Assembly: GCF_004364805.1 (NCBI RefSeq)
Contig: NZ_SOAP01000007.1
Coordinates: 1-57,672, forward strand
DNA from: Pelagimonas phthalicica
GTDB taxonomy: Bacteria; Pseudomonadota; Alphaproteobacteria; Rhodobacterales; Rhodobacteraceae
Direction: 5' to 3'
DNA length: 57,672 bases
Positions 1-57,672 of this stretch are shown in pieces. Positions within the stretch are counted from its first letter, which is position 1, and every line of letters starts with the position of its first letter. Both the position numbers and the translations under genes were made by a program. The notes beneath the pieces are model-generated. The model ran no database searches and had not been told where the DNA came from. It was given only the letters and a program-made list of their open reading frames with translations.

Positions 1-114
1 TACACGCTGACCATCCGCGACCACGGCTTCAACGCCAACCTCGGCAAGGCCGCGAACCAGGACGATCTGTCCCTGCAGGCCGTCATCCCCTGGGGCCCGA
101 AAGACGCCGCCTAA
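1..114 (+). CDS. C-terminal end of an unrecognised protein (partial)
   Basis: Frame 1 is open from the first base and gives 37 residues ending PWGPKDAA before a TAA stop. The start lies outside the window. Nothing in this fragment identifies a family. A strong terminator follows 7 bases after the stop, so this is the last gene of its transcript. Open frame, high-GC codons and the terminator placement support it being real coding sequence. Confidence 0.6.
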   Translation, partial: YTLTIRDHGFNANLGKAANQDDLSLQAVIPWGPKDAA

Positions 115-121
115 GCCAAGG

Positions 122-149
122 GCCAGACCGCTCCGGCGGTCTGGCTATT
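122..149 (+). terminator. Rho-independent terminator after the first gene
   Basis: A perfect 10-bp stem (GCCAGACCGC / GCGGTCTGGC) with a TCCG loop lies 8 bases after the stop codon and is followed by TATTT. The T tract is short but the stem is strong. Confidence 0.75.
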
Positions 150-748
150 TCTCGTTATGAGGAATGGCAGCGGTTCGGGTCCGAAACCCGTGTCAGAAGG
201 ATGCGGCATATTTCGGACGCTGACACCGAGGCGGATAGTCTGACTGGATCGATCGCAGAAGCAGCTTTGATCGTTCTGTTGAGGGACAGAGTGGATCGCG
301 CGAACCCGAGGGTGAGCCGAAAGTCAGCAGGGGAAAAATGGGAGCCCACTGTGCGAGGTAAGCGCACCCCTTCTCTCAGTCGAGCAACCCGCGCTTGGGT
401 CGTGTTGGCGAGGCTGCCAGGGTGCCGAACTCACCCTTTGCCGCGAGGGTGTAAACCGCAGATCAACGTCATGCGTCCGGGGGGCGACGTCTCACGTCAG
501 GGCCACCGTCGCGCGCCTTTCCGTCGACCTGTTGGCCTCTCAGATCGCTAGCCCGGGGTCGAGCGGCCGGCAACGCTGGGGGCAGGTTTCTGGACGGCTG
601 CGCCTTGAGCGCTGCGGTGCACCGCTCACAACAAACCTGCCCCCGGCGTGCTCCATTTCATTCCGCCCCGTGCCGGGTGCAGCCCGCTCTCATGCCCCCG
701 GTCTTTTCCACGATCCGTCCAACGACGATCAACGGAAAGGATCACACC
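150..748. other. Non-coding stretch with a long inverted repeat
   Basis: No convincing gene is seen in these 600 bases; the open frames on both strands lack ribosome sites and recognisable products. The notable structure is the imperfect 16-bp inverted repeat at 574-648, described separately. A GGAAAGG ribosome site at 734-740 serves the gene at 749. Confidence 0.5.
574..648 (+). repeat. 16-bp inverted repeat upstream of the small acidic protein gene
   Basis: Arms 574-589 (CGCTGGGGGCAGGTTT) and 633-648 (AAACCTGCCCCCGGCG) pair over 16 positions with one G-T wobble; 12 of these positions form an uninterrupted perfect match. The arms are separated by 43 bases. It ends about 100 bases before the ATG at 749. 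It could be a structured leader RNA, a protein-binding site or a trace of an old element end; the sequence does not decide. Confidence 0.55.
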
Positions 749-925
749 ATGACACTCGAACAATCCATCGACCTCGCCGAACTGCAAGCCGACATGGCCT
801 TTGATGCCTACCTCGCCGCGTTTGATGAAGACGCCCATCCCGAGACACTCGACAGCCTCGAGACCGAGGCGCTGATCGCCCGCAGCCGCTACGACGACCT
901 GCGCTCTCAGGGACTGGGTCACTGA
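749..925 (+). CDS. Small acidic protein of unknown function (58 aa)
   Basis: An ATG at 749 preceded by GGAAAGG (734-740) opens a 58-residue protein, rich in Asp, Glu, Ala and Leu, that looks largely helical. I recognise no family. It has no signal peptide or membrane segment. It stands alone between a structured upstream region and a clear terminator, so it is probably a monocistronic cytoplasmic protein. Its position next to the transfer genes resembles the small accessory proteins common on such plasmids, but any role is unknown. The ribosome site and terminator support it being a gene. Confidence 0.6.
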   Translation: MTLEQSIDLAELQADMAFDAYLAAFDEDAHPETLDSLETEALIARSRYDDLRSQGLGH

Positions 926-932
926 CCCAGAC

Positions 933-965
933 ACCCCTGCGGGTCTACTGATCCGCAGGGGTTTG
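933..965 (+). terminator. Rho-independent terminator after the small acidic gene
   Basis: A perfect 10-bp stem (ACCCCTGCGG / CCGCAGGGGT) with a 10-base loop begins 7 bases after the stop codon and runs into TTT. Confidence 0.75.
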
Positions 966-1450
966 ACACCGTCTCTCAGAAGCTTCGTGACGCCCTCGAA
1001 TGGTGGGACCCGCGCTATCTCGCGCGGGCCGTTTTCGTGTTCTTCGCGCCCGATCCGTTACCGGCTCGGGCGCTCGGTTTGCCTGACATCGCGTGCTGCT
1101 CCAGCGCAAGTTTAGGCAGATTAATTCGACCAGATTGCCGCGCATCGATGAGGACGGCGGCGTTCCATGTCGCGCTGCGGAGCAGTCTTGACTGCACCCT
1201 ATTGCCAGCAAAAAGACACAGCATGCAAAACGTTATATTGCGCAATGTGATGTATTGAAGTATAAGCAAAGGAGAGAAGGAAGACGTTGGCAGGATATGG
1301 CCAATGTTTGCACATTTTGTCCGAGGGGTCTGTCATGGGCGTTTCCCGCAAAGCTGAATGCTCCGCCGCACGCGAAAGCGATTGCGAGCAATCGCTGCCT
1401 CGCGCGCGTCTGCGCATGCAATCTTTTTCTGGCAGCGGGAGAACGCCCTA
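966..1450. other. Non-coding region upstream of the mobilisation genes; candidate oriT location
   Basis: About 480 bases with no supportable gene, placed directly upstream of the mobC-like gene and relaxase. Origins of transfer of MOBP systems usually lie here. The region carries two dyads, ATTGCGCAAT (1237-1246) and GCGATTGC-GA-GCAATCGC (1378-1395). The middle part (about 1200-1320) is richer in A+T than its surroundings. No nick-site consensus was recognised, so the oriT role is inference from position. Confidence 0.35.
1378..1395. promoter_or_regulatory. Perfect dyad upstream of the mobC-like gene
   Basis: Arms GCGATTGC (1378-1385) and GCAATCGC (1388-1395) are separated by GA. It lies 55 bases before the GTG start of the mobC-like gene. 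It may be part of oriT or an operator for the ribbon-helix-helix protein encoded next to it. Confidence 0.45.
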
Positions 1451-2071
1451 GTGCCGAGGCCAGCGAAAAACCTGAAGCTTGAAGAGCGCATCGAAGTGGC
1501 GCGGCGCTTCACGGCGGGCGAGAGCGCGAAGGAGCTGGCGGCGGCGTTCGGTATCTCTCCGCGCCACGTGAACCGGCTCGCGAAAGAGGAGGCGGGCGAG
1601 GGGATCGCAGCGCGCGATCCGAGCGAGACAGTGGCTTTCCGGGCTAGTCAGTCTGAGCTTGCAGCGTTCGATGCCGAGTGGCGCGAACGGGGTTTTTCCA
1701 ACCGGTCACAGGCGCTCAATGCGGTGCTGCGCGGACGGTGCGGTTTCCTCGATGTGCCCCGTGATCTGGTCGCCGAATTTTGCGCCGCATGGCGACAGGC
1801 GAAGGATGTGAGCGACGCTGGCATGGTGCTCGCCAAGGCGGTCCATCGCGGTCGGCTGGAGGTCTCGGCGGCGGATCGCGCAGTGCTGATCGAACTGCTC
1901 GATCTTGCGCAGTCGATGAGCCGTGAGATGGGCCGGATGAAGGATGCGGCGCAAGCGCTGCGTCATCAGGAGTGGCCGCAAAGGGAAGAAGGGCAGGGGG
2001 CGGATGGCGCGGTTCTGGAGGGCACCCCGCGCGAGACCGTGACAGGTTTGAGGCTCGTCAGGAATGGCTGA
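1451..2071 (+). CDS. MobC-like relaxosome protein (HTH plus ribbon-helix-helix)
   Basis: The 206-residue product starts at GTG 1451, chosen because GCGGGAGA lies at the right distance upstream and because the residues before it look non-coding. Residues about 5-45 resemble a resolvase-type helix-turn-helix (ELAAAFGISPRHVNRL). Residues about 55-100 resemble a ribbon-helix-helix or MobC region (SNRSQALNAVLRG). Relaxosome proteins of this kind bind oriT and help the relaxase melt and nick it. The gene overlaps the relaxase start by 8 bases, so the two are translationally coupled. The family call is by pattern and by neighbour; the exact subfamily is uncertain. Confidence 0.65.
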   Translation: MPRPAKNLKLEERIEVARRFTAGESAKELAAAFGISPRHVNRLAKEEAGEGIAARDPSETVAFRASQSELAAFDAEWRERGFSNRSQALNAVLRGRCGFLDVPRDLVAEFCAAWRQAKDVSDAGMVLAKAVHRGRLEVSAADRAVLIELLDLAQSMSREMGRMKDAAQALRHQEWPQREEGQGADGAVLEGTPRETVTGLRLVRNG

Positions 2072-4004
2072 TCCGCTCGCCCTCTATGCCTCGGTCATGG
2101 GCCGGCTCTGGGAGGATGAGCGTATCCGGGGTCAGGCCGCGGCGCGGATCGACGCGCGGCTGGCGGGGCGTCGGCAGGGGCGAAGTTTCTCGCGCGTCGG
2201 ATCCATGTCGGCGCGCAACGCGCTGAAAGTGGCTTCAGGGCAGAGCCGGGCTGCGGTGTTCAAACGGATCCGGGCAGGAGGCTGCAAGACGAGGTGTAGC
2301 CTCGGGGCGCAGATTTCCTACATCAACGACAAGGCGGTATACACCTATTCGACGATGACCAACGCGCTGACCGATGCGGCGGTGCTTTCTGAGGAGCAGA
2401 AAGAAGACATCATCGAGGATTGGGCCGGGACCTGGCGCGGCTCGACCAAGCTCGGGTTCACCTCGCACATGCTGCTCTCGTTCCCGACCGACGTGACGGT
2501 CGATCAGGTGTGCGACATCGCCATGGACTGGACGGAGCATTTCTTCGAGAGCGGGGAATATGGCGATCAGTGGGACTATGTCCTCGCGGTCCATGACGAC
2601 CGGGCGCACAAGCATGCCCATATCATCCTGAACAATCGCGGCGTCGAAAACGGCACCTGGTTCTCTTGCTGGGCCGAGGGCGTGATGTCGCCGCAGCTGA
2701 TGCGCGAGAAGCAGGCCGAGATCGCTGAAGGCTACGGCGTGACGCTCGACGCCACCACCCGGCTCGAGCGCGGCATTTTCGAGAAGCCCGCCGGGATTGA
2801 GGAGATCTACCGCGCCAAGGAAGAGGCCCGCCTTCCGCGCGAGATCGTCATGACGGCCCAGGAATCCGCCATGGCGCAGGCGCAGGTGGTGGGCTTCGCC
2901 AAGGACTACAAGTACCTCGCCGACCTGCTGGACCGGATGGACCAGCGTCACATGGCGCGCGCCGTGCGCGGCATGGCAGACGGTCTCGGCTCCGGCACGC
3001 CCTGGAACTTCACCGAAGGAGAGATAGACATGAAGGACATCAAGACCGTCGGTGATGCGATCGACTATTCCGAGCGCACGATCGAGGCGCTGAGGCTCAA
3101 GGCCGAGGAATTGGACCCGGCCGAGCGCGCCGCCTTCGAGGCCAAGGCCGCGCCGATCATCGCGGACCTCTCGCAGATGGTGCCTGACCCGGAGCTGCGC
3201 GCACGGTTTGGAAAGCAGCTCGAAGAACCCTATCCGCCGGGGGCGGGCAGCGAAGTGCTGATTGCGGCGCTGCAATCCGGCAATGACGAGGGGCTGCGCT
3301 ACGTGCTCGAGCGCGCCGAGGAGGTGGGCATGGACAGCGAGGAGCTGGTAGCCCGGATCACTGCCGGCGGCACGCGCAACTACGGCATGGCGCAAGACTG
3401 GGTCGAGCGCGACATGAACGCGGTGCTGGCCAAGGACGGTCTCAGCGTGGAGACCGCGAGTGACGACCAGCTCGATGCCGCGCTCGAAAAGGTCGACGGC
3501 GTGATGGACGCACTGATGGAGCGGGCGAAGGAACTGGGCGTCGAGATCGGCCGAACCCTCGCGGACGAAGAGGAGGCGACACTGCCCCTCATCGACGAAG
3601 ACGACCGGACGCCCAATCCCTACCTGCAGGACCTGGCCGACATGCTTCGGGACGGCAAGCTCACCGAGGAACAGGAAGAGGTGGTTGAGCGGACCCTGCA
3701 ATCCGAGCTCTTCAAGGAGTTGGGTGAGGAGGGTTTGGCTGCACTTCGCCGCGGCAACTACGAGGTGCTGGACGCGGCCCTTCCGAGCAAGCTCGACCAG
3801 ATCACCGTCACGCAGGAATTCCTCGAGATGACGTTTGAGGAGACCGGCGACCAAGTCTTCACCGACCGCGCCGCCGGGTTGCAGCAGGACAAGGCGACGG
3901 AGGTGGCGCGGATGCGCGGCCAGCAAGAGGCGCAGGAAATGGGGCGTGAACTTGCCCGAAACAAAACACTAGATCGTGGTCTCGATGACGAGATGGAATT
4001 CTAA
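2064..4004 (+). CDS. MOBP-type relaxase (VirD2-like)
   Basis: This 646-residue protein should nick oriT and pilot the transferred strand. Residues 60-95 match motif I of MOBP relaxases, with Tyr86 in QISYINDK as the likely catalytic residue. The histidine cluster HDDRAHKHAHIILNN (His177 to Asn191) is the metal-binding motif III. The C-terminal half is acidic and helical and probably contacts partner proteins. Length suits plasmid relaxases. It is followed, after its TAA, by a strong ribosome site for virD4, so mobC-relaxase-virD4 form one operon. The motifs make the call firm. Confidence 0.88.
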   Translation: MADPLALYASVMGRLWEDERIRGQAAARIDARLAGRRQGRSFSRVGSMSARNALKVASGQSRAAVFKRIRAGGCKTRCSLGAQISYINDKAVYTYSTMTNALTDAAVLSEEQKEDIIEDWAGTWRGSTKLGFTSHMLLSFPTDVTVDQVCDIAMDWTEHFFESGEYGDQWDYVLAVHDDRAHKHAHIILNNRGVENGTWFSCWAEGVMSPQLMREKQAEIAEGYGVTLDATTRLERGIFEKPAGIEEIYRAKEEARLPREIVMTAQESAMAQAQVVGFAKDYKYLADLLDRMDQRHMARAVRGMADGLGSGTPWNFTEGEIDMKDIKTVGDAIDYSERTIEALRLKAEELDPAERAAFEAKAAPIIADLSQMVPDPELRARFGKQLEEPYPPGAGSEVLIAALQSGNDEGLRYVLERAEEVGMDSEELVARITAGGTRNYGMAQDWVERDMNAVLAKDGLSVETASDDQLDAALEKVDGVMDALMERAKELGVEIGRTLADEEEATLPLIDEDDRTPNPYLQDLADMLRDGKLTEEQEEVVERTLQSELFKELGEEGLAALRRGNYEVLDAALPSKLDQITVTQEFLEMTFEETGDQVFTDRAAGLQQDKATEVARMRGQQEAQEMGRELARNKTLDRGLDDEMEF

Positions 4005-4020
4005 GGGGGAGATGACAACC

Positions 4021-5928
4021 ATGACCAAGACACTCCCCCTTTGGGCCGCGCTCCTCTTCGGGGTGATCTGCGGCGCCGTCATCGGCACCATCGTCGCCGC
4101 CTTCTACCTGACCCTGGCCCTGAAAACCGGGTTTGGTAGTTTTGACATGCTGGCGCTCTGGAAAGCCAGCGCGGGCACCCGAGCGGCGCATCCCGAAGCG
4201 TTCAAGGTGGGGTTTGGCGCCGTAGGCTTCGGGGCGATTGGCCTCGGCGCCCTGGCGCTTGCCTGGACCTGGAAGAAGGAGCGGGACGACTATGGCTCGG
4301 CCCACTGGCAGACCAAGGCGGAGCTGAAGAAGAACGACATGCTTCAAGCGCCTGGCAAGGGCTTTGTCTGTGGCAAGCTCGGAGCCCCGACGTCCAAAGC
4401 TGAGTTCATCTCCTCGACCACCATCCCGCATGTGATGATGGTCGCGCCGACCCGGGCCGGTAAGGGGGTTGGCTTCGTGATCCCGAATCTTCTGAGCTTT
4501 GCGGGCTCGGTTGTGGTGCTGGACGTGAAGGGCGAGAACTTCGAGAAGACCGCGCGGCTCCGGGCGCTCAACGGCGACGAGGTCTATCGGTTCAGCCCGT
4601 TTGATTGGGCCAATGCCACGCATCGGTACAACCCGCTTGCGCGGATTGCCAAGGCCCCGACATTCGCGCAGCGCTTCACCGAGGTCTCGATCCTGGCAGA
4701 CCTCTTCCTCGACAAGGACAACAAGACGCTCGACACCTTTTCCGAGGCCGGCAAGTCGATCTTCGTTGCGGCCTGTCTGCTGGCGATCCAACGCGGCACG
4801 CCGAACCTCGGCGAGGTGAACAAGATCGTCGCCGGGGGCGAATACAAGAACGCCCAGTACAAGACCTATGCCGACGAGGCCGAGGAAGACATCCTGCGCG
4901 AGCTCTGGACCAATGCGGCCTCAGCCTCGTCGCGGCTGCTGACCTCGAACATTCAGGCGCTGATGACGGCCGGTCTCAAGCAATGGGACAACCCGGCGGT
5001 GCGCTCGGCCACCGAGGCGAGCGACTTCGATTTCTCGACCTTCCGGAAGACCCCTCAGTCGCTTTACATCGCGGTGTCCGAGGATCACATCGCGACGCTG
5101 GCGCCGCTCTTGCGCCTGATGTTCGCCGATCTCATCGCCTCGATCCGGCTGAACGAGCCCGGTCCGGACGAGCCCTGGCCGGTCATGATGATGATCGACG
5201 AATTCCAGCAGATGGGGGCGATGCCCTATCTCGAGCGGGCGATCCATTCGCTGGCAAGCTATGGCGGCCGCGTCGCGATGATCGCGCAGTCGCTGGCTTC
5301 GCTTGATCGGATTTACGGGCCCGAGGGCCGTGAAAGTCTCGAGAACGGGGCAGGGCTGAAGCTCTACATCACCCCGCGGGACCAGCGCACGGTGAAAGAG
5401 GTCTCCGCCGCGGTCGGCAGCACCACCCGCGAGGCGGTGACCCGGATGTACGGTCGCAACAAGGGCTTCCTTGGCGCGACCTCGACCTCGGCGCGTCTGG
5501 AAGAGCGGCCGCTACTTTCCGAGACGGAAGCGCGCCTCATGGATCCCGACGAGGTCATAATCCTCGCTTCGCCCCAGCACCCTATCAAGGCTAGCCGGAT
5601 CAAGTATTACGACGATCCGTTCTTCAAGGACATGCTGGCCCGCCAGGACGGCAAGCCGTTCCCCTATCCGCCGAGTGTGCAGGGCGTGGGGCCCTGGGGC
5701 GGTGACTTTGAGGTCGGCGCAGACGACCAGGCGAAACTAGCCGAACGTGCGCCTGTCCGGGATCGATCGCAGCGGCGCGAAGCGCGCGCGATGAGCGTGA
5801 TGCCGATTGAGGCCGGACGCGGGCAGCCCGAGCCCGAGACGCTCGAAAGGGAAGCCGCCGTGCCGAAGGATTGGAAGGCGGCGCTCGACCGGCAGGAGGA
5901 CTTCATCGAGGAATTGTTGGGAGGGTGA
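4021..5928 (+). CDS. virD4: Type IV coupling protein VirD4/TraG
   Basis: The 635-residue ATPase links the relaxosome to the secretion channel at the inner membrane. Two N-terminal membrane segments are visible (about residues 8-33 and 62-82). The Walker A motif is APTRAGKG (142-149) and Walker B is MMMIDEF (about 388-394). The start at 4021 was chosen over an in-frame ATG at 4012 because AAGGGGGA (4003-4010) gives a proper spacing only for 4021. The C-terminal 80 residues are charged and probably bind substrate. It directly follows the relaxase. Its gene ends 18 bases before the convergent DUF2235 gene, where the backbone is interrupted by cargo. Confidence 0.93.
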   Translation: MTKTLPLWAALLFGVICGAVIGTIVAAFYLTLALKTGFGSFDMLALWKASAGTRAAHPEAFKVGFGAVGFGAIGLGALALAWTWKKERDDYGSAHWQTKAELKKNDMLQAPGKGFVCGKLGAPTSKAEFISSTTIPHVMMVAPTRAGKGVGFVIPNLLSFAGSVVVLDVKGENFEKTARLRALNGDEVYRFSPFDWANATHRYNPLARIAKAPTFAQRFTEVSILADLFLDKDNKTLDTFSEAGKSIFVAACLLAIQRGTPNLGEVNKIVAGGEYKNAQYKTYADEAEEDILRELWTNAASASSRLLTSNIQALMTAGLKQWDNPAVRSATEASDFDFSTFRKTPQSLYIAVSEDHIATLAPLLRLMFADLIASIRLNEPGPDEPWPVMMMIDEFQQMGAMPYLERAIHSLASYGGRVAMIAQSLASLDRIYGPEGRESLENGAGLKLYITPRDQRTVKEVSAAVGSTTREAVTRMYGRNKGFLGATSTSARLEERPLLSETEARLMDPDEVIILASPQHPIKASRIKYYDDPFFKDMLARQDGKPFPYPPSVQGVGPWGGDFEVGADDQAKLAERAPVRDRSQRREARAMSVMPIEAGRGQPEPETLEREAAVPKDWKAALDRQEDFIEELLGG

Positions 5929-5946
5929 GCGCCGTCGACTAGTCCC

Positions 5947-7368
5947 CTATTCGTCGTAGTAGAATTTCAAGTCGCGTCGCTCTTTCAATTGGGCAGGTCG
6001 GTAGGGTTTGACCTCGCCACACTGGGCGACGGCCTTGGCTCGCATGCGCTCTTCGACTGAAGGATGGAGCGGGAAGTCGTCGCCAACTGCGCGAATTCCC
6101 TTCTTCCAGCGGATGCGGAGGGGGCCAAATGCTACCATCGCGTCTTCGCGGTGCTGCAAACCCAGAGGGTCAGGGGCGCGGTTCAAGACGTTCTCGTTGA
6201 TCTGGATCGACGGCACGCAGTCTTTCAATTCGTCGACCATCCAATCGAGGGCGATATCGCTCAGGCGGGACTCTGCCTCAGGATAGCTTCCACCGATGTC
6301 GCTATGACAGCCCGGGAACCAGACCTGCTTCAACCACTTCGGCTCTCGATCTTTGGTCTCAATCGCGGCCGCCTTCGATGCCCATCCAACCCTTGGAAAG
6401 TCAGCACGGTCTTCGTCGATCGCCATGGCGTGACGGGCGTGTTGGACATCGGGATCCAGCCACTTGTCGTAGTTGCGCTTGTTCCAAGCCGCGAAATGAC
6501 CCGTCTTGAGAATCTGCGGCCAATCGGTTGGGCGCCAGAGCTTCAGTTTGCGCTCGGGATCGTCCGAGAAATACTTGAAGTTGTCGAGCAACAGGGAACC
6601 TAGCTGCCAAAGAAGCGCGACTAGAAGTACGCCAAGCGGAACAACCAAAAGCCAAGACCATCCGAGTGCAACGCCTGCGGCCAAAGCCGCCCCGACCCCG
6701 AACGTGACGCCCCAGACCAAGGTGCGGACAACTGCCGTTCGCAGTGATGCCACCGTGTCGAAGACCCCGATGAATGTTGGCTGAACGTTTCCCTGATTTT
6801 CTTCGCCTACGAGCGGAAAGCTCGAATACTTCTTGCGAAATCGCTTGCCGAGTTCTTCACGGTTCTTGAAGTAAGGATCTTGTCCGCGCGGTTTTCCAGC
6901 ACCGTGATTATACACGAATTTTACAGCGTCCTTGGCGATCTTGCGCAATCCGGGGCCGTAACGCGGGACCGGCGAACCATCTGGCATCTGCGTCGGGACA
7001 CCGCAGAGGTTCATAACGTTTGCAAGTGCTCTTACTGTGTAGGCCCCGCGCGAGAACCCAAACAGCAACACACGGTCGCCGGGCTCGTAATGGGCGATGA
7101 TCTGCTCGTAGCAATCGATTATGTTGTGGTCGATGCCAGTTCCGACGGCGCTTTCCAGGATGGGCTTGATCCGACCGAAAAACCCACCGCGTTCTCCTGT
7201 TCCCAAGCCCGGGTCGTAAAAAGCCACTTGGTCCTTAGGGCTAATTGGTGAATCTGGGCCGGGACGCATGGCTCGATACATCTTGTAAACATTCGACAGC
7301 CGTTGGTCTGGCCTGGCGCCACCCATCTGGCCGGTTCCGTCCGAGAATATGCAGATGTTCTTTACCAT
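5947..7368 (-). CDS. DUF2235 alpha/beta-hydrolase, Tle1-like phospholipase family
   Basis: The 473-residue protein opens with the DUF2235 signature IFSDGTGQ and contains the nucleophile motif GFSRGAYTVR (Ser107), an acid in FDTVAS (Asp204) and a histidine in FPGCHSDIGGSY (His355), which together form a plausible Ser-Asp-His triad. Residues 213-256 hold two hydrophobic segments inside the fold, so it may be membrane-attached. The family includes type VI secretion lipase effectors (Tle1) and uncharacterised proteins; no immunity gene or VgrG is adjacent here. It lies in a lower-GC cargo block between virD4 and virB11, next to a WGR gene and Hachiman. A defence role is possible but unproven. Confidence 0.8.
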   Translation of the reverse strand: MVKNICIFSDGTGQMGGARPDQRLSNVYKMYRAMRPGPDSPISPKDQVAFYDPGLGTGERGGFFGRIKPILESAVGTGIDHNIIDCYEQIIAHYEPGDRVLLFGFSRGAYTVRALANVMNLCGVPTQMPDGSPVPRYGPGLRKIAKDAVKFVYNHGAGKPRGQDPYFKNREELGKRFRKKYSSFPLVGEENQGNVQPTFIGVFDTVASLRTAVVRTLVWGVTFGVGAALAAGVALGWSWLLVVPLGVLLVALLWQLGSLLLDNFKYFSDDPERKLKLWRPTDWPQILKTGHFAAWNKRNYDKWLDPDVQHARHAMAIDEDRADFPRVGWASKAAAIETKDREPKWLKQVWFPGCHSDIGGSYPEAESRLSDIALDWMVDELKDCVPSIQINENVLNRAPDPLGLQHREDAMVAFGPLRIRWKKGIRAVGDDFPLHPSVEERMRAKAVAQCGEVKPYRPAQLKERRDLKFYYDE

Positions 7369-7542
7369 TTGTCGCCCTATTCAAGAACACGAAGTACAGT
7401 CAAAATCCTAAACCTGCAGCAGTTCTGCCAAGCTAGGAGAGAGTGCAGCGGAAATGTTTCGCCCGAGTCGGGAAAAATTAGAACATAGTGGAAACACATA
7501 TGTCTACCTGATATTGTGACACATGAGAAGGGATTGCCCAAT

Positions 7543-7818
7543 ATGTTGGATACGATGCAGCAAATGGAAGTGTTCCCGACGACAGTCGATCTCAAGCGGG
7601 TCGACCTGTCTATCAACATGCGGCGCTTCTATAGAATGAGTGTTCAACCAGACCTGTTTGGCGGCGCATGCCTCGTGCGGGAATGGGGCCGTATCGGGTT
7701 TCGAGGGCAGATGATGATCGAATTTCATGATGACGAGGGCAAGGCTGTCACGGCGCTCATGAAGCTCCATGCTAGCAAAAAGCAGCGAGGGTATAGGGCA
7801 GCCGTGGCGCAGAACTAA
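7543..7818 (+). CDS. WGR-domain protein
   Basis: The 91-residue product is almost wholly a WGR domain: NMRRFYRMSVQPDLFGGACL followed by REWGRIGFRGQ. WGR domains bind nucleic acid and occur in PARPs and in small bacterial proteins of unknown role. ATG 7543 was preferred to GTG 7516 because AGAAGGGA lies 9 bases upstream of the ATG. The gene is divergent from the DUF2235 gene and has no operon partner. Small solitary WGR proteins are common on alphaproteobacterial plasmids. Its function here is unknown. Confidence 0.82.
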   Translation: MLDTMQQMEVFPTTVDLKRVDLSINMRRFYRMSVQPDLFGGACLVREWGRIGFRGQMMIEFHDDEGKAVTALMKLHASKKQRGYRAAVAQN

Positions 7819-8049
7819 GATTGAATTTTAGAGAAGAAGATTTCGCATAGCATGTATTTCGCGTTTGTTTTCGGCAACCGGATCCTCCACCTTTCGGCGG
7901 TCCAGAATCCGTAGGCAGCTTAAGACCAACCGGGCACCAGTCATGGCTGGATCAGAGCCCAGTGGCAGGTCACCGCACACCAGGAAGAGCATAAACTCGA
8001 ATACGAGCCAATTAATGAGCGATAGCCGATGGCAGCTCTGTGTTGATGA

Positions 8050-8337
8050 TCAGTAACACGCTCGAAAGGAGAATTTTTCTGTCGTTCCATCGACGCGGTT
8101 GACCCAGAAGCAGCGCGTTCCGTAATCCGCCGTTCTTACACTGAAGCTTTCAATTCCCGGGCCGATCTTTTCGGCGGCTTCGGGATGCATATGCATGAGA
8201 TGCGTTAGTATTTCGGCGTCTTCATTGGTTACCTTGTCACCCAGTTCATATTTGTACAGCATATCCCTAAAAAAGTCGTTTGCGTCTCCTTTCCTCGCGA
8301 ATGAGAGCGATCCGATCTCTACTGGCTTTGCGGGCAT
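8050..8337 (-). CDS. DUF3223 (DCL-like) protein, last gene of the Hachiman operon
   Basis: The 95-residue protein fits the DUF3223/DCL fold: FFRDMLYKYELGDKVTNED, then LTHLMHMHPEAAEKIGPGI, then FWVNRVDGTTEKFSF. DCL homologues in plants act in rRNA processing; bacterial ones are often found beside nucleases or defence genes. A GAGAGGAAG ribosome site precedes ATG 8337, and the gap to the hamB stop is only 18 bases, so it belongs to the hamAB operon. It is not a canonical Hachiman component. It could be an accessory subunit or a separate cargo gene carried along. Confidence 0.72.
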   Translation of the reverse strand: MPAKPVEIGSLSFARKGDANDFFRDMLYKYELGDKVTNEDAEILTHLMHMHPEAAEKIGPGIESFSVRTADYGTRCFWVNRVDGTTEKFSFRACY

Positions 8338-8355
8338 AATCGCTTCCTCTCTACT

Positions 8356-10977
8356 CTATTCGCTGAATTCGTGGCCCGCTTCCGGATCATCAAGGCCCGA
8401 TACCTGCAGCGTTTCCCTGACGATAAGGTTAGGCAGGTCCATCCCGGCGAAATTCGGGCCATGCTGATTAATCCAGGCCAGGCAACCTTCCTTGTCCAGA
8501 TCGTCGCGCGCAATCTTCTCATACAAGGCCACCGCAGACATGCGGGAAAGCCCTAGTTCCATTAATGAGAGAAGCGTGATGCTGGAGACGCCAAACTCAA
8601 GCGCTATCCCGATGTCAAAGTCTTCATCAATCAGGTCCTCGCGCTCGGCTTCAGTCAAGAACAGGCGGAGGACATCCATATAGGCGGAAATATACTTCGG
8701 TGCCTTGAATCTTGCTGTCTCTTCCACCATGCTCATCGTTTCGCGAATGAGCACTGGAAGCTTGAACGATCTGTTGTTTCGTTGCTGATACTCTATACGC
8801 TTCCTGATAATTGCAGCCAAAGACAATCCTTTCAGCCACTCGACAACCACGAGCGCGTGCAGGGGAATGAGACTGTCTGGCAGGAAGACAGGATACAAAT
8901 TTGCGTTAATCCGTCGCATGACGGTGACGTACCTGTCGTACGCATCGACGCTTTCCGAAGGCGCGAGCAGCAGATTTTCGATATTGCCTTCGTACTTTCG
9001 AAAAGCTTCCAGCAAACGCTGCAGGCCCACCGCGCTGACGCCTGGATGTCTTACTAGAACATCCTGCGTAATATTGATCAGCGCCGAAATACCTTCGAGG
9101 CTTCTATCGAGTTTCCGGAGCGCATCTGGAGAATGCCGTTTCGCAAATGCGGCATCGGAAAGCGTACCAAGACGAATATATGTATTGAGGAGGTAAGCCC
9201 CGACCTGTTCGAATTCTTCGCCTTGCGCAAGATCGGCCAAAGAGTCGATGTTTCTGTTCTCAAGATACGCAGCCAGTTCATCGGTGGAAGATATAACGAC
9301 GTCAGTTTCTCTCTTGATCGGGTAGCGTGAGCGCTTCGGCACGCCGACGGGCCATGCTTTTTCATCCTTTGGATCGATACAGATAATATTGCCTTGGAAT
9401 TCGTTTCCCCAGCGACCGGCCCGTCCCGCGAGGTTCCAGAAGTCGTGCGGCTCCATCGGGTTCCCACGGCCCTTCCGGGGACCGCGCACAACGATGGTCC
9501 TGCAAGAGAGATTTACTCCTTCAATCAGCGTCGAGGTGCAGGCAAGAAATCTTATCTTGCCGTCGCGGAACAGCCTCTCAACCTCGGTGCGGATGAGAGA
9601 GGGCATGTTTCCATAGTGAAAAGCGACACCACGTTCGACCAGCGGCGCGAGCTGATAATTACGGTGGACCCCTTTGCGGGCCAGATCAGCCAGGTCCAGC
9701 AATTCCTGATCATCTGTCTTCTCCGAGCCTTCCAACTGGCTGATAAGGAGCGCGACGTCCTCCGCTTCAGCCGCGCCGTTGCAGTAAACCAGTGTGCCGC
9801 CGCGACCGCCTGCCGCCGCTGCGATAAACGCCAGCCTTTTTTTCAGGCCCGCAGGCTTGTTTGACAGTTTAAGCGTGCCCAGTGGTATGGGTGAATCGCC
9901 CCAGACAAGGTCCAGCGACCACTCCTTGGGCTTCCGAGGCACTTGCTCGGCTAGGATCACGTTCTGCAGAACGGTTGGCATATCGGTATTGACCGACGTT
10001 TTCGGCATATCGTTCGGCGCATCCTCAAGCAGTTCTCCGGGATTTTGTGTCGAAGGACTTACAAACACGACCTTCATCATCGGGTTCTGCCGAGACACCC
10101 GCTCGATTGCATCCTGCAGTATTACACCACGCTGATTGTCTCCGATCTTGTGCGCTTCATCAACAATGAGAAGGTCTACACTGAAGTCCTCCCCGAGAAG
10201 ATTGACAAGCAGGTGCAAACGCTCCTGCGTGAATACGAAGACGGCTTTCTTGTCTCCCGTCGTAGATGAGAAATAAACTTCCGTCAGCGGTAGCGACGTG
10301 ATCTCGATGCCGGTGTCCGACTGACATAGCTCCTTCAGACTGAGTTCAATCTCACTCACCAAAGCCCGGGTTGGGGCAAGGTAAACGGCGATCTTTGTCT
10401 TGCTCGTGCGAACGTGATCGAGCAGCCACTGCAAAACGAGGTAAGTTTTTCCGGACGCGGTTGGCGCGGACGCTGAAAGCCAGCCGGCGCCGGAAGAGGC
10501 GCCCGCCCATAGTTCTTTCTGAAAATCGTTGACGCCTATCCATTTTCCGCTCGATTCAAGGAGTATCGAGTCCTCGAAACGTCTTCTGTTGGCTTCAAGG
10601 CGCATCGACACGCCCAGTCTGCCCTCAAGATCGGGAGCGATCCGGTTTCGCAGTATTGCCAGCTCGACGGACCTGCGATTGGACAGCTTTTCGAGGAGGA
10701 CAGCCCCCGCATCCCGCACTTCCGGCGAAGTTTCGAGTGTGACGGCAGCGGTTGCGATCCGCAGCGCCGCCTCCTGATGCGTTCGTTCGGTTGATCTGGC
10801 CAAAAGGCTTCCGGCCAAAAGAAGCTGCTGCCAGTCAAAGCTCTTCTTTGGGTCAGCGGATTCATGGATTGCGTCCAGATTTGTTATCTCAGTCGCCACT
10901 GTGATCTGAGTCAACCTGATAATATCATCACGAAGCGCCTCACCCGACAGCCAATCAAAGAGTTCGGTATCTTTCAT
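8356..10977 (-). CDS. hamB: HamB, superfamily 2 helicase of the Hachiman defence system
   Basis: The 873-residue helicase has Walker A APTASGKT (171-178), motif Ia APTRAL (201-206), the DEAH box (273-276) and a C-terminal motif VI in NLAGRAGRWG. In Hachiman, HamB senses foreign or damaged DNA and releases the nuclease HamA to degrade DNA. Its ATG overlaps the hamA stop as ATGA, showing tight coupling. Length agrees with known HamB proteins. The call rests on both the helicase motifs and the neighbouring DUF1837 gene. Base composition is lower in GC than the flanking transfer genes, as expected for a moved defence cassette. Confidence 0.9.
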   Translation of the reverse strand: MKDTELFDWLSGEALRDDIIRLTQITVATEITNLDAIHESADPKKSFDWQQLLLAGSLLARSTERTHQEAALRIATAAVTLETSPEVRDAGAVLLEKLSNRRSVELAILRNRIAPDLEGRLGVSMRLEANRRRFEDSILLESSGKWIGVNDFQKELWAGASSGAGWLSASAPTASGKTYLVLQWLLDHVRTSKTKIAVYLAPTRALVSEIELSLKELCQSDTGIEITSLPLTEVYFSSTTGDKKAVFVFTQERLHLLVNLLGEDFSVDLLIVDEAHKIGDNQRGVILQDAIERVSRQNPMMKVVFVSPSTQNPGELLEDAPNDMPKTSVNTDMPTVLQNVILAEQVPRKPKEWSLDLVWGDSPIPLGTLKLSNKPAGLKKRLAFIAAAAGGRGGTLVYCNGAAEAEDVALLISQLEGSEKTDDQELLDLADLARKGVHRNYQLAPLVERGVAFHYGNMPSLIRTEVERLFRDGKIRFLACTSTLIEGVNLSCRTIVVRGPRKGRGNPMEPHDFWNLAGRAGRWGNEFQGNIICIDPKDEKAWPVGVPKRSRYPIKRETDVVISSTDELAAYLENRNIDSLADLAQGEEFEQVGAYLLNTYIRLGTLSDAAFAKRHSPDALRKLDRSLEGISALINITQDVLVRHPGVSAVGLQRLLEAFRKYEGNIENLLLAPSESVDAYDRYVTVMRRINANLYPVFLPDSLIPLHALVVVEWLKGLSLAAIIRKRIEYQQRNNRSFKLPVLIRETMSMVEETARFKAPKYISAYMDVLRLFLTEAEREDLIDEDFDIGIALEFGVSSITLLSLMELGLSRMSAVALYEKIARDDLDKEGCLAWINQHGPNFAGMDLPNLIVRETLQVSGLDDPEAGHEFSE

Positions 10978-11921
10978 TTCTTAATACCCAGCGCCTTAAG
11001 GAACGATGCGCGAAACCCATCCGCCGAAGGCACTGGCACACAGAAAAACTGAATGTCGAATTTGTCGAGTTTCTCCACCGATAGTCTGTTCTTTACATTC
11101 TTCACCCATTTTTCCATTTCGTCATTCGCCGCCTTCAGGATGTCCTCCCCGATGCCTTTTGCATCATCTTTCGGATAGAAATCCGCATCGAAGGCGATAA
11201 GCGCGATCCCGCAATATTCGACCCTGTTCGATAGCGGTGAGGTTCGGTCGAAATATTTCCGGAATGCGGCCGTAAGTTCCGGATCACTGAGATCGGCTTT
11301 GTCGCTGAGGAGCACGAGATCCCGCTCGCGATCAGCGCCTTCGTGGTCCGTCTCCACGAGGAAAGGGGCAAGTGATGAAAGGCAATCTCTTATGGCCGCT
11401 GTAGGGTCGCCATACACCTTTGACTCGCCCCAGAAAAGTTTGAGAAGGCCGTTTTCGTTTACGGAAGCATAGACGCCGTCCGCACCATGATAGTGCATGT
11501 GAGAGTCGGTCTTAAGGTCCATCTTACAGAGCACCTGAGGAACCTTGAGAAAGCGCTCTGCGAGTAGGAAGAGCAGCATCTCGCCGCCTTCGCCAGTATT
11601 GGCAAGGTCCGTAAAAGTGCCGATTGCCTCGTGGTGCAGGGCTGCAACCGCGCTTCCGGACTTGAATCTGGCGTCCCGCGCCCGCGCATCATCCAACCGC
11701 GATTTCGGGACGGCATAATCGATAATTGAGTTGCGCATAAATTCCGCAAGACGCTCCGGCTTGACGCGTCCGTTCCCATCCACAGTCAGGCAATGACAGT
11801 GGAGACGGGCCACGCAATCTTTCAAGAGCACGTCCCGTTTAACAAGCTGGAGATGAACACCCAACTCTTCTGGATCGCCCGAAACTATATTAACCAAATC
11901 TTCTGGAAGTACTTGAGTCAG
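10974..11921 (-). CDS. hamA: HamA (DUF1837), nuclease of the Hachiman defence system
   Basis: The protein matches DUF1837: GEGGEMLLFLLAERFL, then KMDLKTDSHMHYHGADGVY, then LFWGESK. The Asp in GADGVY and the Glu and Lys of ESK are candidate residues of a PD-(D/E)xK-like active site. It should be a DNA nuclease held inactive by HamB. I place the start at a CTG (11921) because a consensus AGGAGG (rc of 11928-11933) ends 6 bases upstream; the first common start codon in frame is TTG at 11897, about 30 bases after that site and with no good site of its own. From CTG the protein has 315 residues, from TTG 307. The family call is firm, the start is not. Confidence 0.9.
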   Translation of the reverse strand: MTQVLPEDLVNIVSGDPEELGVHLQLVKRDVLLKDCVARLHCHCLTVDGNGRVKPERLAEFMRNSIIDYAVPKSRLDDARARDARFKSGSAVAALHHEAIGTFTDLANTGEGGEMLLFLLAERFLKVPQVLCKMDLKTDSHMHYHGADGVYASVNENGLLKLFWGESKVYGDPTAAIRDCLSSLAPFLVETDHEGADRERDLVLLSDKADLSDPELTAAFRKYFDRTSPLSNRVEYCGIALIAFDADFYPKDDAKGIGEDILKAANDEMEKWVKNVKNRLSVEKLDKFDIQFFCVPVPSADGFRASFLKALGIKK

Positions 11922-11927
11922 TGGTCG

Positions 11928-11936
11928 CCTCCTTTC
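11928..11936 (-). promoter_or_regulatory. Ribosome binding site that points to a CTG start for hamA
   Basis: The minus strand reads GAAAGGAGG, an ideal Shine-Dalgarno sequence, 6 bases before CTG and 30 bases before TTG in the hamA frame. There is no ATG or GTG in between in frame. A CTG start would be unusual. Confidence 0.55.
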
Positions 11937-12179
11937 GTTTTAGGGTGGTTGTGCCGACCCCGCTGCTGCTCGCATAGAGAGTATCATACGTAATTCAAAT
12001 AGTTAGGTTTTTCTTCGCGCTGCGGTCAAAGAAATTGTGCGATACTCCTTCAACGCCCCAAGGTCCGGAGTGTCACCGCTGCCCGTTGATAATACGTCAG
12101 CTGTCTCCTTTTGGCGTGAACGCTACACTTCGCCTTGCGGAAGTTCAGTTCAGCGTTGCAAACGGCTGCATCGCGCCGT

Positions 12180-13178
12180 CTATGTCGGTAGTTTTCTCGA
12201 CCCCGGCAGATAGAACTCCGTAATCCCCCGCTTCCCCTCGGCCCGCCCGAGCTGGACGATCACATCGATGGATTTCCGGATGTATTCCCGAACCTCGGCA
12301 AAGGTCAGTGGTGTGCCGGCCTGCAGCACCATGATCGCCAGTCGATCGATTGCGAGTTCTGCGGTTTCCGCGTGGATGGTGGAAACCGACCCGCCATGGC
12401 CGGTGTTGATGGCCTCGAGGTAGGTCAGGGCCTCGGCACCGCGCAGCTCGCCGACGATGATCCGGTCAGGTCGCATACGGAGGGAGGCTTGAAGGAGAGC
12501 GTTGGCGCTGCGTTGCGAACCGGCACCGCGGTCGGCAAGGAGGGCGACGGTGTTGGGCTGGCCGGGGAAGAGCTCAAAAGCGTCTTCGATGGTGATCAGC
12601 CGCTCGTGCTCGCTCACATGGGTCAGGAGGTGGCGGGCGAACGTGGTCTTCCCGGTCGAGGTGCCGCCGCTGATCAGGACGTTGAGCCGCGCCTCGACCA
12701 GAGTCTGCAGCGCGGCCTCAAGGTTCTCCTCCGCTAGACTGGCGATGTTTTTCATCTTCTCCGCGCGGAGGGCGTCGAGCGAGACGGCCTTGCCGAAGAG
12801 ATAAGCCGGGGCGTAGTCCCTAATGCTGCCAGAGGCGAAGAGGCGAATGGTGATCGAGGCACCGCGATCGATGGCGGGCGGCACGGCGACCTGGACCCGA
12901 AGCGGGCGGCCCGCATATTCCACCTTGCCGGAGACGAGGGGGTTCTTTTCAGAGACGCGGGCCTTGGCATCGCCGACGATGGTCTGGGCCATGTTGAGGG
13001 CTGTGGTCCGATCCACGGTCTGACCTTCGTGGCGCATGCTGGCATCCCCCGCGACCTCGAGCCAGACCTTGCCGTCGGGGTTGATCGCGATCTCGACCAC
13101 GTCGTCACGCCGCAGGAGATCGCGGAACGGGTCGAGATAACGCTCGAGGTATGAGGCTGGCGAGGCCTGATCCATCAA
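12180..13178 (-). CDS. virB11: VirB11 ATPase of the conjugation system
   Basis: The 332-residue hexameric traffic ATPase has Walker A GGTSTGKT (171-178), Walker B region RIIVGELRGAEA and the His box GHGGSVSTIHAET. It powers pilus assembly and substrate passage at the inner membrane. It is the last gene of the minus-strand virB operon, 79 bases after virB10. Downstream lies the cargo block with Hachiman, separated by about 260 bases with no gene. Two ATG codons lie in tandem at the start; either would serve. Motifs and position make the assignment secure. Confidence 0.94.
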   Translation of the reverse strand: MMDQASPASYLERYLDPFRDLLRRDDVVEIAINPDGKVWLEVAGDASMRHEGQTVDRTTALNMAQTIVGDAKARVSEKNPLVSGKVEYAGRPLRVQVAVPPAIDRGASITIRLFASGSIRDYAPAYLFGKAVSLDALRAEKMKNIASLAEENLEAALQTLVEARLNVLISGGTSTGKTTFARHLLTHVSEHERLITIEDAFELFPGQPNTVALLADRGAGSQRSANALLQASLRMRPDRIIVGELRGAEALTYLEAINTGHGGSVSTIHAETAELAIDRLAIMVLQAGTPLTFAEVREYIRKSIDVIVQLGRAEGKRGITEFYLPGSRKLPT

Positions 13179-13257
13179 TTCGGTGATTCCGGTAATATTG
13201 AACCTGGTTTCGCTGCCTCTCGCCTGCGGCTCGAACGCGAAACCTGATGCTTCTTTT

Positions 13258-14700
13258 TCATTGTGAACCGGAACCCCCGTAGATCACCACATCCCGGTCC
13301 ACGAGCACGGTGACCGAGGCGCCCTGATCGACATAGATCGTCGGCGCGATCGAGACCTGATCGGCGATGACCGACCCGACAGCGTCCTGCAGGTCGCTGC
13401 TGACATCGCCCAGGACAATGCTTGTCGTCTCGTTGTTGGCACTCTCCGCCGCCACGGCAGGCGCCGCCCCGATCACGGAAATCAGCGCCGCCCCGCCGAA
13501 GCGCTCGGCAAACTTGGTGTCGACGAGACCAGTGAGGCCCGAGCGGCCAAGCTGGTCGCCGCCCACAGCGGCGATTTCCATCGAGGTGCCGTCCGGGGTC
13601 AGGACGCGGGTCCAGAGGATCAGGATGCGCTTCTGGTGCATTTCGATCCCGGAGCGGTATTGGCCAAAAAGGCGGGAGCCCCGGGGGATCAGGATCCGGT
13701 CCCCGGAAAACGCCGGGACCGGCTCGGAGACGACCGCGACCACGGAGCCCGGCAGGTCGCTGTTTATAGCGGTCTGGAGCGCCGCCTGGATGACGGACCC
13801 TTGCGTCAGCGTGCGTTCGGGATGGGTGAGGCGGGCAGCTTCTTGCACTTCGAGTGGGCGCGCGCTTTGCAGGAACGCCTCATTGCCCGAGAGTACCGGG
13901 CCCCCGGTTCCAGCGGCAGCAGGATCGGCGACCGCCGCGCCACTTTGGCCACCACGGGGACCGTCAGCGTAGACCACGGCGGGGGATTTGATTTGCGCGG
14001 TCAGAAGCTCTTTGGCGACCTGTTCGGCCTCGCGCTGGCGCTGCTCCTCTTCCTGGCGTCGGCGTTCTTCGAGAAGGCGCTGATCGGCAATCAGACCCTC
14101 GCGGTCGAGCTCGGCCTCGAGCCCCTCGCGCTGCGCGCGTTCGGCATCCAGCATGGCCTGCAAACCTTCGATGCGGGTCTCGGTCTGGCGCTGCAGATTG
14201 GCCAGCTCGGTTTCCTTTGCGGCGAGCGTTGCTTCGAGCGCGGCCTTTTGCTCGTCGAATGCTTCCCGAAGATCTGAGACGGCGGACTGGATTTCCGAGT
14301 TGCGGGCGGCCTGGCTGGCGGCCAGCGCCTCGCGCAGCTTGGCGATCTCGGCCAACACTTCGGCGCTCGGCTCAGGTGCTGGCGCCGCAGGCACCTCGAG
14401 CGCTTCCTCGACGGCGATCAGCGCGTCGTTGACCCGTTGCTCGGTCTCGTCAGGCGGAAATTCCAGCCGCCCGCCGGTGCCGGGGCGGCGGTCCTGGAAG
14501 GTCTCGACATCGGAGGTCTCAAGTGCGCTGTCACCTTCCTGCAGACCAGTGGCCAGGAAATACGCGACCCCGGCGCCGCCAAGGGCGAGGGCCGCGGCGA
14601 GCGCACCGACCCCGAGGCTGTTGCCCCGGCGTCCGGATTTTCCACGCTGGTTGAACTGGTCGAGGCGGTCCTGCAGATCGGGAGGGGTTTGATCGGCCAT
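13258..14700 (-). CDS. virB10: VirB10/TrbI-like channel protein
   Basis: The 480-residue protein has a short cytoplasmic head, one membrane helix (about residues 28-50), a long coiled-coil and Gln/Glu-rich linker (about 100-235), and a C-terminal beta-barrel region including SVIQAALQTAINSDLPG, VAVVSEPVPAF and LIPRGSRLFGQYRSG, which is typical of VirB10. It spans both membranes and forms the gate of the core complex with VirB7 and VirB9. The start follows the virB9 stop by 2 bases. The long coiled coil is within the range seen in this family. Confidence 0.94.
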   Translation of the reverse strand: MADQTPPDLQDRLDQFNQRGKSGRRGNSLGVGALAAALALGGAGVAYFLATGLQEGDSALETSDVETFQDRRPGTGGRLEFPPDETEQRVNDALIAVEEALEVPAAPAPEPSAEVLAEIAKLREALAASQAARNSEIQSAVSDLREAFDEQKAALEATLAAKETELANLQRQTETRIEGLQAMLDAERAQREGLEAELDREGLIADQRLLEERRRQEEEQRQREAEQVAKELLTAQIKSPAVVYADGPRGGQSGAAVADPAAAGTGGPVLSGNEAFLQSARPLEVQEAARLTHPERTLTQGSVIQAALQTAINSDLPGSVVAVVSEPVPAFSGDRILIPRGSRLFGQYRSGIEMHQKRILILWTRVLTPDGTSMEIAAVGGDQLGRSGLTGLVDTKFAERFGGAALISVIGAAPAVAAESANNETTSIVLGDVSSDLQDAVGSVIADQVSIAPTIYVDQGASVTVLVDRDVVIYGGSGSQ

Positions 14701-14702
14701 GG

Positions 14703-15425
14703 TCAGTTGCTCACGTAGATCGCGCTTTCGTCGCGCCAGGCGCAGATCGCCTCGTCGCCGATGCGCAGCGTCCAGTAGGTGTTCACCCCGAGCACCCGGA
14801 CCGTGTTGCCCTGCTGGGTCCAGTTGACCGTCCGCTCGCGACCCTGGTCATCGGCCTTGAAGAGGGCGGGCTGGCGACTGTTCTCCGGGAAGACGAAATA
14901 CGTGTAGCGCCCGTCGTCGTAGATATGGCTGGGGCGGAAATCACCTTCGCCCGAGACGCGGTAGTTGTAGTTCCGCGGAGCCTCATAGCCCTTGGGCTGG
15001 GTGGCACCCGCCGCGCGGCGTTCCTCGTCGGGGTAGCGGAAGCGCACCTCGAAGAACATACCAGTGCGGTTCGGGATCGAACCCTCGCGCAGGTGGAAGG
15101 AATAGGTGCGGCGGTTGGTGATCACCGTCATGTTGGTCGAGGCATTGGCCACATGCGGTTTGATCGTGAGAACATTGCCGAGCTCGGGGATCGGATCGAC
15201 CTGGAAGCTCTCGGTGTCGCCGACAATGACCGCCTCGAACCTCTCCCCGGCCCCGAAATGAATCGTGGTCGAATGCCGCAAGTCAGTTTCGATCCGGTAG
15301 ACCTGGTTTTCATTGTAGACGGCAGTGCGGATGCGGATATCGAGCGGGCCGCCTTGTGGCGTGGCTTCGGCGGATGCGGCAACGGGCATGGCAAGCGCCA
15401 GGAGGAGCGCAGGTAGAGATCTCAT
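14703..15425 (-). CDS. virB9: VirB9/TrbG-like outer-membrane core protein
   Basis: The 240-residue protein begins with a clear signal peptide (cleavage probably after AASA, near residue 19). The body shows VirB9 features: VYRIETDLRHSTTIHFGAGE, the central TVITNRRTYSFHLREG, and a C-terminal domain with FRPSHIYDDGRYTYFVFPEN. It forms the periplasmic and outer-membrane core with VirB7 and VirB10. Genes on both sides are packed within a few bases, consistent with one polycistronic mRNA. Confidence 0.94.
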   Translation of the reverse strand: MRSLPALLLALAMPVAASAEATPQGGPLDIRIRTAVYNENQVYRIETDLRHSTTIHFGAGERFEAVIVGDTESFQVDPIPELGNVLTIKPHVANASTNMTVITNRRTYSFHLREGSIPNRTGMFFEVRFRYPDEERRAAGATQPKGYEAPRNYNYRVSGEGDFRPSHIYDDGRYTYFVFPENSRQPALFKADDQGRERTVNWTQQGNTVRVLGVNTYWTLRIGDEAICAWRDESAIYVSN

Positions 15426-15430
15426 TTAGG

Positions 15431-16111
15431 TCAGTTCTCCAGGGTCTCGGCGTCGACGCGGTAGGAGGTCACCACGAAGCCCAAGGGGTTGGCCCAGACG
15501 TCCTGAAGGCGCTGGCGGGTTTCGGGTTGGAAGTCGTAACCGACAGTGGCGACGTAAGACCGAGTGACGGTGCGGGTATCGCGGGGACGGCGCAGCGTGC
15601 GGGTGAAACGGACCTGGGCCACGCCGCGCTCGATCTGGTTCACCGACTTGATCACCACCTCGATCTTGGCGTCACGGCCATAGACGGTAATCGGGTAGTC
15701 TTCGTTGGTGGAGGACCAGAGATCGCGCAGCGTGCGCGCGGCGTCGCCATCCGAACGGTCGAGCACCGAGTTGATGCGTTGCTCGCCATCGGTCAGGTCA
15801 TAAGTTTCCCGATCATCGACATAGGCCACGAGATTGGCCTGGATGATGGCATCGCTTTCCGAGAGTGTCAGCGCCTGGACGGCGGCGACCCGGTCCATTT
15901 CGCCGGTTTCCTTGTCGACCACGACCACGAAGGTTTCGGTCGTCTTGAGCGGAAAGAGGCTCGCGCCGGCGACCATGCCGGCCACGCCGACCAGCACACC
16001 GGCCGCCGCGACCAACCACGCGAAGCGCTCGCGCCGTCTTGGCCCGTAGATGAAATCCGCCTCAAAAGCATCGCGATCGGGCGCGGGGGAACTGGTCACA
16101 AGCTTCTTCAA
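15431..16111 (-). CDS. virB8: VirB8-like inner-membrane assembly protein
   Basis: The 226-residue protein has a short cytoplasmic N-terminus, a single membrane helix (about residues 32-53: WLVAAAGVLVGVAGMVAGAS) and a periplasmic domain with the VirB8 pattern of an alpha+beta cone fold, for example VYGRDAKIEVVIKSVNQIE and NPLGFVVTSYRVDAETL at the end. It nucleates assembly of the channel. It lies between virB6 and virB9, the usual order. Confidence 0.92.
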   Translation of the reverse strand: MKKLVTSSPAPDRDAFEADFIYGPRRRERFAWLVAAAGVLVGVAGMVAGASLFPLKTTETFVVVVDKETGEMDRVAAVQALTLSESDAIIQANLVAYVDDRETYDLTDGEQRINSVLDRSDGDAARTLRDLWSSTNEDYPITVYGRDAKIEVVIKSVNQIERGVAQVRFTRTLRRPRDTRTVTRSYVATVGYDFQPETRQRLQDVWANPLGFVVTSYRVDAETLEN

Positions 16112-16128
16112 GTCAATCGTCTTTCACA

Positions 16129-17142
16129 TCAGGGTTTGCGGAAGGCCTTGGCGGCGGAGAGAAGCGCGCCGGGGCTTTGCCGGATCATCTCGCCGGTTTT
16201 GACCACGCCCGCATTGGCCATCTGGTTCAGCTCGTGCGGAGACTTGCCGGTGACGAGGCGGGAGGTCGCGCCGGTGCCATACTGGCGCGTGTTCACGAAG
16301 CCCTGACGCGCGAGGCCGGTCAGACCCACGGCGTTGGAGGCAATGCCCACGACGCCGGTGAGGTTGGAGGCGATGTAGGGGACCGAGGCCATGATCCCGG
16401 CGCTGAGGATCAGGATGACGAGGAAGGGCAGGATGAGGCTGACGGTCTCGACATCACCCGGATCGGCGGAGGCGTCCCCGATGGCCTCGGCGATGGCGAC
16501 AATGATGCCTGCGGCCCCGGCGGCGGCGACCGGCATGAGCGCATAGCCGATGGTGGCGCGGGTCCAGGCCTCAAAAAGCGACTGGGTTGGTTTGAACAGC
16601 GAAGTCACGATCATGAAGGGGGCGATCACGATCATCAGCGCGAACACAATGCGGGCGAAGGCGATGATCCCGGCGGTGACGGCGGCAAAGACGGCTGAAA
16701 GGACGAAGAAGATCGCGCCCAGGACCGCCCCGAAGACCCAGCCCGCCCGGTCGCCGATCGTGTCGCCATAGGCGGTGATGCGGGCGACCATGTTGTCGAG
16801 GCTCTCATAGACCCCGGCCTCATCGCCCGAGCCGGTGAGCGCGAGGATCGAGGCCCCGACGGAGTCGGGCACGCGCGTGACGATGTCATAGATGACGCTG
16901 AAATTATCCCAACTCTGCGCGAATATGCCCACGAGCGCCACCTTCATCCCGAAGGCAAAGCCGGTGCCGAAGGGCAGGGGGCGGAGTTGCATGACCGCGT
17001 TGATCCCGAGGAGCACGACGAGGAGCGCGGCCCCGGCCGAGATCACGTCGCCGACAGCGCCTGCCGAAGAGACAAAGCCGTCCTGCGCCACAGTGTCTAC
17101 CGCGGCGTCGACCTGTCCCAGTATGTCGCGAATTACTCCCAT
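16129..17142 (-). CDS. virB6: VirB6/TrbL-like polytopic membrane protein
   Basis: The 337-residue protein has about six hydrophobic segments, among them AGAALLVVLLGINAVMQL, VFGAVLGAIFFVLSAVFAAV and LILPFLVILILSAGIMAS. It also has the central loop and C-terminal tail usual for VirB6. It forms part of the inner-membrane pore. It sits between the small exported protein gene and virB8. The C-terminal 60 residues are hydrophilic, as in many alphaproteobacterial VirB6 proteins. Confidence 0.92.
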   Translation of the reverse strand: MGVIRDILGQVDAAVDTVAQDGFVSSAGAVGDVISAGAALLVVLLGINAVMQLRPLPFGTGFAFGMKVALVGIFAQSWDNFSVIYDIVTRVPDSVGASILALTGSGDEAGVYESLDNMVARITAYGDTIGDRAGWVFGAVLGAIFFVLSAVFAAVTAGIIAFARIVFALMIVIAPFMIVTSLFKPTQSLFEAWTRATIGYALMPVAAAGAAGIIVAIAEAIGDASADPGDVETVSLILPFLVILILSAGIMASVPYIASNLTGVVGIASNAVGLTGLARQGFVNTRQYGTGATSRLVTGKSPHELNQMANAGVVKTGEMIRQSPGALLSAAKAFRKP

Positions 17143-17580
17143 CTATTCCGCACAGACCTCCACGACCTGAGCCTCGAGCGCGTCGGCCTGCGCGTAGAGA
17201 TCGAGCACCTTGAACGGCAGACGCGGGTTGTCCGAGGTCTGGAACCGGGGCATGGCGTCAAGCGCTTGGTCCCAGGTGAAGTCGCCCAGCAGGCAGGTAC
17301 AGCTCTCCGAGGCGAGCGCCTCTTCAGCGATCAGGATACGCAGAATCGCGCGGTAACCATTGCGAAGGTATGCGGTCTCGGCCAGATCGATGGGCGGTTT
17401 CGGGACCCGGCATGCGTCGGCCTGGTCCCGCGCGATGGCCATCGAGTTGAAGGTCGTGTCGCCGGAGGGATCTGTGCTCGGGGTCTGGGCCAACGCAACA
17501 CTGGGCAGGGTACTCACGACAAGTGCGGCGAAGCAAAGAGACCGAATTGATGCCAAGCTGTGAGTCATGGTTTGCCTCAT
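17143..17580 (-). CDS. Small exported protein within the virB operon (unknown)
   Basis: The 145-residue product has a signal peptide (FAALVVSTLPSVALAQ) and a mature region of about 110 residues that contains a CTC pair in SESCTCLLGDFTWDQALDA and other cysteines near its ends, so disulfides in the periplasm are likely. The ATG overlaps the virB5 stop as ATGA; a second in-frame ATG four codons on is equally possible. I recognise no named family. Its place between virB5 and virB6 suggests a periplasmic accessory of the channel or an entry-exclusion protein, but that is inference from position only. Confidence 0.7.
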   Translation of the reverse strand: MRQTMTHSLASIRSLCFAALVVSTLPSVALAQTPSTDPSGDTTFNSMAIARDQADACRVPKPPIDLAETAYLRNGYRAILRILIAEEALASESCTCLLGDFTWDQALDAMPRFQTSDNPRLPFKVLDLYAQADALEAQVVEVCAE

Positions 17581-18344
17581 GGGTCCACCGCCATCGAGCG
17601 GAATTTGCGCTCATCCGCGAGGGTCGCGGCATCGACGACGCCAAGCTGGCCGGCACTGACGCCTTGCGCCGCTTCCAGCCGCCAGATTTGGGTCAGGATG
17701 ATGCCGAGCTCGGCGGTGACGCGGGTGTTGAGATCGACAGCGGCCTTTAGACCGTCCTGATCATCGATGAGCCCGACCATGGTCTCGAGCCGCTCGAGGC
17801 TTTGGCCTGCCTCCTCGTGGCTTTCCTGCGCGGCGACGGACAGCATGGCGCTGGCTCCGGCGGAGGCGGCTATGCGGTTGTCGGCGGGCTGATCCGATCC
17901 CGAGAGCGTGCTCAGGCGCTCCGAGGTGAAGCCGCTGTCCGACAGCACGCGCTCGACGGAGGCCGAGAGTTCCGCACCGGGATTGAAGCCGCTGAGGAAA
18001 TCGCCGCTGGCCAAGGACTGCGCGGTGTTGAGAGGAGCCACGAGCTTGCCGCGCAGCGCGCGGAATTCCTCGACTGTTGCGAAGAGCTCGCCCAACCCGC
18101 TGCCCTCGATCAGCGAGGTCAGTTGCGCCTCAAGGTTTGTGAGCTGCGACAGCTGGGTTTCCAGTTCCAGCCGCATGGTGGCGAGTTGCTGCATCTGGAC
18201 ATTTAGATCCTCAGCCATGTGTTCGAGCTGGGCGACGAGTTGGCCAAGCTGCGAGCCATCGAAGGTCGGCACGCCCTGAGCCGTGGCGGGCCCGCTGAGC
18301 CCGAGCGCGGTGACCGCGGCGGCGGTCAGGAGAAGCTGTCTCAT
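17577..18344 (-). CDS. virB5: VirB5/TrbJ-like minor pilus protein
   Basis: The 255-residue protein has a signal peptide (cleavage after ATAQ, near residue 23) and a long helical body, rich in Gln and Leu, with QLEHMAEDLNVQMQQLATM and IDDQDGLKAAVDLNTRVTAE. This is the pattern of VirB5, the adhesive tip subunit of the conjugative pilus. The gene overlaps the upstream transglycosylase gene by four bases. The N-terminal QGVPTFD and C-terminal helices are also found, diverged, in that neighbouring transglycosylase. Confidence 0.85.
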   Translation of the reverse strand: MRQLLLTAAAVTALGLSGPATAQGVPTFDGSQLGQLVAQLEHMAEDLNVQMQQLATMRLELETQLSQLTNLEAQLTSLIEGSGLGELFATVEEFRALRGKLVAPLNTAQSLASGDFLSGFNPGAELSASVERVLSDSGFTSERLSTLSGSDQPADNRIAASAGASAMLSVAAQESHEEAGQSLERLETMVGLIDDQDGLKAAVDLNTRVTAELGIILTQIWRLEAAQGVSAGQLGVVDAATLADERKFRSMAVDP

Positions 18345-19453
18345 TCGGGAACTCCCATTTGCATGAAGTCGCGCTCGGCCAATCGGTCGGCGACGAGGTG
18401 CTGCGCGTAGGCTGCCTCGCGCTGCTGGTTGGCGGCCATCAGCCGGACACGAAGATTGAGAATGCGGGCGATCTCGGCCTTGGCGTAGGTGTTGAGTTCC
18501 CAGGCCGCCTTGGCATTGGGCTGCGCATCGATCTGCAGGATGATCGCGCGGAGGCGGTTGATCACTTGCTCGGTCGTTGCCGAACTATCGGCGGCGTAAT
18601 AGACGCCTGCCTCGGAGATGCTGGCATATTCGGCCAGTGCAAAATCCGAGGGCGAGAGCGTCCCGAGCGCGTCGGCGCCGCCAACGACAGCCAGGTATTC
18701 GTTGTAGAACTTCGAGATGTTGCGCACGTAGCCCTGGGTTTCGGCAAAGGGCGGCACGCCGCCATATTCGATGACCCGGCCCGGTCCGGCGTTATAGGCC
18801 GCAAGCGCATGGGGGATGTTGCCGAAGCGGCCCAACTGCGTGGTGATGTAACGCGCGCCGCCGCGCAGGTTGTCCTTCACATCATAGCGATCGACGCCGA
18901 GGTCAGACGCGGTTCCAGGCATGAGCTGGGTCAGCCCATAGGCGCCGACCGGGCTTTCGGCGGCGACGTTGAAGCGGCTCTCCTGCTTGATCAGGGCCTG
19001 GAAGAGGCAGCGCCACTGGGTGGCGGAGAGGCCGGCGCGGGCCACACCCGGCGCGCCTGCGAACTCGCCCGCGACCTCGACGATCATCATCTCGACGGTC
19101 TCGCGGCCCTCGCCAAAAAGGCGGCTCACCATCGGACTCGCATCGGTGTTCGGGTAGACCGCCGCCACCCCGAAATCCGCATTGCCCTCGAGCGCGCGGA
19201 TATCGAAGCCGGGGCCGGTGATCGCGGCGGTCATCTCCTCGAGGACGCGCAGTTGGTCGGCCTGGACGTCGGCCAGCGTGGACTCGGTGCGGTCCTTGTC
19301 CTGCTGCACGCCCAGATCCTCGGCCAATGCCGTCACCCGTGCGATGGCGCGGCCGATCGCGGAATTGTCCTGCGTCGGAACCCCTTGGGCATGCGCGGGC
19401 AGGGTACCGAGGCCGAGGCAAAGCCCGGCGGATATGATCGCGGCGCGGTTCAT
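18341..19453 (-). CDS. Lytic transglycosylase with VirB5-like flanks
   Basis: The 370-residue protein has a signal peptide (cleavage after AHAQ, near residue 23) and an SLT domain at about 145-245. The catalytic Glu is Glu158 in LIKQESRFN, followed by SPVGAYGLTQLMPGTA and [17 protein letters not shown]. It should cut peptidoglycan for channel assembly. The mature N-terminus (QGVPTQDNSAIGRAI, then TALAEDLGVQQ) and the C-terminal 90 residues (IDAQPNAKAAWELNTYAKAE) resemble the VirB5 encoded next door, so the enzyme domain seems to sit inside a VirB5-like frame. The start at 19453 was chosen by the signal peptide. A second, standard VirB1 is encoded at 22616. Confidence 0.85.
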   Translation of the reverse strand: MNRAAIISAGLCLGLGTLPAHAQGVPTQDNSAIGRAIARVTALAEDLGVQQDKDRTESTLADVQADQLRVLEEMTAAITGPGFDIRALEGNADFGVAAVYPNTDASPMVSRLFGEGRETVEMMIVEVAGEFAGAPGVARAGLSATQWRCLFQALIKQESRFNVAAESPVGAYGLTQLMPGTASDLGVDRYDVKDNLRGGARYITTQLGRFGNIPHALAAYNAGPGRVIEYGGVPPFAETQGYVRNISKFYNEYLAVVGGADALGTLSPSDFALAEYASISEAGVYYAADSSATTEQVINRLRAIILQIDAQPNAKAAWELNTYAKAEIARILNLRVRLMAANQQREAAYAQHLVADRLAERDFMQMGVPE

Positions 19454-19659
19454 TCCGGACGGGGCAGGGGCTCGAAGGTGCAGTCGGGCTTGTCCGTCTC
19501 CTGAACCGCTGCGCCCATGGTCGAGAAGGAAAGCGCGGACCGGGTCACCTGCGGCTCGCCATTGCGACCGAAGCAGGGCGAGGTTTTCTCGGTGTACTTT
19601 TCGCAAGCCGACAGCAGGCTTGCGGCAGCGCAAAGCGCCAGGAGGGGTTTTGAACTCAT
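19450..19659 (-). CDS. VirB7-like lipoprotein
   Basis: The 69-residue product has a lipoprotein signal with lipobox LLSAC and lipidated Cys19, leaving a mature chain of 51 residues with two further cysteines (SPCFG and PDCTF). Size, lipobox and placement inside the virB operon fit VirB7, which anchors VirB9 in the outer membrane. ATG 19659 follows a GGAG site and overlaps the virB4 stop as ATGA. Its 3' end overlaps the next gene by four bases. Sequence similarity to known VirB7 is not evident by eye, so the role is inferred. Confidence 0.7.
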   Translation of the reverse strand: MSSKPLLALCAAASLLSACEKYTEKTSPCFGRNGEPQVTRSALSFSTMGAAVQETDKPDCTFEPLPRPE

Positions 19660-22034
19660 ATCACATGTCTCCAGAAATCGGGATTGGCGCGCCAATCGGC
19701 AGGCACGCGGGCCTCGCCGGTGGCACCGCCGCCAAGGATGGGAAGGAGGTCTCCAAGCGCGGAGAGATCGGCGTCGACGAAGACGCTGTCGCCCGCCGAG
19801 CGCACAAGCGCGATGCGCTGGCCGATGGTGGGCTGGACGAGAAGGGCCGCCTCTTTGGCGTTCACGCGGAGGAAATCGTAATCCGAGATTGTGGCGCGGT
19901 CGTTCGGGAAGAGGATCTGGGTCGGTACTGTCTCGACGATGGTCTTGCCGACGCGGCTGTCGCGCAGCTGGCTTGGATATTGCGTCATCATGATGACGAC
20001 GCAGTTCATCTTGCGCAGCGTCACCAGCCAGTTTTCGAGTCGCGCCCCAAAGTAGGGATCGTCCAAGAGCTTCCAGGCTTCGTCGAGGACGATGATGGTG
20101 GGGCGGCGGTCCTCGACCACGCGTTCAATCTGGCGGAAGATATAGGAGAGCACCGCCATGCGCTCGGTGGTCATGTCGAGGATTTCGGTCATGTCGAAGC
20201 CGATGATGTCGGAGGCCAGTTCAAGCCCGGCACCCTGTTCCGGCTCGTCAAAGACCCAACCGTAGCGCCCACCCGGCGCCCATTCGGCGACGCGGCTTTG
20301 CAACTCGCCATCATCATCAAGCGATTGAAACAGCGTCTCGAAACTAACGAAGCGTTGCAGCGCCGCGCCCGCATCGGCGTTCTGCCCGACGGCACTCTGG
20401 ATATGGCGGGATTGCTCGCCCGAGAGCGTGCCATTGCGCGTGAGAAGGGTCGCAAGCCAGTCCGAGAGCCAGGCGCGGCCACGCTCATCGGTCTCGGTCG
20501 CAAGCGGGTTCAGCCCCGTGGGAACACCGGCCCGGATTTCGTTGTAGCGGCCTCCGAGGGCGCGCACGGCCATCTCGAGGCCGCGATCCTTGTCGAAGAA
20601 GAAGAGCCGCGCGCCGACCCGTTGCGCCTGCGCCGCGAGGAAGGCGGTGGTGAGCGTCTTGCCGGTGCCGGTGCGTCCCAGAACGAGGGTGTGGCCGACG
20701 GTCGGTTCCTTGCCCGGGCTGCCCGCCTCGTGGAAATTGAAGCGATAACCCGAGGTGCCGACCGTCGGCAGGACCGAAATGGTCTGACCCCAAGGCGACT
20801 GATCCGGCCCGCGCCCTTCGACGCTGCCGTGAAGTGCCGCGAAATCCGCGAAGTTGATCGAGGAGATCGGCGTCTTCCGCGCCCGGTAGCCGAAGTTGCC
20901 GGGGGACTGCGCGAAGTAGGTGGCTTTCAATGCCATATTCTCGCGCACGATCACCGACATGATCTCCTGGCCCACGCGCTTGATCTGGGCGGCGGCCCGT
21001 TCGAGCGTGTCGCGGTCTGGTGCATAGACGGCGATCGAGAGGTGATGGTCGCCAAAGGCGATGCGGCCTGCTTCCTGATCGTCGGCGGCTTGCCCGAGTT
21101 GCTCGCGCAGGGAAACGGCGGCATCGTCGGAGGCATGCATCTGGCGGATGATCCTTTGGATGCGCTCAGCCATGATGTTGTTCGGGATCGGGCTGAAGGA
21201 GTTCGTCAGTACGATGTCGAGCGGCAGGTCGAGCGCGTCGAGCAGCGTGACGTCTGTAAGCGCCGGATAAGTCTTCATCGAGAAGAGAGCGCCGTATTTG
21301 ACCTGGCCGGTCACGGCGTCGGTCAGGGTGACCACGTCGCCGTCGAAGGTCGCGCGGCAGTTGCTGAGCGTGTGCGAGAGGGGCAGGGTGCTTTGCCCGA
21401 AGGAGATCGGGGAGAAGCTGCCTGCGTTCAGTGTGTTGAGGTAGCCCAGCCACTCCCCGCCCGACTTTGTGAGCCTCACGGGATTGGCCGAGGCAAGCGC
21501 CACCTCGAAGAAGCCCATGACCTCGTTCAGCTCCTGCAGGCGCGTCGCGCGGTCCTTGACCCAGGCCTTGCGGGCCAGCGCGCGGAGGAGCGGAATACGA
21601 GCCGAAATGTCGGGGCGCCGGATCACGCTGAGATAGAGCTGGCGCTTGGCGGGGCAGAGGTCTTTGACATGGGCCTGCCAGCGCGCGTCGATCGCGGCTG
21701 CGAAACTGTCTCCCTCGATGGGGCGCATCCCGAGATCCTGCGGCACGGAGATCCGGTGAATGTAGAAGCCGAAGGCACTGCCAGTCTGGGCGACGATGGC
21801 CGCGACCGCGCGTTTGAGCGCGTCGAGCCGGGCGTCCTCAGAGGTCATCGGATTCAGACCATCAAGGCGCAGGGTCGCCAAGAGGTCGCCTTCGCGCAGG
21901 ACCATGACATCGTCTTCCGCGAGCGCAAAATACGGCAGATGCTCCGCGAGATAGCTCTCCCGCGCGAACGCCCCGCCGCCAGCCTGAAGCAGAGCGGTTC
22001 CGTGAGTGGAAAGAGTGCCCGCATCAAGCGCCAA
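19656..22034 (-). CDS. virB4: VirB4 ATPase
   Basis: The product (792 residues from the chosen start) carries the VirB4 N-terminal signature ESYLAEHLPYFALAEDDV and a C-terminal RecA-like domain. That domain has Walker A LGRTGTGKT (about 450) and Walker B IIVLDEAWKLLDD (about 650). It drives pilus biogenesis and substrate transfer at the inner membrane. The open frame extends upstream, but that part is a shadow of virB3. I chose TTG 22034 because GGAGG lies 9 bases before it and it overlaps the virB3 end by 11 bases. The start codon is unusual but the family call is certain. Confidence 0.94.
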   Translation of the reverse strand: MALDAGTLSTHGTALLQAGGGAFARESYLAEHLPYFALAEDDVMVLREGDLLATLRLDGLNPMTSEDARLDALKRAVAAIVAQTGSAFGFYIHRISVPQDLGMRPIEGDSFAAAIDARWQAHVKDLCPAKRQLYLSVIRRPDISARIPLLRALARKAWVKDRATRLQELNEVMGFFEVALASANPVRLTKSGGEWLGYLNTLNAGSFSPISFGQSTLPLSHTLSNCRATFDGDVVTLTDAVTGQVKYGALFSMKTYPALTDVTLLDALDLPLDIVLTNSFSPIPNNIMAERIQRIIRQMHASDDAAVSLREQLGQAADDQEAGRIAFGDHHLSIAVYAPDRDTLERAAAQIKRVGQEIMSVIVRENMALKATYFAQSPGNFGYRARKTPISSINFADFAALHGSVEGRGPDQSPWGQTISVLPTVGTSGYRFNFHEAGSPGKEPTVGHTLVLGRTGTGKTLTTAFLAAQAQRVGARLFFFDKDRGLEMAVRALGGRYNEIRAGVPTGLNPLATETDERGRAWLSDWLATLLTRNGTLSGEQSRHIQSAVGQNADAGAALQRFVSFETLFQSLDDDGELQSRVAEWAPGGRYGWVFDEPEQGAGLELASDIIGFDMTEILDMTTERMAVLSYIFRQIERVVEDRRPTIIVLDEAWKLLDDPYFGARLENWLVTLRKMNCVVIMMTQYPSQLRDSRVGKTIVETVPTQILFPNDRATISDYDFLRVNAKEAALLVQPTIGQRIALVRSAGDSVFVDADLSALGDLLPILGGGATGEARVPADWRANPDFWRHVI

Positions 22035-22302
22035 AGCTGTCGCCTCCGTGCAGGGCCCGGTTCTTCGTCGGGCGCACTGATCCATAGGAGACGCGCAGCA
22101 CTTCGAAGAAATGCGGCTCGCGGTCAGCGACGAACCAGAGGATCGGATAGGCGACAAGGCCGATCAGGAAGAACACCATCGACTTGGTCCAGATGAACGG
22201 CAGAACGACCCCGGTCGCCAGTACCACGAGGTATCCGACAGGGAGGCCCAGATACTTGGGCGGTCGGGCGAGGCCCAGAAAAAGGGGGGATCGTTCTGCC
22301 AA
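22024..22302 (-). CDS. virB3: VirB3-like membrane protein
   Basis: The 92-residue protein opens with the VirB3 pattern PLFLGLARPPKYLGLPVGY and has two adjacent hydrophobic helices (about 24-44 and 47-60), followed by EPHFFEVLRVSYGSV. VirB3 is a small inner-membrane partner of VirB4 and in some systems is fused to it. Here the two genes overlap by 11 bases, which fits their coupled role. Confidence 0.9.
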   Translation of the reverse strand: MAERSPLFLGLARPPKYLGLPVGYLVVLATGVVLPFIWTKSMVFFLIGLVAYPILWFVADREPHFFEVLRVSYGSVRPTKNRALHGGDSFGA

Positions 22303-22317
22303 CTCTATTCTCCAACC

Positions 22318-22599
22318 TCAGGAGAAGCCGTCGACGATGGTGCCGGCCGAGAAGATCAGCACGATCCCGATGATGACCGAGGCGAACCAGCCCCAGTTCA
22401 GCCGCCCCATCATGCACATGAAGCCGGTGCCGATGACCGCGAGCGTGGCGACCGCGATCCCGATCGGACCGGTCAGCGCGGCCTCGACGGTTTCCAGCAT
22501 GGTCTGGATCGGTGACAAGTCCTGCGCGAAAGCGGGCGTTGCGAAAGCTGCCAGGGTTGTGGCGACGGGCAAGAGGCGGCTGAGGCGATGTCTGAGCAT
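22318..22599 (-). CDS. virB2: VirB2 pilin
   Basis: The 93-residue product starts with a signal peptide (cleavage after AFAQ, near residue 26). The mature chain has two hydrophobic helices separated by a short polar loop (MMGRLNWGW), the standard layout of VirB2 major pilin. ATG 22599 was chosen because the signal peptide begins there. It lies between virB1 and virB3, as in classical virB operons. Confidence 0.9.
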   Translation of the reverse strand: MLRHRLSRLLPVATTLAAFATPAFAQDLSPIQTMLETVEAALTGPIGIAVATLAVIGTGFMCMMGRLNWGWFASVIIGIVLIFSAGTIVDGFS

Positions 22600-22615
22600 G
22601 CGAAGTTCCCTTGTT

Positions 22616-23314
22616 TTACTGAAGATCGATGAGGACCGGAGCGCGCGCAGGCACCCGGGCTGCGACGCGGATGTCCGGCGAGGAAACAGGTGTAGCCGCG
22701 AGTCGGGACCGGATCCGGTGGATGCGCGCGATGTAGTCGCGGGTCTCGGTGAAGGGTGGAATGCCGGAATGCTCGACCACGCGGTGCGGGCCGGCGTTAT
22801 AGGCTGCGAGCGCCAGATCGATGTCCTTGAACGTGGCGATCTGCGCGAGCAGATAGCGTGCGGCGCCATCGAGGTTCTGAGAGGGATCGCGCGGATCGAC
22901 CCCGAGGCTGCGGGCCGTGTCTGGCATCAGCTGGCCGAGCCCATAGGCGCCTTTGGGGCTCACGGCGGTCGGGTTGTAGCTGCTCTCGGCCTCGATAAGG
23001 GCGCGGAACAGGACGAGCCAGTGGCCTGCATCAAGACCCACCTTCCGGAGCGCATGGTTGCTCTGGTGGCGGGCAGCAGTCCTGCGGATCAGGTCGAGGA
23101 TGTCGTCTCGACCCGAAGGAGGGGTGGCATCCCGAGACGCCAATACGACCCCGGCCTCAGCGTCACCATCCAGCCCTGCCCAAGCAGGTCGGTCTCCGTA
23201 GAAGGTCCAGCCAGACGTCCGGGCTGTGCCGTCGCGACCGAAGGCGATGACGTCAGCCGCGCTCCTCGAGGGTAATGCTGTAGTCAGGGCCAAAGCGCAG
23301 ATCGCGCCCGTCAC
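22616..23314 (-). CDS. virB1: VirB1-like lytic transglycosylase
   Basis: The 232-residue protein has a short hydrophobic leader and an SLT domain at about 90-190 with catalytic Glu in [10 protein letters not shown]. This is followed by [16 protein letters not shown] and [18 protein letters not shown]. It opens the peptidoglycan for pilus assembly. The start is uncertain; I chose GTG 23314, which gives a signal peptide ending near SRSAA and overlaps the upstream gene. It is the first virB gene. The gene at 18341 encodes a second enzyme of the same fold. Confidence 0.85.
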
Positions 23315-23567
23315 CGAACTCGAGATGATGTTTGAAGAGGCCCGGCCATATGTTGAAATACCGCGGCTCTGGCCCGTGCGGGGTGATCCGGGTCGAGACC
23401 AGAATGGCTTCCGGCTCGCCCTCGCGCAGGTAGATGCACTGGTAGCGCGGCTTGCCATCGTCCGTGAACCCCACGAGTTCATACCGGCAGCGGAACGCGA
23501 TGCCCTTTTCAAAAAGGTCTTTGACACCATCGATGGTGATCAGGATCTGGTTGCGCGCTATCGGCAT
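23253..23567 (-). CDS. Unrecognised 104-aa protein heading the virB operon
   Basis: The 104-residue protein begins [20 protein letters not shown] and has no signal peptide or membrane helix. A GGAGAG ribosome site precedes ATG 23567. It is mainly beta-strand by appearance ([20 protein letters not shown]) and I recognise no family. Its 3' end overlaps the likely virB1 start by about 60 bases, so it is the first gene of the transfer operon. It may be a regulator or a cytoplasmic accessory; nothing in the sequence decides. Confidence 0.65.
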
Positions 23568-23699
23568 GTTCGGACTCTCCCCACGAGAGCCCTTCTACTT
23601 CACGACACTAAGGCCATAAAGTCATATGGAGTCAATACAACATATTGCGGAAAAAAACATATTGCACGATAGTTGCCGCAACTTTTGCGGGAGAGCGAC
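23568..23699. promoter_or_regulatory. Divergent promoter region of the virB operon
   Basis: This A+T-rich gap separates the virB operon (leftward) from the exported protein gene (rightward). It holds a 10-base direct repeat AACATATTGC at 23639-23648 and 23656-23665 (17-base spacing, about 1.6 helix turns) and a small dyad GTTGC-C-GCAAC at 23672-23682. These are reasonable binding sites for a regulator of transfer. No -35/-10 pair was assigned with confidence. Confidence 0.45.
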
Positions 23700-24278
23700 A
23701 TGAATCGACAGGCGATGGCAGCGGCGATGGGGGCGATGGCGGTGTTCGGAGCCCCTGAGAAGGCGCAGGCCTATGATATCGACTGCGCTATCATGCTCTG
23801 CATGGCGGGAGGTTTCCCGCCGAGCGCTGTCTGCGCACGGGCCTATCGCACCATGATCCGCCGCATCACGCCCTGGCCCAGCCTGCCGCCCTTCGGGGTC
23901 TGTACCTTCGCTCACGTGCCGGTCGAGCTGGGCGGACCGGGTGGAGAGGGCGAACTCGACACCAACCTACCTGAATACGAATGGCTGAACCGGACTCATG
24001 TGATCTGGTTCACCGGGCGCTCCTACGAGCCGCGTGACGAGCCGCGTCAATGGGACTGGTCGATACGTTCTTGCGATCGCGAAAACCGGACCTGCCGCTA
24101 CATCCAGCGGGTTTACGGATCCCACACGCCCTGGCCCGCGACATTCATCTCGGAAAGCGGTCAGGAGATTGCCTACCCAAGCGGTGGTGGCCTCTGGCAC
24201 TTCTACTCCCGCAGCATCATGGTCGAATACGGCGACTACGAGGGCAACATGGGTCATTCGGAGTGGTTTTCCTACTGA
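23700..24278 (+). CDS. Exported cysteine-containing protein of unknown function
   Basis: The 192-residue product starts at ATG 23700 after GGGAGA and has an Ala/Met-rich signal peptide with a likely cut after KAQA (near residue 21). The mature N-terminus is YDIDCAIMLCMAGGFPPSAVC, a Cys-rich helix-turn pattern that I associate with small exported proteins of conjugative plasmids, though I cannot name a family. Later cysteines lie in RSCDRENRTC. It is divergent from the virB operon and converges on a small gene with a 7-base overlap. A role at the cell surface in mating is inference. Confidence 0.7.
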   Translation: MNRQAMAAAMGAMAVFGAPEKAQAYDIDCAIMLCMAGGFPPSAVCARAYRTMIRRITPWPSLPPFGVCTFAHVPVELGGPGGEGELDTNLPEYEWLNRTHVIWFTGRSYEPRDEPRQWDWSIRSCDRENRTCRYIQRVYGSHTPWPATFISESGQEIAYPSGGGLWHFYSRSIMVEYGDYEGNMGHSEWFSY

Positions 24279-24472
24279 TCCGAACTGTCCGATGCCTTCA
24301 GGGAGAACGGGCGAAGGTCGGCAAGATCTGTGTCATAGCGTTCTGGATCAACATGCCAACGACGGCTCACCGAGCCATCATTCCAACGGTAATCGGTGAA
24401 CAGGTGAATCTCCTGCGCACCATCGTTCAGAAACCCGTCTTGGAAGGGCCAGCCTGTCTTCTTCTTACCCAT
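24272..24472 (-). CDS. Small hypothetical protein (66 aa)
   Basis: ATG 24472 opens a 66-residue hydrophilic protein (MGKKKTGWPFQDGFLNDGAQ onward) that ends in a Ser/Asp-rich tail. Codon use looks coding. A GAGAG site lies about 9 bases upstream. It is 76 bases downstream of the XRE regulator gene on the same strand, so the two may be cotranscribed. I recognise no family; it is small enough that it could be a chance frame. Confidence 0.45.
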   Translation of the reverse strand: MGKKKTGWPFQDGFLNDGAQEIHLFTDYRWNDGSVSRRWHVDPERYDTDLADLRPFSLKASDSSDQ

Positions 24473-24548
24473 TGAACTCTCTGCACTCCATTTGACTACC
24501 TCTTGAGACGTTCCACTCCAGGACGCATCAGGAGCTGGCAAATAATGG

Positions 24549-24758
24549 CTAGCGTTTTGTGAAGAGCTCTTTTGGATCTACGTTCAGCGCTTTGGCGATA
24601 CGTTCGAGAAGGTCGAGGGAGGCGGCGAACTTGGCGTTCTCGACCTTGCCCATATGGCCGCGGCTCACGTCGGCCCGATGAGCAAGCTCCTCTTGGCTGA
24701 GGCCGCGGGCGCGTCTCAAGTCCTGGATGTTCAGTGCTACACGGTCCCGCAAGTTCAT
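24549..24758 (-). CDS. XRE-family HTH regulator
   Basis: The 69-residue protein is a single Cro/CI-type helix-turn-helix: NIQDLRRARGLSQEELAHRA, then DVSRGHMGKVENAK, then LLERIAKALNVDPKELF. It is a typical small repressor of plasmids and conjugative elements. A perfect dyad (24786-24802) lies 28 bases upstream of its start, a likely site of autoregulation. It lies at the edge between transfer genes and the catabolic island and may control the small gene at 24272 or transfer itself. Confidence 0.88.
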   Translation of the reverse strand: MNLRDRVALNIQDLRRARGLSQEELAHRADVSRGHMGKVENAKFAASLDLLERIAKALNVDPKELFTKR

Positions 24759-24785
24759 GCCCGCGAAACGGACACGCTGCGCGAA

Positions 24786-24802
24786 ATATCGCCACGCGAT
24801 AT
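24786..24802. promoter_or_regulatory. Likely operator of the XRE regulator
   Basis: Perfect arms ATATCGC and GCGATAT are separated by CAC, giving a 17-base dyad, 28 bases upstream of the XRE gene. Size and place fit a dimeric Cro-like repressor. Confidence 0.6.
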
Positions 24803-24940
24803 ATGTTACATTCGGAAGTGCAGAGAAGAAATCTTGTAGCGGCGCGAGGTCGCCGAAATGGGATGCCTGCCGATACGCAGGTCACGGGATGATCCGTCTC
24901 GCAAACATTCTGGGCCGTTCAATCGTTCTTTCGGAAAAGG

Positions 24941-24965
24941 GCGGCACCGGCATTACCGGTGCCGC
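24941..24965 (-). terminator. Terminator of the etfB-etfA-thiolase operon
   Basis: On the minus strand a perfect 10-bp stem (GCGGCACCGG / CCGGTGCCGC) with a 5-base loop is followed by CCTTTTCC. It lies about 135 bases downstream of the thiolase stop. The T tract is weak, the stem strong. The rest of 24803-25099 holds no supportable gene. Confidence 0.6.
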
Positions 24966-25099
24966 TAGTCGGTCGCTCCCGGGGAAAATTTGAAAGGCGA
25001 CAACAGGGAGGCTGTAGAGGACTAATTCTACCGGAAATTTTGGGTTGGCCAAAAATCCCATAAGAGAACTTATGTTAGTTTTGTGGTTGTCGCGGCACC

Positions 25100-26299
25100 T
25101 CAGACAGCTTCGAGCGCGATTGCAATCCCCTGTCCCACGCCAATACACATGGTCGATAACGACTTTTCTCCAGGTTTGAGGTCCAGCATCGCTGAACCAG
25201 TGATGCGGGCACCTGACATGCCAAGCGGATGGCCGAGAGCAATAGCGCCGCCGTTCGGGTTCACGCGGGCGTCATCATCCGCGATCCCCAGGTGCCGTAG
25301 TGTGGCCAGACCCTGCGAAGCAAAGGCTTCGTTAAGTTCGATTACCGAGAAGTCTTCTTGTTTCAGTCCAAGTCGCGCCATCAGCTTTTCCGACGCCGGT
25401 GCCGGCCCGAAACCCATGATGCGCGGTGCGACGCCCGCGGTTGCGCCGCCCAAGACCCTTGCGATCGGTGTGAGGCCAAATTTTTTTGCGACGTCGCTGG
25501 TGGCAAGGATCAATGCTGCGGCACCATCGTTCACGCCCGAAGAATTCCCAGCGGTTACAGTGCCGTCCGCTTTTACGAAAGTTTTCAGTTGGGCGAGCGC
25601 TTCCAAAGTCGTACCCGCGCGAGGGTGTTCATCCTGTACGACGATCTTTGGCTCCCCCTTTCGCTGAGGAATCTCTACCGGGACAATTTCACGGGCCAAA
25701 CGACCGTTCGCCATGGCATCTCTCGCCTTTCGCTGCGAACGCATGGCGAAGGCATCTTGGTCGGCGCGGTTGATGCTGAAGTCTTCCGCTACGTTTTCGG
25801 CCGTTTCAGGCATGCTGTCGACGCCGTATTGACTCTTCATCTGTTTATTGACGAAGCGCCAGCCGATGGTGGTGTCTTCAGCAGAATTTTCGCGCGAGAA
25901 TGCAGTTGTAGCTTTTGGCATCACAAACGGAGCACGAGACATGCTTTCCACACCGCCAGCAACAATGAGATCGGCTTCTCCAGCTTTGATCGCGCGGGCG
26001 GCTGTGATTACGGCGTCCATACCCGATCCGCACAACCGGTTCATCGTCGTGCCAGGGACACAATCCGGAAATCCCGCGAGTAGCAGCGACATGCGTGCGA
26101 CGTTGCGGTTGTCCTCGCCCGCCTGGTTGGCGCAGCCGAAAATCACTTCGTCAATGGCCGCTAGATCTAGCTTCGGGTTTCGGCTGGCCAGGGCCCTGAG
26201 TGGGATTGCACCAAGATCGTCGGCTCGCACAGAAGAAAGCGCGCCGCCATAGCGACCAATTGGTGTGCGGATGTAATCGCAGATGTAGACGTTTGTCAT
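25100..26299 (-). CDS. pcaF: 3-oxoadipyl-CoA / acetyl-CoA C-acyltransferase thiolase (PcaF-like)
   Basis: The 399-residue thiolase has the nucleophile Cys90 in TTMNRLCGSGMDAV, the GGAIALGHPLGMSGAR block with the active His, and the second Cys in CIGVGQG. Overall it reads like PcaF/PaaJ, which splits 3-oxoadipyl-CoA into acetyl-CoA and succinyl-CoA. It is the last gene of a minus-strand run with etfA and etfB, 2 bases after etfA. In this island it would complete beta-oxidation of adipyl-CoA from cyclohexanol. Generic acetyl-CoA acetyltransferase is the alternative; the dicarboxylate context favours PcaF. Confidence 0.85.
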   Translation of the reverse strand: MTNVYICDYIRTPIGRYGGALSSVRADDLGAIPLRALASRNPKLDLAAIDEVIFGCANQAGEDNRNVARMSLLLAGFPDCVPGTTMNRLCGSGMDAVITAARAIKAGEADLIVAGGVESMSRAPFVMPKATTAFSRENSAEDTTIGWRFVNKQMKSQYGVDSMPETAENVAEDFSINRADQDAFAMRSQRKARDAMANGRLAREIVPVEIPQRKGEPKIVVQDEHPRAGTTLEALAQLKTFVKADGTVTAGNSSGVNDGAAALILATSDVAKKFGLTPIARVLGGATAGVAPRIMGFGPAPASEKLMARLGLKQEDFSVIELNEAFASQGLATLRHLGIADDDARVNPNGGAIALGHPLGMSGARITGSAMLDLKPGEKSLSTMCIGVGQGIAIALEAV

Positions 26300-26301
26300 T
26301 C

Positions 26302-27222
26302 TTAGAGTGCCTTTGTCATATCCGGGACGGCGTCGAGCAGGTCTGCGACCAGGCCGTAGTCGGCGACCTGGAAGATCTGGGCCTCTTCATCCTTGTTGAT
26401 GGCGACGATGACCTTGCTGTCCTTCATGCCTGCAAGGTGTTGAATTGCCCCGGAAATCCCGACCGCGATGTACAGCTCGGGCGCCACGACCTTGCCGGTC
26501 TGGCCGACCTGCCAGTCGTTCGGTGCGAACCCGCTATCCACCGCCGCGCGCGAGGCGCCGACCGCCGCGCCCAGCTTGTCGGCCAGGCCCTCGATGATCG
26601 CGAAGTTCTCCTCGGAACCGACGCCGCGACCGCCCGAGACCACGATCTTGGCCGAGGTCAGTTCCGGACGATCCGACGCCGCGACCTTGTCCTCGACCCA
26701 GGCGCTCAGGCCCGCGTTGCCGGCCGCTGCGATGGCCTCGACGGCGGCCGAACCACCCTGGCCAGCCGCGTCGAAGGCGGTGGTGCGGACGGTCAGTACC
26801 TTCTTGGAATCGTTGGACTTTACCGTCTGAATCGCGTTGCCCGCGTAGATCGGGCGTTCGAACGTGGACCCGTCCACGATGGCGGTGACGTCCGACAAAA
26901 CCATCACGTCCAGCAGCGCCGCGACGCGCGGCAGGATGTTTTTCGCGCTCGCCGTGGACGGAGCAACGATATGTTCATAATTGCCTGCCAGGCTGACCAC
27001 CAGATCGGCGACCGGCTCGGCCAGGCCGTTGGCATAGGCGGCGTCATCCGCCACCAGAACCTTTGCCACGCCGTCGATCTTCGACGCGGCCTCGCCTGCG
27101 GCAGCGGGGCCCGCAACCAGAACGGTCACATCGCCCAGCGATTTGGCAGCGGTCACCGCCTTGGCGGTGGCGTCCAGCGCCAGTGCACCACCGGCGATTT
27201 CTGCAAGGAGAAGAACAGCCAT
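26302..27222 (-). CDS. etfA: Electron transfer flavoprotein alpha subunit
   Basis: The 306-residue protein has the EtfA C-terminal FAD domain: VVSGGRGVGSEENFAIIEGL, then VGQTGKVVAPELYIAVGISG, then QHLAGMKDSKVIVAINKDEE. It forms a heterodimer with EtfB and carries electrons from acyl-CoA dehydrogenases to ETF-ubiquinone oxidoreductase. The ATG overlaps the etfB stop by one base. GC content of this gene is visibly higher than that of the thiolase and SDR genes on each side. Confidence 0.95.
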   Translation of the reverse strand: MAVLLLAEIAGGALALDATAKAVTAAKSLGDVTVLVAGPAAAGEAASKIDGVAKVLVADDAAYANGLAEPVADLVVSLAGNYEHIVAPSTASAKNILPRVAALLDVMVLSDVTAIVDGSTFERPIYAGNAIQTVKSNDSKKVLTVRTTAFDAAGQGGSAAVEAIAAAGNAGLSAWVEDKVAASDRPELTSAKIVVSGGRGVGSEENFAIIEGLADKLGAAVGASRAAVDSGFAPNDWQVGQTGKVVAPELYIAVGISGAIQHLAGMKDSKVIVAINKDEEAQIFQVADYGLVADLLDAVPDMTKAL

Positions 27223-27980
27223 TACACGATCCCCTTTTCTTTCAGCTTCGACACCAGCTCGTCGACCGAGCCAACCATTTCCCCGGCCGAACGCGCGGCG
27301 GGCTCTGCCGTCTTGACGACGGTCAGGCGCGGCGTGACATCGACGCCGAAATCGGCGGCGGTCTTTTCGTCCAGCGGTTTCTTCTTGGCTTTCATGATGT
27401 TGGGCAGCGAGGCGTAGCGCGGCTCGTTCAGGCGCAGGTCGGCGGTGACGATCGCCGGCAGCTTCACCTTGATGGTCTGCAGACCGCCGTCCACTTCGCG
27501 GGTCACGACGGCATGCTCGCCCTCGATCGCAACCTCAGAGGCATAGGTCGCCTGACCCCAGCCCAGCAGCGCCGCCAGCATCTGGCCGGTCGCGTTCATG
27601 TCGTTGTCGATCGCCTGTTTGCCCGCGATCACCAGGCCCGGCGCCTCGGCGTCGATCACGGCCTTTAGGATCTTGGCCACCGCCAGCGGCTCGATATCTT
27701 GGTGCACGTCGTCGGCGGCCACGACGAGGATCGCCCGGTCCGCGCCCATCGCCAGCGCCGTGCGCAGCGTTTCCTGCGCCTGTTTCACGCCGATCGACAC
27801 GACGACAAGCTCGTCCGCCTTGCCCGCTTCCTTCAGACGGATCGCCTCTTCAACCGCAATCTCGTCGAACGGGTTCATCGACATCTTCACATTCGCGAGA
27901 CCAACTCCGCTACCGTCCGCCTTAACGCGAACCTTCACGTTGTAATCAATTAGGTGTTTTATAGGTGCAATTATTTTCAT
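27222..27980 (-). CDS. etfB: Electron transfer flavoprotein beta subunit
   Basis: The 252-residue protein shows the EtfB signatures [20 protein letters not shown] and [20 protein letters not shown]; the full length is normal. With EtfA it accepts electrons from acyl-CoA dehydrogenase. The first 20 or so codons ([14 protein letters not shown]) are A+T-rich, whereas the rest is G+C-rich, which suggests a recombination joint inside the gene. The start lacks a strong ribosome site. An island-borne ETF implies that the adipyl-CoA dehydrogenase step is supplied with its own acceptor. Confidence 0.95.
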
Positions 27981-28014
27981 TGGCGTTTATCGTCTTGGAA
28001 ATTTGCAATGGCAG

Positions 28015-28039
28015 TAACGGCCCGGGTTCCAGGCCGTTA
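28015..28039 (-). terminator. Hairpin between SDR and etfB genes
   Basis: Arms TAACGGCC and GGCCGTTA (8 bp, perfect) are separated by 9 bases. No T tract follows on the minus strand, so it may be an mRNA-processing or attenuation hairpin rather than a full terminator. Confidence 0.4.
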
Positions 28040-28056
28040 CTTGGGATGTGTCTCTG

Positions 28057-28812
28057 TCAATTCGCAGTATAACCGCCATCTACTACAATCTCTGCTCCGT
28101 GAACGAACGATGACTCATCCGATGCGAGGAACAGGACCGCATTCGAAACCTCTTCAGGTTTGCTTGGCCGCTTGAGCAGCGTGGCCCCCAGAATTGCCTG
28201 CCGGGTCTCTTCGTCGGCGTGTAGCAGATCTTTTGTCATGGGAGTATCGATGACACCGGGATGGATCGAATTGACACGTATGCCACTTTCGGCCAGGTCG
28301 ACTGCGCAGGATTTGGTCAACATCCGTACGGCGCCTTTGGATCCAATGTAGGCTCCCGCCGAAGCGGCACCAACAATCCCATAGATTGAAGAAATATTGA
28401 TAATTGATGCTTTTTCGGTCTCTTTCATCAATGGAACCGCGGCTCGGATACCGAGATAAACACCGCGTACATTGACGTTGATCGTCATGTCAAATTCGTC
28501 AGGCGAGGTTTCGTGGAGCGGCTTCAGAATGAGAATGCCAGCGTTGTTCACTAGCACATCAAGTCGACCAGCACTTGATTGCACCGTGGAGATGACATTC
28601 TTCCAATCTTCTTCAAGCGTCACGTCATGCTGAATGAATTCCGCCTTCCCTCCGGCTCCAATGATACCTTTTACTACGCTTTCACCCGCTTCCGTATCAC
28701 GGTCGGTTACAAATACATGCGCGCCTTCACGTGCCAGCGTTTCACAATGGGCTTTTCCCATGCCCATGGCGCCACCTGTTACCAGTGCGACTTTTCCGGA
28801 TACCCGTCCCAT
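28057..28812 (-). CDS. Short-chain dehydrogenase/reductase, probable cyclohexanol dehydrogenase
   Basis: The 251-residue SDR has the cofactor motif TGGAMGMG (12-19), NNAG (89-92) and the active Tyr155 and Lys159 in YIGSKGA, with Ser141 or Ser142 upstream. Asp37 in VTDRD at the end of beta-2 predicts NAD rather than NADP. It lies directly downstream of the cyclohexanone monooxygenase, where ChnA-type enzymes oxidise cyclohexanol to cyclohexanone. Start 28812 was chosen by the AGGAGAG site; the frame extends 9 codons upstream. Substrate is inferred from context; SDRs are not predictable from sequence alone. Confidence 0.88.
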   Translation of the reverse strand: MGRVSGKVALVTGGAMGMGKAHCETLAREGAHVFVTDRDTEAGESVVKGIIGAGGKAEFIQHDVTLEEDWKNVISTVQSSAGRLDVLVNNAGILILKPLHETSPDEFDMTINVNVRGVYLGIRAAVPLMKETEKASIINISSIYGIVGAASAGAYIGSKGAVRMLTKSCAVDLAESGIRVNSIHPGVIDTPMTKDLLHADEETRQAILGATLLKRPSKPEEVSNAVLFLASDESSFVHGAEIVVDGGYTAN

Positions 28813-28884
28813 AGTTCTCTCCTGAGTGTTCATGAACAAATTTAATTGTTTCCGCCGGGTTTTCTTAATGCCCGACGGAATTCT

Positions 28885-30522
28885 TTACACCTTCTCGGCA
28901 GTGCGGTCGCGGATCAGGGATGTATAACCTTCCTCCTTAACCGCACTAATGGCATTGCGATAATTGCCAATCCCGGCCATGTAGAACATCACCGCATTCT
29001 TCTTTCCGGGGATATTTGCGCCGAAGATCCAGCTTTCAGCTTTGGGGAAGAGTGTCATGTCGGCGATTTCACGGCAGGTGCCAACCCAAGCGTCGCGCGC
29101 CTCCACGGTTGGCTCCACACTTTGAACCCCCTCTTCTTCCATTGCGCAAATCGTGTCAGCGATCCATTCAACTTGCGTCTCAATGCTGGGGGGCAGGTTA
29201 GTGAAGGGGCCATTAGGGCCAAGGATCATGAAGAAGTTAGGGAAGTCTACCTCCATCATGCCGAGGTAACCGAGTGGGCCTTCCTTCCAAGTGTCGCGCA
29301 TGGTCACGCCTCCGCGTCCGCGGAGGTCCATTTTGACGTAATTGCCGTCGACCGCATCGAAACCAGTGGCAAAGATTACGATGTCAAGCTCATGCTCCTC
29401 GCCGCTTTCGAGACGAATGCCGTTCGGAGTGAACTCTGCGATCGGATCGGCCTTCACGTCGGCGAGGGTCACGTTGTCTCGGTTGTAGACCTCGTAATAG
29501 TTGTTTCCGCAAAGCGGGCGCTTGGCGTAAAGGTCCTTCGGCGTCAGTTTCTCTGCGACCTTGGGGTCCTTCACGATTTGCTTGATCTTGCCCTTGATGA
29601 AGTCAGCGGCCGCATCATTGGCCACTTGGCTGGTCGCAATATCGCAAAAGGTGCCAAACATGAAATAGAAACCACCGCCGCGCTGCCAGGCGGCTTCGAA
29701 GACCCGCTCCCGTTCCTCGGGCGAGGCGGTTTCGGCGGGTTCGGCGCTTTCTTCGAAGCCGAAGGCCACAACAGAATTCTTCACTTGATTCCAGATATTA
29801 TCGTAGTTCGCCTTTTGCTCGGCGATGGTAGCATCGTCTTGCGGGGTGTTCCCAATCGGCACGACATATTGTGCAGAGCGCTGAAAAACAGTCAGGTGTT
29901 TTGCAATTGGTGCCGTTGCAGTGATAACCTGAACACCCGTCGAGCCGGTGCCGATAATGCCCACGCGTTTGTTGCTCAAGTCCACTCCCTCGGGCCAGGC
30001 ACCTGTGTGTAAGATACGGCCTTTGAAATCATCGATGCCCTTGAATTTTGGAACATTCGTTGCGGACAAGAGACCGAGGCCAGTGACAAGGTATTTTGCG
30101 GTAACTGTCTCACCACTATCAGTGATCACGTTCCAGAGACCGGTTTTTTCATTATAGTGCGCGCCATCCACTTTGGTGTCGAACTTGTAGCTGCGTCGAA
30201 GATCGAGATGATCCGCTACCTCGTTCATGTATTCGAGGATCTCGGGCTGGGTCAGATACCGGGTTTTCCAGCGGCCTTTTCGAAGCAACTCTTTGTCAAA
30301 AGAATAGCGATAGACATAGCTTTCCGTGTCTGACAGCGCACCGGGATATCGGTTCCACCACCAGGTGCCGCCAACGTCACTGGCGCTGTCATAGCCCCGG
30401 ACGTTCAGTCCCTGCTCGTTGCGAAGTTTGTGGACAGCGTAAAGCCCGCCGAAGCCCGCGCCAATGACGACTGCGTCAAAATCCGCTCCGACCGTTTTAG
30501 TATTCTCAGTCTGAATGTTCAT
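28885..30522 (-). CDS. chnB: Baeyer-Villiger monooxygenase, cyclohexanone monooxygenase type
   Basis: The 545-residue flavoenzyme has two Rossmann motifs, GAGFGG (21-26) and GTGSTG (191-196), flanking the Baeyer-Villiger fingerprint FKGRILHTGAWP (166-177). Long blocks match what I know of Acinetobacter cyclohexanone monooxygenase, such as LGLLSATNVPKFKGI, DLYAKRPLCGNNYY, LGPNGPFTNLPPSIE and WIFGANIPGKKN. The length is nearly identical (about 543). It would use NADPH and O2 to turn cyclohexanone into epsilon-caprolactone. GGAGG precedes ATG 30522. Cyclopentanone and related ketones are possible substrates. Confidence 0.93.
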   Translation of the reverse strand: MNIQTENTKTVGADFDAVVIGAGFGGLYAVHKLRNEQGLNVRGYDSASDVGGTWWWNRYPGALSDTESYVYRYSFDKELLRKGRWKTRYLTQPEILEYMNEVADHLDLRRSYKFDTKVDGAHYNEKTGLWNVITDSGETVTAKYLVTGLGLLSATNVPKFKGIDDFKGRILHTGAWPEGVDLSNKRVGIIGTGSTGVQVITATAPIAKHLTVFQRSAQYVVPIGNTPQDDATIAEQKANYDNIWNQVKNSVVAFGFEESAEPAETASPEERERVFEAAWQRGGGFYFMFGTFCDIATSQVANDAAADFIKGKIKQIVKDPKVAEKLTPKDLYAKRPLCGNNYYEVYNRDNVTLADVKADPIAEFTPNGIRLESGEEHELDIVIFATGFDAVDGNYVKMDLRGRGGVTMRDTWKEGPLGYLGMMEVDFPNFFMILGPNGPFTNLPPSIETQVEWIADTICAMEEEGVQSVEPTVEARDAWVGTCREIADMTLFPKAESWIFGANIPGKKNAVMFYMAGIGNYRNAISAVKEEGYTSLIRDRTAEKV

Positions 30523-30601
30523 ATCACTCCTCCCAGAGTAAGACCGCTCCGCCCCGCAGATTGCGGGTGAGATGCTAGATGAATGTTTCGTAGGGGTTTG
30601 T

Positions 30602-30629
30602 CTCGCACCGCACCGCAATGCAGTGCGAG
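30602..30629 (-). terminator. Weak hairpin between esterase and monooxygenase genes
   Basis: Arms CTCGCAC and GTGCGAG flank a 14-base loop in the 115-base gap. No T run follows, so read-through into the monooxygenase gene is likely. Confidence 0.35.
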
Positions 30630-30637
30630 TACAGGTC

Positions 30638-31540
30638 TCAGAGGGCCCGATACCATGCGGCGATGCGACCAAGTTCCTCGTTTGCCTCGGGCGCGCGTCC
30701 CGAAAGCGCGGGAAAGACATGCTGCATGCCTTCGACGATAGACAGGGTCACGTTTACGCCCTGTGCCTTGGCCTTTTCGTGCAACCGTTCGGCATCGCTC
30801 TTAAGCGTCTCGGCCCCTCCGGCATTGATATAGAGCGGCGGGTAACCGGTGAAATCGTTCTCCAGCGGGTTGGCCAACGGATTAAGCGGATCCGTGCCTT
30901 CACCGAGGAACATCCCCGCCATCGCTTCGAGGATCGGTTTGCCGACTAGCGCATCGGTTTCCGCGTTGGTTTCCAGTGTTTCCCCGCGCATCGCCATGTC
31001 GAGCCAGGGCGAATAGGCGATGACCGCTCCGGGCAGTGGCAACCCAAGTTCGCGTAACTTCAGCACGCTGGCGATGGCAAGATTGCCGCCAGCACTGTCG
31101 CCAGCCGTCAGAATATTTCTTGCCTTGAAACCCTTATCCAGCAGCGCTTTGTATGCGGCTACTGCATCTTCGATCTGCGCCGGAAATGGGTGCTCGGGTG
31201 CGCGCCGATAGTGCAGGATCACCGACGTAACCCCAAGCACCTTAGCGAGGTGCCCTGCCATTTTTCGATGACTATCGGCTGAGCCGACGGCAAAGCCGCC
31301 ACCATGAGTGTAAACAATTACACGCGAGGTATCTGCCCCGGCTGGTAGGGCCCAGATAGCCTCAACTCCTCCGACATGATCGCTTTTGTAGCTAACGTTT
31401 TCCGGCTCTAGTGCGGGCTGCCCCCATTCATCGAACATGCTGCGCAGGTTCGCGATCGTCAGGTCTGGGTTCTCGACCATCTGATCGGTCCAATTCTGAT
31501 AAAGCGCCCGCAGCGTATCCGCTTCTCTACTGATTTCCAT
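30638..31540 (-). CDS. HSL-family alpha/beta-hydrolase, probable lactone hydrolase
   Basis: The 300-residue esterase has the oxyanion motif HGGG (79-82), nucleophile GDSAGG (Ser149), and later the acid/His region GTDPLNPLANP and EGMQHVFP. These are marks of the hormone-sensitive lipase family, to which ChnC-type caprolactone hydrolases belong. It is upstream of, and on the same strand as, the Baeyer-Villiger gene, so hydrolysis of epsilon-caprolactone to 6-hydroxyhexanoate is the expected job. Start 31540 was chosen by GGGAGGA just upstream. Substrate is inference from context. Confidence 0.88.
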   Translation of the reverse strand: MEISREADTLRALYQNWTDQMVENPDLTIANLRSMFDEWGQPALEPENVSYKSDHVGGVEAIWALPAGADTSRVIVYTHGGGFAVGSADSHRKMAGHLAKVLGVTSVILHYRRAPEHPFPAQIEDAVAAYKALLDKGFKARNILTAGDSAGGNLAIASVLKLRELGLPLPGAVIAYSPWLDMAMRGETLETNAETDALVGKPILEAMAGMFLGEGTDPLNPLANPLENDFTGYPPLYINAGGAETLKSDAERLHEKAKAQGVNVTLSIVEGMQHVFPALSGRAPEANEELGRIAAWYRAL

Positions 31541-31733
31541 GTTTATCCTCCCAAGCATAACATTTGGCAAAGCCACCAACTGACGTCGCCAATCTCGAAG
31601 ACGTCAAACGGTCAACGGCATACGCCAATTATCTCAGAGTAAGGGCGAAAAATGCGCCATGTATTGAACAATCCTGCTTTGGAAATAGTATGATCGTGCT
31701 CAGCCTGTCGTGAGGCAGATATGCCCGTTACTA
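31541..31733 (-). promoter_or_regulatory. Upstream region of the esterase operon, cut by the IS elements
   Basis: About 190 bases lie between the esterase start and the IS5 remnant. This should hold the promoter of the esterase-monooxygenase-dehydrogenase run, unless these genes were originally read from further upstream. No promoter or activator site was recognised. Confidence 0.3.
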
Positions 31734-31747
31734 GGCTCTGTTGATGG

Positions 31748-31760
31748 CGTGGATACCCCC
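31748..31760. repeat. Subterminal inverted repeat, left, of the IS1111-type element
   Basis: CGTGGATACCCCC pairs with GGGGGCATGCATG at 33114-33126 in 10 of 13 positions. It starts 4 bases inside the left junction, while the right copy reaches the right junction, an asymmetry typical of IS1111 elements. Confidence 0.55.
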
Positions 31761-31827
31761 TCCCGACGGCATCGCAATGTGCCACTATGATGAGCGTTAA
31801 AAGCCATCACAGAAGGAAGGAGCATCT

Positions 31828-32855
31828 ATGTCCGAAATTAAAATTATCGGTGTCGACTTGGCAAAGCGCGTTATCCAGTTGCATGGTGCGTACAATGATG
31901 GGTCAGTCGCGTTTCGCAAAAAGCTTTCACGAGGCCAGTTTCTCGCGTTCGTGGCACAGCAACCCAAATGCATGATCGCCATGGAGGCGTGGCCACGGCG
32001 TATGGCTGGGGCCGCGAATTTGAGAAGCTGGGGTGCGACGTGCGGTTGATACCGCCGGTCTATGTGAAGCCGTTCGTCAAACGCCAGAAGAATGATGCGA
32101 CCGATGCAGAGGCCATCTTGGAGGCTGCATTGCGTCCAACCATGCGCTTTTTCGCAGTGAAGACGGAAGATCAGCAGGCCCGTGCCATGCTGTTTCGCAC
32201 GCGGCAGATGTTTGTCGGCCAGCGCCCCCAGATGATCAACGCTTTACGCGGCCACCTCGCCGAACACGGATTGGTCGCGGCCCGCGGGCCTGCCCATCTC
32301 AAGCGACTCGCGGACGCAATCGCAGGTGATGACACCGCGCTGCATGCTGAGGTTCGTGACCTCGGCCGGATGTATCTGGGGCAGATTGAGGGGCTGAATA
32401 CGCGTGTTGCAGAGCTTGACGCGAAGATGCGATGTGCCGCCAAGAAAGCCGACTTGGTGCGCCGAACACAAACCATGCCGGGCGTGGTTCCTGTCACGGC
32501 GCTTGCGATCGAGACATTTGCCCGTGACCTGGCCACCTTCCGGCGCGGGTGCGATTTTGCCGCCTGGCTTGGGCTTGTGCCGAAGCAGCACTCGACGGGC
32601 GGCAAAGCCCGGCTCGGGAAGACCTCGAAGATGCGACAGCGCGACTCCGGACACTCTTGGTCTCTGGCGCTATGGCTGTCCTCCAGGCTGTCGAGCGGTT
32701 TGACACACCGAATAATGGCTGGCTGAAACGCCTACTAACCCGCAAGCCGCGCATGGGTCGCCGCGATTGCGCTGGCCAACAAGATGGCGCGTGGCCTCTG
32801 GGCCATCATAATGAAACAAGAGGATTACCGGAATCCGGTGGCGGCGATGGCATAG
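31828..32855 (+). pseudogene. Frameshifted IS110-family transposase
   Basis: The N-terminus (IIGVDLAKRVIQLHGAYNDG) carries the first Asp of the DEDD catalytic domain. The middle (YVKPFVKRQKNDATDAEAIL) and the C-terminal block (DFAAWLGLVPKQHSTGGK, then RTLLVSGAMAVLQ, then VAAIALANKMARGLW) are clear IS110 sequence. They lie in different frames: breaks occur near 31985, 32635 and 32755. Each looks like a one-base change. The original product would be about 340 residues, with the serine-containing C-terminal domain in the last third. Confidence 0.85.
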
Positions 32856-33113
32856 CGAAGACGGCATGCCACGACGTCCCGGTAAGTTGGGAGTGTGAGG
32901 AGGTCACTGAAAAGTAAGGGCAAAGGATCGATCAGATCCGGGTCAGAGAAAGCAGCATTTGTGCAGGAGCCACCGAGCTCGGTTTGTTGATATGCCTCTG
33001 GTCCGCGCATCGCCATACCGGCCCGCGGTTACATCAGCGCCGCACACAGAGGCCTGATACATGACCGCACCCGATCACACGCTCGCGCCGTTCAAAAAAT
33101 CACTTGCACCAAT
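32856..33113 (+). ncRNA. Right-end non-coding region of the IS1111-type element; possible bridge RNA
   Basis: IS110-family elements make a structured bridge RNA from a non-coding end; in the IS1111 group it is expected 3' of the transposase gene. This 258-base segment has no gene and is the only region of the element large enough. A segment with TTTGTTG near 32978-32984 resembles the target GGCTCTGTTG. No structure was computed, so this is a place to look, not a demonstrated RNA. Confidence 0.35.
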
Positions 33114-33126
33114 GGGGGCATGCATG
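33114..33126. repeat. Subterminal inverted repeat, right, of the IS1111-type element
   Basis: GGGGGCATGCATG, partner of 31748-31760 (10 of 13 positions match), ends exactly at the inferred right junction. Confidence 0.5.
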
Positions 33127-33179
33127 CACAAATCCCGTGTCGGACTCATCTTATGAATCCAGCGTGGTAGCTGAGGTGC

Positions 33180-33925
33180 ATGAGCAGACCGACAACCCCG
33201 ACATACAAGACCATGAACTGGCCCGCTTATAACGAAGCGCTCAAGCGCCGTGGCTCGCTGACGATCTGGTTTGACCCCGAGATGAGCTGGGAGGCCGTGC
33301 CGACAGGCAGAAGAGTTACAGCGACGCCGCGACCCAGACCTGTCTTTCGATGAAGGTCCTGTTCGGCATGGCCTTGCGACAGGCGACCGGGTTCGTCGAG
33401 AGCCTGTTGCGGCTGATCGGTCTCGACTGGACGGTGCTCGACTTCAGCACCCTGTCCCGGCGCCAGAAGACCCTGGCCGTGAACATCCCGTATCGCGGCT
33501 CCAAAGGGCCGTTGCACTTGTTGGTGGACAGCACGGGGATCAAGCTTGAAGGTGAGTGGCATGCCCGCAAGCATGGCGGCCCCAAGCGACGGGTCTGGCG
33601 CAAGATCCACCTCGGGATCGACGAGCAAACGTTGGAAGTGCGCGCTGTTCAGATCACCGGGAGCCACATCGGTGACGCTCCAGTGTTACCCAACCTTCTT
33701 GAACAGATCCCGGCAGACCAGCAGTGTCACGGCTGACGGTGCGTATGACACACGAAAATGCCAGGACGCGATTGCGGACCGTGGCGTCCACGCCGTTATC
33801 CCACCAGGTAAGAACGCAAAGTCTTGGAAGACCATCACCGCCTAAGCCGCGTCGAGACGAAGATGCACTGTGTTAAGTTGCTGGGGCAGCGCCTTATGGC
33901 GCGGGACTTTGACCGTCAGGTCGCG
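33180..33925 (+). pseudogene. Broken IS5-family (IS903 group) transposase
   Basis: It begins MSRPTTPTYKTMNWPAYNEA and contains long IS5 blocks such as TCLSMKVLFGMALRQATGFV, then GPLHLLVDSTGIKLEGEWHA and GGPKRRVWRKIHLGIDEQTL, and ends RVETKMHCVKLLGQRLMARD. At least two frameshifts are visible (near 33307 and 33725). About 30 residues are missing between KTITA and RVETK (near 33843). The last part is lost at the junction with the convergent hydratase/dehydrogenase gene. The catalytic Asp in LLVDSTG is still present, but the gene cannot make an active enzyme. Confidence 0.85.
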
Positions 33926-35955
33926 AAAACCCTTTCTAAATAACGAGGCACCCTCCAGTCGCAAGGGTCCTCTTTGACAAGCGCGCTAAACAGCGCGGTC
34001 AACCGATCCTTGCCGATATTTTTGGCGTGGTGCATCAGGCCTCCCCGCCAGCGGGGAAATCCGTAGCCGTGAATCATTACTAGGTCGATGTCTTGCGGTT
34101 TTTCTGCTACGCCTTCGTCAAGGATATCGCAGGCTTCCGCCACCATTGTGAGCAAGAGCCTTTCTACGATTTCGTCAGCTGAGAACTCGCGGCGAGTGAA
34201 GTTCATTTCTTCTGAGACACGGAGTATTTCGCTAGCGACCAGCTCCGAATGTGAGGGTTTGCCGTCTGGCCCATAGTCGTACCATCCGGCGCCCGATTTG
34301 CGTCCTAGGCGTTTGTGCTTTTCGACCAGCCGCTCGACCAAGGGCACGTGACCACAGCAGTTCCCTTCGGCAACTGCCTTGCGACGGATATTCGCGTAGG
34401 CGATGTCCAGCCCCGACATGTCCTGTGCAGCATATGGACCCATCGCCATACCGAATCCGCGCATAGCCGCGTCGATCTCGTCGACATTAGCCCCCTCCAC
34501 CAGAAGGCGATTAGCGGCGCGACGGTAGCTCGACAAAATTCGGTTTCCGATGAAGCCATCGCAAACACCAGACAGTACCGGGATTTTACCAAGCCTGTGC
34601 GCCAGCACAAGTGCTGCACCTAATGTTCCGTCTGACGTTCGGTCGCTCCTGACGACTTCCAGAAGTTTCATAATATGCGCAGGACTGAAGAAATGCATCC
34701 CTACAAAGCGTGCCGGGTGTTTCAACCCATCAGAGAGCCGATTTACATCGAGATAGGATGTGTTTGTGGCAATGATGGTCTCGGGTGGCAGTGCGCCTTC
34801 GAGTTCGGTCAGGATCGCGGTCTTAACCGCAAAATCCTCGAAGGCCGCCTCGATTGCTAGATCGGTTGGTGGCAGAGCGTCATAGCCTGAGACCGTAACC
34901 AGCCGGTCTTCAACCGTCTTTGCCGCATCGACGGACAGAATACCGCGACTGATACCCTGATCAATCAGCTTTTGCAGGTTTTTACTGGCCCACTCGGCGG
35001 ACGAGGCACTACGTTCGACGACAGTCACCGAGATCCCTGCGGTCGCCAGCGTGTACGCAATAGCTGCGCCCATATTGCCACCACCGACCACGATGGCGGT
35101 TTCAGCATCTCGGGAAGGTCGGGGGTAGGCGCGCCCCTTGTTGGTTGCGGTACGCTCGGTGAAGAAAACGTGCCTAAGGGCCCGCGCCTGATCCGAGGTA
35201 CGAAGGTCCAAAAACGCAGAGCGCTCGCTGGCTAGTGCGTCGTGCAGCGGCGTCGTCGCACTGGTCGCGACTAGGTTCACCGCAACCTGCGGGGCATTCT
35301 GGCCAGGCATACGCCGCGCTACATGCGCTCGGGCGACTTCCGCTGCGACGTGGTTTGGCTTTGGTGAAGGAAGATTGTCGGGTGCCTGTGCCGCCTCAAG
35401 TACATCGTCATCGAGAGCTATGGCCGCGCCAAGCGGGTCATCGGCTAGCAGCTGGATCAGTCCCATTTTCAGTGCCTGCTCGGCGGAAACAGCCTTCCCG
35501 GTGACAATCATGTCAAGCGCAGCTTCAATACCGATAAGTCGCGGCAGTCTTTGGGTTCCCCCTGCGCCAGGCACGATCCCCAAGTTTACCTCTGGCAAGC
35601 CCAGTTTGGCAGAAGTTGAGGCGATGCGATAGCAGCAAGCCAGAGCAATCTCTAGTCCCCCACCAAGCGCAGCCCCGTTGATTGCTGCGATAGTAGGAAT
35701 CGGGAGGTGTGCAAGTTGCATCAGCACATCATTTAGTTGTGGATCAACAGGCAACTTACCGAATTCCTTCGCATCCGCGCCCGCGACGAAGGTCGTTCCT
35801 GTGCCGGTGATAATCAGCCTGGTAGCCCCAGTTTCGAGGACTTTGAAGATACAGTGTTGTATTCCAGCCCGAACCTCCGCGTTGATTAGGTTAAGCGGCG
35901 AATTGTCTATGGTCAGAATTGCTGCGTCATTTGAGAAGCTTAATTCAACAGGCAT
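33916..35955 (-). CDS. Enoyl-CoA hydratase / 3-hydroxyacyl-CoA dehydrogenase fusion (FadB/FadJ type)
   Basis: The 679-residue protein has an N-terminal crotonase domain (about 1-190: AAINGAALGGGLEIAL and GLPEVNLGIVPGAGGTQRLP). Next comes an NAD-binding domain starting near 285 (IVVGGGNMGAAIAYTLATAG), then two C-terminal dehydrogenase domains. It would hydrate 2,3-dehydroadipyl-CoA and oxidise 3-hydroxyadipyl-CoA. The start at 35955 has a GAGG site 6 bases away and overlaps the aldehyde dehydrogenase end. The last codons and stop (VFAT) fall in IS5-derived DNA, so the native C-terminus has been replaced; the core domains are complete and activity may survive. Confidence 0.88.
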   Translation of the reverse strand: MPVELSFSNDAAILTIDNSPLNLINAEVRAGIQHCIFKVLETGATRLIITGTGTTFVAGADAKEFGKLPVDPQLNDVLMQLAHLPIPTIAAINGAALGGGLEIALACCYRIASTSAKLGLPEVNLGIVPGAGGTQRLPRLIGIEAALDMIVTGKAVSAEQALKMGLIQLLADDPLGAAIALDDDVLEAAQAPDNLPSPKPNHVAAEVARAHVARRMPGQNAPQVAVNLVATSATTPLHDALASERSAFLDLRTSDQARALRHVFFTERTATNKGRAYPRPSRDAETAIVVGGGNMGAAIAYTLATAGISVTVVERSASSAEWASKNLQKLIDQGISRGILSVDAAKTVEDRLVTVSGYDALPPTDLAIEAAFEDFAVKTAILTELEGALPPETIIATNTSYLDVNRLSDGLKHPARFVGMHFFSPAHIMKLLEVVRSDRTSDGTLGAALVLAHRLGKIPVLSGVCDGFIGNRILSSYRRAANRLLVEGANVDEIDAAMRGFGMAMGPYAAQDMSGLDIAYANIRRKAVAEGNCCGHVPLVERLVEKHKRLGRKSGAGWYDYGPDGKPSHSELVASEILRVSEEMNFTRREFSADEIVERLLLTMVAEACDILDEGVAEKPQDIDLVMIHGYGFPRWRGGLMHHAKNIGKDRLTALFSALVKEDPCDWRVPRYLERVFAT

Positions 35956-35963
35956 GGGCATCC

Positions 35964-37418
35964 TCACAGCACTGGCGCGCGATTGCGCGAGATAAATTTG
36001 GTAATGAGATAGCCTTCGAAGGTTTCCGTCCCGCCTTCAGTCCCATAGCCGCTGTCTCTCACGCCTCCAAACGGAGTCTCGGGCAGAGCGAGGCCGAACT
36101 GGTTGATGCTTACCATACCTGCCTGCAAACCCGCAGCTGCTTTATCTGCACGCTCTAACGAATTGGTAAAGACATAGGACGCCAGCCCGAAGGGTAGCCC
36201 GTTGGCCCGCGACAGTCCGTCCTCTATGTCACGAAAAGACGAGACGACAGCAATCGGGCCGAAGGGTTCTTCGCGCATCAAGTCAATGTCGTCGTTGGGC
36301 GTATCGACGATTGTCGGGGCATAGAAGTTACCATGATTTCCAAGCCTTTTGCCTCCCGTCAACACCCGTGCGCCGTTTTCGCGGGCATCCTCGACGAGCT
36401 TTTCCATCGCATTCACGCGTCCGCGATGACACAATGGCCCCATCTGTGTGCCCTCGGTTAAACCATCGCCCACCTTTACGCTCTCAAATGCTGAAACTAG
36501 CTCGGACAGAAATCGGTCGTAGATGCCTTGTTGTACGTAAAACCGGGTTGGGGCGATGCACACCTGGCCTGCATTGCGCAGCTTGTTGCCCGCCAAGGCG
36601 CGCGCCGCGGCCGTGGCATCGGCGTCGTCGAACACCAATACGGGCGCGTGACCGCCGAGTTCCATCGTCGCCCGCTTCATGTGGCGGCCAGCCAATTCTG
36701 CCAGATGCTTGCCCACCTCGACCGAACCGGTGAAGGTGATCTTGCGCACCTCGGGGCGCGCAATAAGAGTTTCCGAAATGAAGGCCGCATTACCCCAGAC
36801 AAGGTTCAGACAGCCTTCGGGCAAGCCTGCATCCAGCAGATAGCGCGCAATTGCCATGCAGCCCGCCGGAGCCTCTGCCGGGGCTTTCAAGATCATCGTG
36901 CAACCTGACGCAAGCGCCGCCGCGACCTTGCGTACCGCTTGGCTCAGCGGAAAATTCCAAGGCGTGATGGCAAGGCAGACGCCTATCGGTTCGCGCACGA
37001 CAAGCTGCTGTACCCCCGGGCTGCGCGATGGAATGATGCGCCCATAAATGCGCCGACATTCCTCGGCGTGCCAGTCGACGTGGTCAGCTGAGGCGCGGAC
37101 CTCAGCCAAGGCCTCAGCCAGCGGCTTGCCTTCATCGAGAGTGATCCAGCCAGCGATCAGTCTGTCATTTTGGCGCAGCAGGTCGGCAAACCGTCGCAAA
37201 ATTGCACTTCGTTCCATGGGAGAGCTGTTTTTCCATCGGCGAAAAGCTGATTCGGCCGAGTGAACCGCATGGTCCAGATCTGCGGCGCTAGCCTGCGGAA
37301 TCTGTCCGATAGTTTGCCCGTTTGCAGGGTTTATGACTGCACGATCCTCCGGCGTGGGAGAAGCGATCCAGTCCCGTCCGATGAGGTGCTGGATGGTCGG
37401 ATAATTCATTTCTTTCAT
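35964..37418 (-). CDS. Aldehyde dehydrogenase, succinate-semialdehyde type (probable 6-oxohexanoate dehydrogenase)
   Basis: The 484-residue enzyme has the ALDH hallmarks: NAD-binding TFTGSVEVGKHL, general base Glu253 in MELGG and nucleophile Cys287 in NAGQVCIAP. The overall pattern fits the GabD/class-I semialdehyde group, which acts on omega-oxo acids. In this island it would oxidise 6-oxohexanoate to adipate (ChnE role). I chose ATG 37418 because GAGGG lies 9 bases upstream and the fold begins there. It is the first gene of a minus-strand operon with the hydratase/dehydrogenase fusion and is divergent from the IclR gene. Confidence 0.88.
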   Translation of the reverse strand: MKEMNYPTIQHLIGRDWIASPTPEDRAVINPANGQTIGQIPQASAADLDHAVHSAESAFRRWKNSSPMERSAILRRFADLLRQNDRLIAGWITLDEGKPLAEALAEVRASADHVDWHAEECRRIYGRIIPSRSPGVQQLVVREPIGVCLAITPWNFPLSQAVRKVAAALASGCTMILKAPAEAPAGCMAIARYLLDAGLPEGCLNLVWGNAAFISETLIARPEVRKITFTGSVEVGKHLAELAGRHMKRATMELGGHAPVLVFDDADATAAARALAGNKLRNAGQVCIAPTRFYVQQGIYDRFLSELVSAFESVKVGDGLTEGTQMGPLCHRGRVNAMEKLVEDARENGARVLTGGKRLGNHGNFYAPTIVDTPNDDIDLMREEPFGPIAVVSSFRDIEDGLSRANGLPFGLASYVFTNSLERADKAAAGLQAGMVSINQFGLALPETPFGGVRDSGYGTEGGTETFEGYLITKFISRNRAPVL

Positions 37419-37489
37419 GGCGTTATGCCCTCGCTCAGTTGTGTCATCCGCAGGATCCGGCACGAAGGGGACCAGATGGACGACTTTAG

Positions 37490-37508
37490 TTTTCCGCATA
37501 GCGGAAAA
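37490..37508. promoter_or_regulatory. Palindrome in the IclR / aldehyde dehydrogenase divergent region
   Basis: Perfect arms TTTTCCGC and GCGGAAAA are separated by ATA. The site lies in the 171-base gap between divergent genes, 72 bases from the ALDH start and 82 bases from the iclR start. Its size and place fit the operator of the adjacent IclR regulator, which could control both operons. Confidence 0.65.
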
Positions 37509-37589
37509 GTTTACCACAGTATTGACGCGGACGTTATCGATCGTTTAGATGTGTTTCAAGACGCATAATTCTTCCCGAGGAGGGATGTC

Positions 37590-38384
37590 GTGAGACCAAG
37601 GAAAGACCGCACCAAGGACGCCGAGAGACAGGACCGCGATTTTGTCACGGCGTTGGCGCGCGGCTTGGAGCTGTTGCGGGCCTTTCGGCGGGAAGGGGAA
37701 GCTCTGGGGAATGGTGAGTTGGCCGAGCGCACTGGCCTGAGCAGATCGACGGTCTCCCGGCTGGCCTATACACTGAACAAGCTGGAATACCTCAGCTACG
37801 ACCCGGATACAGCACGTTATCGACTGGCCCCTCCAGTGCTTTCGTTGGGTTTCTCCTGCCTTGCAGGGATTCCGCTGCGGCAACTGGCGAAGCCCTTTAT
37901 GCAGGAGCTGGCTGATTACACAGGCATGCCGGTGGCCATGGCCAGTCGTGACCGGCTATCGATGGTCTATCTGGAGCGGTGCAAGGGCACTAATGCCGTC
38001 ACGCTGGCGATCGAGGTTGGTGCCCATATTAAACTGGCCACGACCGCGGTTGGTCGCGCCTGCATAGCGGCGCACGACCCGGATGAGCGGGCCAGAATTC
38101 TGGCCCTTGTGGAGGAACATGAAGGCGACAACTGGCCGAATGTGCAGCCCGGAATCGAAGCAGCTATCGCAGACTACCAACAGCACGGTTACTGCACGTC
38201 CTTCACGGAGTGGAAACGTGATGTGAACGCTGTAGCGGTGCCCTTCGTGCCGAAGGACGGCTCACCCATTATTGCCTTCAACTGCGGTGGCCCTTCGCAA
38301 ACCCTTACGCGCGACTGGATCGAAAGCGACGTCGCGCACCGCCTTGTCGATCTTGTCCGCCGCGTTGCGGCGGTCGCACCCTGA
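37590..38384 (+). CDS. IclR-family transcriptional regulator
   Basis: The 264-residue protein has an N-terminal winged helix (about 25-80: LGNGELAERTGLSRSTVSRL) and a C-terminal effector domain (VYLERCKGTNAVTLAIEVGA, then KLATTAVGRACIAA). GTG 37590 follows GAGGAGGG. The family often controls aromatic and dicarboxylate breakdown (PcaR, PobR, PcaU). It is the first gene of the acd-adh-caiB operon and faces the ALDH operon, with a perfect dyad between. The ligand might be adipate, an adipyl-CoA intermediate or 6-hydroxyhexanoate; the sequence does not tell. Confidence 0.92.
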   Translation: MRPRKDRTKDAERQDRDFVTALARGLELLRAFRREGEALGNGELAERTGLSRSTVSRLAYTLNKLEYLSYDPDTARYRLAPPVLSLGFSCLAGIPLRQLAKPFMQELADYTGMPVAMASRDRLSMVYLERCKGTNAVTLAIEVGAHIKLATTAVGRACIAAHDPDERARILALVEEHEGDNWPNVQPGIEAAIADYQQHGYCTSFTEWKRDVNAVAVPFVPKDGSPIIAFNCGGPSQTLTRDWIESDVAHRLVDLVRRVAAVAP

Positions 38385-38399
38385 ACAATAGAGAGCATC

Positions 38400-39560
38400 A
38401 TGGCCCTTGATAAAGATACCCTTTCCCAGTTTCTCGACGCGCTCGACCGCTTCGTGAAAGAGCGACTAATCCCTTACGAGGATCGCGTCGCCGACGAGGA
38501 TGTGATTCCGCCGATGCTGGTCGATGAAATCCGCATGATGGGCCTTTTCGGCATGTCGATCCCGGAAGATTTCGGCGGGCTCGGCTTGTCGATGATAGAG
38601 GAAGTGCAAGCCGCTTTCGTTCTTGGCCAGGCTTCGCCTGCGTTCCGGTCGCTAGTTGGCACCAACAACGGGATCGGCTCTCAGGGAATCATCATCGATG
38701 GAACCGACGAGCAGAAGGCGCAGTATCTACCAGCTCTCGCGTCCGGAGATATGATCGCATCCTTCGCCCTAACCGAGCCAGATGCTGGGTCGGATGCTGG
38801 CAGTCTGCGCACTACGGCGCGGCGTGACGGTAACGATTTCCTTCTGAACGGCACGAAACGCTACATTACCAATGCACCGCGTGCCGATCTATTCACGGTT
38901 TTTGCCCGGACCAATCCAGAGGCGGAAGGTTCTGCCGGCGTAAGCGCCTTTCTCGTCGAGGCAGGGACGCCAGGCATAACGCTTGGCCAGCCTGACAGGA
39001 AGATGGGGCAGAAGGGCTCGCACACATGCGACGTCATCCTTGACAATGTCCGCGTGCCTGCCGCGAACATTATCGGCGGGCCGGACCGTCTGAACAAGGG
39101 CTTTAAGACAGCAATGAAAGTCCTTGACCGGGGCCGACTGCATATTTCTGCCGTCTGTGTGGGCGCCGCCGAACGGCTGATCCGTGACAGCCTATCCTAT
39201 GCGATGGAACGCAAACAATTCGGTGAACCCATCGCTGAAAAGCAACTGATCCAAGCCATGCTGGCTGACAGTCGCGCCGAGGCCTTCGCAGCGCGTTGCA
39301 TGATCGAAGAAACAGCACGCCGCAAGGACGCTGGTCAGAACGTGTCGACTGATGCTGCCTGCTGCAAGATGTTTGCCAGTGAGATGGTAGGTCGAGTGGC
39401 CGATCGCGCAGTGCAAATCCACGGCGGTGCAGGATACATGGCCGAATATGCGGTCGAGCGCTTCTATCGCGATGTGCGTCTCTTCCGCATCTACGAGGGG
39501 ACAACCCAGATTCAGCAAATACTGATCGCGCGGAATATGATCCGCACTGCAGCAGCTTAA
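38400..39560 (+). CDS. Acyl-CoA dehydrogenase, probable adipyl-CoA dehydrogenase
   Basis: The 386-residue flavoprotein has the acyl-CoA dehydrogenase blocks ALTEPDAGSDAGSLRTTA, then IHGGAGYMAEYAVERFYRDV and IYEGTTQIQ with catalytic Glu366. It should convert adipyl-CoA to 2,3-dehydroadipyl-CoA and pass electrons to EtfAB, encoded 11 kb away in the same island. It follows iclR by 15 bases and precedes the alcohol dehydrogenase by 18. A fatty acyl-CoA substrate cannot be ruled out. Confidence 0.9.
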   Translation: MALDKDTLSQFLDALDRFVKERLIPYEDRVADEDVIPPMLVDEIRMMGLFGMSIPEDFGGLGLSMIEEVQAAFVLGQASPAFRSLVGTNNGIGSQGIIIDGTDEQKAQYLPALASGDMIASFALTEPDAGSDAGSLRTTARRDGNDFLLNGTKRYITNAPRADLFTVFARTNPEAEGSAGVSAFLVEAGTPGITLGQPDRKMGQKGSHTCDVILDNVRVPAANIIGGPDRLNKGFKTAMKVLDRGRLHISAVCVGAAERLIRDSLSYAMERKQFGEPIAEKQLIQAMLADSRAEAFAARCMIEETARRKDAGQNVSTDAACCKMFASEMVGRVADRAVQIHGGAGYMAEYAVERFYRDVRLFRIYEGTTQIQQILIARNMIRTAAA

Positions 39561-39578
39561 CAGGAGCGAAGACAAACT

Positions 39579-40733
39579 ATGGACTTCAATTTCCTTTCCA
39601 CCCCGAGGATCGTCTGCGAGAGCGGTGGGCTTGGCCGGATCGGCAGCCTGATGCAAGATTTGTCTTGCACCCGTGCGCTGGTCGTGACGGACCCGGGCAT
39701 ATTGGCCTGTGGTTTTGCGGACGAGGCAGCCGCCTCACTTAGGGCTGCTGGCATCGAGGTTGAGATTTTTCATAAAGTCGAAGCGGACCCCCCGATCGCT
39801 GTCGTCGAGGCCGCGGTAGAGGTCGCGCGGGCCTTTGGTGCTGACGGAATCATCGGACTTGGCGGCGGCAGTTCACTGGACACTGCCAAGGTCATCGCAG
39901 CGGCGGTAGCCAACGATCAACCGATTACGGACATGATCGGGATTAATCAGGTCACCGATAAACGCTTGCCACTGATCCAGGTGCCAACCACGGCAGGGAC
40001 CGGATCAGAGGTAACATGGGTGTCCGTGCTGACTTCGGAAAGCCACGAAAAAAAAGCGGTATATGCACCGCAGCTTCTGCCTGACGTTGCCTTGCTAGAT
40101 GCAAAGCTAACATTGGGAATGCCTCGTCACATCACAGCGGCCACGGCGTTAGACGCAATGGTTCACGCCATTGAGGCAGTAACCAGTCGCACCAGAAAGA
40201 ATCCCATTTCCGATGGAATGGCGGACAAAGCGCTGGTGCTTCTCGGTCAGAACTTACCAATCGTCATGGAAACGCCTTCGGACCTGTCAGCGCGAGAGGC
40301 CATGCTGTTGGGGGCGACACTGGCTGGGATGGCCTTCATTAATGCCAGCGTGGGGGCGATTCATGCCTTGTCATACCCACTTGGAACAGGTTTCAAGGTT
40401 CCTCACGGGCACGCAAACGCTCTGGTCGCAGGACCAGTGATGAGGTTCAACATGCCCGTTGCAGAAGCTGAATATGCTCGTCTATCGCGGTTACTACTGC
40501 CCTCGCGGCCTTTCAACTCTGATGCGGCTGCGGCCCATGGCCTGATCGACGAGATGGAACGGATGCTAGTCGAAAGCGGACTTGAGTCTCGACTTTCTGG
40601 TGTCGGAGTGACCGAGGCAGCCATTCCCGGAATGGCTAATGAGGTCGTGACCGGTATCACGCGATTGCTGGAGACCAACCCGCGCGACATGACAGCCGAA
40701 GATGTGTCGCGCCTCTATCAGGAGGCGCTTTGA
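39579..40733 (+). CDS. Iron-containing alcohol dehydrogenase, probable 6-hydroxyhexanoate dehydrogenase
   Basis: The 384-residue group III alcohol dehydrogenase has the NAD motif GGGSSLDTAK and metal ligands in ATALDAMVHAIEAV, HALSYPLGT and PHGHANAL. Family members oxidise 4-hydroxybutyrate and other primary alcohols. Here it would oxidise 6-hydroxyhexanoate to 6-oxohexanoate. In Acinetobacter this step (ChnD) uses a zinc enzyme, so this would be a different solution. Its stop overlaps the CoA-transferase ATG by one base (TGATG). Confidence 0.9.
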   Translation: MDFNFLSTPRIVCESGGLGRIGSLMQDLSCTRALVVTDPGILACGFADEAAASLRAAGIEVEIFHKVEADPPIAVVEAAVEVARAFGADGIIGLGGGSSLDTAKVIAAAVANDQPITDMIGINQVTDKRLPLIQVPTTAGTGSEVTWVSVLTSESHEKKAVYAPQLLPDVALLDAKLTLGMPRHITAATALDAMVHAIEAVTSRTRKNPISDGMADKALVLLGQNLPIVMETPSDLSAREAMLLGATLAGMAFINASVGAIHALSYPLGTGFKVPHGHANALVAGPVMRFNMPVAEAEYARLSRLLLPSRPFNSDAAAAHGLIDEMERMLVESGLESRLSGVGVTEAAIPGMANEVVTGITRLLETNPRDMTAEDVSRLYQEAL

Positions 40734-41935
40734 TGGCTGGCTCATTGGACGGGATCAAGGTGGTCGACCTCAGCCGCGTGCTGGGCGGGCCTTACTGCAC
40801 CCAAATGCTTGCGGATCATGGCGCTGAGGTCATCAAGGTGGAGCCGCCTCTGGGCGACGAGACCCGCAGTTGGGGCCCGCCTTTCAATGATGAACTCAGC
40901 GCTTATTTCTCTGGCGCCAACCGCAACAAGCGGTCCATCGCTATCGATCTGCAGCAACCGGAAGGGCGCGACCTGATTTTGCGGTTTCTTCAGGATGCGG
41001 ATGTTTTAGTTCACAATTTTAAGTCTGGTACTCTTGAAAAATGGGGGCTTGGTTATGCTGATGTTCTCAGGGCACGTTTTCCTAGACTGGTACTCTGCCA
41101 TGTGACTGGATTTGGTTCCGATGGCCCACTTGGCGGTTTTCCCGGCTATGACGCCGTGGTACAAGCTATGACGGGCCTCATGAGCATCAACGGCAATCCC
41201 TCCGAAGGCCCGACACGCATGGGTACGCCCATCGTGGACATCGGCACCGGTCTGATCGCCTGTAACGCTATTCTCGCCGCACTTTTGGAACGGGGCCGGT
41301 CCGGATTGGGCCAAGCCATCGAAGTGCCGCTATATGATTGCGCGATCAGCATGATGCATCCCCAAGCGGCTAATTCCCTCATGTCCGGACAGATACCAAT
41401 GGCGACCGGCAATGGGCATCCAAATATCGTACCATACGACATGTTCGAAACAAGTAATGGCAAACTCTATCTGGCTATCGGTAACAATGGTCAGTTCGCA
41501 AAACTCTGTGACGTGCTTGGCCTACCTGAGGTGCCCTGCGATCCACGATTTGCCGACAATGCCGCGCGTCTTGCGCATCGGTCAGAGATGACAGAGGTCT
41601 TGTCAGAGTGCCTGGTGCAACATGACGCCTTCAAACTTGAGCCGGTGCTTTTGAAAGCTGGGATTCCCGCCGGAGTCGTTCGGAATGTGAATGAAGCGTT
41701 GGAGCATCCACACACCCGACATCGCGGCATGGTGGTATCAGTTGGCACCTACCGCGGCACCGGCGTGCCAGCACGCTTGTCGCGTACCCCCGGAGCGGTT
41801 CGCGCGGCACCGCCTCGCTTCGGGCAGCATAGTAGGGAGTTGCTTAGCGAGGCTGGACTGACAGAAGCTGAAATCGATAGATTGACTCAAGCGAATATCG
41901 TTCGAGAAGAACCGCGGATGCGCGAGACGACCTAA
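40733..41935 (+). CDS. CaiB/BaiF (class III) CoA-transferase, probable succinyl-CoA:adipate CoA-transferase
   Basis: The 400-residue protein begins with the family pattern LDGIKVVDLSRVLGGPYCTQ and has the catalytic Asp169 in MGTPIVDIGTGL. Relatives move CoA from succinyl-CoA to glutarate or other acids. In this context it would activate adipate using the succinyl-CoA that the thiolase releases. GGAGG (40721-40725) gives ATG 40733; a TTG codon just before it is not needed. It closes the iclR operon. Confidence 0.9.
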   Translation: MAGSLDGIKVVDLSRVLGGPYCTQMLADHGAEVIKVEPPLGDETRSWGPPFNDELSAYFSGANRNKRSIAIDLQQPEGRDLILRFLQDADVLVHNFKSGTLEKWGLGYADVLRARFPRLVLCHVTGFGSDGPLGGFPGYDAVVQAMTGLMSINGNPSEGPTRMGTPIVDIGTGLIACNAILAALLERGRSGLGQAIEVPLYDCAISMMHPQAANSLMSGQIPMATGNGHPNIVPYDMFETSNGKLYLAIGNNGQFAKLCDVLGLPEVPCDPRFADNAARLAHRSEMTEVLSECLVQHDAFKLEPVLLKAGIPAGVVRNVNEALEHPHTRHRGMVVSVGTYRGTGVPARLSRTPGAVRAAPPRFGQHSRELLSEAGLTEAEIDRLTQANIVREEPRMRETT

Positions 41936-41987
41936 GCCGAAATTTCAGCTCAAGCGGACGATCGTGAAAAAGTTCAGGGAGGCCAAG

Positions 41988-42869
41988 ATGGAAAGACTGC
42001 TCATATCACCGGACCGGATACCCGAATGGATTCCCGGCACGACTACGTTGGACAGTTCCGGGTGCAACTGGAACGGCATTACCCTGAAGGGCTATCGTTA
42101 TGAGCGACAAGACGCGGCAATTCCCCCCATGCGCGACTATATGATTGTTGCATATGATGGCGCGCCAACCACTATGCGCCGCACGAGTGGCGGCCCATGG
42201 CAAAGCGCGCGCGTAGAGAAAGGTAGGATTTCCTTGCTCACGCGTGCAGAGGAATCCACTTGGAGTTGGTCCGAGCCTATCACGGTTAGACACGTCTATC
42301 TCAGTCACAGTGAACTCGAAAACACGGCCCTTTCGGTCTTTGATCGTGACCCGAAGTCCATTGAGATCAATGATTGTCTGTCTGCGAAGGACCCCTGTAT
42401 CCTGAACTGCATCCAATTGCTAGAGAATGAGCTAAAGAACGGTGGAATCGGCCAGAGATTGATCATCGACGCCCTGCGCATCCAGATCGCCGTTCACCTT
42501 CTGCGTCAGTACGCCAAGGTCTCTTTGACCAGCGACGCAAACTCGAACTTCAGCCCTGCTCAAAGGCAGAGAATCATCGATCTCGTTGAAAGCTGCTTAG
42601 GTGAAAACCTCAGTCTGGAAGACATGGCCGCATCTATCGGTTTCAGCCAGTTTCACTTTTCGCGTCAGTTCAAGGCGGAGTTTGGGTTGGCACCGTATGC
42701 ATATGTTTTGCGCAAGCGAATATCGAAGGCCCAGGAGATGCTGAGAAAGGGTAATGCCCCCCTGAAAGTGGTCGCGCTTGACTGCGGTTTTGCAGATCAG
42801 AGTCATTTTAGTCGAACTTTTCGAAAAATGACAGGCGCGACCCCCGCCGAATTCCGGCGCATGGCATAA
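41988..42869 (+). CDS. AraC-family transcriptional regulator
   Basis: The 293-residue protein ends in two AraC helix-turn-helix units: NLSLEDMAASIGFSQFHFSR, and then VALDCGFADQSHFSRTFRKM. The N-terminal 180 residues are a ligand domain without clear family traits. AGGGAGG lies just before ATG 41988. ChnR, the activator of the cyclohexanol genes in Acinetobacter, is also AraC-type, so this is a good candidate activator of the esterase-monooxygenase operon. It is read in the same direction as, and 52 bases after, the CoA-transferase gene. Confidence 0.9.
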   Translation: MERLLISPDRIPEWIPGTTTLDSSGCNWNGITLKGYRYERQDAAIPPMRDYMIVAYDGAPTTMRRTSGGPWQSARVEKGRISLLTRAEESTWSWSEPITVRHVYLSHSELENTALSVFDRDPKSIEINDCLSAKDPCILNCIQLLENELKNGGIGQRLIIDALRIQIAVHLLRQYAKVSLTSDANSNFSPAQRQRIIDLVESCLGENLSLEDMAASIGFSQFHFSRQFKAEFGLAPYAYVLRKRISKAQEMLRKGNAPLKVVALDCGFADQSHFSRTFRKMTGATPAEFRRMA

Positions 42870-42942
42870 TGACCGGAAAACTATTCCTTCCTATCGCTGT
42901 CACGCACCAGAGACAAAGAAATGTTGAGCCCGTAACGCTGCA

Positions 42943-43401
42943 ATGAATGTACCAGAAACAGAATTTAAACCACGATTTGCCTTCGAACGCAGGATTTTCT
43001 TTGGCGACTGTGACCAGCTGGGAATCGCCTTTACTGGCCGGATTACGAATTTCGCGCTGGAAGCGATCGAGACTTTCTGGGACGATTTGCTTTCAGGCCG
43101 GGGCTGGCTTTTTCTACTCACGGAAAGAAACACGGCCATGCCTTTTGTCTCTATGGACCTACAATTCCATGCGCCGGTGAAAGCAGGCGCGAACCTAGCA
43201 TGCGAGGTCTATGTGGTCCATGTCGGGGAAAGTTCAGTTGGTCTAAAAGTTGTCGGCCGTCAGCATGACTTGATTTGCTTCGAATGCGAAACGAAGTCAG
43301 TTTTCCGAGATGCTTCAACATTTGGTAAAGTCAAAATTGAAAGCTCAATTCGGCAGATTTTGCTCGCGGAAGTGGGTTCGGAAAATCAAACAGTGAGCTA
43401 G
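42943..43401 (+). CDS. 4HBT-like hot-dog thioesterase
   Basis: The 152-residue protein has the 4-hydroxybenzoyl-CoA thioesterase signature FGDCDQLGIAFTGRITNF, in which the Asp of GDCDQ is the usual catalytic residue, then MDLQFHAPVKAGANL. Such enzymes free CoA from dead-end or excess acyl-CoA. It is the last gene of the catabolic island, 73 bases after the AraC gene. A housekeeping role of relieving CoA trapping by adipyl-CoA is plausible; the substrate is unknown. Confidence 0.82.
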   Translation: MNVPETEFKPRFAFERRIFFGDCDQLGIAFTGRITNFALEAIETFWDDLLSGRGWLFLLTERNTAMPFVSMDLQFHAPVKAGANLACEVYVVHVGESSVGLKVVGRQHDLICFECETKSVFRDASTFGKVKIESSIRQILLAEVGSENQTVS

Positions 43402-43480
43402 GCCTGTAGGCTTTGGAGACAGCAAAGCCTGTGCAAAACGATCTCATGTAAGGGAACACAAGAAAAAGCCAGAGAAAGGG

Positions 43481-43499
43481 AAGCCCGGGTGCCGGGCTT
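43481..43499 (+). promoter_or_regulatory. Leader hairpin 1 of the ParB-like gene
   Basis: Perfect arms AAGCCCGG and CCGGGCTT with a GTG loop lie 52 bases before the ATG. No T tract follows, so this is unlikely to be a terminator for the catabolic genes. Confidence 0.5.
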
Positions 43500-43523
43500 G
43501 AAAGGATAGAGAGAGGCTCTTCC

Positions 43524-43545
43524 GGGTCCGGCGTGACAAGGACCC
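43524..43545 (+). promoter_or_regulatory. Leader hairpin 2 of the ParB-like gene, covering the ribosome site
   Basis: GGGTCC (43524-43529) can pair with GGACCC (43540-43545), which includes the AAGGA ribosome site 5 to 9 bases before ATG 43551. Folding would hide the site, so translation may be controlled here. Confidence 0.45.
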
Positions 43546-43550
43546 TGACC

Positions 43551-45722
43551 ATGGCCAAGACCACAACCCGCCCGAAACCCGCCACTGCGAAGAAAACCGA
43601 AGCCACTGAGTTGTCCGTGCCTGGCGGCGGGACCGACATCCGGATGATCCCGCTCGACCAGTTGGAGCCGAGCCCGCTCAACGTTCGAAAAGTTGCGGCC
43701 AGCGCCAGCGACGATGCTGAGCTCCTCGTCAGTATCCGCGAGACCGGAATTAAACAGAATCTGGTGGTTCATGCGCTGTCAGAGACACGTTTTGCAGTCG
43801 ATGCCGGCGGTCGTCGCCTCAAGGCGCTGAAGCAGCTCGCTGAGGACAGCGTCATCCCCGCCGATCACCCCGTGCCCTGCCTCGTCGATGATAAGCGCAA
43901 CGCCATCCTTACTTCTGCAACTGAAAACCTCCAGCGCGCGGCGATGCACCCCGCCGACCAGTTCGAGGCTTTTGAGGCGATGATCGCCGAGGGCCGCAGC
44001 GAAGACGAGATCGCGCTCAAATTCGGCGTCTCCGTCGACCTGGTGCGCCGCCGCCTCAAACTCGCCCGTGTCGCGCCCGAGATCATCGAGCAGTTCCGCG
44101 CGGGTGATCTGACCCTTGAATGCGTGATGGCTTTCACACTGACCGACGACCATGATCGCCAGCTGGCGGTCTGGAACGCAGTGAAGGGCGGCTATCACAT
44201 CCATCCGCAAAGCATCAAACGCCATCTTACCGAGACCGCCCATTCGGCGAACTCGGCCATCGGGCGCTTTGTCGGCATTGAGGCCTATGAGGCGGCGGGT
44301 GGTGTTCTGCTGCGCGATCTCTTCGACGACCGCGCCAGCGCCCATATGGAGAACCCCGAACTCCTAGAGCGTCTCGCCATCGAAAAGCTGCAGGCTGCGG
44401 CGAAAACCTTCGAGGGAACGTGGAAATGGGTCGAGGTGCATCTCTCGGTGGATTACGGCGCGTTTCGCAGCTTCGGGCGGGTCTATCCGCAGGACATCGA
44501 CCCCGATCCGGACCTGCTCACCGAAGAAGAACGTCTCATTGCGCGCGAGGAAGAACTGGCGGCGAAGAATGACGGCGAGGACTGGACGGACGCGGAGACG
44601 GAAGAATATTATGCCATCGAGCCGCGCCTGCGCGAGATCGAGGCCCTGCAACGCGAACGGCAGCCTTACGCGGACGAAGATCGTGCCATCGCGGGCGTGG
44701 TTCTGACCATCGGTCATGACGGCGCGCTGCGTGTCGAGAAAGGCCTCGTGCGGCCAGAAGATATCCCCGCTGCGGTCGTCCCGAGCGAAAATAGTGCTGA
44801 CGCGGGTGATGCCCCGTCTCCTGTCCGCCCGAACGTGACGCCGCCAACCTCCTCGACACCGGTGCCCACCTCCGACCCGGCCGCGACCTTGCGCAAGGCG
44901 AACGGGATTTCGGCGAGCCTCGCCGACGATCTGCGCGCGACGCGTCAGCATATCCTTCGGGCGCATCTGGCGGCGGATTTCGAGGTGGCGTTCGATGCGA
45001 TGCTCTACGCGCTCTGCGAGCAGGCTCTGGGGCGGTCCTACAACAACGAGGCGCTCGATATCTCGATCCGGCCCTTCCAGGCGCAGAACCGCGAGGTGCT
45101 GCATTCGGATACTGTTGCCCAGAAGATGCTCGAGGCGCTGGAGCAGGGCCTCGCCACCGACTGGATTACGCTGGAGAAGCCCGAAAACTTCCGGGCGATG
45201 TCGGCGCTGCCCATTGCCGCCAAGCAGGCGCTTTTCGCCTGGGCGACGGGTCTGGCAGTCAAGCCGCAGCTTTCCTCCGACAATCGCCCCTCCCCGATCA
45301 TCGAGGAGATCGGCGCGCGTCTTGACGTCGATGTGGCGGCCTGCTGGCGCCCGACTGCTCAGAATTACTGGGGTCGGGTCAACAAGGGGCATGCGGTCGC
45401 TACCGCGCGCAAGCTCATTGGCGACGATTACGCCGAAGATCGCAATCGCGAGCGTAAGGGCGATATCGCGGCCGCGATGGAGCGGGCCTTCGCGGAAACG
45501 GCCGGCGAGACGGAAGGGTTCGACGCCGCAACGGTTGTCAGGACGACGCGCTGGCTGCCCGACGGGATGGTGTTTGCCGGTGCGGCGGAGGCTGTTGCCG
45601 ACATGGCAGGCGAAGCGCCGGAGACCGAGGAGGGGGATGTGTCCGCCGAAGATTCTCTGAGCGACGCCGAGAGCGATGAACCGTCGTCCTTGCCCGCCTT
45701 CCTCAGCGAGGATGCGGCTTGA
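43551..45722 (+). CDS. Large ParB/Spo0J-like nuclease-domain protein
   Basis: The 723-residue protein has a ParB N-terminal domain (IPLDQLEPSPLNVRK, then VVHALSETRFAVDAGGRRLK) and a ParB helix-turn-helix (EDEIALKFGVSVDLVRRRLK). A long C-terminal region follows, with an acidic stretch and a mixed segment of unknown fold. Unlike partition ParB, no parA is adjacent, and the protein is twice the usual length; such proteins are common in plasmid and ICE backbones. Its role may be in DNA binding or processing rather than partition. ATG 43551 was chosen over GTG 43533 because of AAGGA. It is the first gene of the backbone block. Confidence 0.85.
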   Translation: MAKTTTRPKPATAKKTEATELSVPGGGTDIRMIPLDQLEPSPLNVRKVAASASDDAELLVSIRETGIKQNLVVHALSETRFAVDAGGRRLKALKQLAEDSVIPADHPVPCLVDDKRNAILTSATENLQRAAMHPADQFEAFEAMIAEGRSEDEIALKFGVSVDLVRRRLKLARVAPEIIEQFRAGDLTLECVMAFTLTDDHDRQLAVWNAVKGGYHIHPQSIKRHLTETAHSANSAIGRFVGIEAYEAAGGVLLRDLFDDRASAHMENPELLERLAIEKLQAAAKTFEGTWKWVEVHLSVDYGAFRSFGRVYPQDIDPDPDLLTEEERLIAREEELAAKNDGEDWTDAETEEYYAIEPRLREIEALQRERQPYADEDRAIAGVVLTIGHDGALRVEKGLVRPEDIPAAVVPSENSADAGDAPSPVRPNVTPPTSSTPVPTSDPAATLRKANGISASLADDLRATRQHILRAHLAADFEVAFDAMLYALCEQALGRSYNNEALDISIRPFQAQNREVLHSDTVAQKMLEALEQGLATDWITLEKPENFRAMSALPIAAKQALFAWATGLAVKPQLSSDNRPSPIIEEIGARLDVDVAACWRPTAQNYWGRVNKGHAVATARKLIGDDYAEDRNRERKGDIAAAMERAFAETAGETEGFDAATVVRTTRWLPDGMVFAGAAEAVADMAGEAPETEEGDVSAEDSLSDAESDEPSSLPAFLSEDAA

Positions 45723-45758
45723 CGAGCCGCACGCTGACCTGATCACGACATGAGCCTT

Positions 45759-45788
45759 GGGCCGTCCTCACATCGAGGGCGGCCCTTT
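45759..45788 (+). terminator. Hairpin with short T tract between ParB-like and DUF3768 genes
   Basis: Arms GGGCCGTCCTC and GAGGGCGGCCC (11 bp with one wobble), 5-base loop, then TTT. A near copy of the 3' arm and downstream bases recurs at 46274-46303. Confidence 0.6.
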
Positions 45789-45848
45789 CCGGCTGACGGG
45801 TTACCAACAGCCGATATCGGATCGGCGGGCCCGTCCCGGAGATATCCC

Positions 45849-46229
45849 ATGACCACCACACTTGACCTCGATCCCGTTAAGGAAGCCGCACTCGTCGCTT
45901 CGCAGAATGACGCCTTTCGTCGCTCTATCCTTGGCAATATCCTCGTCACCGATGCCCCGCAGGGCCAGTTCGTGATGACCCGTGGCGTTGCAGCGCTTGG
46001 GCCCGATGCCCAGCTTGCTCTCACCCGCAGCGTGGCTTCATTTGACGCGTTCAACGCTGACAGCGACCCGCAAGGATGGCACGAGATGGGCGTCATCGAC
46101 CTCGACGGCACGAAGGTCTGGTTCAAGATCGACCTGTACGACGTCGACTACACCTATGGCTCGCCTGAGCCCTCCGATCCTGATCAGACGCGCCGGGTCC
46201 TGACCCTGCTTCTGCCGTCGGAATACTGA
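45849..46229 (+). CDS. DUF3768 protein
   Basis: The 126-residue protein matches DUF3768 by its core FVMTRGVAALGPDAQLALTR, then GWHEMGVIDLDGTKVWFKID, and the ending RRVLTLLLPSEY. The family is found on alphaproteobacterial plasmids and has no known function. GGAG precedes ATG 45849. It is flanked by two hairpins of the same design, so it looks like an independent cassette. Soluble, no signal peptide. Confidence 0.8.
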   Translation: MTTTLDLDPVKEAALVASQNDAFRRSILGNILVTDAPQGQFVMTRGVAALGPDAQLALTRSVASFDAFNADSDPQGWHEMGVIDLDGTKVWFKIDLYDVDYTYGSPEPSDPDQTRRVLTLLLPSEY

Positions 46230-46255
46230 CGCCCCTTTTTCACCGACATCGCCAC

Positions 46256-46285
46256 GGATCGCCCTTGCACAAAGGGCGGTCCTTT
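46256..46285 (+). terminator. Hairpin with short T tract downstream of the DUF3768 gene
   Basis: Arms GGATCGCCCTT and AAGGGCGGTCC (11 bp with one wobble), 5-base loop, then TTT. Same architecture as 45759-45788. Confidence 0.6.
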
Positions 46286-46345
46286 CGGGCTGGCGGGTTC
46301 CAAGGGGCGCGATGATCGTGTCCGGCCTGCCGCAGGAGACCAGAG

Positions 46346-46642
46346 ATGGCCAAGACACTCGACTACCAGATCACCCTCTATCCCGCACATCGCGATGGCG
46401 CCTTCGTCGTCACCCAGTTCCAGATGCTGGCGAACTACCCCGAAAAGCGCATCGAGGCCGCGGGCATGGATGATCTGATCGACCAAGTGACGCAGTTCGC
46501 GATGGAGCACGGCGAGAGCTGCAGCGCCTCGGTGCGCTGCCTCGCTCCGCGCAAACCGCCGGGGTTCAAGCGCGCGACCGAGAATTTGTATTTCAACCTG
46601 GTTGACCGGACGGCTGAGAAACGCGGCGACGCTGCGGCCTGA
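46346..46642 (+). CDS. Small backbone protein of unknown function (98 aa)
   Basis: The 98-residue protein begins MAKTLDYQITLYPAHRDGAF. It has a beta-rich start and a charged end (RKPPGFKRATENLYFNLVDR). AGGAGACCAGAG precedes the ATG. I do not recognise a family. Its place among DUF3768 and similar genes indicates a conserved plasmid accessory gene. The preceding hairpin may control it. Confidence 0.65.
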   Translation: MAKTLDYQITLYPAHRDGAFVVTQFQMLANYPEKRIEAAGMDDLIDQVTQFAMEHGESCSASVRCLAPRKPPGFKRATENLYFNLVDRTAEKRGDAAA

Positions 46643-46722
46643 AGCCCCCCAAAGGAAACCTCCGGGGCGCGGCCTGCAAGACGGTCGCCCTCACCCTCCC
46701 TCAATTCCAAAGGACCGAAGAT

Positions 46723-47106
46723 ATGACACAAGCAAATGATTTCTACGCGCAGATGCTCGAAGCCCAGAGACGGGCAGCCGAACAGCGGGTCGAGACCCGC
46801 GCGGCGCTTCTCACCGAACTGCGCGGCCTCGGCGTGACCGGCCTCGACGTGCAATATGAAGGCTATGGCGATTCCGGCAATGTCGAGGAGGTCGTCGTGA
46901 CGCCTGACACGATTACCCTGACAGAAGAGCTGCGGCGACGGGTCGAAGATTTCGGCTGGGACTTTGCCTATGCGCTGAGCCCTGGCTTCGAAAACAACGA
47001 GGGCGGCTATGGCGAATTGACCTGGGCGCTCGAGACGGACAAGATCGATGTCAGCCACTCGAACCGCTTCATCGAGACCGACACCACAGAACATGAGGGG
47101 CTCTGA
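46723..47106 (+). CDS. Small backbone protein, possibly DUF6878 (127 aa)
   Basis: The 127-residue protein has a helical start (QMLEAQRRAAEQRVETRAAL) and a core VQYEGYGDSGNVEEVVVTPD. It ends in an acidic tail. The GYGDSGN core resembles what I recall of DUF6878, but I am not sure of the number. AAAGGA lies before ATG 46723. It ends 1 base before the next gene, so both are probably translated together. Function unknown. Confidence 0.65.
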   Translation: MTQANDFYAQMLEAQRRAAEQRVETRAALLTELRGLGVTGLDVQYEGYGDSGNVEEVVVTPDTITLTEELRRRVEDFGWDFAYALSPGFENNEGGYGELTWALETDKIDVSHSNRFIETDTTEHEGL

Positions 47107-47107
47107 C

Positions 47108-47584
47108 ATGGCACATCCTCTCCACCACGCCGAAAGCTCGGCCCGTAGATTTGGCGGTGTTCCAGATGATTACCAACATGTGCATGACTGGTTTGACTCA
47201 TCTAAAGAGCACCTAGGTCTCTTTGTTCACAGAGCCCAAAAACATCATACGGTCGGGATTTATGATGCCGAGCGGGTGTTCGGTCGCAGCCTGATCAACA
47301 GCGCGGGCCGGGTCGTTCCGATCCGCTGGATCGGCGAGCAGCATGTGCGCGAAGACTGCCAGGGGCGTATCCCGTCACTGGCTGACTGGCTCGGACGCAT
47401 ACAACCCGAACCGTGGATGGCCAATGGCCGGATCGACAACGACCCGACGCAGATCGGCAGCGATCCGCGTGCGGCCTGGGTCCAGGCGGTTGCGGGTCAC
47501 CAGACCATTCTTGGCTTTGAGGATTGGCTTCTCAAGGTCTCTGTCGAGCACGTCCAGCATCGCCAGAATCGCGCCGCCGCCTGA
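47108..47584 (+). CDS. Small backbone protein, DUF6915-like (158 aa)
   Basis: The 158-residue protein contains HAESSARRFGGVPDDYQHVH and HHTVGIYDAERVFGRSLINS, followed by VRWIG-like text (IRWIGEQHVREDCQGRIPSL). This matches my memory of DUF6915, a family of mobile elements and phages. The many His residues could bind metal. It starts just after the previous stop. The role is unknown. Confidence 0.68.
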   Translation: MAHPLHHAESSARRFGGVPDDYQHVHDWFDSSKEHLGLFVHRAQKHHTVGIYDAERVFGRSLINSAGRVVPIRWIGEQHVREDCQGRIPSLADWLGRIQPEPWMANGRIDNDPTQIGSDPRAAWVQAVAGHQTILGFEDWLLKVSVEHVQHRQNRAAA

Positions 47585-47626
47585 TCCGCCGGGCGGCAAA
47601 CTCACCAACCATCTGATCCCATCCAG

Positions 47627-47665
47627 ATCGACCCGCCTGCGCCACAACCGGCTTGGCGGGTCGAT
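47627..47665 (+). promoter_or_regulatory. Hairpin upstream of the 210-aa gene
   Basis: Perfect 11-bp arms ATCGACCCGCC and GGCGGGTCGAT flank a 17-base loop. The gene start follows 25 bases on. No T run, so attenuation or translation control is more likely than termination. Confidence 0.5.
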
Positions 47666-47689
47666 TGCGTTTCGAGAAAGGACATGGAC

Positions 47690-48319
47690 ATGCAAGATCC
47701 CGTCTACGAGGAGGTCCACCAGGGCCACACGATCAAGATCTACCACGACCCCGACGCTGAGGACCCACGAGAGTGGTGCAACCTCGGTACGCTGATCTGC
47801 TGGCACCGCCGCTATCGGCTGGGTGACAGCCATCAGTACGACAGCCCTGAGGCGTTCCTGCGCGATCTTGCGGGCGTCTCGGATCAGAGCGATCTCTCGA
47901 TGGATCGTCTGCGGGACCGCGCCGAGCGGAAGGCAATCATTCTGCCTGTGTTTCTCTATGACCATTCCGGTCTCGCGATGAACACCGTCGGGTTCCACTG
48001 CCCGTGGGATTCTGGGCAGGTCGGTTACGTCTACGTGACGCTCGAAGCGGTCCGAAAGGAATTCGGTGTAAAACGCGTGACCAAGGCCCTGCGCGAACAG
48101 GCTGTAGACATCTTACGTGGTGAGACCGCCGACTACGATTCTTACCTTGGTGGGCGTGTCTATGGTTACATCGTCGAACAGGGTGGCGAGGAGATCGACG
48201 CTTGCTGGGGGTTTGTTGGCGCCTATGAGACGCATTGTTTGCCGGAGGCGCGGAATGCCGTTCCTCGGTCCGATCCCCATGCGCCACCCGCGACCGGTGC
48301 ATTGACCGCATATCCATAG
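47690..48319 (+). CDS. Backbone protein of unknown function (about 209 aa)
   Basis: The protein starts MQDPVYEEVHQGHTIKIYHD and includes WCNLGTLICWHRRYRLGD and a later segment LYDHSGLAMNTVGFHCPWDS. Proteins with this pattern occur on plasmids and phages, without known function. ATG 47690 has a better-spaced AAAGGA than ATG 47684, two codons earlier. It is soluble. It ends about 170 bases before a strong terminator. Confidence 0.7.
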   Translation: MQDPVYEEVHQGHTIKIYHDPDAEDPREWCNLGTLICWHRRYRLGDSHQYDSPEAFLRDLAGVSDQSDLSMDRLRDRAERKAIILPVFLYDHSGLAMNTVGFHCPWDSGQVGYVYVTLEAVRKEFGVKRVTKALREQAVDILRGETADYDSYLGGRVYGYIVEQGGEEIDACWGFVGAYETHCLPEARNAVPRSDPHAPPATGALTAYP

Positions 48320-48486
48320 AATAACTCGCCGCCACACACCGGAACTATGGGCAGCACCCGATCGCGGACATGCATTGCTGCATTGCAGAAAAGTCATAGC
48401 CCGCCCATTGTGCGACTGCAGCATTGCTCCTATGTTCGCTCTTGTGATCGGTTCTCTCCTCCTCCCTGAGCCGATCCGGAATAATC

Positions 48487-48525
48487 GGCGGCATCCACCT
48501 CCTCCCGGATGTCGCCTTTTTATTT
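48487..48525 (+). terminator. Strong Rho-independent terminator ending the small-gene block
   Basis: Arms GGCGGCATCC and GGATGTCGCC (10 bp with one wobble) with a 10-base loop are followed by TTTTTATTT. It is the clearest terminator in the window. Confidence 0.85.
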
Positions 48526-48834
48526 GCAGATCCCCATTCTGAGCTCTTGCGATTTCTCCTCGTTGACCATTCGGTCCCCGAGCTTGCTGTGTGTCGGGTC
48601 CGTTTCGCTGGAGGTGCCCAAAATGCAGGCACGGCCGTGTCCCAGCAGCCTGGCATGGGTTTGCGCGACAACGCCCACAGCGTCATCCCCAGATTTTGTG
48701 GATAAGTTTTCGCTGCCAAGACTTCAGTTTTCGAGGCCATGAAAGAGTGAGAGACAGGGCGGGAGGGGTGACCCCTCCCGGGTGAGAGAGTGCACGCGGG
48801 GCTCGGGGCCAACCCTCAACCCCGGAGATTGCCG
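48526..48834 (+). promoter_or_regulatory. Promoter and leader region of the methyltransferase-helicase gene
   Basis: No gene is seen. A perfect hairpin GGGAGGGG-TGA-CCCCTCCC lies at 48761-48779. A second possible pairing, CGGGG with CCCCG (48797-48825 region), abuts the GGAG ribosome site. This two-hairpin layout mirrors the leader of the ParB-like gene. The promoter itself was not identified. Confidence 0.5.
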
Positions 48835-51800
48835 ATGAACGCTCACCCCCATTCCGTCCAACTTGCAACCGAGCCCGAAGCCCCTGCCCTGCCGGATGCC
48901 CCACGCTTCGCCCAAAACCTGATGCAGGCTGCGAAAATCCTCGTCCCCGTTTTCGAGGCAGGCAGGTCCATCGACGCCGCCGCACTTCGCGCCGCGATGG
49001 AAGATGCTTGCGGTGCCAGTGACACAAGTGGTGCCTGGGTCTGGAAAGACGCCTATGAGGCGGCCGAGGTCGCCCAAATCCTTATACTCTCGCGCTACGG
49101 CGCGCTGATGCAGCGTCAGGCACTGTCGCCGCAGGCCTTCCTCACCATGATCGAACGTTTCACGGCTCTGGCCCCGTCTCACACGCGCCGCTCCGAAGAC
49201 AGTATCCGTCTGCAACAGTTTTCCACGCCTTTGCCCCTCGCGGCCATCGTCGCGCAGGCCGCCGGGTTTCGGGACGACGACCTGATGCTCGAGCCGTCGA
49301 CGGGCACGGGCATGCTGGCCATCTTTGCAAAGATCGCTGGTGCACGGTTGGCGCTGAATGAACTTGCCGACACGCGCCGCGCCCTACTGGGGCAGTTGTT
49401 CCCCGATGCCGCCGTATCTGACCACGATGCTGCCTCGATCGACGATCGTCTTGATCGCTCGATCACGCCCTCGGTCGTGGTGATGAACCCGCCGTTTTCC
49501 GCTGCCAACCATGTCGAGGGCCGGTTTAGGCAAGCGACCAGTCAGCATGTGCTTTCCGCCCTGGCACGCCTCGCGCCTGGTGGGCGGCTTGTCGTCATCA
49601 CCGGCGAAAGCTTCCGTCCCTCTTTGAAATCCTTCCAGTCGACATTTCAGCGGATCGGCCAGAGCGCCGATGTCGTGTTTTCGGCCCCCATCGACGGCAA
49701 GGTCTTCGCACGGCATGGCACCACGATCGACACGCGGTTGACGGTAATCGATAAGCGCGCGGCTGGTGCTGAAGAGACCGCACCGGCTGATATTGACGCC
49801 GCCTATCATCCGATCTGCGCGACCACGAGTGATCTTCTCTCCGTAGTACTCGCCCATTGCCCGGAACGCCGCAGCCCCCCGCCCTGCCCCACCACATCGG
49901 CCCTTTCGGTCCCGTCTCAGCCGACCCGCACCAACCTCCACGCCCTGCGCAACGCAGCACGCAAAGAAACCCGTGCGCTCGCCGAGGAACGCGCGAAGCA
50001 TCCGTTCGACGACATCGAGACGGCCCCGCTCGACTACTTGCCAAAAGCCTGGAGCGAACCCTATGGCACGTTGCAGGACACGGTCTACGAGGTCTATGAC
50101 CTGCAGGCGATCCGGATCGACGGCGCGGCGGAGCATCCGACAGCACTTGTGCAATCCGCCGCCATGGCCTCGGTGCCGCCGCCCGTGCCGAGCTACCGCC
50201 CCGTTCTGCCGAAGACCCTCGTTCGAGACGGTCTCCTCTCTGCGCCGCAGCTCGAAAGCGTGATCTACGCGGGCAATGCACACGAGACGCATCTCAAGGG
50301 CTGGTTCAAGCGCGGCGAGATCGAAGGTCAGCTGATGGCAGCGTCTGAGGATGACGAAGGTGCCTTTCGCCTGCGCAAGGGCTGGTTCCTCGGCGATGGC
50401 ACGGGCTGCGGCAAGGGCCGGCAGGTCGCGGGCATCATCCTCGACAATTGGCTGCAAGGACGACGCCGCGCGGTCTGGGTCTCGAAGAGCGACAAGCTCA
50501 TCGAGGATGCGCGCCGCGACTGGATGGCGCTTGGGGGGCGTGAAAGCGATATCGTGCCGCTCTCGAAATTCCGCCAGGGGAGCGATATCCGTCTCCCAGA
50601 GGGCATCCTCTTCGTCACCTATGCCACCCTGCGTTCTGCTGAACGCGACGGGAAAGCCTCCCGCCTCGATCAGGTGACGTCCTGGCTTGGCGAGGGGTTC
50701 AACGGGGTCATCGCTTTCGACGAAAGCCACGCCATGGCGAATGCCGCCGGCGAAAAGTCCGACCGCGGCGACAAGAAGGCATCCCAACAAGGCCTTGCTG
50801 GCCTCGCGCTGCAAAATGCCGTTCCCGATGCCCGGGTGCTCTACGTCTCAGCGACCGGCGCGACGGTGGTCGGCAATCTCGCCTATGCCTCCCGTCTCGG
50901 GCTCTGGGGCACGGGTGATTTCCCTTTCGTGACGCGGGCCGAGTTCGTTGCCGCGATGGAGGCCGGGGGCATTGCTGCCATGGAGATGATCTCGCGCGAT
51001 CTGAAGGCGCTCGGGCTCTATCTTGCGCGGTCCCTCTCCTATGCCGGGGTCGAATACGAAATGCTGGTGCATGAGCTGACGCCCGCACAGATCGCGATCT
51101 ATGACAGCTATGCCGATGCCTACCAGATCATCCACACCAACTTGGAGGCCGCCCTTCAGGCCTCGGGTATTTCCTCCGAGACCGGTACGCTGAACCCCCA
51201 GGCGAAATCCGCTGCGCGCTCGGCCTTCGAGAGCAACAAGCAGCGTTTCTTCAATCATCTCATCACCGCCATGAAATGCCCTTCGCTCATCCATGCGATC
51301 GAAGCGGACCTGGCCGCGGGGCATTCGGCCGTGATTCAGGTGGTCTCGACCAGCGAGGCGGTGATGGAACGGCGCCTCGAAGAGATCCCGCCCTCGGAGT
51401 GGGACGACCTGCAGGTCGATTTTACGCCGCGCGAGAACATCATGGACTACCTCATGCACAGCTTCCCGACGCAGCTCTTCGAGCCCTACTCCGACGAGAA
51501 CGGCGACCTACGCTCGCGTCCCGCCCTCGATGGTGATGGCAATCCGATTATCTGCCGTGAGGCGGAGCGGCGGCGGGATGAGCTTGTCGAGCATCTCGGT
51601 GCCCTTGCCCCGGTGCAGGGCGCGCTCGATCAGATCCTGTGGCATTTCGGGGGCGATGCGGTGGCCGAGGTCACGGGGCGCAAGCGGCGCATCGCGAGGA
51701 CGCGTGAAGGGCGGCTCAAGGTCGAGAACCGAGCCGCCTCCTCCAACCTCGGCGAAACCCAGGCCTTCATGGATGACGCCAAGCGCATCCTGATCTTTTC

Positions 51801-53232
51801 TGACGCCGGTGGCACGGGGCGCAGCTACCACGCCGATCTTGGTGCAAAGAACCAGCGCCTCCGGGTGCATTACTTGCTTGAGCCTGGCTGGAAAGCCGAC
51901 AATGCGATCCAGGGGCTGGGGCGTACCAACCGCACGAACCAAGCGCAGCCGCCGCTCTTTCGCCCCGTTGCCACAGACGTGAAGGGTGAGAAGCGGTTCC
52001 TCTCCACCATCGCCCGCCGCCTCGATACGCTCGGGGCCATCACCAAGGGGCAACGCGAGACGGGTGGGCAGAACATGTTCCGCGCCGAGGACAACCTCGA
52101 GAGCCCTTATGCACGAGCGGCGTTGCGGCAGTTCTTCTACAAGCTGCGCGCGGGCAAGATCGACGCCTGCTCCTACTCCAGGTTCCAGGAGATGACCGGG
52201 CTGACGCTCGATGAGGCGGATGGCACGATGAAGGAAACCCTGCCGCCGATCCAGCAGTTCCTGAACCGCTGCCTCGCGCTCCGCATCGACATGCAGGACG
52301 CGATCTTCGAGGCCTTCGGCGGGTTTCTTTCGGCGATAATTGAGGACGCGCGTCAGGCAGGCACCCTCGATGTCGGGCTAGAGACCCTGCGCGCCGAGAA
52401 GTTTGAGATCGTTGATCGCAAGGTCATCTTCGAGCATGAGGCGACGGGCGCGACGGCAACTGCGCTGACCGTGGAGCGTATCGATCGCAACGATCCGCTC
52501 ACTCTGCCCCGCGTCAAAGCCATCTGCGCCGACACAAGAGGCGCGACGCTGTGCTGGAACAAGACCTCCAAACGCGCGGCCCTGATGGTGAAAGCGCCGG
52601 CCTTCATGGACGAGGATGGCGTGCCGATCTTGCGGGTGAAGCTCCTGCGGCCCATGGCGACCGAAATCCTCGCGCTGACCGAGTTCTCGAAGTCGCACTG
52701 GGAAGAGATCGATGATGCGATGTTCGAGCAGCTCTGGCAGGCCGAGGTCGACGCGGTGCCGGAGTTCACTACATCGAAGATCACGCTGATCTGCGGCCTC
52801 CTCCTGCCGATCTGGGACCGGCTGCCCGCCGACAACATGCGGATCTATCGTCTGCAGACCGAGGACGGGGAGCGCGCCATCGGCCGCTTGGTCAGCCAGG
52901 AACAGCTTCTCAATGTCTATGCGCGCCTTGGTCTCGACTGCCAGATTGAGATGACGCCGCAGGAGGTGTTCGGCGCGGTCATGGACGCGAAGACGACCCT
53001 CAGCCTGCTTGGGGGCTACCAGTTGCGTCGCTCTCTGGTCATGGGACAGCCGAGGCTCGAGCTGATCGGAGCGTCGGGCGCGGCACTGCCCGCATTGAAG
53101 GCCTTGGGCTGTTTCACCGAGGTGATCCAGTGGAAGACGCGGGTGTTCATCCCGGTGGATTGCACCGAGGTGCTGGCGCGGGTCCTTGCCGCGCATCCGG
53201 TTGGCGCAAGCGCAGCGGATGCAGCCGCATGA
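48835..53232 (+). CDS. Strawberry-notch-type methyltransferase-helicase
   Basis: The 1465-residue protein starts with an adenine-methyltransferase-like domain (LEPSTGTGMLAIFAKIAGAR near 150 and NPPF near 217). It continues as an SF2 helicase of the strawberry-notch group: GDGTGCGKGRQ near 520, DESH near 629, and motif VI QGLGRTNRTNQ in the C-terminal third. Such giant proteins are a hallmark of plasmid and ICE backbones in alphaproteobacteria. Roles in DNA protection or in establishment in a new host have been suggested; none is proven. It overlaps the Toprim gene as ATGA. GGAG lies before ATG 48835. Confidence 0.9.
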   Translation: MNAHPHSVQLATEPEAPALPDAPRFAQNLMQAAKILVPVFEAGRSIDAAALRAAMEDACGASDTSGAWVWKDAYEAAEVAQILILSRYGALMQRQALSPQAFLTMIERFTALAPSHTRRSEDSIRLQQFSTPLPLAAIVAQAAGFRDDDLMLEPSTGTGMLAIFAKIAGARLALNELADTRRALLGQLFPDAAVSDHDAASIDDRLDRSITPSVVVMNPPFSAANHVEGRFRQATSQHVLSALARLAPGGRLVVITGESFRPSLKSFQSTFQRIGQSADVVFSAPIDGKVFARHGTTIDTRLTVIDKRAAGAEETAPADIDAAYHPICATTSDLLSVVLAHCPERRSPPPCPTTSALSVPSQPTRTNLHALRNAARKETRALAEERAKHPFDDIETAPLDYLPKAWSEPYGTLQDTVYEVYDLQAIRIDGAAEHPTALVQSAAMASVPPPVPSYRPVLPKTLVRDGLLSAPQLESVIYAGNAHETHLKGWFKRGEIEGQLMAASEDDEGAFRLRKGWFLGDGTGCGKGRQVAGIILDNWLQGRRRAVWVSKSDKLIEDARRDWMALGGRESDIVPLSKFRQGSDIRLPEGILFVTYATLRSAERDGKASRLDQVTSWLGEGFNGVIAFDESHAMANAAGEKSDRGDKKASQQGLAGLALQNAVPDARVLYVSATGATVVGNLAYASRLGLWGTGDFPFVTRAEFVAAMEAGGIAAMEMISRDLKALGLYLARSLSYAGVEYEMLVHELTPAQIAIYDSYADAYQIIHTNLEAALQASGISSETGTLNPQAKSAARSAFESNKQRFFNHLITAMKCPSLIHAIEADLAAGHSAVIQVVSTSEAVMERRLEEIPPSEWDDLQVDFTPRENIMDYLMHSFPTQLFEPYSDENGDLRSRPALDGDGNPIICREAERRRDELVEHLGALAPVQGALDQILWHFGGDAVAEVTGRKRRIARTREGRLKVENRAASSNLGETQAFMDDAKRILIFSDAGGTGRSYHADLGAKNQRLRVHYLLEPGWKADNAIQGLGRTNRTNQAQPPLFRPVATDVKGEKRFLSTIARRLDTLGAITKGQRETGGQNMFRAEDNLESPYARAALRQFFYKLRAGKIDACSYSRFQEMTGLTLDEADGTMKETLPPIQQFLNRCLALRIDMQDAIFEAFGGFLSAIIEDARQAGTLDVGLETLRAEKFEIVDRKVIFEHEATGATATALTVERIDRNDPLTLPRVKAICADTRGATLCWNKTSKRAALMVKAPAFMDEDGVPILRVKLLRPMATEILALTEFSKSHWEEIDDAMFEQLWQAEVDAVPEFTTSKITLICGLLLPIWDRLPADNMRIYRLQTEDGERAIGRLVSQEQLLNVYARLGLDCQIEMTPQEVFGAVMDAKTTLSLLGGYQLRRSLVMGQPRLELIGASGAALPALKALGCFTEVIQWKTRVFIPVDCTEVLARVLAAHPVGASAADAAA

Positions 53233-54275
53233 GCGCGCGGCGCAGCATCGCAGACCTCTCGGCTGATCTTGCAGACCGCGCCGAGAGTTTCTGCCGCCAG
53301 TATTTCCCCGAGGGGTCCAAGCAGGGCAACTATTGGCAGGTTGGCGACACTTCGGGCGCAAAGGGTCAGAGCCTCGCCATCCGGCTGCAAGCTCAGGGTG
53401 GGCGCAAAGCCGGATCTTGGACCGATTTCGCGACCGGTGAGTATGGCGATCTGATTGACCTGATGCATGAACGGCTTGGTTCGGTCACGCTCAAGGAAAC
53501 GCTGAGGGAGGCCCGGTCCTTTCTCGGCGAGGCCCCCTGCCCTTCCTTACCTTGTGACACCCAAAGGGCTGAGTGCCCCGATGCTGCCTCTAGCAAACGC
53601 ATTGCGCGGGCGCGGAAGCTCTTTGCCGCTGGCAAGCCGGTTCTCGGCACCTTGGCTGCCACCTATCTGCAGGGGCGCGGGATCACACGGCTGGGTCCGG
53701 CGCTGCGTTATCACCCGCGGGTTTTCCTGCGGCAGGGCGAGGACGACGCCGATCCGCCGCAAAGGGCCCCTGCCCTGCTCGCGAAGATCACCGACAATCG
53801 GGGCCAGATCACCGGCTGCGCACGCTTCTATCTCGACCCGTCCACCGGCGGTTTGGCCGAGATCGAGAGCCCGAAGCGGATCCTCGGACAGCTGCACGGC
53901 CATGCCATCCGCTTCTGGTCCGGCAAGGCGCGCAGCGATCTCATCGTCGGTGAAGGTCTCGAGAACACCCTCTCGGTCGGCACGGCTCTCTCCGAGTTTG
54001 ACCTCGCCTCCTGTCTCACTGCCACCCATCTCGGCCTCTTCATCCCGCCGCCGGGGATCAAGCGTATCTGGATCGCGCGGGACAATGACGAAGCGGGACG
54101 AACCGCATCACTGAGACTGCGTAACCAACTGGAATCGCTTGGTATTGCCTGTGGTGGTCTCGTGCCAAACATGGGCGATTTCAACGACGATCTGCGGGCA
54201 TTTGGCAAAGATGCGCTGCGCCGGTCGTTGCTTGAGGCCATGAAAGTACAAGGTCTGGAGATCGAGGACGGGTGA
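53229..54275 (+). CDS. Toprim-domain primase-like protein
   Basis: The 348-residue protein has an N-terminal nucleic-acid-binding region (YWQVGDTSGAKGQSLAIRL, then GSWTDFATGEYGDLIDLM) as in plasmid DUF7146-like proteins. The C-terminal Toprim fold has Glu242 (VGEGLENTL) and Asp285/Asp287 (IARDNDEAG). No cysteine zinc finger of classical primases is visible. It is coupled to the helicase gene. The pair could act on DNA during transfer or replication. Confidence 0.85.
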   Translation: MSARRSIADLSADLADRAESFCRQYFPEGSKQGNYWQVGDTSGAKGQSLAIRLQAQGGRKAGSWTDFATGEYGDLIDLMHERLGSVTLKETLREARSFLGEAPCPSLPCDTQRAECPDAASSKRIARARKLFAAGKPVLGTLAATYLQGRGITRLGPALRYHPRVFLRQGEDDADPPQRAPALLAKITDNRGQITGCARFYLDPSTGGLAEIESPKRILGQLHGHAIRFWSGKARSDLIVGEGLENTLSVGTALSEFDLASCLTATHLGLFIPPPGIKRIWIARDNDEAGRTASLRLRNQLESLGIACGGLVPNMGDFNDDLRAFGKDALRRSLLEAMKVQGLEIEDG

Positions 54276-54573
54276 GCGCCAGCCCCATAAGTGACGTCCG
54301 ACAGGGCAAAGGTTCCGCGGGTTCGATCTGAACCCGTTTGGAAAAGAGGAGCGATGGACCGGCGGGTCGGAGCAGAGTGCTCCTCGCCCGGACAGCAATG
54401 CGCCCCGCACCAGAAAATTCCCCTGAGCCTTCGGCTCATTCCTCGCGGGAGCAATTTTCCGGCCCTGGGCGCATTCTCCGCTGCGCTCCGATCCTGACGG
54501 ATGCGGCCCGGTCGCCGCCGGTCCTGTTATCGCCCCATCCAAATCGGGTCAGATCAATCAGAGGAACCAGACA
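54276..54573 (+). promoter_or_regulatory. Gap before the DUF2493 gene with hairpins and a shared leader motif
   Basis: No gene is seen. A terminator-like hairpin CGGGTTC-GATCT-GAACCCG-TTT lies at 54318-54339 and a small GAGCC-TTC-GGCTC hairpin at 54425-54437. The 16 bases at 54475-54490 (TCTCCGCTGCGCTCCG) recur exactly at 57550-57565 before the last gene. Confidence 0.5.
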
Positions 54574-55485
54574 ATGCCCCATCAGACAGACATCCCCGAG
54601 GAAACCGGCGTAACCTCCGCCATCCTCGACCACCTCGCACTTCATGGCGCAACACCAGGACCCGGCGAGACCGATCATCGCCCCCTGCCCCAGCCTGACG
54701 AGGTCGAGCTCGCCATGGCGACACTTTTCGACACCACTATCGGCCTCCTCACCGGCAGCCAGTTGGAAGACAATCTCGAAGAGATGCTCTGGTCCCTCAC
54801 CTCGATCTTCCATCGCCGGCTTGCCCATATCCAGAAGCTTCTCGACGATAACGAATTCGAGGTCCGGGAAAGTTTGGCCATCCAGGACGGTTCCGAGGTC
54901 GCTTCGGTTGAACTGGAACGCCTCCAGTTGATCGGGCTTAAGCTCTGGGACCATCGCGACGCTTTCGAGCAGATGCGCGATCTGGCCGTGGACCACTTCT
55001 CGGCCGCCACCGGTTCACCCTGGCTGCCCCGCACCGGATCCAAGGTCTCGCATCGCGGTCTCACCTCCGCCGTGGTGGACAGCCGGGCCTATCTCTCGGC
55101 CAAGCGGCGCAAGGAGACCGAGGTTCACTGCCCCGAAGGCACGCGGATCGCCTTCTCGGGCGGGGACTATCACGCCTACGACCTGATCTGGTCCGTCCTC
55201 GATGCCACCCATGCGAAATACCCAGACATGATTCTTTTACACGGCGGCACACCAAAAGGTGCCGAGATGATCGCTGCCCGCTGGGCAGATACCCGTGGTG
55301 TCACGCAGGTGGCGTTCAAACCCGACTGGAAGAGCCATGGCAAGGCTGCCCCCTTCAAGCGCAACGACAAGATGCTCGAAACCATGCCACAGGGTCTGAT
55401 TGCCACGCCCGGTTCGGGCATCACCGAGAACATCGTCGACAAGGCCCGCAAGCTCGGAATCCGCATCAAGAGGATCGGGGCTTAG
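54574..55485 (+). CDS. DUF2493 (SLOG-fold) protein
   Basis: The 303-residue protein has a helical N-terminal half and a C-terminal DUF2493 domain: RIAFSGGDYHAYDLIWSVLD, then LLHGGTPKGAEMIAARWADT, then GSGITENIVDKARKLGI. SLOG proteins bind nucleotides or related small molecules; relatives act in signalling and defence. CAGAGGA lies before ATG 54574. This gene normally accompanies the helicase and Toprim genes in such plasmids. Its ligand is unknown. Confidence 0.87.
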   Translation: MPHQTDIPEETGVTSAILDHLALHGATPGPGETDHRPLPQPDEVELAMATLFDTTIGLLTGSQLEDNLEEMLWSLTSIFHRRLAHIQKLLDDNEFEVRESLAIQDGSEVASVELERLQLIGLKLWDHRDAFEQMRDLAVDHFSAATGSPWLPRTGSKVSHRGLTSAVVDSRAYLSAKRRKETEVHCPEGTRIAFSGGDYHAYDLIWSVLDATHAKYPDMILLHGGTPKGAEMIAARWADTRGVTQVAFKPDWKSHGKAAPFKRNDKMLETMPQGLIATPGSGITENIVDKARKLGIRIKRIGA

Positions 55486-55493
55486 GCCCCGGT

Positions 55494-55787
55494 TCACGCC
55501 CCGCGCAAGAGGTCCTGTACGACGGAAGGCTTCTTGGCGATCAATGCCAGCAGAACCTGTGCTGGGCCTGTCGGGTGCCGGCGCCCGTGTTCCCAGTTCA
55601 GGAGCGTACCTTTCGCGACGCCAATGCTCTTGGCGAACTCGGCCTGGGACAGGCCCGTCCGTTGCCGGACTTCGGCGACATCGACCTCCGCCACGGACAC
55701 TTCATGCACTTTGGCGTCGGCCAAATCGCCATTCGCGAAGGCCAGAGCCTCTTCGAGGCCCTTGGATACAGATTTGAATGCACTCAT
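55494..55787 (-). CDS. HTH antitoxin-like regulator (HigA/NadS type)
   Basis: The 97-residue protein has an N-terminal helix and a C-terminal XRE domain: RTGLSQAEFAKSIGVAKGTL followed by NWEHGRRHPTGPAQVLLALI. This layout is that of antitoxins paired with RelE-like toxins. ATG 55787 has AAGGAG about 11 bases upstream. No toxin gene is seen on the minus strand between here and the divergent ATPase gene, so the partner may have been lost. It could also be a stand-alone regulator. Confidence 0.8.
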   Translation of the reverse strand: MSAFKSVSKGLEEALAFANGDLADAKVHEVSVAEVDVAEVRQRTGLSQAEFAKSIGVAKGTLLNWEHGRRHPTGPAQVLLALIAKKPSVVQDLLRGA

Positions 55788-55916
55788 TTTGCGTCGATGC
55801 TCCTTGGCCACGGCTGTTTTGCTGGGGCAGTAAGATACTTCGGCTTGAGCAACTAGCTATGGCCGTAGGTAAGATTAACCTTGCAAATCTTCCGTATCGT
55901 GGAGTAATTGCAAGGT

Positions 55917-57080
55917 ATGTACAAACGCAAGACCCAACAATTCGTTCAGTCTTCCTTGGAGAGCCAAGCGGCTGTGGTCCTTCTCGGCCCCCGACAGGTC
56001 GGAAAGACAACACTTGCACTCGACATCGCATCAGAGCGCCCATCTGTCTATCTCGACCTTGAGCGTGAGGCGGACAGGCAAATCCTGACTGAACCAGATC
56101 TCTATCTGGACGAACAGGCGGGCAAACTCGTCATCCTCGACGAGGTGCAGCAGATGCCTGACCTCTTCAGAACCTTGCGCGGCCAGATCGATCAGCGTCG
56201 GCGGGCCGGGTTTCGGACGGGACAGTTCCTGCTATTGGGATCGGCTTCCAATATCCTCTTGCACCAAACGGCGGAATCCCTCGCCGGTCGTGTTCGATAT
56301 GTTGAAATGCCCCCCTTGCAGCCTGACGAGGTGGGGGCCGATCAGTTGAACTTGCTCTGGCTGCGCGGCGGCTTTCCCGACAGCTTTCAGGCCGCGAGCG
56401 ATCGGGCAAGTATGGACTGGCGTCTGGATTTCCTGCGCACCTATCTGGAGCGAGACATCCCTGCCCTCGGACCTCGGATTCCGGCAGCGACCTTGCGGCG
56501 GTTCTGGACGATGCTTGCGCATGTCCAGGGCGGCCTTCTGAACGCCGCGGCCCTTGCCGAGGGATTGGGCGTGTCCGGCCAGACCGTTGGGCGCTACCTC
56601 GATCTGCTCGTCGATCTCATGCTGGTGAGACGCCTGCAGCCCTGGCACGAGAATGTCGGCAAGCGTCTGGTGAAATCGCCAAAGGTCTATGTGAGAGACA
56701 GCGGCATCGTGCATGCGCTGTTGGGCATCGGCACGACAGAAGGCTTGCTCGGGCACCCGGTCGTCGGTGGCAGTTGGGAGGGGTTCTGTATCGAGGCGCT
56801 TCTTGCTGCCGCCCCTTTAGGCACCGAACCTTTCTTCTATCGCACTTCGGCCGGTGCTGAACTCGACTTGGTTTTGCGTTTGCCAAGCGGCGACATCTGG
56901 GCTGTTGAGATCAAACGGACGACTGCACCAAAGGTTTCGAGAGGATTTCACACAGGGGCCGAGGACATTGGAGCCAACCGAAAGCTCCTGGTCTATGCCG
57001 GTGAGCATGAGGTCCCCGTCGCGAAGGACATTCGAGCGTTACCACTGGCACATGCAATCGAGTTGTTGAGCGCGCTATGA
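55917..57080 (+). CDS. DUF4143-type AAA ATPase
   Basis: The 387-residue protein has Walker A GPRQVGKT (24-31), Walker B LVILDEVQQ (71-79) and sensor LLLGSASN. A C-terminal DUF4143 domain follows (LRTYLERDIPALG, then PKVYVRDSGIVHALLGI) and ends with the PD-(D/E)xK-like FFYRTSAGAELDLVLRL and VEIKRT. This family is widespread on mobile elements and its function is unknown; the VEIKR segment suggests a nuclease-like fold. ATG 55917 was chosen over TTG 55908 on spacing to GGAG. It is divergent from the antitoxin-like gene. Confidence 0.88.
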   Translation: MYKRKTQQFVQSSLESQAAVVLLGPRQVGKTTLALDIASERPSVYLDLEREADRQILTEPDLYLDEQAGKLVILDEVQQMPDLFRTLRGQIDQRRRAGFRTGQFLLLGSASNILLHQTAESLAGRVRYVEMPPLQPDEVGADQLNLLWLRGGFPDSFQAASDRASMDWRLDFLRTYLERDIPALGPRIPAATLRRFWTMLAHVQGGLLNAAALAEGLGVSGQTVGRYLDLLVDLMLVRRLQPWHENVGKRLVKSPKVYVRDSGIVHALLGIGTTEGLLGHPVVGGSWEGFCIEALLAAAPLGTEPFFYRTSAGAELDLVLRLPSGDIWAVEIKRTTAPKVSRGFHTGAEDIGANRKLLVYAGEHEVPVAKDIRALPLAHAIELLSAL

Positions 57081-57635
57081 CCTCGTTTTTATCTCTGGCT
57101 CAGGACACTTCCATTGGTCTGAGGATAACAGCGACACGCGAAGAATCTCAGAGCCAGGTCTGGCCATTAGTCGGGCACCAGAGCGGATGAGTGTCTGGCA
57201 ACTCGATGGTATCTGGACGCCTGCATCTCCGAATGCGAACGCAAACGCCCCTGTGATGCCACGGAAGGATGGGCGAATGCTCTGCCGTTGCCATCGATTT
57301 GTGATCTGACGGCTTTGGTCTTCGAAGAGTCTTGAAGTTTGGATGGACGAGAAGACAATCCCTACTCCTTGCGGCATCTCTCTCGTCTGTTCCCCTACTT
57401 TCCTTCATGGCCACCGCACTTCTCCCTTTGTCTGAGTTGCATGACATGCTGGTCGCAGCTGTCGTCCCGTCCACAAAGGTTGTCGCCGATCTTTTTCCCC
57501 TGACCCTGCGGGTCATTCCGCGCGGACCAAAAAGACCGGCGCCTGCCCCTCTCCGCTGCGCTCCGCCTTCGGTGTGGCCGGGCCTTGGCCAGCTGCAAGG
57601 TGACCATCATTGCAACGCAAACAAGGAGAAGAGCA
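57081..57635. other. Long gap after the DUF4143 gene
   Basis: About 550 bases with no gene that I can support; open frames on the minus strand lack recognisable products. A small hairpin TGACCC-TGC-GGGTCA lies at 57501-57515. The 16-base motif shared with 54475-54490 is at 57550-57565. AAGGAG (57623-57628) serves the next gene. The second half is thus probably the leader of that gene. Confidence 0.45.
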
Positions 57636-57672
57636 ATGACCACGAACTGCATCAAATTCACCAGCGCCGACA
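57636..57672 (+). CDS. Start of a further backbone gene (partial)
   Basis: ATG 57636 is preceded by AAGGAG at 7 bases and opens MTTNCIKFTSAD before the window ends. The fragment is too short to name. The upstream 16-base motif shared with the DUF2493 gene leader suggests that it belongs to the same backbone set. Confidence 0.5.
   Translation, partial: MTTNCIKFTSAD

Follow-up and report, generated by a model that had tools for sequence, protein, structure and literature searches.

Clusters of the chn type combine an esterase, a cyclohexanone monooxygenase (CHMO), an SDR and a zinc/MDR-type alcohol dehydrogenase (ADH), with or without an aldehyde dehydrogenase (ALDH), as in the Polaromonas JS666 and Pseudomonas kurunegalensis plasmid loci. 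Adipate beta-oxidation is attributed to modules such as dca of Acinetobacter in the available text of PMC12543098, while that of PMC6061476 reports for P. jessenii a caprolactam-induced cluster, whose CoA-transferase was compared with the E. coli acetyl-CoA:oxalate enzyme. Among roseobacter plasmids, pDSM107133_g, one carrier of the genes discussed here, is given as RepABC-9-2 with a T4SS in the available text of PMC9025767.

We analyzed 57,672 nucleotides from Pelagimonas phthalicica (NZ_SOAP01000007.1, hereafter the window), in which an 18-kb cassette sits on a plasmid with conjugation genes (Table 1). We consider it likely, with a probability of roughly 0.78, that this cassette on a RepABC-type plasmid enables its host to use cyclohexanol or cyclohexanone for growth.

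Table 1. Features located in the window.
Feature	Position	Strand	Basis or remark
MobA/VirD2 relaxase and VirD4 coupling protein	2064..5928	+	PF03432, PF02534
T4SS block: VirB11, 10, 9, 8, 6, 5, 4, 3, 2, 1 candidates	12180..23143	-	profile matches and annotation of identical plasmid
pcaF-type 3-oxoadipyl-CoA thiolase (3-oxoadipyl-CoA + CoA to acetyl-CoA + succinyl-CoA)	25100..26299	-	TIGR02430
EtfA, candidate electron acceptor for acyl-CoA dehydrogenase	26302..27222	-	PF00766, PF01012
EtfB	27222..27980	-	PF01012
SDR, candidate cyclohexanol dehydrogenase (ChnA role)	28057..28812	-	PF13561; start from annotation of identical plasmid
Putative cyclohexanone monooxygenase (ChnB role)	28885..30522	-	phmmer to PDB; fingerprint motifs
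HSL-type esterase, candidate caprolactone hydrolase (ChnC role)	30638..31540	-	PF07859
AraC-type direct repeat AGCACGA-N15-AGCAGGA, period 22	31672..31700	-	160 nt upstream of esterase start codon
IS110-type element, ends within ~2 bases	31744..33124	+	NF033542; empty site
Broken transposase remnant in spacer, presumably IS5-like	33125..33857	+	PF13737, PF01609; frames broken
FadB/peroxisomal-bifunctional-type enoyl-CoA hydratase + 3-hydroxyacyl-CoA dehydrogenase	33916..35955	-	PF00378, PF02737, PF00725
ALDH of SSADH type, candidate 6-oxohexanoate dehydrogenase (ChnE role)	35964..37418	-	PF00171
Palindrome TTCCGCATAGCGGAA, IclR-type operator candidate	37492..37506	.	between divergent ALDH and IclR
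IclR regulator, nearest PcaR/PcaU/PobR	37590..38384	+	PF01614, PF09339
Acyl-CoA dehydrogenase, candidate adipyl-CoA dehydrogenase	38400..39560	+	PF00441/02770/02771
Iron-type ADH, candidate 6-hydroxyhexanoate dehydrogenase	39579..40733	+	PF00465, PF25137
Type III CoA-transferase, candidate succinyl-CoA:adipate CoA-transferase	40733..41935	+	PF02515
AraC regulator, candidate activator of esterase-BVMO operon	41988..42869	+	PF12833
4HBT thioesterase	42943..43401	+	PF03061
ParB-family gene, immediately right of cassette	43551..45722	+	backbone alignment resumes at 43465

Gene Content and Selection

The cassette (25100-43401) holds 14 genes: PcaF, EtfA, EtfB, SDR, BVMO, HSL-type esterase, FadB-type hydratase/dehydrogenase fusion, ALDH, IclR, acyl-CoA dehydrogenase, Fe-ADH, CaiB-type CoA-transferase, AraC and 4HBT thioesterase. 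As read in the window, each frame is free of internal stops, and in the profile search each gene has at least one Pfam match above the curated cut-off. The sequence-only reading had named all 14, which are present and intact, but it missed two insertion elements within the unit. Its proposal of exactly one candidate per step (cyclohexanol, cyclohexanone, caprolactone, 6-hydroxyhexanoate, 6-oxohexanoate, adipate, adipyl-CoA, 3-oxoadipyl-CoA, then acetyl-CoA and succinyl-CoA) holds at the level of predicted function, less firmly for the esterase, Fe-ADH, ALDH, CaiB and FadB proteins, which are placed by family and context only and which, like IclR, all score under specific NCBIfam cut-offs. An ETF pair is encoded besides the pathway enzymes. 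No transporter or cyclohexane hydroxylase is found among the 14 genes, and no structured RNA reaches the gathering score in 24000-44000.

The cassette genes are under purifying selection: relative to the Roseibium copy, dS was computable for 11 of 13 genes (0.8-2.2, partly near saturation), and these have dN/dS values of 0.04-0.24, a statement that leaves out all eight Sphingopyxis rows, seven of them with saturated dS. Since, in addition, a Roseibium plasmid from another order carries 13 of the genes with their order unchanged and with 67-89% protein identity, the grouping is more than chance.

Candidate Ring-Opening and Adipate Genes

Type I BVMOs share the fingerprint FxGxxxHxxxW(P/D). The protein alignment of the cassette enzyme displays FxGxxxHxxxWP (FKGRILHTGAWP) together with two GxGxxG motifs (GAGFGG and GTGSTG), and its best PDB match by phmmer is the CHMO of T. 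municipale (744.9 bits). The seven best PDB sequences score 723-745 bits, well above the steroid and phenylacetone enzymes (455-494 bits) and OTEMO, and ten described as 'putative flavin-binding monooxygenase' (658-701 bits) rank between the CHMOs and the remainder. Judged by sequence, the enzyme is a cyclohexanone monooxygenase and closer to characterized CHMOs than to other BVMOs, where closeness means a score ranking among PDB sequences. The esterase is 65-88% identical to CHMO-adjacent esterases of four other loci and scores 249 bits against NF058651 (GESAG-motif hormone-sensitive lipases), under the cut-off of 430. The SDR, CHMO and lactone hydrolase candidates are adjacent, as in chn clusters.

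In the adipate half, PcaF passes the NCBIfam 3-oxoadipyl-CoA thiolase equivalog TIGR02430 with 669.7 bits (cut-off 597), and the ALDH reaches 464 bits against TIGR01780, under the cut-off of 646. PDB alignments reveal that the acyl-CoA dehydrogenase retains a YEGT stretch and the FadB-type fusion the stretches GGGLEIAL, LPEV and VGMHFFSPA, all of which we take to be catalytic. The PDB matches of the CoA-transferase include succinate-hydroxymethylglutarate CoA-transferase 9br6, and ETF-QO is present in the host genome.

Regulators and Candidate Operator Sites

Two conserved sites that appear operator-like, one IclR-type and one AraC-type, lie upstream of the operons. The IclR protein scores 135.6 bits against TIGR02431 (PcaR/PcaU/PobR), under the cut-off of 284.75. 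Operators of the PcaU-like kind consist of a palindrome and an external direct half-site, according to the available text of PMC8222616. In all five loci compared, the palindrome lies 95-99 nt upstream of the IclR start; the third half-site beside it is exact in four and degenerate in the window, where TTGACG follows at 37522. The palindrome alone is not rare, with 0.47 occurrences expected per window allowing at most one mismatch.

The AraC-type repeat differs from AGCAAGA-N15-AGCAAGA by 0-2 mismatches in six of the seven cassette relatives tested, the window included. In the window, Yoonia, BL28, Roseibium and Actibacterium it occurs at -153 to -164, and in a Rhodobacteraceae MAG, with a scaffold gap within the esterase, at -325; the Actibacterium and MAG sequences hardly differ at the operator sites and count as about one lineage. 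The Sphingopyxis repeat is weak (4/14 mismatches, p 0.14). The repeat was not seen upstream of the esterase in the JS666, Pseudomonas, SMR1, Rhodococcus, Neobacillus and Sphingobium CHMO loci (4-7 mismatches), and it is therefore not general. Because both motifs were chosen by eye from the sequences and then tested, their p values are biased low.

Plasmid Context and Spread

The window is 100% identical to plasmid pTHAF33_c, the first 6 kb of which are also found at 100% identity in the host genome, on contig C9, whereas the initial 6 kb of pTHAF33_d match nothing there at more than 79% identity, which does not support the idea that the host is Ruegeria THAF33 itself. The carrier is a RepABC-type roseobacter plasmid with a gene set for conjugation, in agreement with the earlier description of a conjugative element: the window contains a relaxase, VirD4 and candidates for VirB1-6 and VirB8-11 (PF07996 being presumably VirB5), and ParA, ParB and RepC genes of a RepABC-type replicon lie on the remainder of pTHAF33_c. 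PLSDB types pTHAF33_c as 'mobilizable' only. At the cassette boundaries, 24800-25110 and 43380-43560 share no word of 9 or more bases.

A search for the same gene set on other plasmids, as had been proposed, found 12 plasmid records holding most of the cassette. Of 14 copies fetched, nine are intact, and those of Mameliella, BL28, S. alexandrii, S. indolifex and OXR-199 are damaged or partial. The cassette is 96-99% identical between plasmids vs. 87-90% on the left flank, indicating that it moves between backbones. Further, a 3,501-bp block of it is 99-100% identical in six of 390 genomes of the order, representing six genera and including the window's own. Carriers came from a vent plume, corals, kelp, a copepod, seawater and microplastic.

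The IS110-type element, with a 252-aa transposase ORF (31968-32726), lies inside the remnant that we take, by family name, to be IS5-like, and is missing from the Yoonia and BL28 copies (empty site). The insertions part ALDH-FadB from esterase-BVMO-SDR-ETF-PcaF in the window. Given these insertions and the five broken or partial copies, some carriers may have a silent trait or may have lost it.

Proposed Pathway and Alternatives

What we observe is the gene content, with intact frames and a conserved order, together with purifying selection, conservation of the upstream sites and backbone exchange; every substrate, both regulatory links, growth and actual transfer we infer. In the proposed pathway, the SDR would oxidize cyclohexanol, the CHMO would insert oxygen to give epsilon-caprolactone, the esterase would open this ring, and Fe-ADH and ALDH would produce 6-oxohexanoate and then adipate. 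The type III CoA-transferase would make adipyl-CoA with CoA from succinyl-CoA, electrons from the acyl-CoA dehydrogenase would pass via the encoded ETF to the host ETF-QO, and the FadB-type fusion would carry out hydration and oxidation, after which PcaF would convert 3-oxoadipyl-CoA to acetyl-CoA and succinyl-CoA, the latter refilling the CoA donor. The PcaU-like IclR may act at the ALDH/IclR divergent promoter, and the AraC protein at the direct repeat upstream of the esterase.

CHMOs are promiscuous and accept many ketones, and a substituted or larger ring is therefore possible as substrate. The cassette might then serve another cyclic or linear ketone (a substituted cyclohexanone, a larger ring or a terpene-like compound), with only the tail end being a C6 dicarboxylate. 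The AraC protein, the presumed ring-compound sensor, is in keeping with this, being among the least conserved (its full-length identity to the Sphingopyxis, MAG and Roseibium proteins is 50-69%), but we regard such a substrate as unlikely, given BVMO scores well above those of the steroid, phenylacetone and OTEMO enzymes, and the 3-oxoadipyl-CoA thiolase and lack of an acyl-CoA ligase among the 14 genes, which point to C6. Still less probable is a natural entry lower in the pathway, in which polyesters, nylon or lipid residues would supply caprolactone, 6-hydroxyhexanoate or adipate, and BVMO and SDR would be passengers. The carrier strains THAF33 and THAF37 did come from a polyethylene particle, and S. 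indolifex and OXR-199 kept the adipate half while losing the CHMO half; against this, 12 of the 14 copies retain intact genes for BVMO, SDR and esterase, and these are under purifying selection (omega of 0.10 for BVMO and 0.04 for the esterase vs. Roseibium; 0.17 vs. Yoonia and 0.13 vs. S. alexandrii for SDR).

A cyclopentanol/cyclopentanone route via glutarate might be suggested by the best-scoring model of the CoA-transferase, succinate-glutarate CoA-transferase (NF052585), though its 361 bits are under the cut-off of 750. Glutarate breakdown needs neither a 3-oxoadipyl-CoA thiolase nor a hydratase/dehydrogenase; because the cassette has both, we reject this as the main reading and consider it very improbable, the more so as the acyl-CoA dehydrogenase scores 292 bits to other acyl-CoA dehydrogenases vs. 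at most 210 to glutaryl-CoA dehydrogenases.

Returning to growth on cyclohexanol or cyclohexanone, a broader hypothesis, tentative and in our view somewhat short of even odds, is that the cassette circulates widely in the marine roseobacter mobilome as a self-contained 'plug-in' that takes an alicyclic alcohol or ketone fully to central metabolites, with its own ETF and two-level regulators (ring ketone via AraC, dicarboxylate via the PcaU-like IclR), hopping between backbones faster than the backbones spread and implying a widespread, unrecognized marine source of cyclohexanone-type compounds. If the cassette works, a single conjugation event could confer cyclohexanol/cyclohexanone mineralization on a marine bacterium. 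The range of genera and habitats of the carriers raises the question of which alicyclic ketone, natural or man-made, provides the selection at sea. For biotechnology, the cassette would offer a compact route from CHMO to acetyl-CoA that brings its own regulators.

Comparison with Known Systems

The statement that known chn clusters usually stop at adipate was contradicted: each of the ten other loci with CHMO and a close esterase that were examined (L004-L010, L125-L127) has one or more candidates for CoA activation or beta-oxidation within ~16 kb of a CHMO, although four of the ten (L006-L009) hold relatives of this cassette. The set on a Rhodococcus plasmid is near-complete, and the Pseudomonas plasmid with CHMO also holds ETF, CaiB and PcaF. 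Since CHMO loci elsewhere also have adipate-type genes nearby, we reject a first case of linked halves. The linkage of both halves and ETF on a conjugative element, which had been called notable, is supported by sequence but is not unique, most of the cassette being already present in a dozen deposited plasmids. A Sphingopyxis ETF adjoining its cassette was rejected as well, as the 13.5 kb read of that 25-kb contig hold no other cassette gene. A description of this cassette was not found among the papers listed by literature searches, judged by titles and abstract openings, and the main text of PMC9025767 contains none of 'cyclohexan', 'monooxygenase' or 'adip'.

Compared with the JS666 and P. 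kurunegalensis loci, the window is similar in CHMO (63-67% identity), esterase (65-68%) and SDR (62-63%), but differs in having adipate genes within the same cassette, the AraC-type repeat before the esterase, and an Fe-type rather than zinc-type ADH. The zinc/MDR-type ADH (PF08240/PF00107) occurs in the JS666, Pseudomonas, Actibacterium, SMR1 and Rhodococcus loci and is absent from the window locus (L003), where the Pseudomonas enzyme has no match at E 1e-20. The Acinetobacter dca and P. jessenii modules, as far as the available text of their sources goes, share the CoA-transferase, acyl-CoA dehydrogenase, hydratase, dehydrogenase and thiolase roles, whereas the window joins these to a ring-opening half and has a FadB-type fusion and an ETF pair. 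In Actibacterium and the Rhodobacteraceae MAG, CHMO, esterase, IclR and acyl-CoA dehydrogenase remain together, and the other genes differ or are cut off. The Roseibium/Labrenzia plasmid cassette has 13 of the 14 genes in the same order (two records); unlike the window, neither copy has the 4HBT thioesterase or insertions, and the plasmid context and taxonomic order (Hyphomicrobiales) are different. With the roseobacter RepABC conjugative plasmids the window has the backbone type in common, pDSM107133_g belonging to both sets. Taken together, the chemistry of the cassette (chn plus adipate beta-oxidation) is known, and its packaging and spread are the newer part.

Gene Content and Proposed Route

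All 14 genes listed by the sequence-only reading were found in the cassette, in frame and free of stops, each with a Pfam match above the cut-off. Only PcaF among the 14 passed a specific NCBIfam equivalog cut-off, and the SDR passed a broad NCBIfam subfamily cut-off. The proposal of one candidate per step from cyclohexanol to acetyl-CoA and succinyl-CoA is consistent with this gene list: the steps would be covered by SDR, CHMO, esterase, Fe-ADH, ALDH, CaiB, ACAD with ETF, the FadB-type fusion and PcaF, and the CaiB-type CoA-transferase may draw on the succinyl-CoA released by the last step. Elsewhere in the host genome, two genes have an ETF-QO domain above the cut-off, and a second PcaF above the cut-off is on contig C8.

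The BVMO was placed by score ranking among PDB sequences, where it matched Thermocrispum municipale CHMO with 744.9 bits over 527 residues (common stretches include GPNGPFTNLPPSIE and SWIFGANIPGK), and its seven best matches were all named cyclohexanone monooxygenase. Ten sequences named 'putative flavin-binding monooxygenase' (658–701 bits) ranked next, and the best scores against the steroid, phenylacetone and OTEMO types were 494, 470 and 414 bits, respectively. The cassette likely encodes a pathway from cyclohexanol to acetyl-CoA and succinyl-CoA (probability about 0.78).

Coordinates of features in the window and on other plasmids
Sequence	Position	Feature	Remarks
Window	5947-7368	Plasmid-encoded protein with Tle1-like T6SS phospholipase-effector domain (PF09994)	
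Window	8050-11897	Hachiman type II anti-phage system, HamA2, HamB2 and HamC2 (PADLOC)	Between coupling protein and T4SS genes
Window	25100-43401	Cassette	14 genes
Window	31672-31700	AraC-type repeat	
Window	~31744-33124	IS110-type element	In FadB-esterase spacer
Window	33125 to ~33857	IS5-like transposase remnant	Remainder of spacer; frames broken
Window	37492-37506	Palindrome, candidate IclR site	In divergent ALDH/IclR region
Window	55908-57080	AAA_14/DUF4143 ATPase	Matches candidate defence family PDC-S01
pTHAF33_c	7550-19259	Annotated row of AbiE-type toxin-antitoxin, helicase, ATPase and SIR2-family genes	May form another defence block
pTHAF33_c	20067-77738	Counterpart of the window	100% identity
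P. pseudonitzschiae SMR1 plasmid NZ_CP022419.1	111268-112182	EtfA, 77% identical	~24 kb from SMR1's own, different chn cluster

Plasmid Context and Spread

The window is contig C7 (57,672 bases) of a 4.89-Mb host genome in 19 contigs, and its counterpart, pTHAF33_c, is a circular plasmid of 78,249 bp from Ruegeria sp. THAF33. The first 6 kb of pTHAF33_c, which hold the ParA, ParB and RepC genes, are found with 100% identity on host contig C9. The host is probably a strain other than THAF33, because its genome holds nothing near-identical to the first 6 kb of pTHAF33_d. G+C content is mostly 59–66% in the backbone, falling to 52–58% at 7–13 kb around the Hachiman genes, and 53–63% in the cassette region.

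In twelve plasmid records, coverage of window positions 24000-46000 reaches 80% or more. Together with two partial records, these gave the 14 copies compared (THAF33 being the twin of the window; a further copy, in Phaeobacter sp. G2, is broken by the ends of its record and lies outside this count), and nine of the 14 carry the full gene set uninterrupted, Sulfitobacter sp. D7 and Ruegeria sp. THAF33 among them. Fe-ADH and AraC are not intact in Mameliella KU6B; PcaF, ACAD and Fe-ADH are interrupted in BL28, possibly by sequencing errors; in S. alexandrii CaiB is cut and AraC and the thioesterase are gone; and the CHMO half is gone from S. indolifex and S. pontiacus OXR-199. Seven records have CHMO proteins that are 100% identical. 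Cassette identity to the window is 96.0–99.0% in 13 copies, left-flank identity is 87.4–89.8% (10 copies with more than 1 kb aligned there), and right-flank identity is 86.6–87.6% in seven copies and 100% in the other six. Further, near-100% blocks switch partner, with 25.5–31.0 kb resembling D7/Mameliella, and 34–36 and 38–43.4 kb resembling BL28/S. indolifex. The cassette is thus swapped among backbones and recombines between them. In genome scans, the ACAD-FeADH-CaiB block was 99–100% identical in 6 of 390 genomes from six genera (order scan), and a CHMO of at least 97% identity occurred in 2 of 394 (family scan), the host's own genome being included in both counts.

Outside this order, six Roseibium/Labrenzia plasmid records match. 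The two whose gene order was compared (Roseibium sp. Sym1 and R. aggregatum) carry 13 of the 14 genes with order kept, and dN/dS against Roseibium is 0.04–0.24 in the 11 of 13 genes with computable dS, SDR and AraC being saturated. Sphingopyxis sp. HIX has AraC, CaiB, Fe-ADH, ACAD, IclR, ALDH, esterase and CHMO in order (50–79% identity), followed by a second Fe-ADH; its ETF pair (59 and 72%) is on a separate contig, and its best FadB-type match is only 39%. ACAD-IclR adjoins esterase-CHMO in a Rhodobacteraceae MAG (8.4-kb contig) and in Actibacterium.

The FadB-esterase gap, just 192 bp in the two Roseibium plasmids, is 2.4 kb in the window, where it holds the IS110-type element and the transposase remnant; the Roseibium run ALDH-FadB-esterase-CHMO-SDR-EtfB-EtfA-PcaF is therefore split in the window. 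The IS110-type element is absent from the Yoonia, S. pontiacus BL28, THAF37 and SCSIO 43209 copies. Because the insertion sits upstream of the AraC-type repeat, it may have spared the esterase operon's promoter region.

Putative Control Sites

Two motifs were picked after inspection of the sequences. The palindrome TTCCGC-N3-GCGGAA lies in the divergent ALDH/IclR (or esterase/IclR) region, −95 to −99 nt from the IclR start, in five of five loci (exact in three, one mismatch in two); two of these loci, those of Actibacterium and the MAG, are closely related. A third TTCCGC follows in four of the five, that of the window being degenerate, and then TTGAC. The PcaR site is given as GTTCGC-N3-GCGAAC, and PcaU, PobR and HmgR are described with an external direct half-site (PMC8222616). 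The palindrome alone is not rare (0.47 matches expected per window at up to one mismatch), and its weight is in its fixed position. Upstream of the esterase, the direct repeat AGCAAGA-N15-AGCAAGA (period 22) occurs with 0–2 mismatches in the window, Yoonia, BL28, Roseibium, Actibacterium and the MAG, where it is at −325 and a scaffold gap falls inside the esterase. It is weak in Sphingopyxis (four mismatches, p 0.14) and was not seen in six other CHMO loci.

Comparison with Other chn Loci

A literature search, judged by title and abstract start, found no paper on this cassette, and the words cyclohexan-, monooxygenase and adip- are absent from the carrier or plasmid papers PMC9025767, PMC13386836 and PMC5513947. 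The premise that known chn clusters usually stop at adipate did not hold, as all ten other loci read that have a CHMO and a close esterase (four being relatives of the cassette) carry, within ~16 kb of a CHMO, some candidate for CoA activation or beta-oxidation. Among the remaining genome-scan loci, L011-L087 (CHMO identity 42–59%), no esterase exceeded 36%. A Neobacillus drentensis contig encodes a CHMO sharing 69% identity with the marine enzyme; behind it come Fe-ADH, ALDH, an MFS transporter, an acyl-CoA ligase and a CaiB-type transferase. This is either a further case of linkage, in Bacillota, or contamination.

On a Pseudomonas kurunegalensis plasmid, CHMO, esterase, SDR, zinc-type ADH and ALDH are accompanied by ETF, CaiB and PcaF ~12 kb past a second CHMO gene; no ACAD or FadB was seen in the stretch read. 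There are two CHMO-type genes in this stretch of the plasmid, which is from stool, and EtfA gave two full matches and one partial. In Rhodococcus YL-1, the chn genes are adjoined by ACAD, CaiB, FabG, thiolase and MaoC. Five chn-type loci have a zinc-type alcohol dehydrogenase (PF08240/PF00107), whereas that of the window is iron-type, and a zinc-type query found no match in the cassette at E 1e-20. Taken together, the gene observation stands and the pathway is likely, but novelty falls below what had been claimed, the chemistry being that of known chn plus adipate degradation. What chiefly makes the cassette interesting is its packaging and its spread through marine plasmids. Its type is set apart by gathering the genes in one ordered cassette, by the Fe-ADH and the FadB-type fusion, by an ETF of its own, and by the two conserved sites and its mobility.
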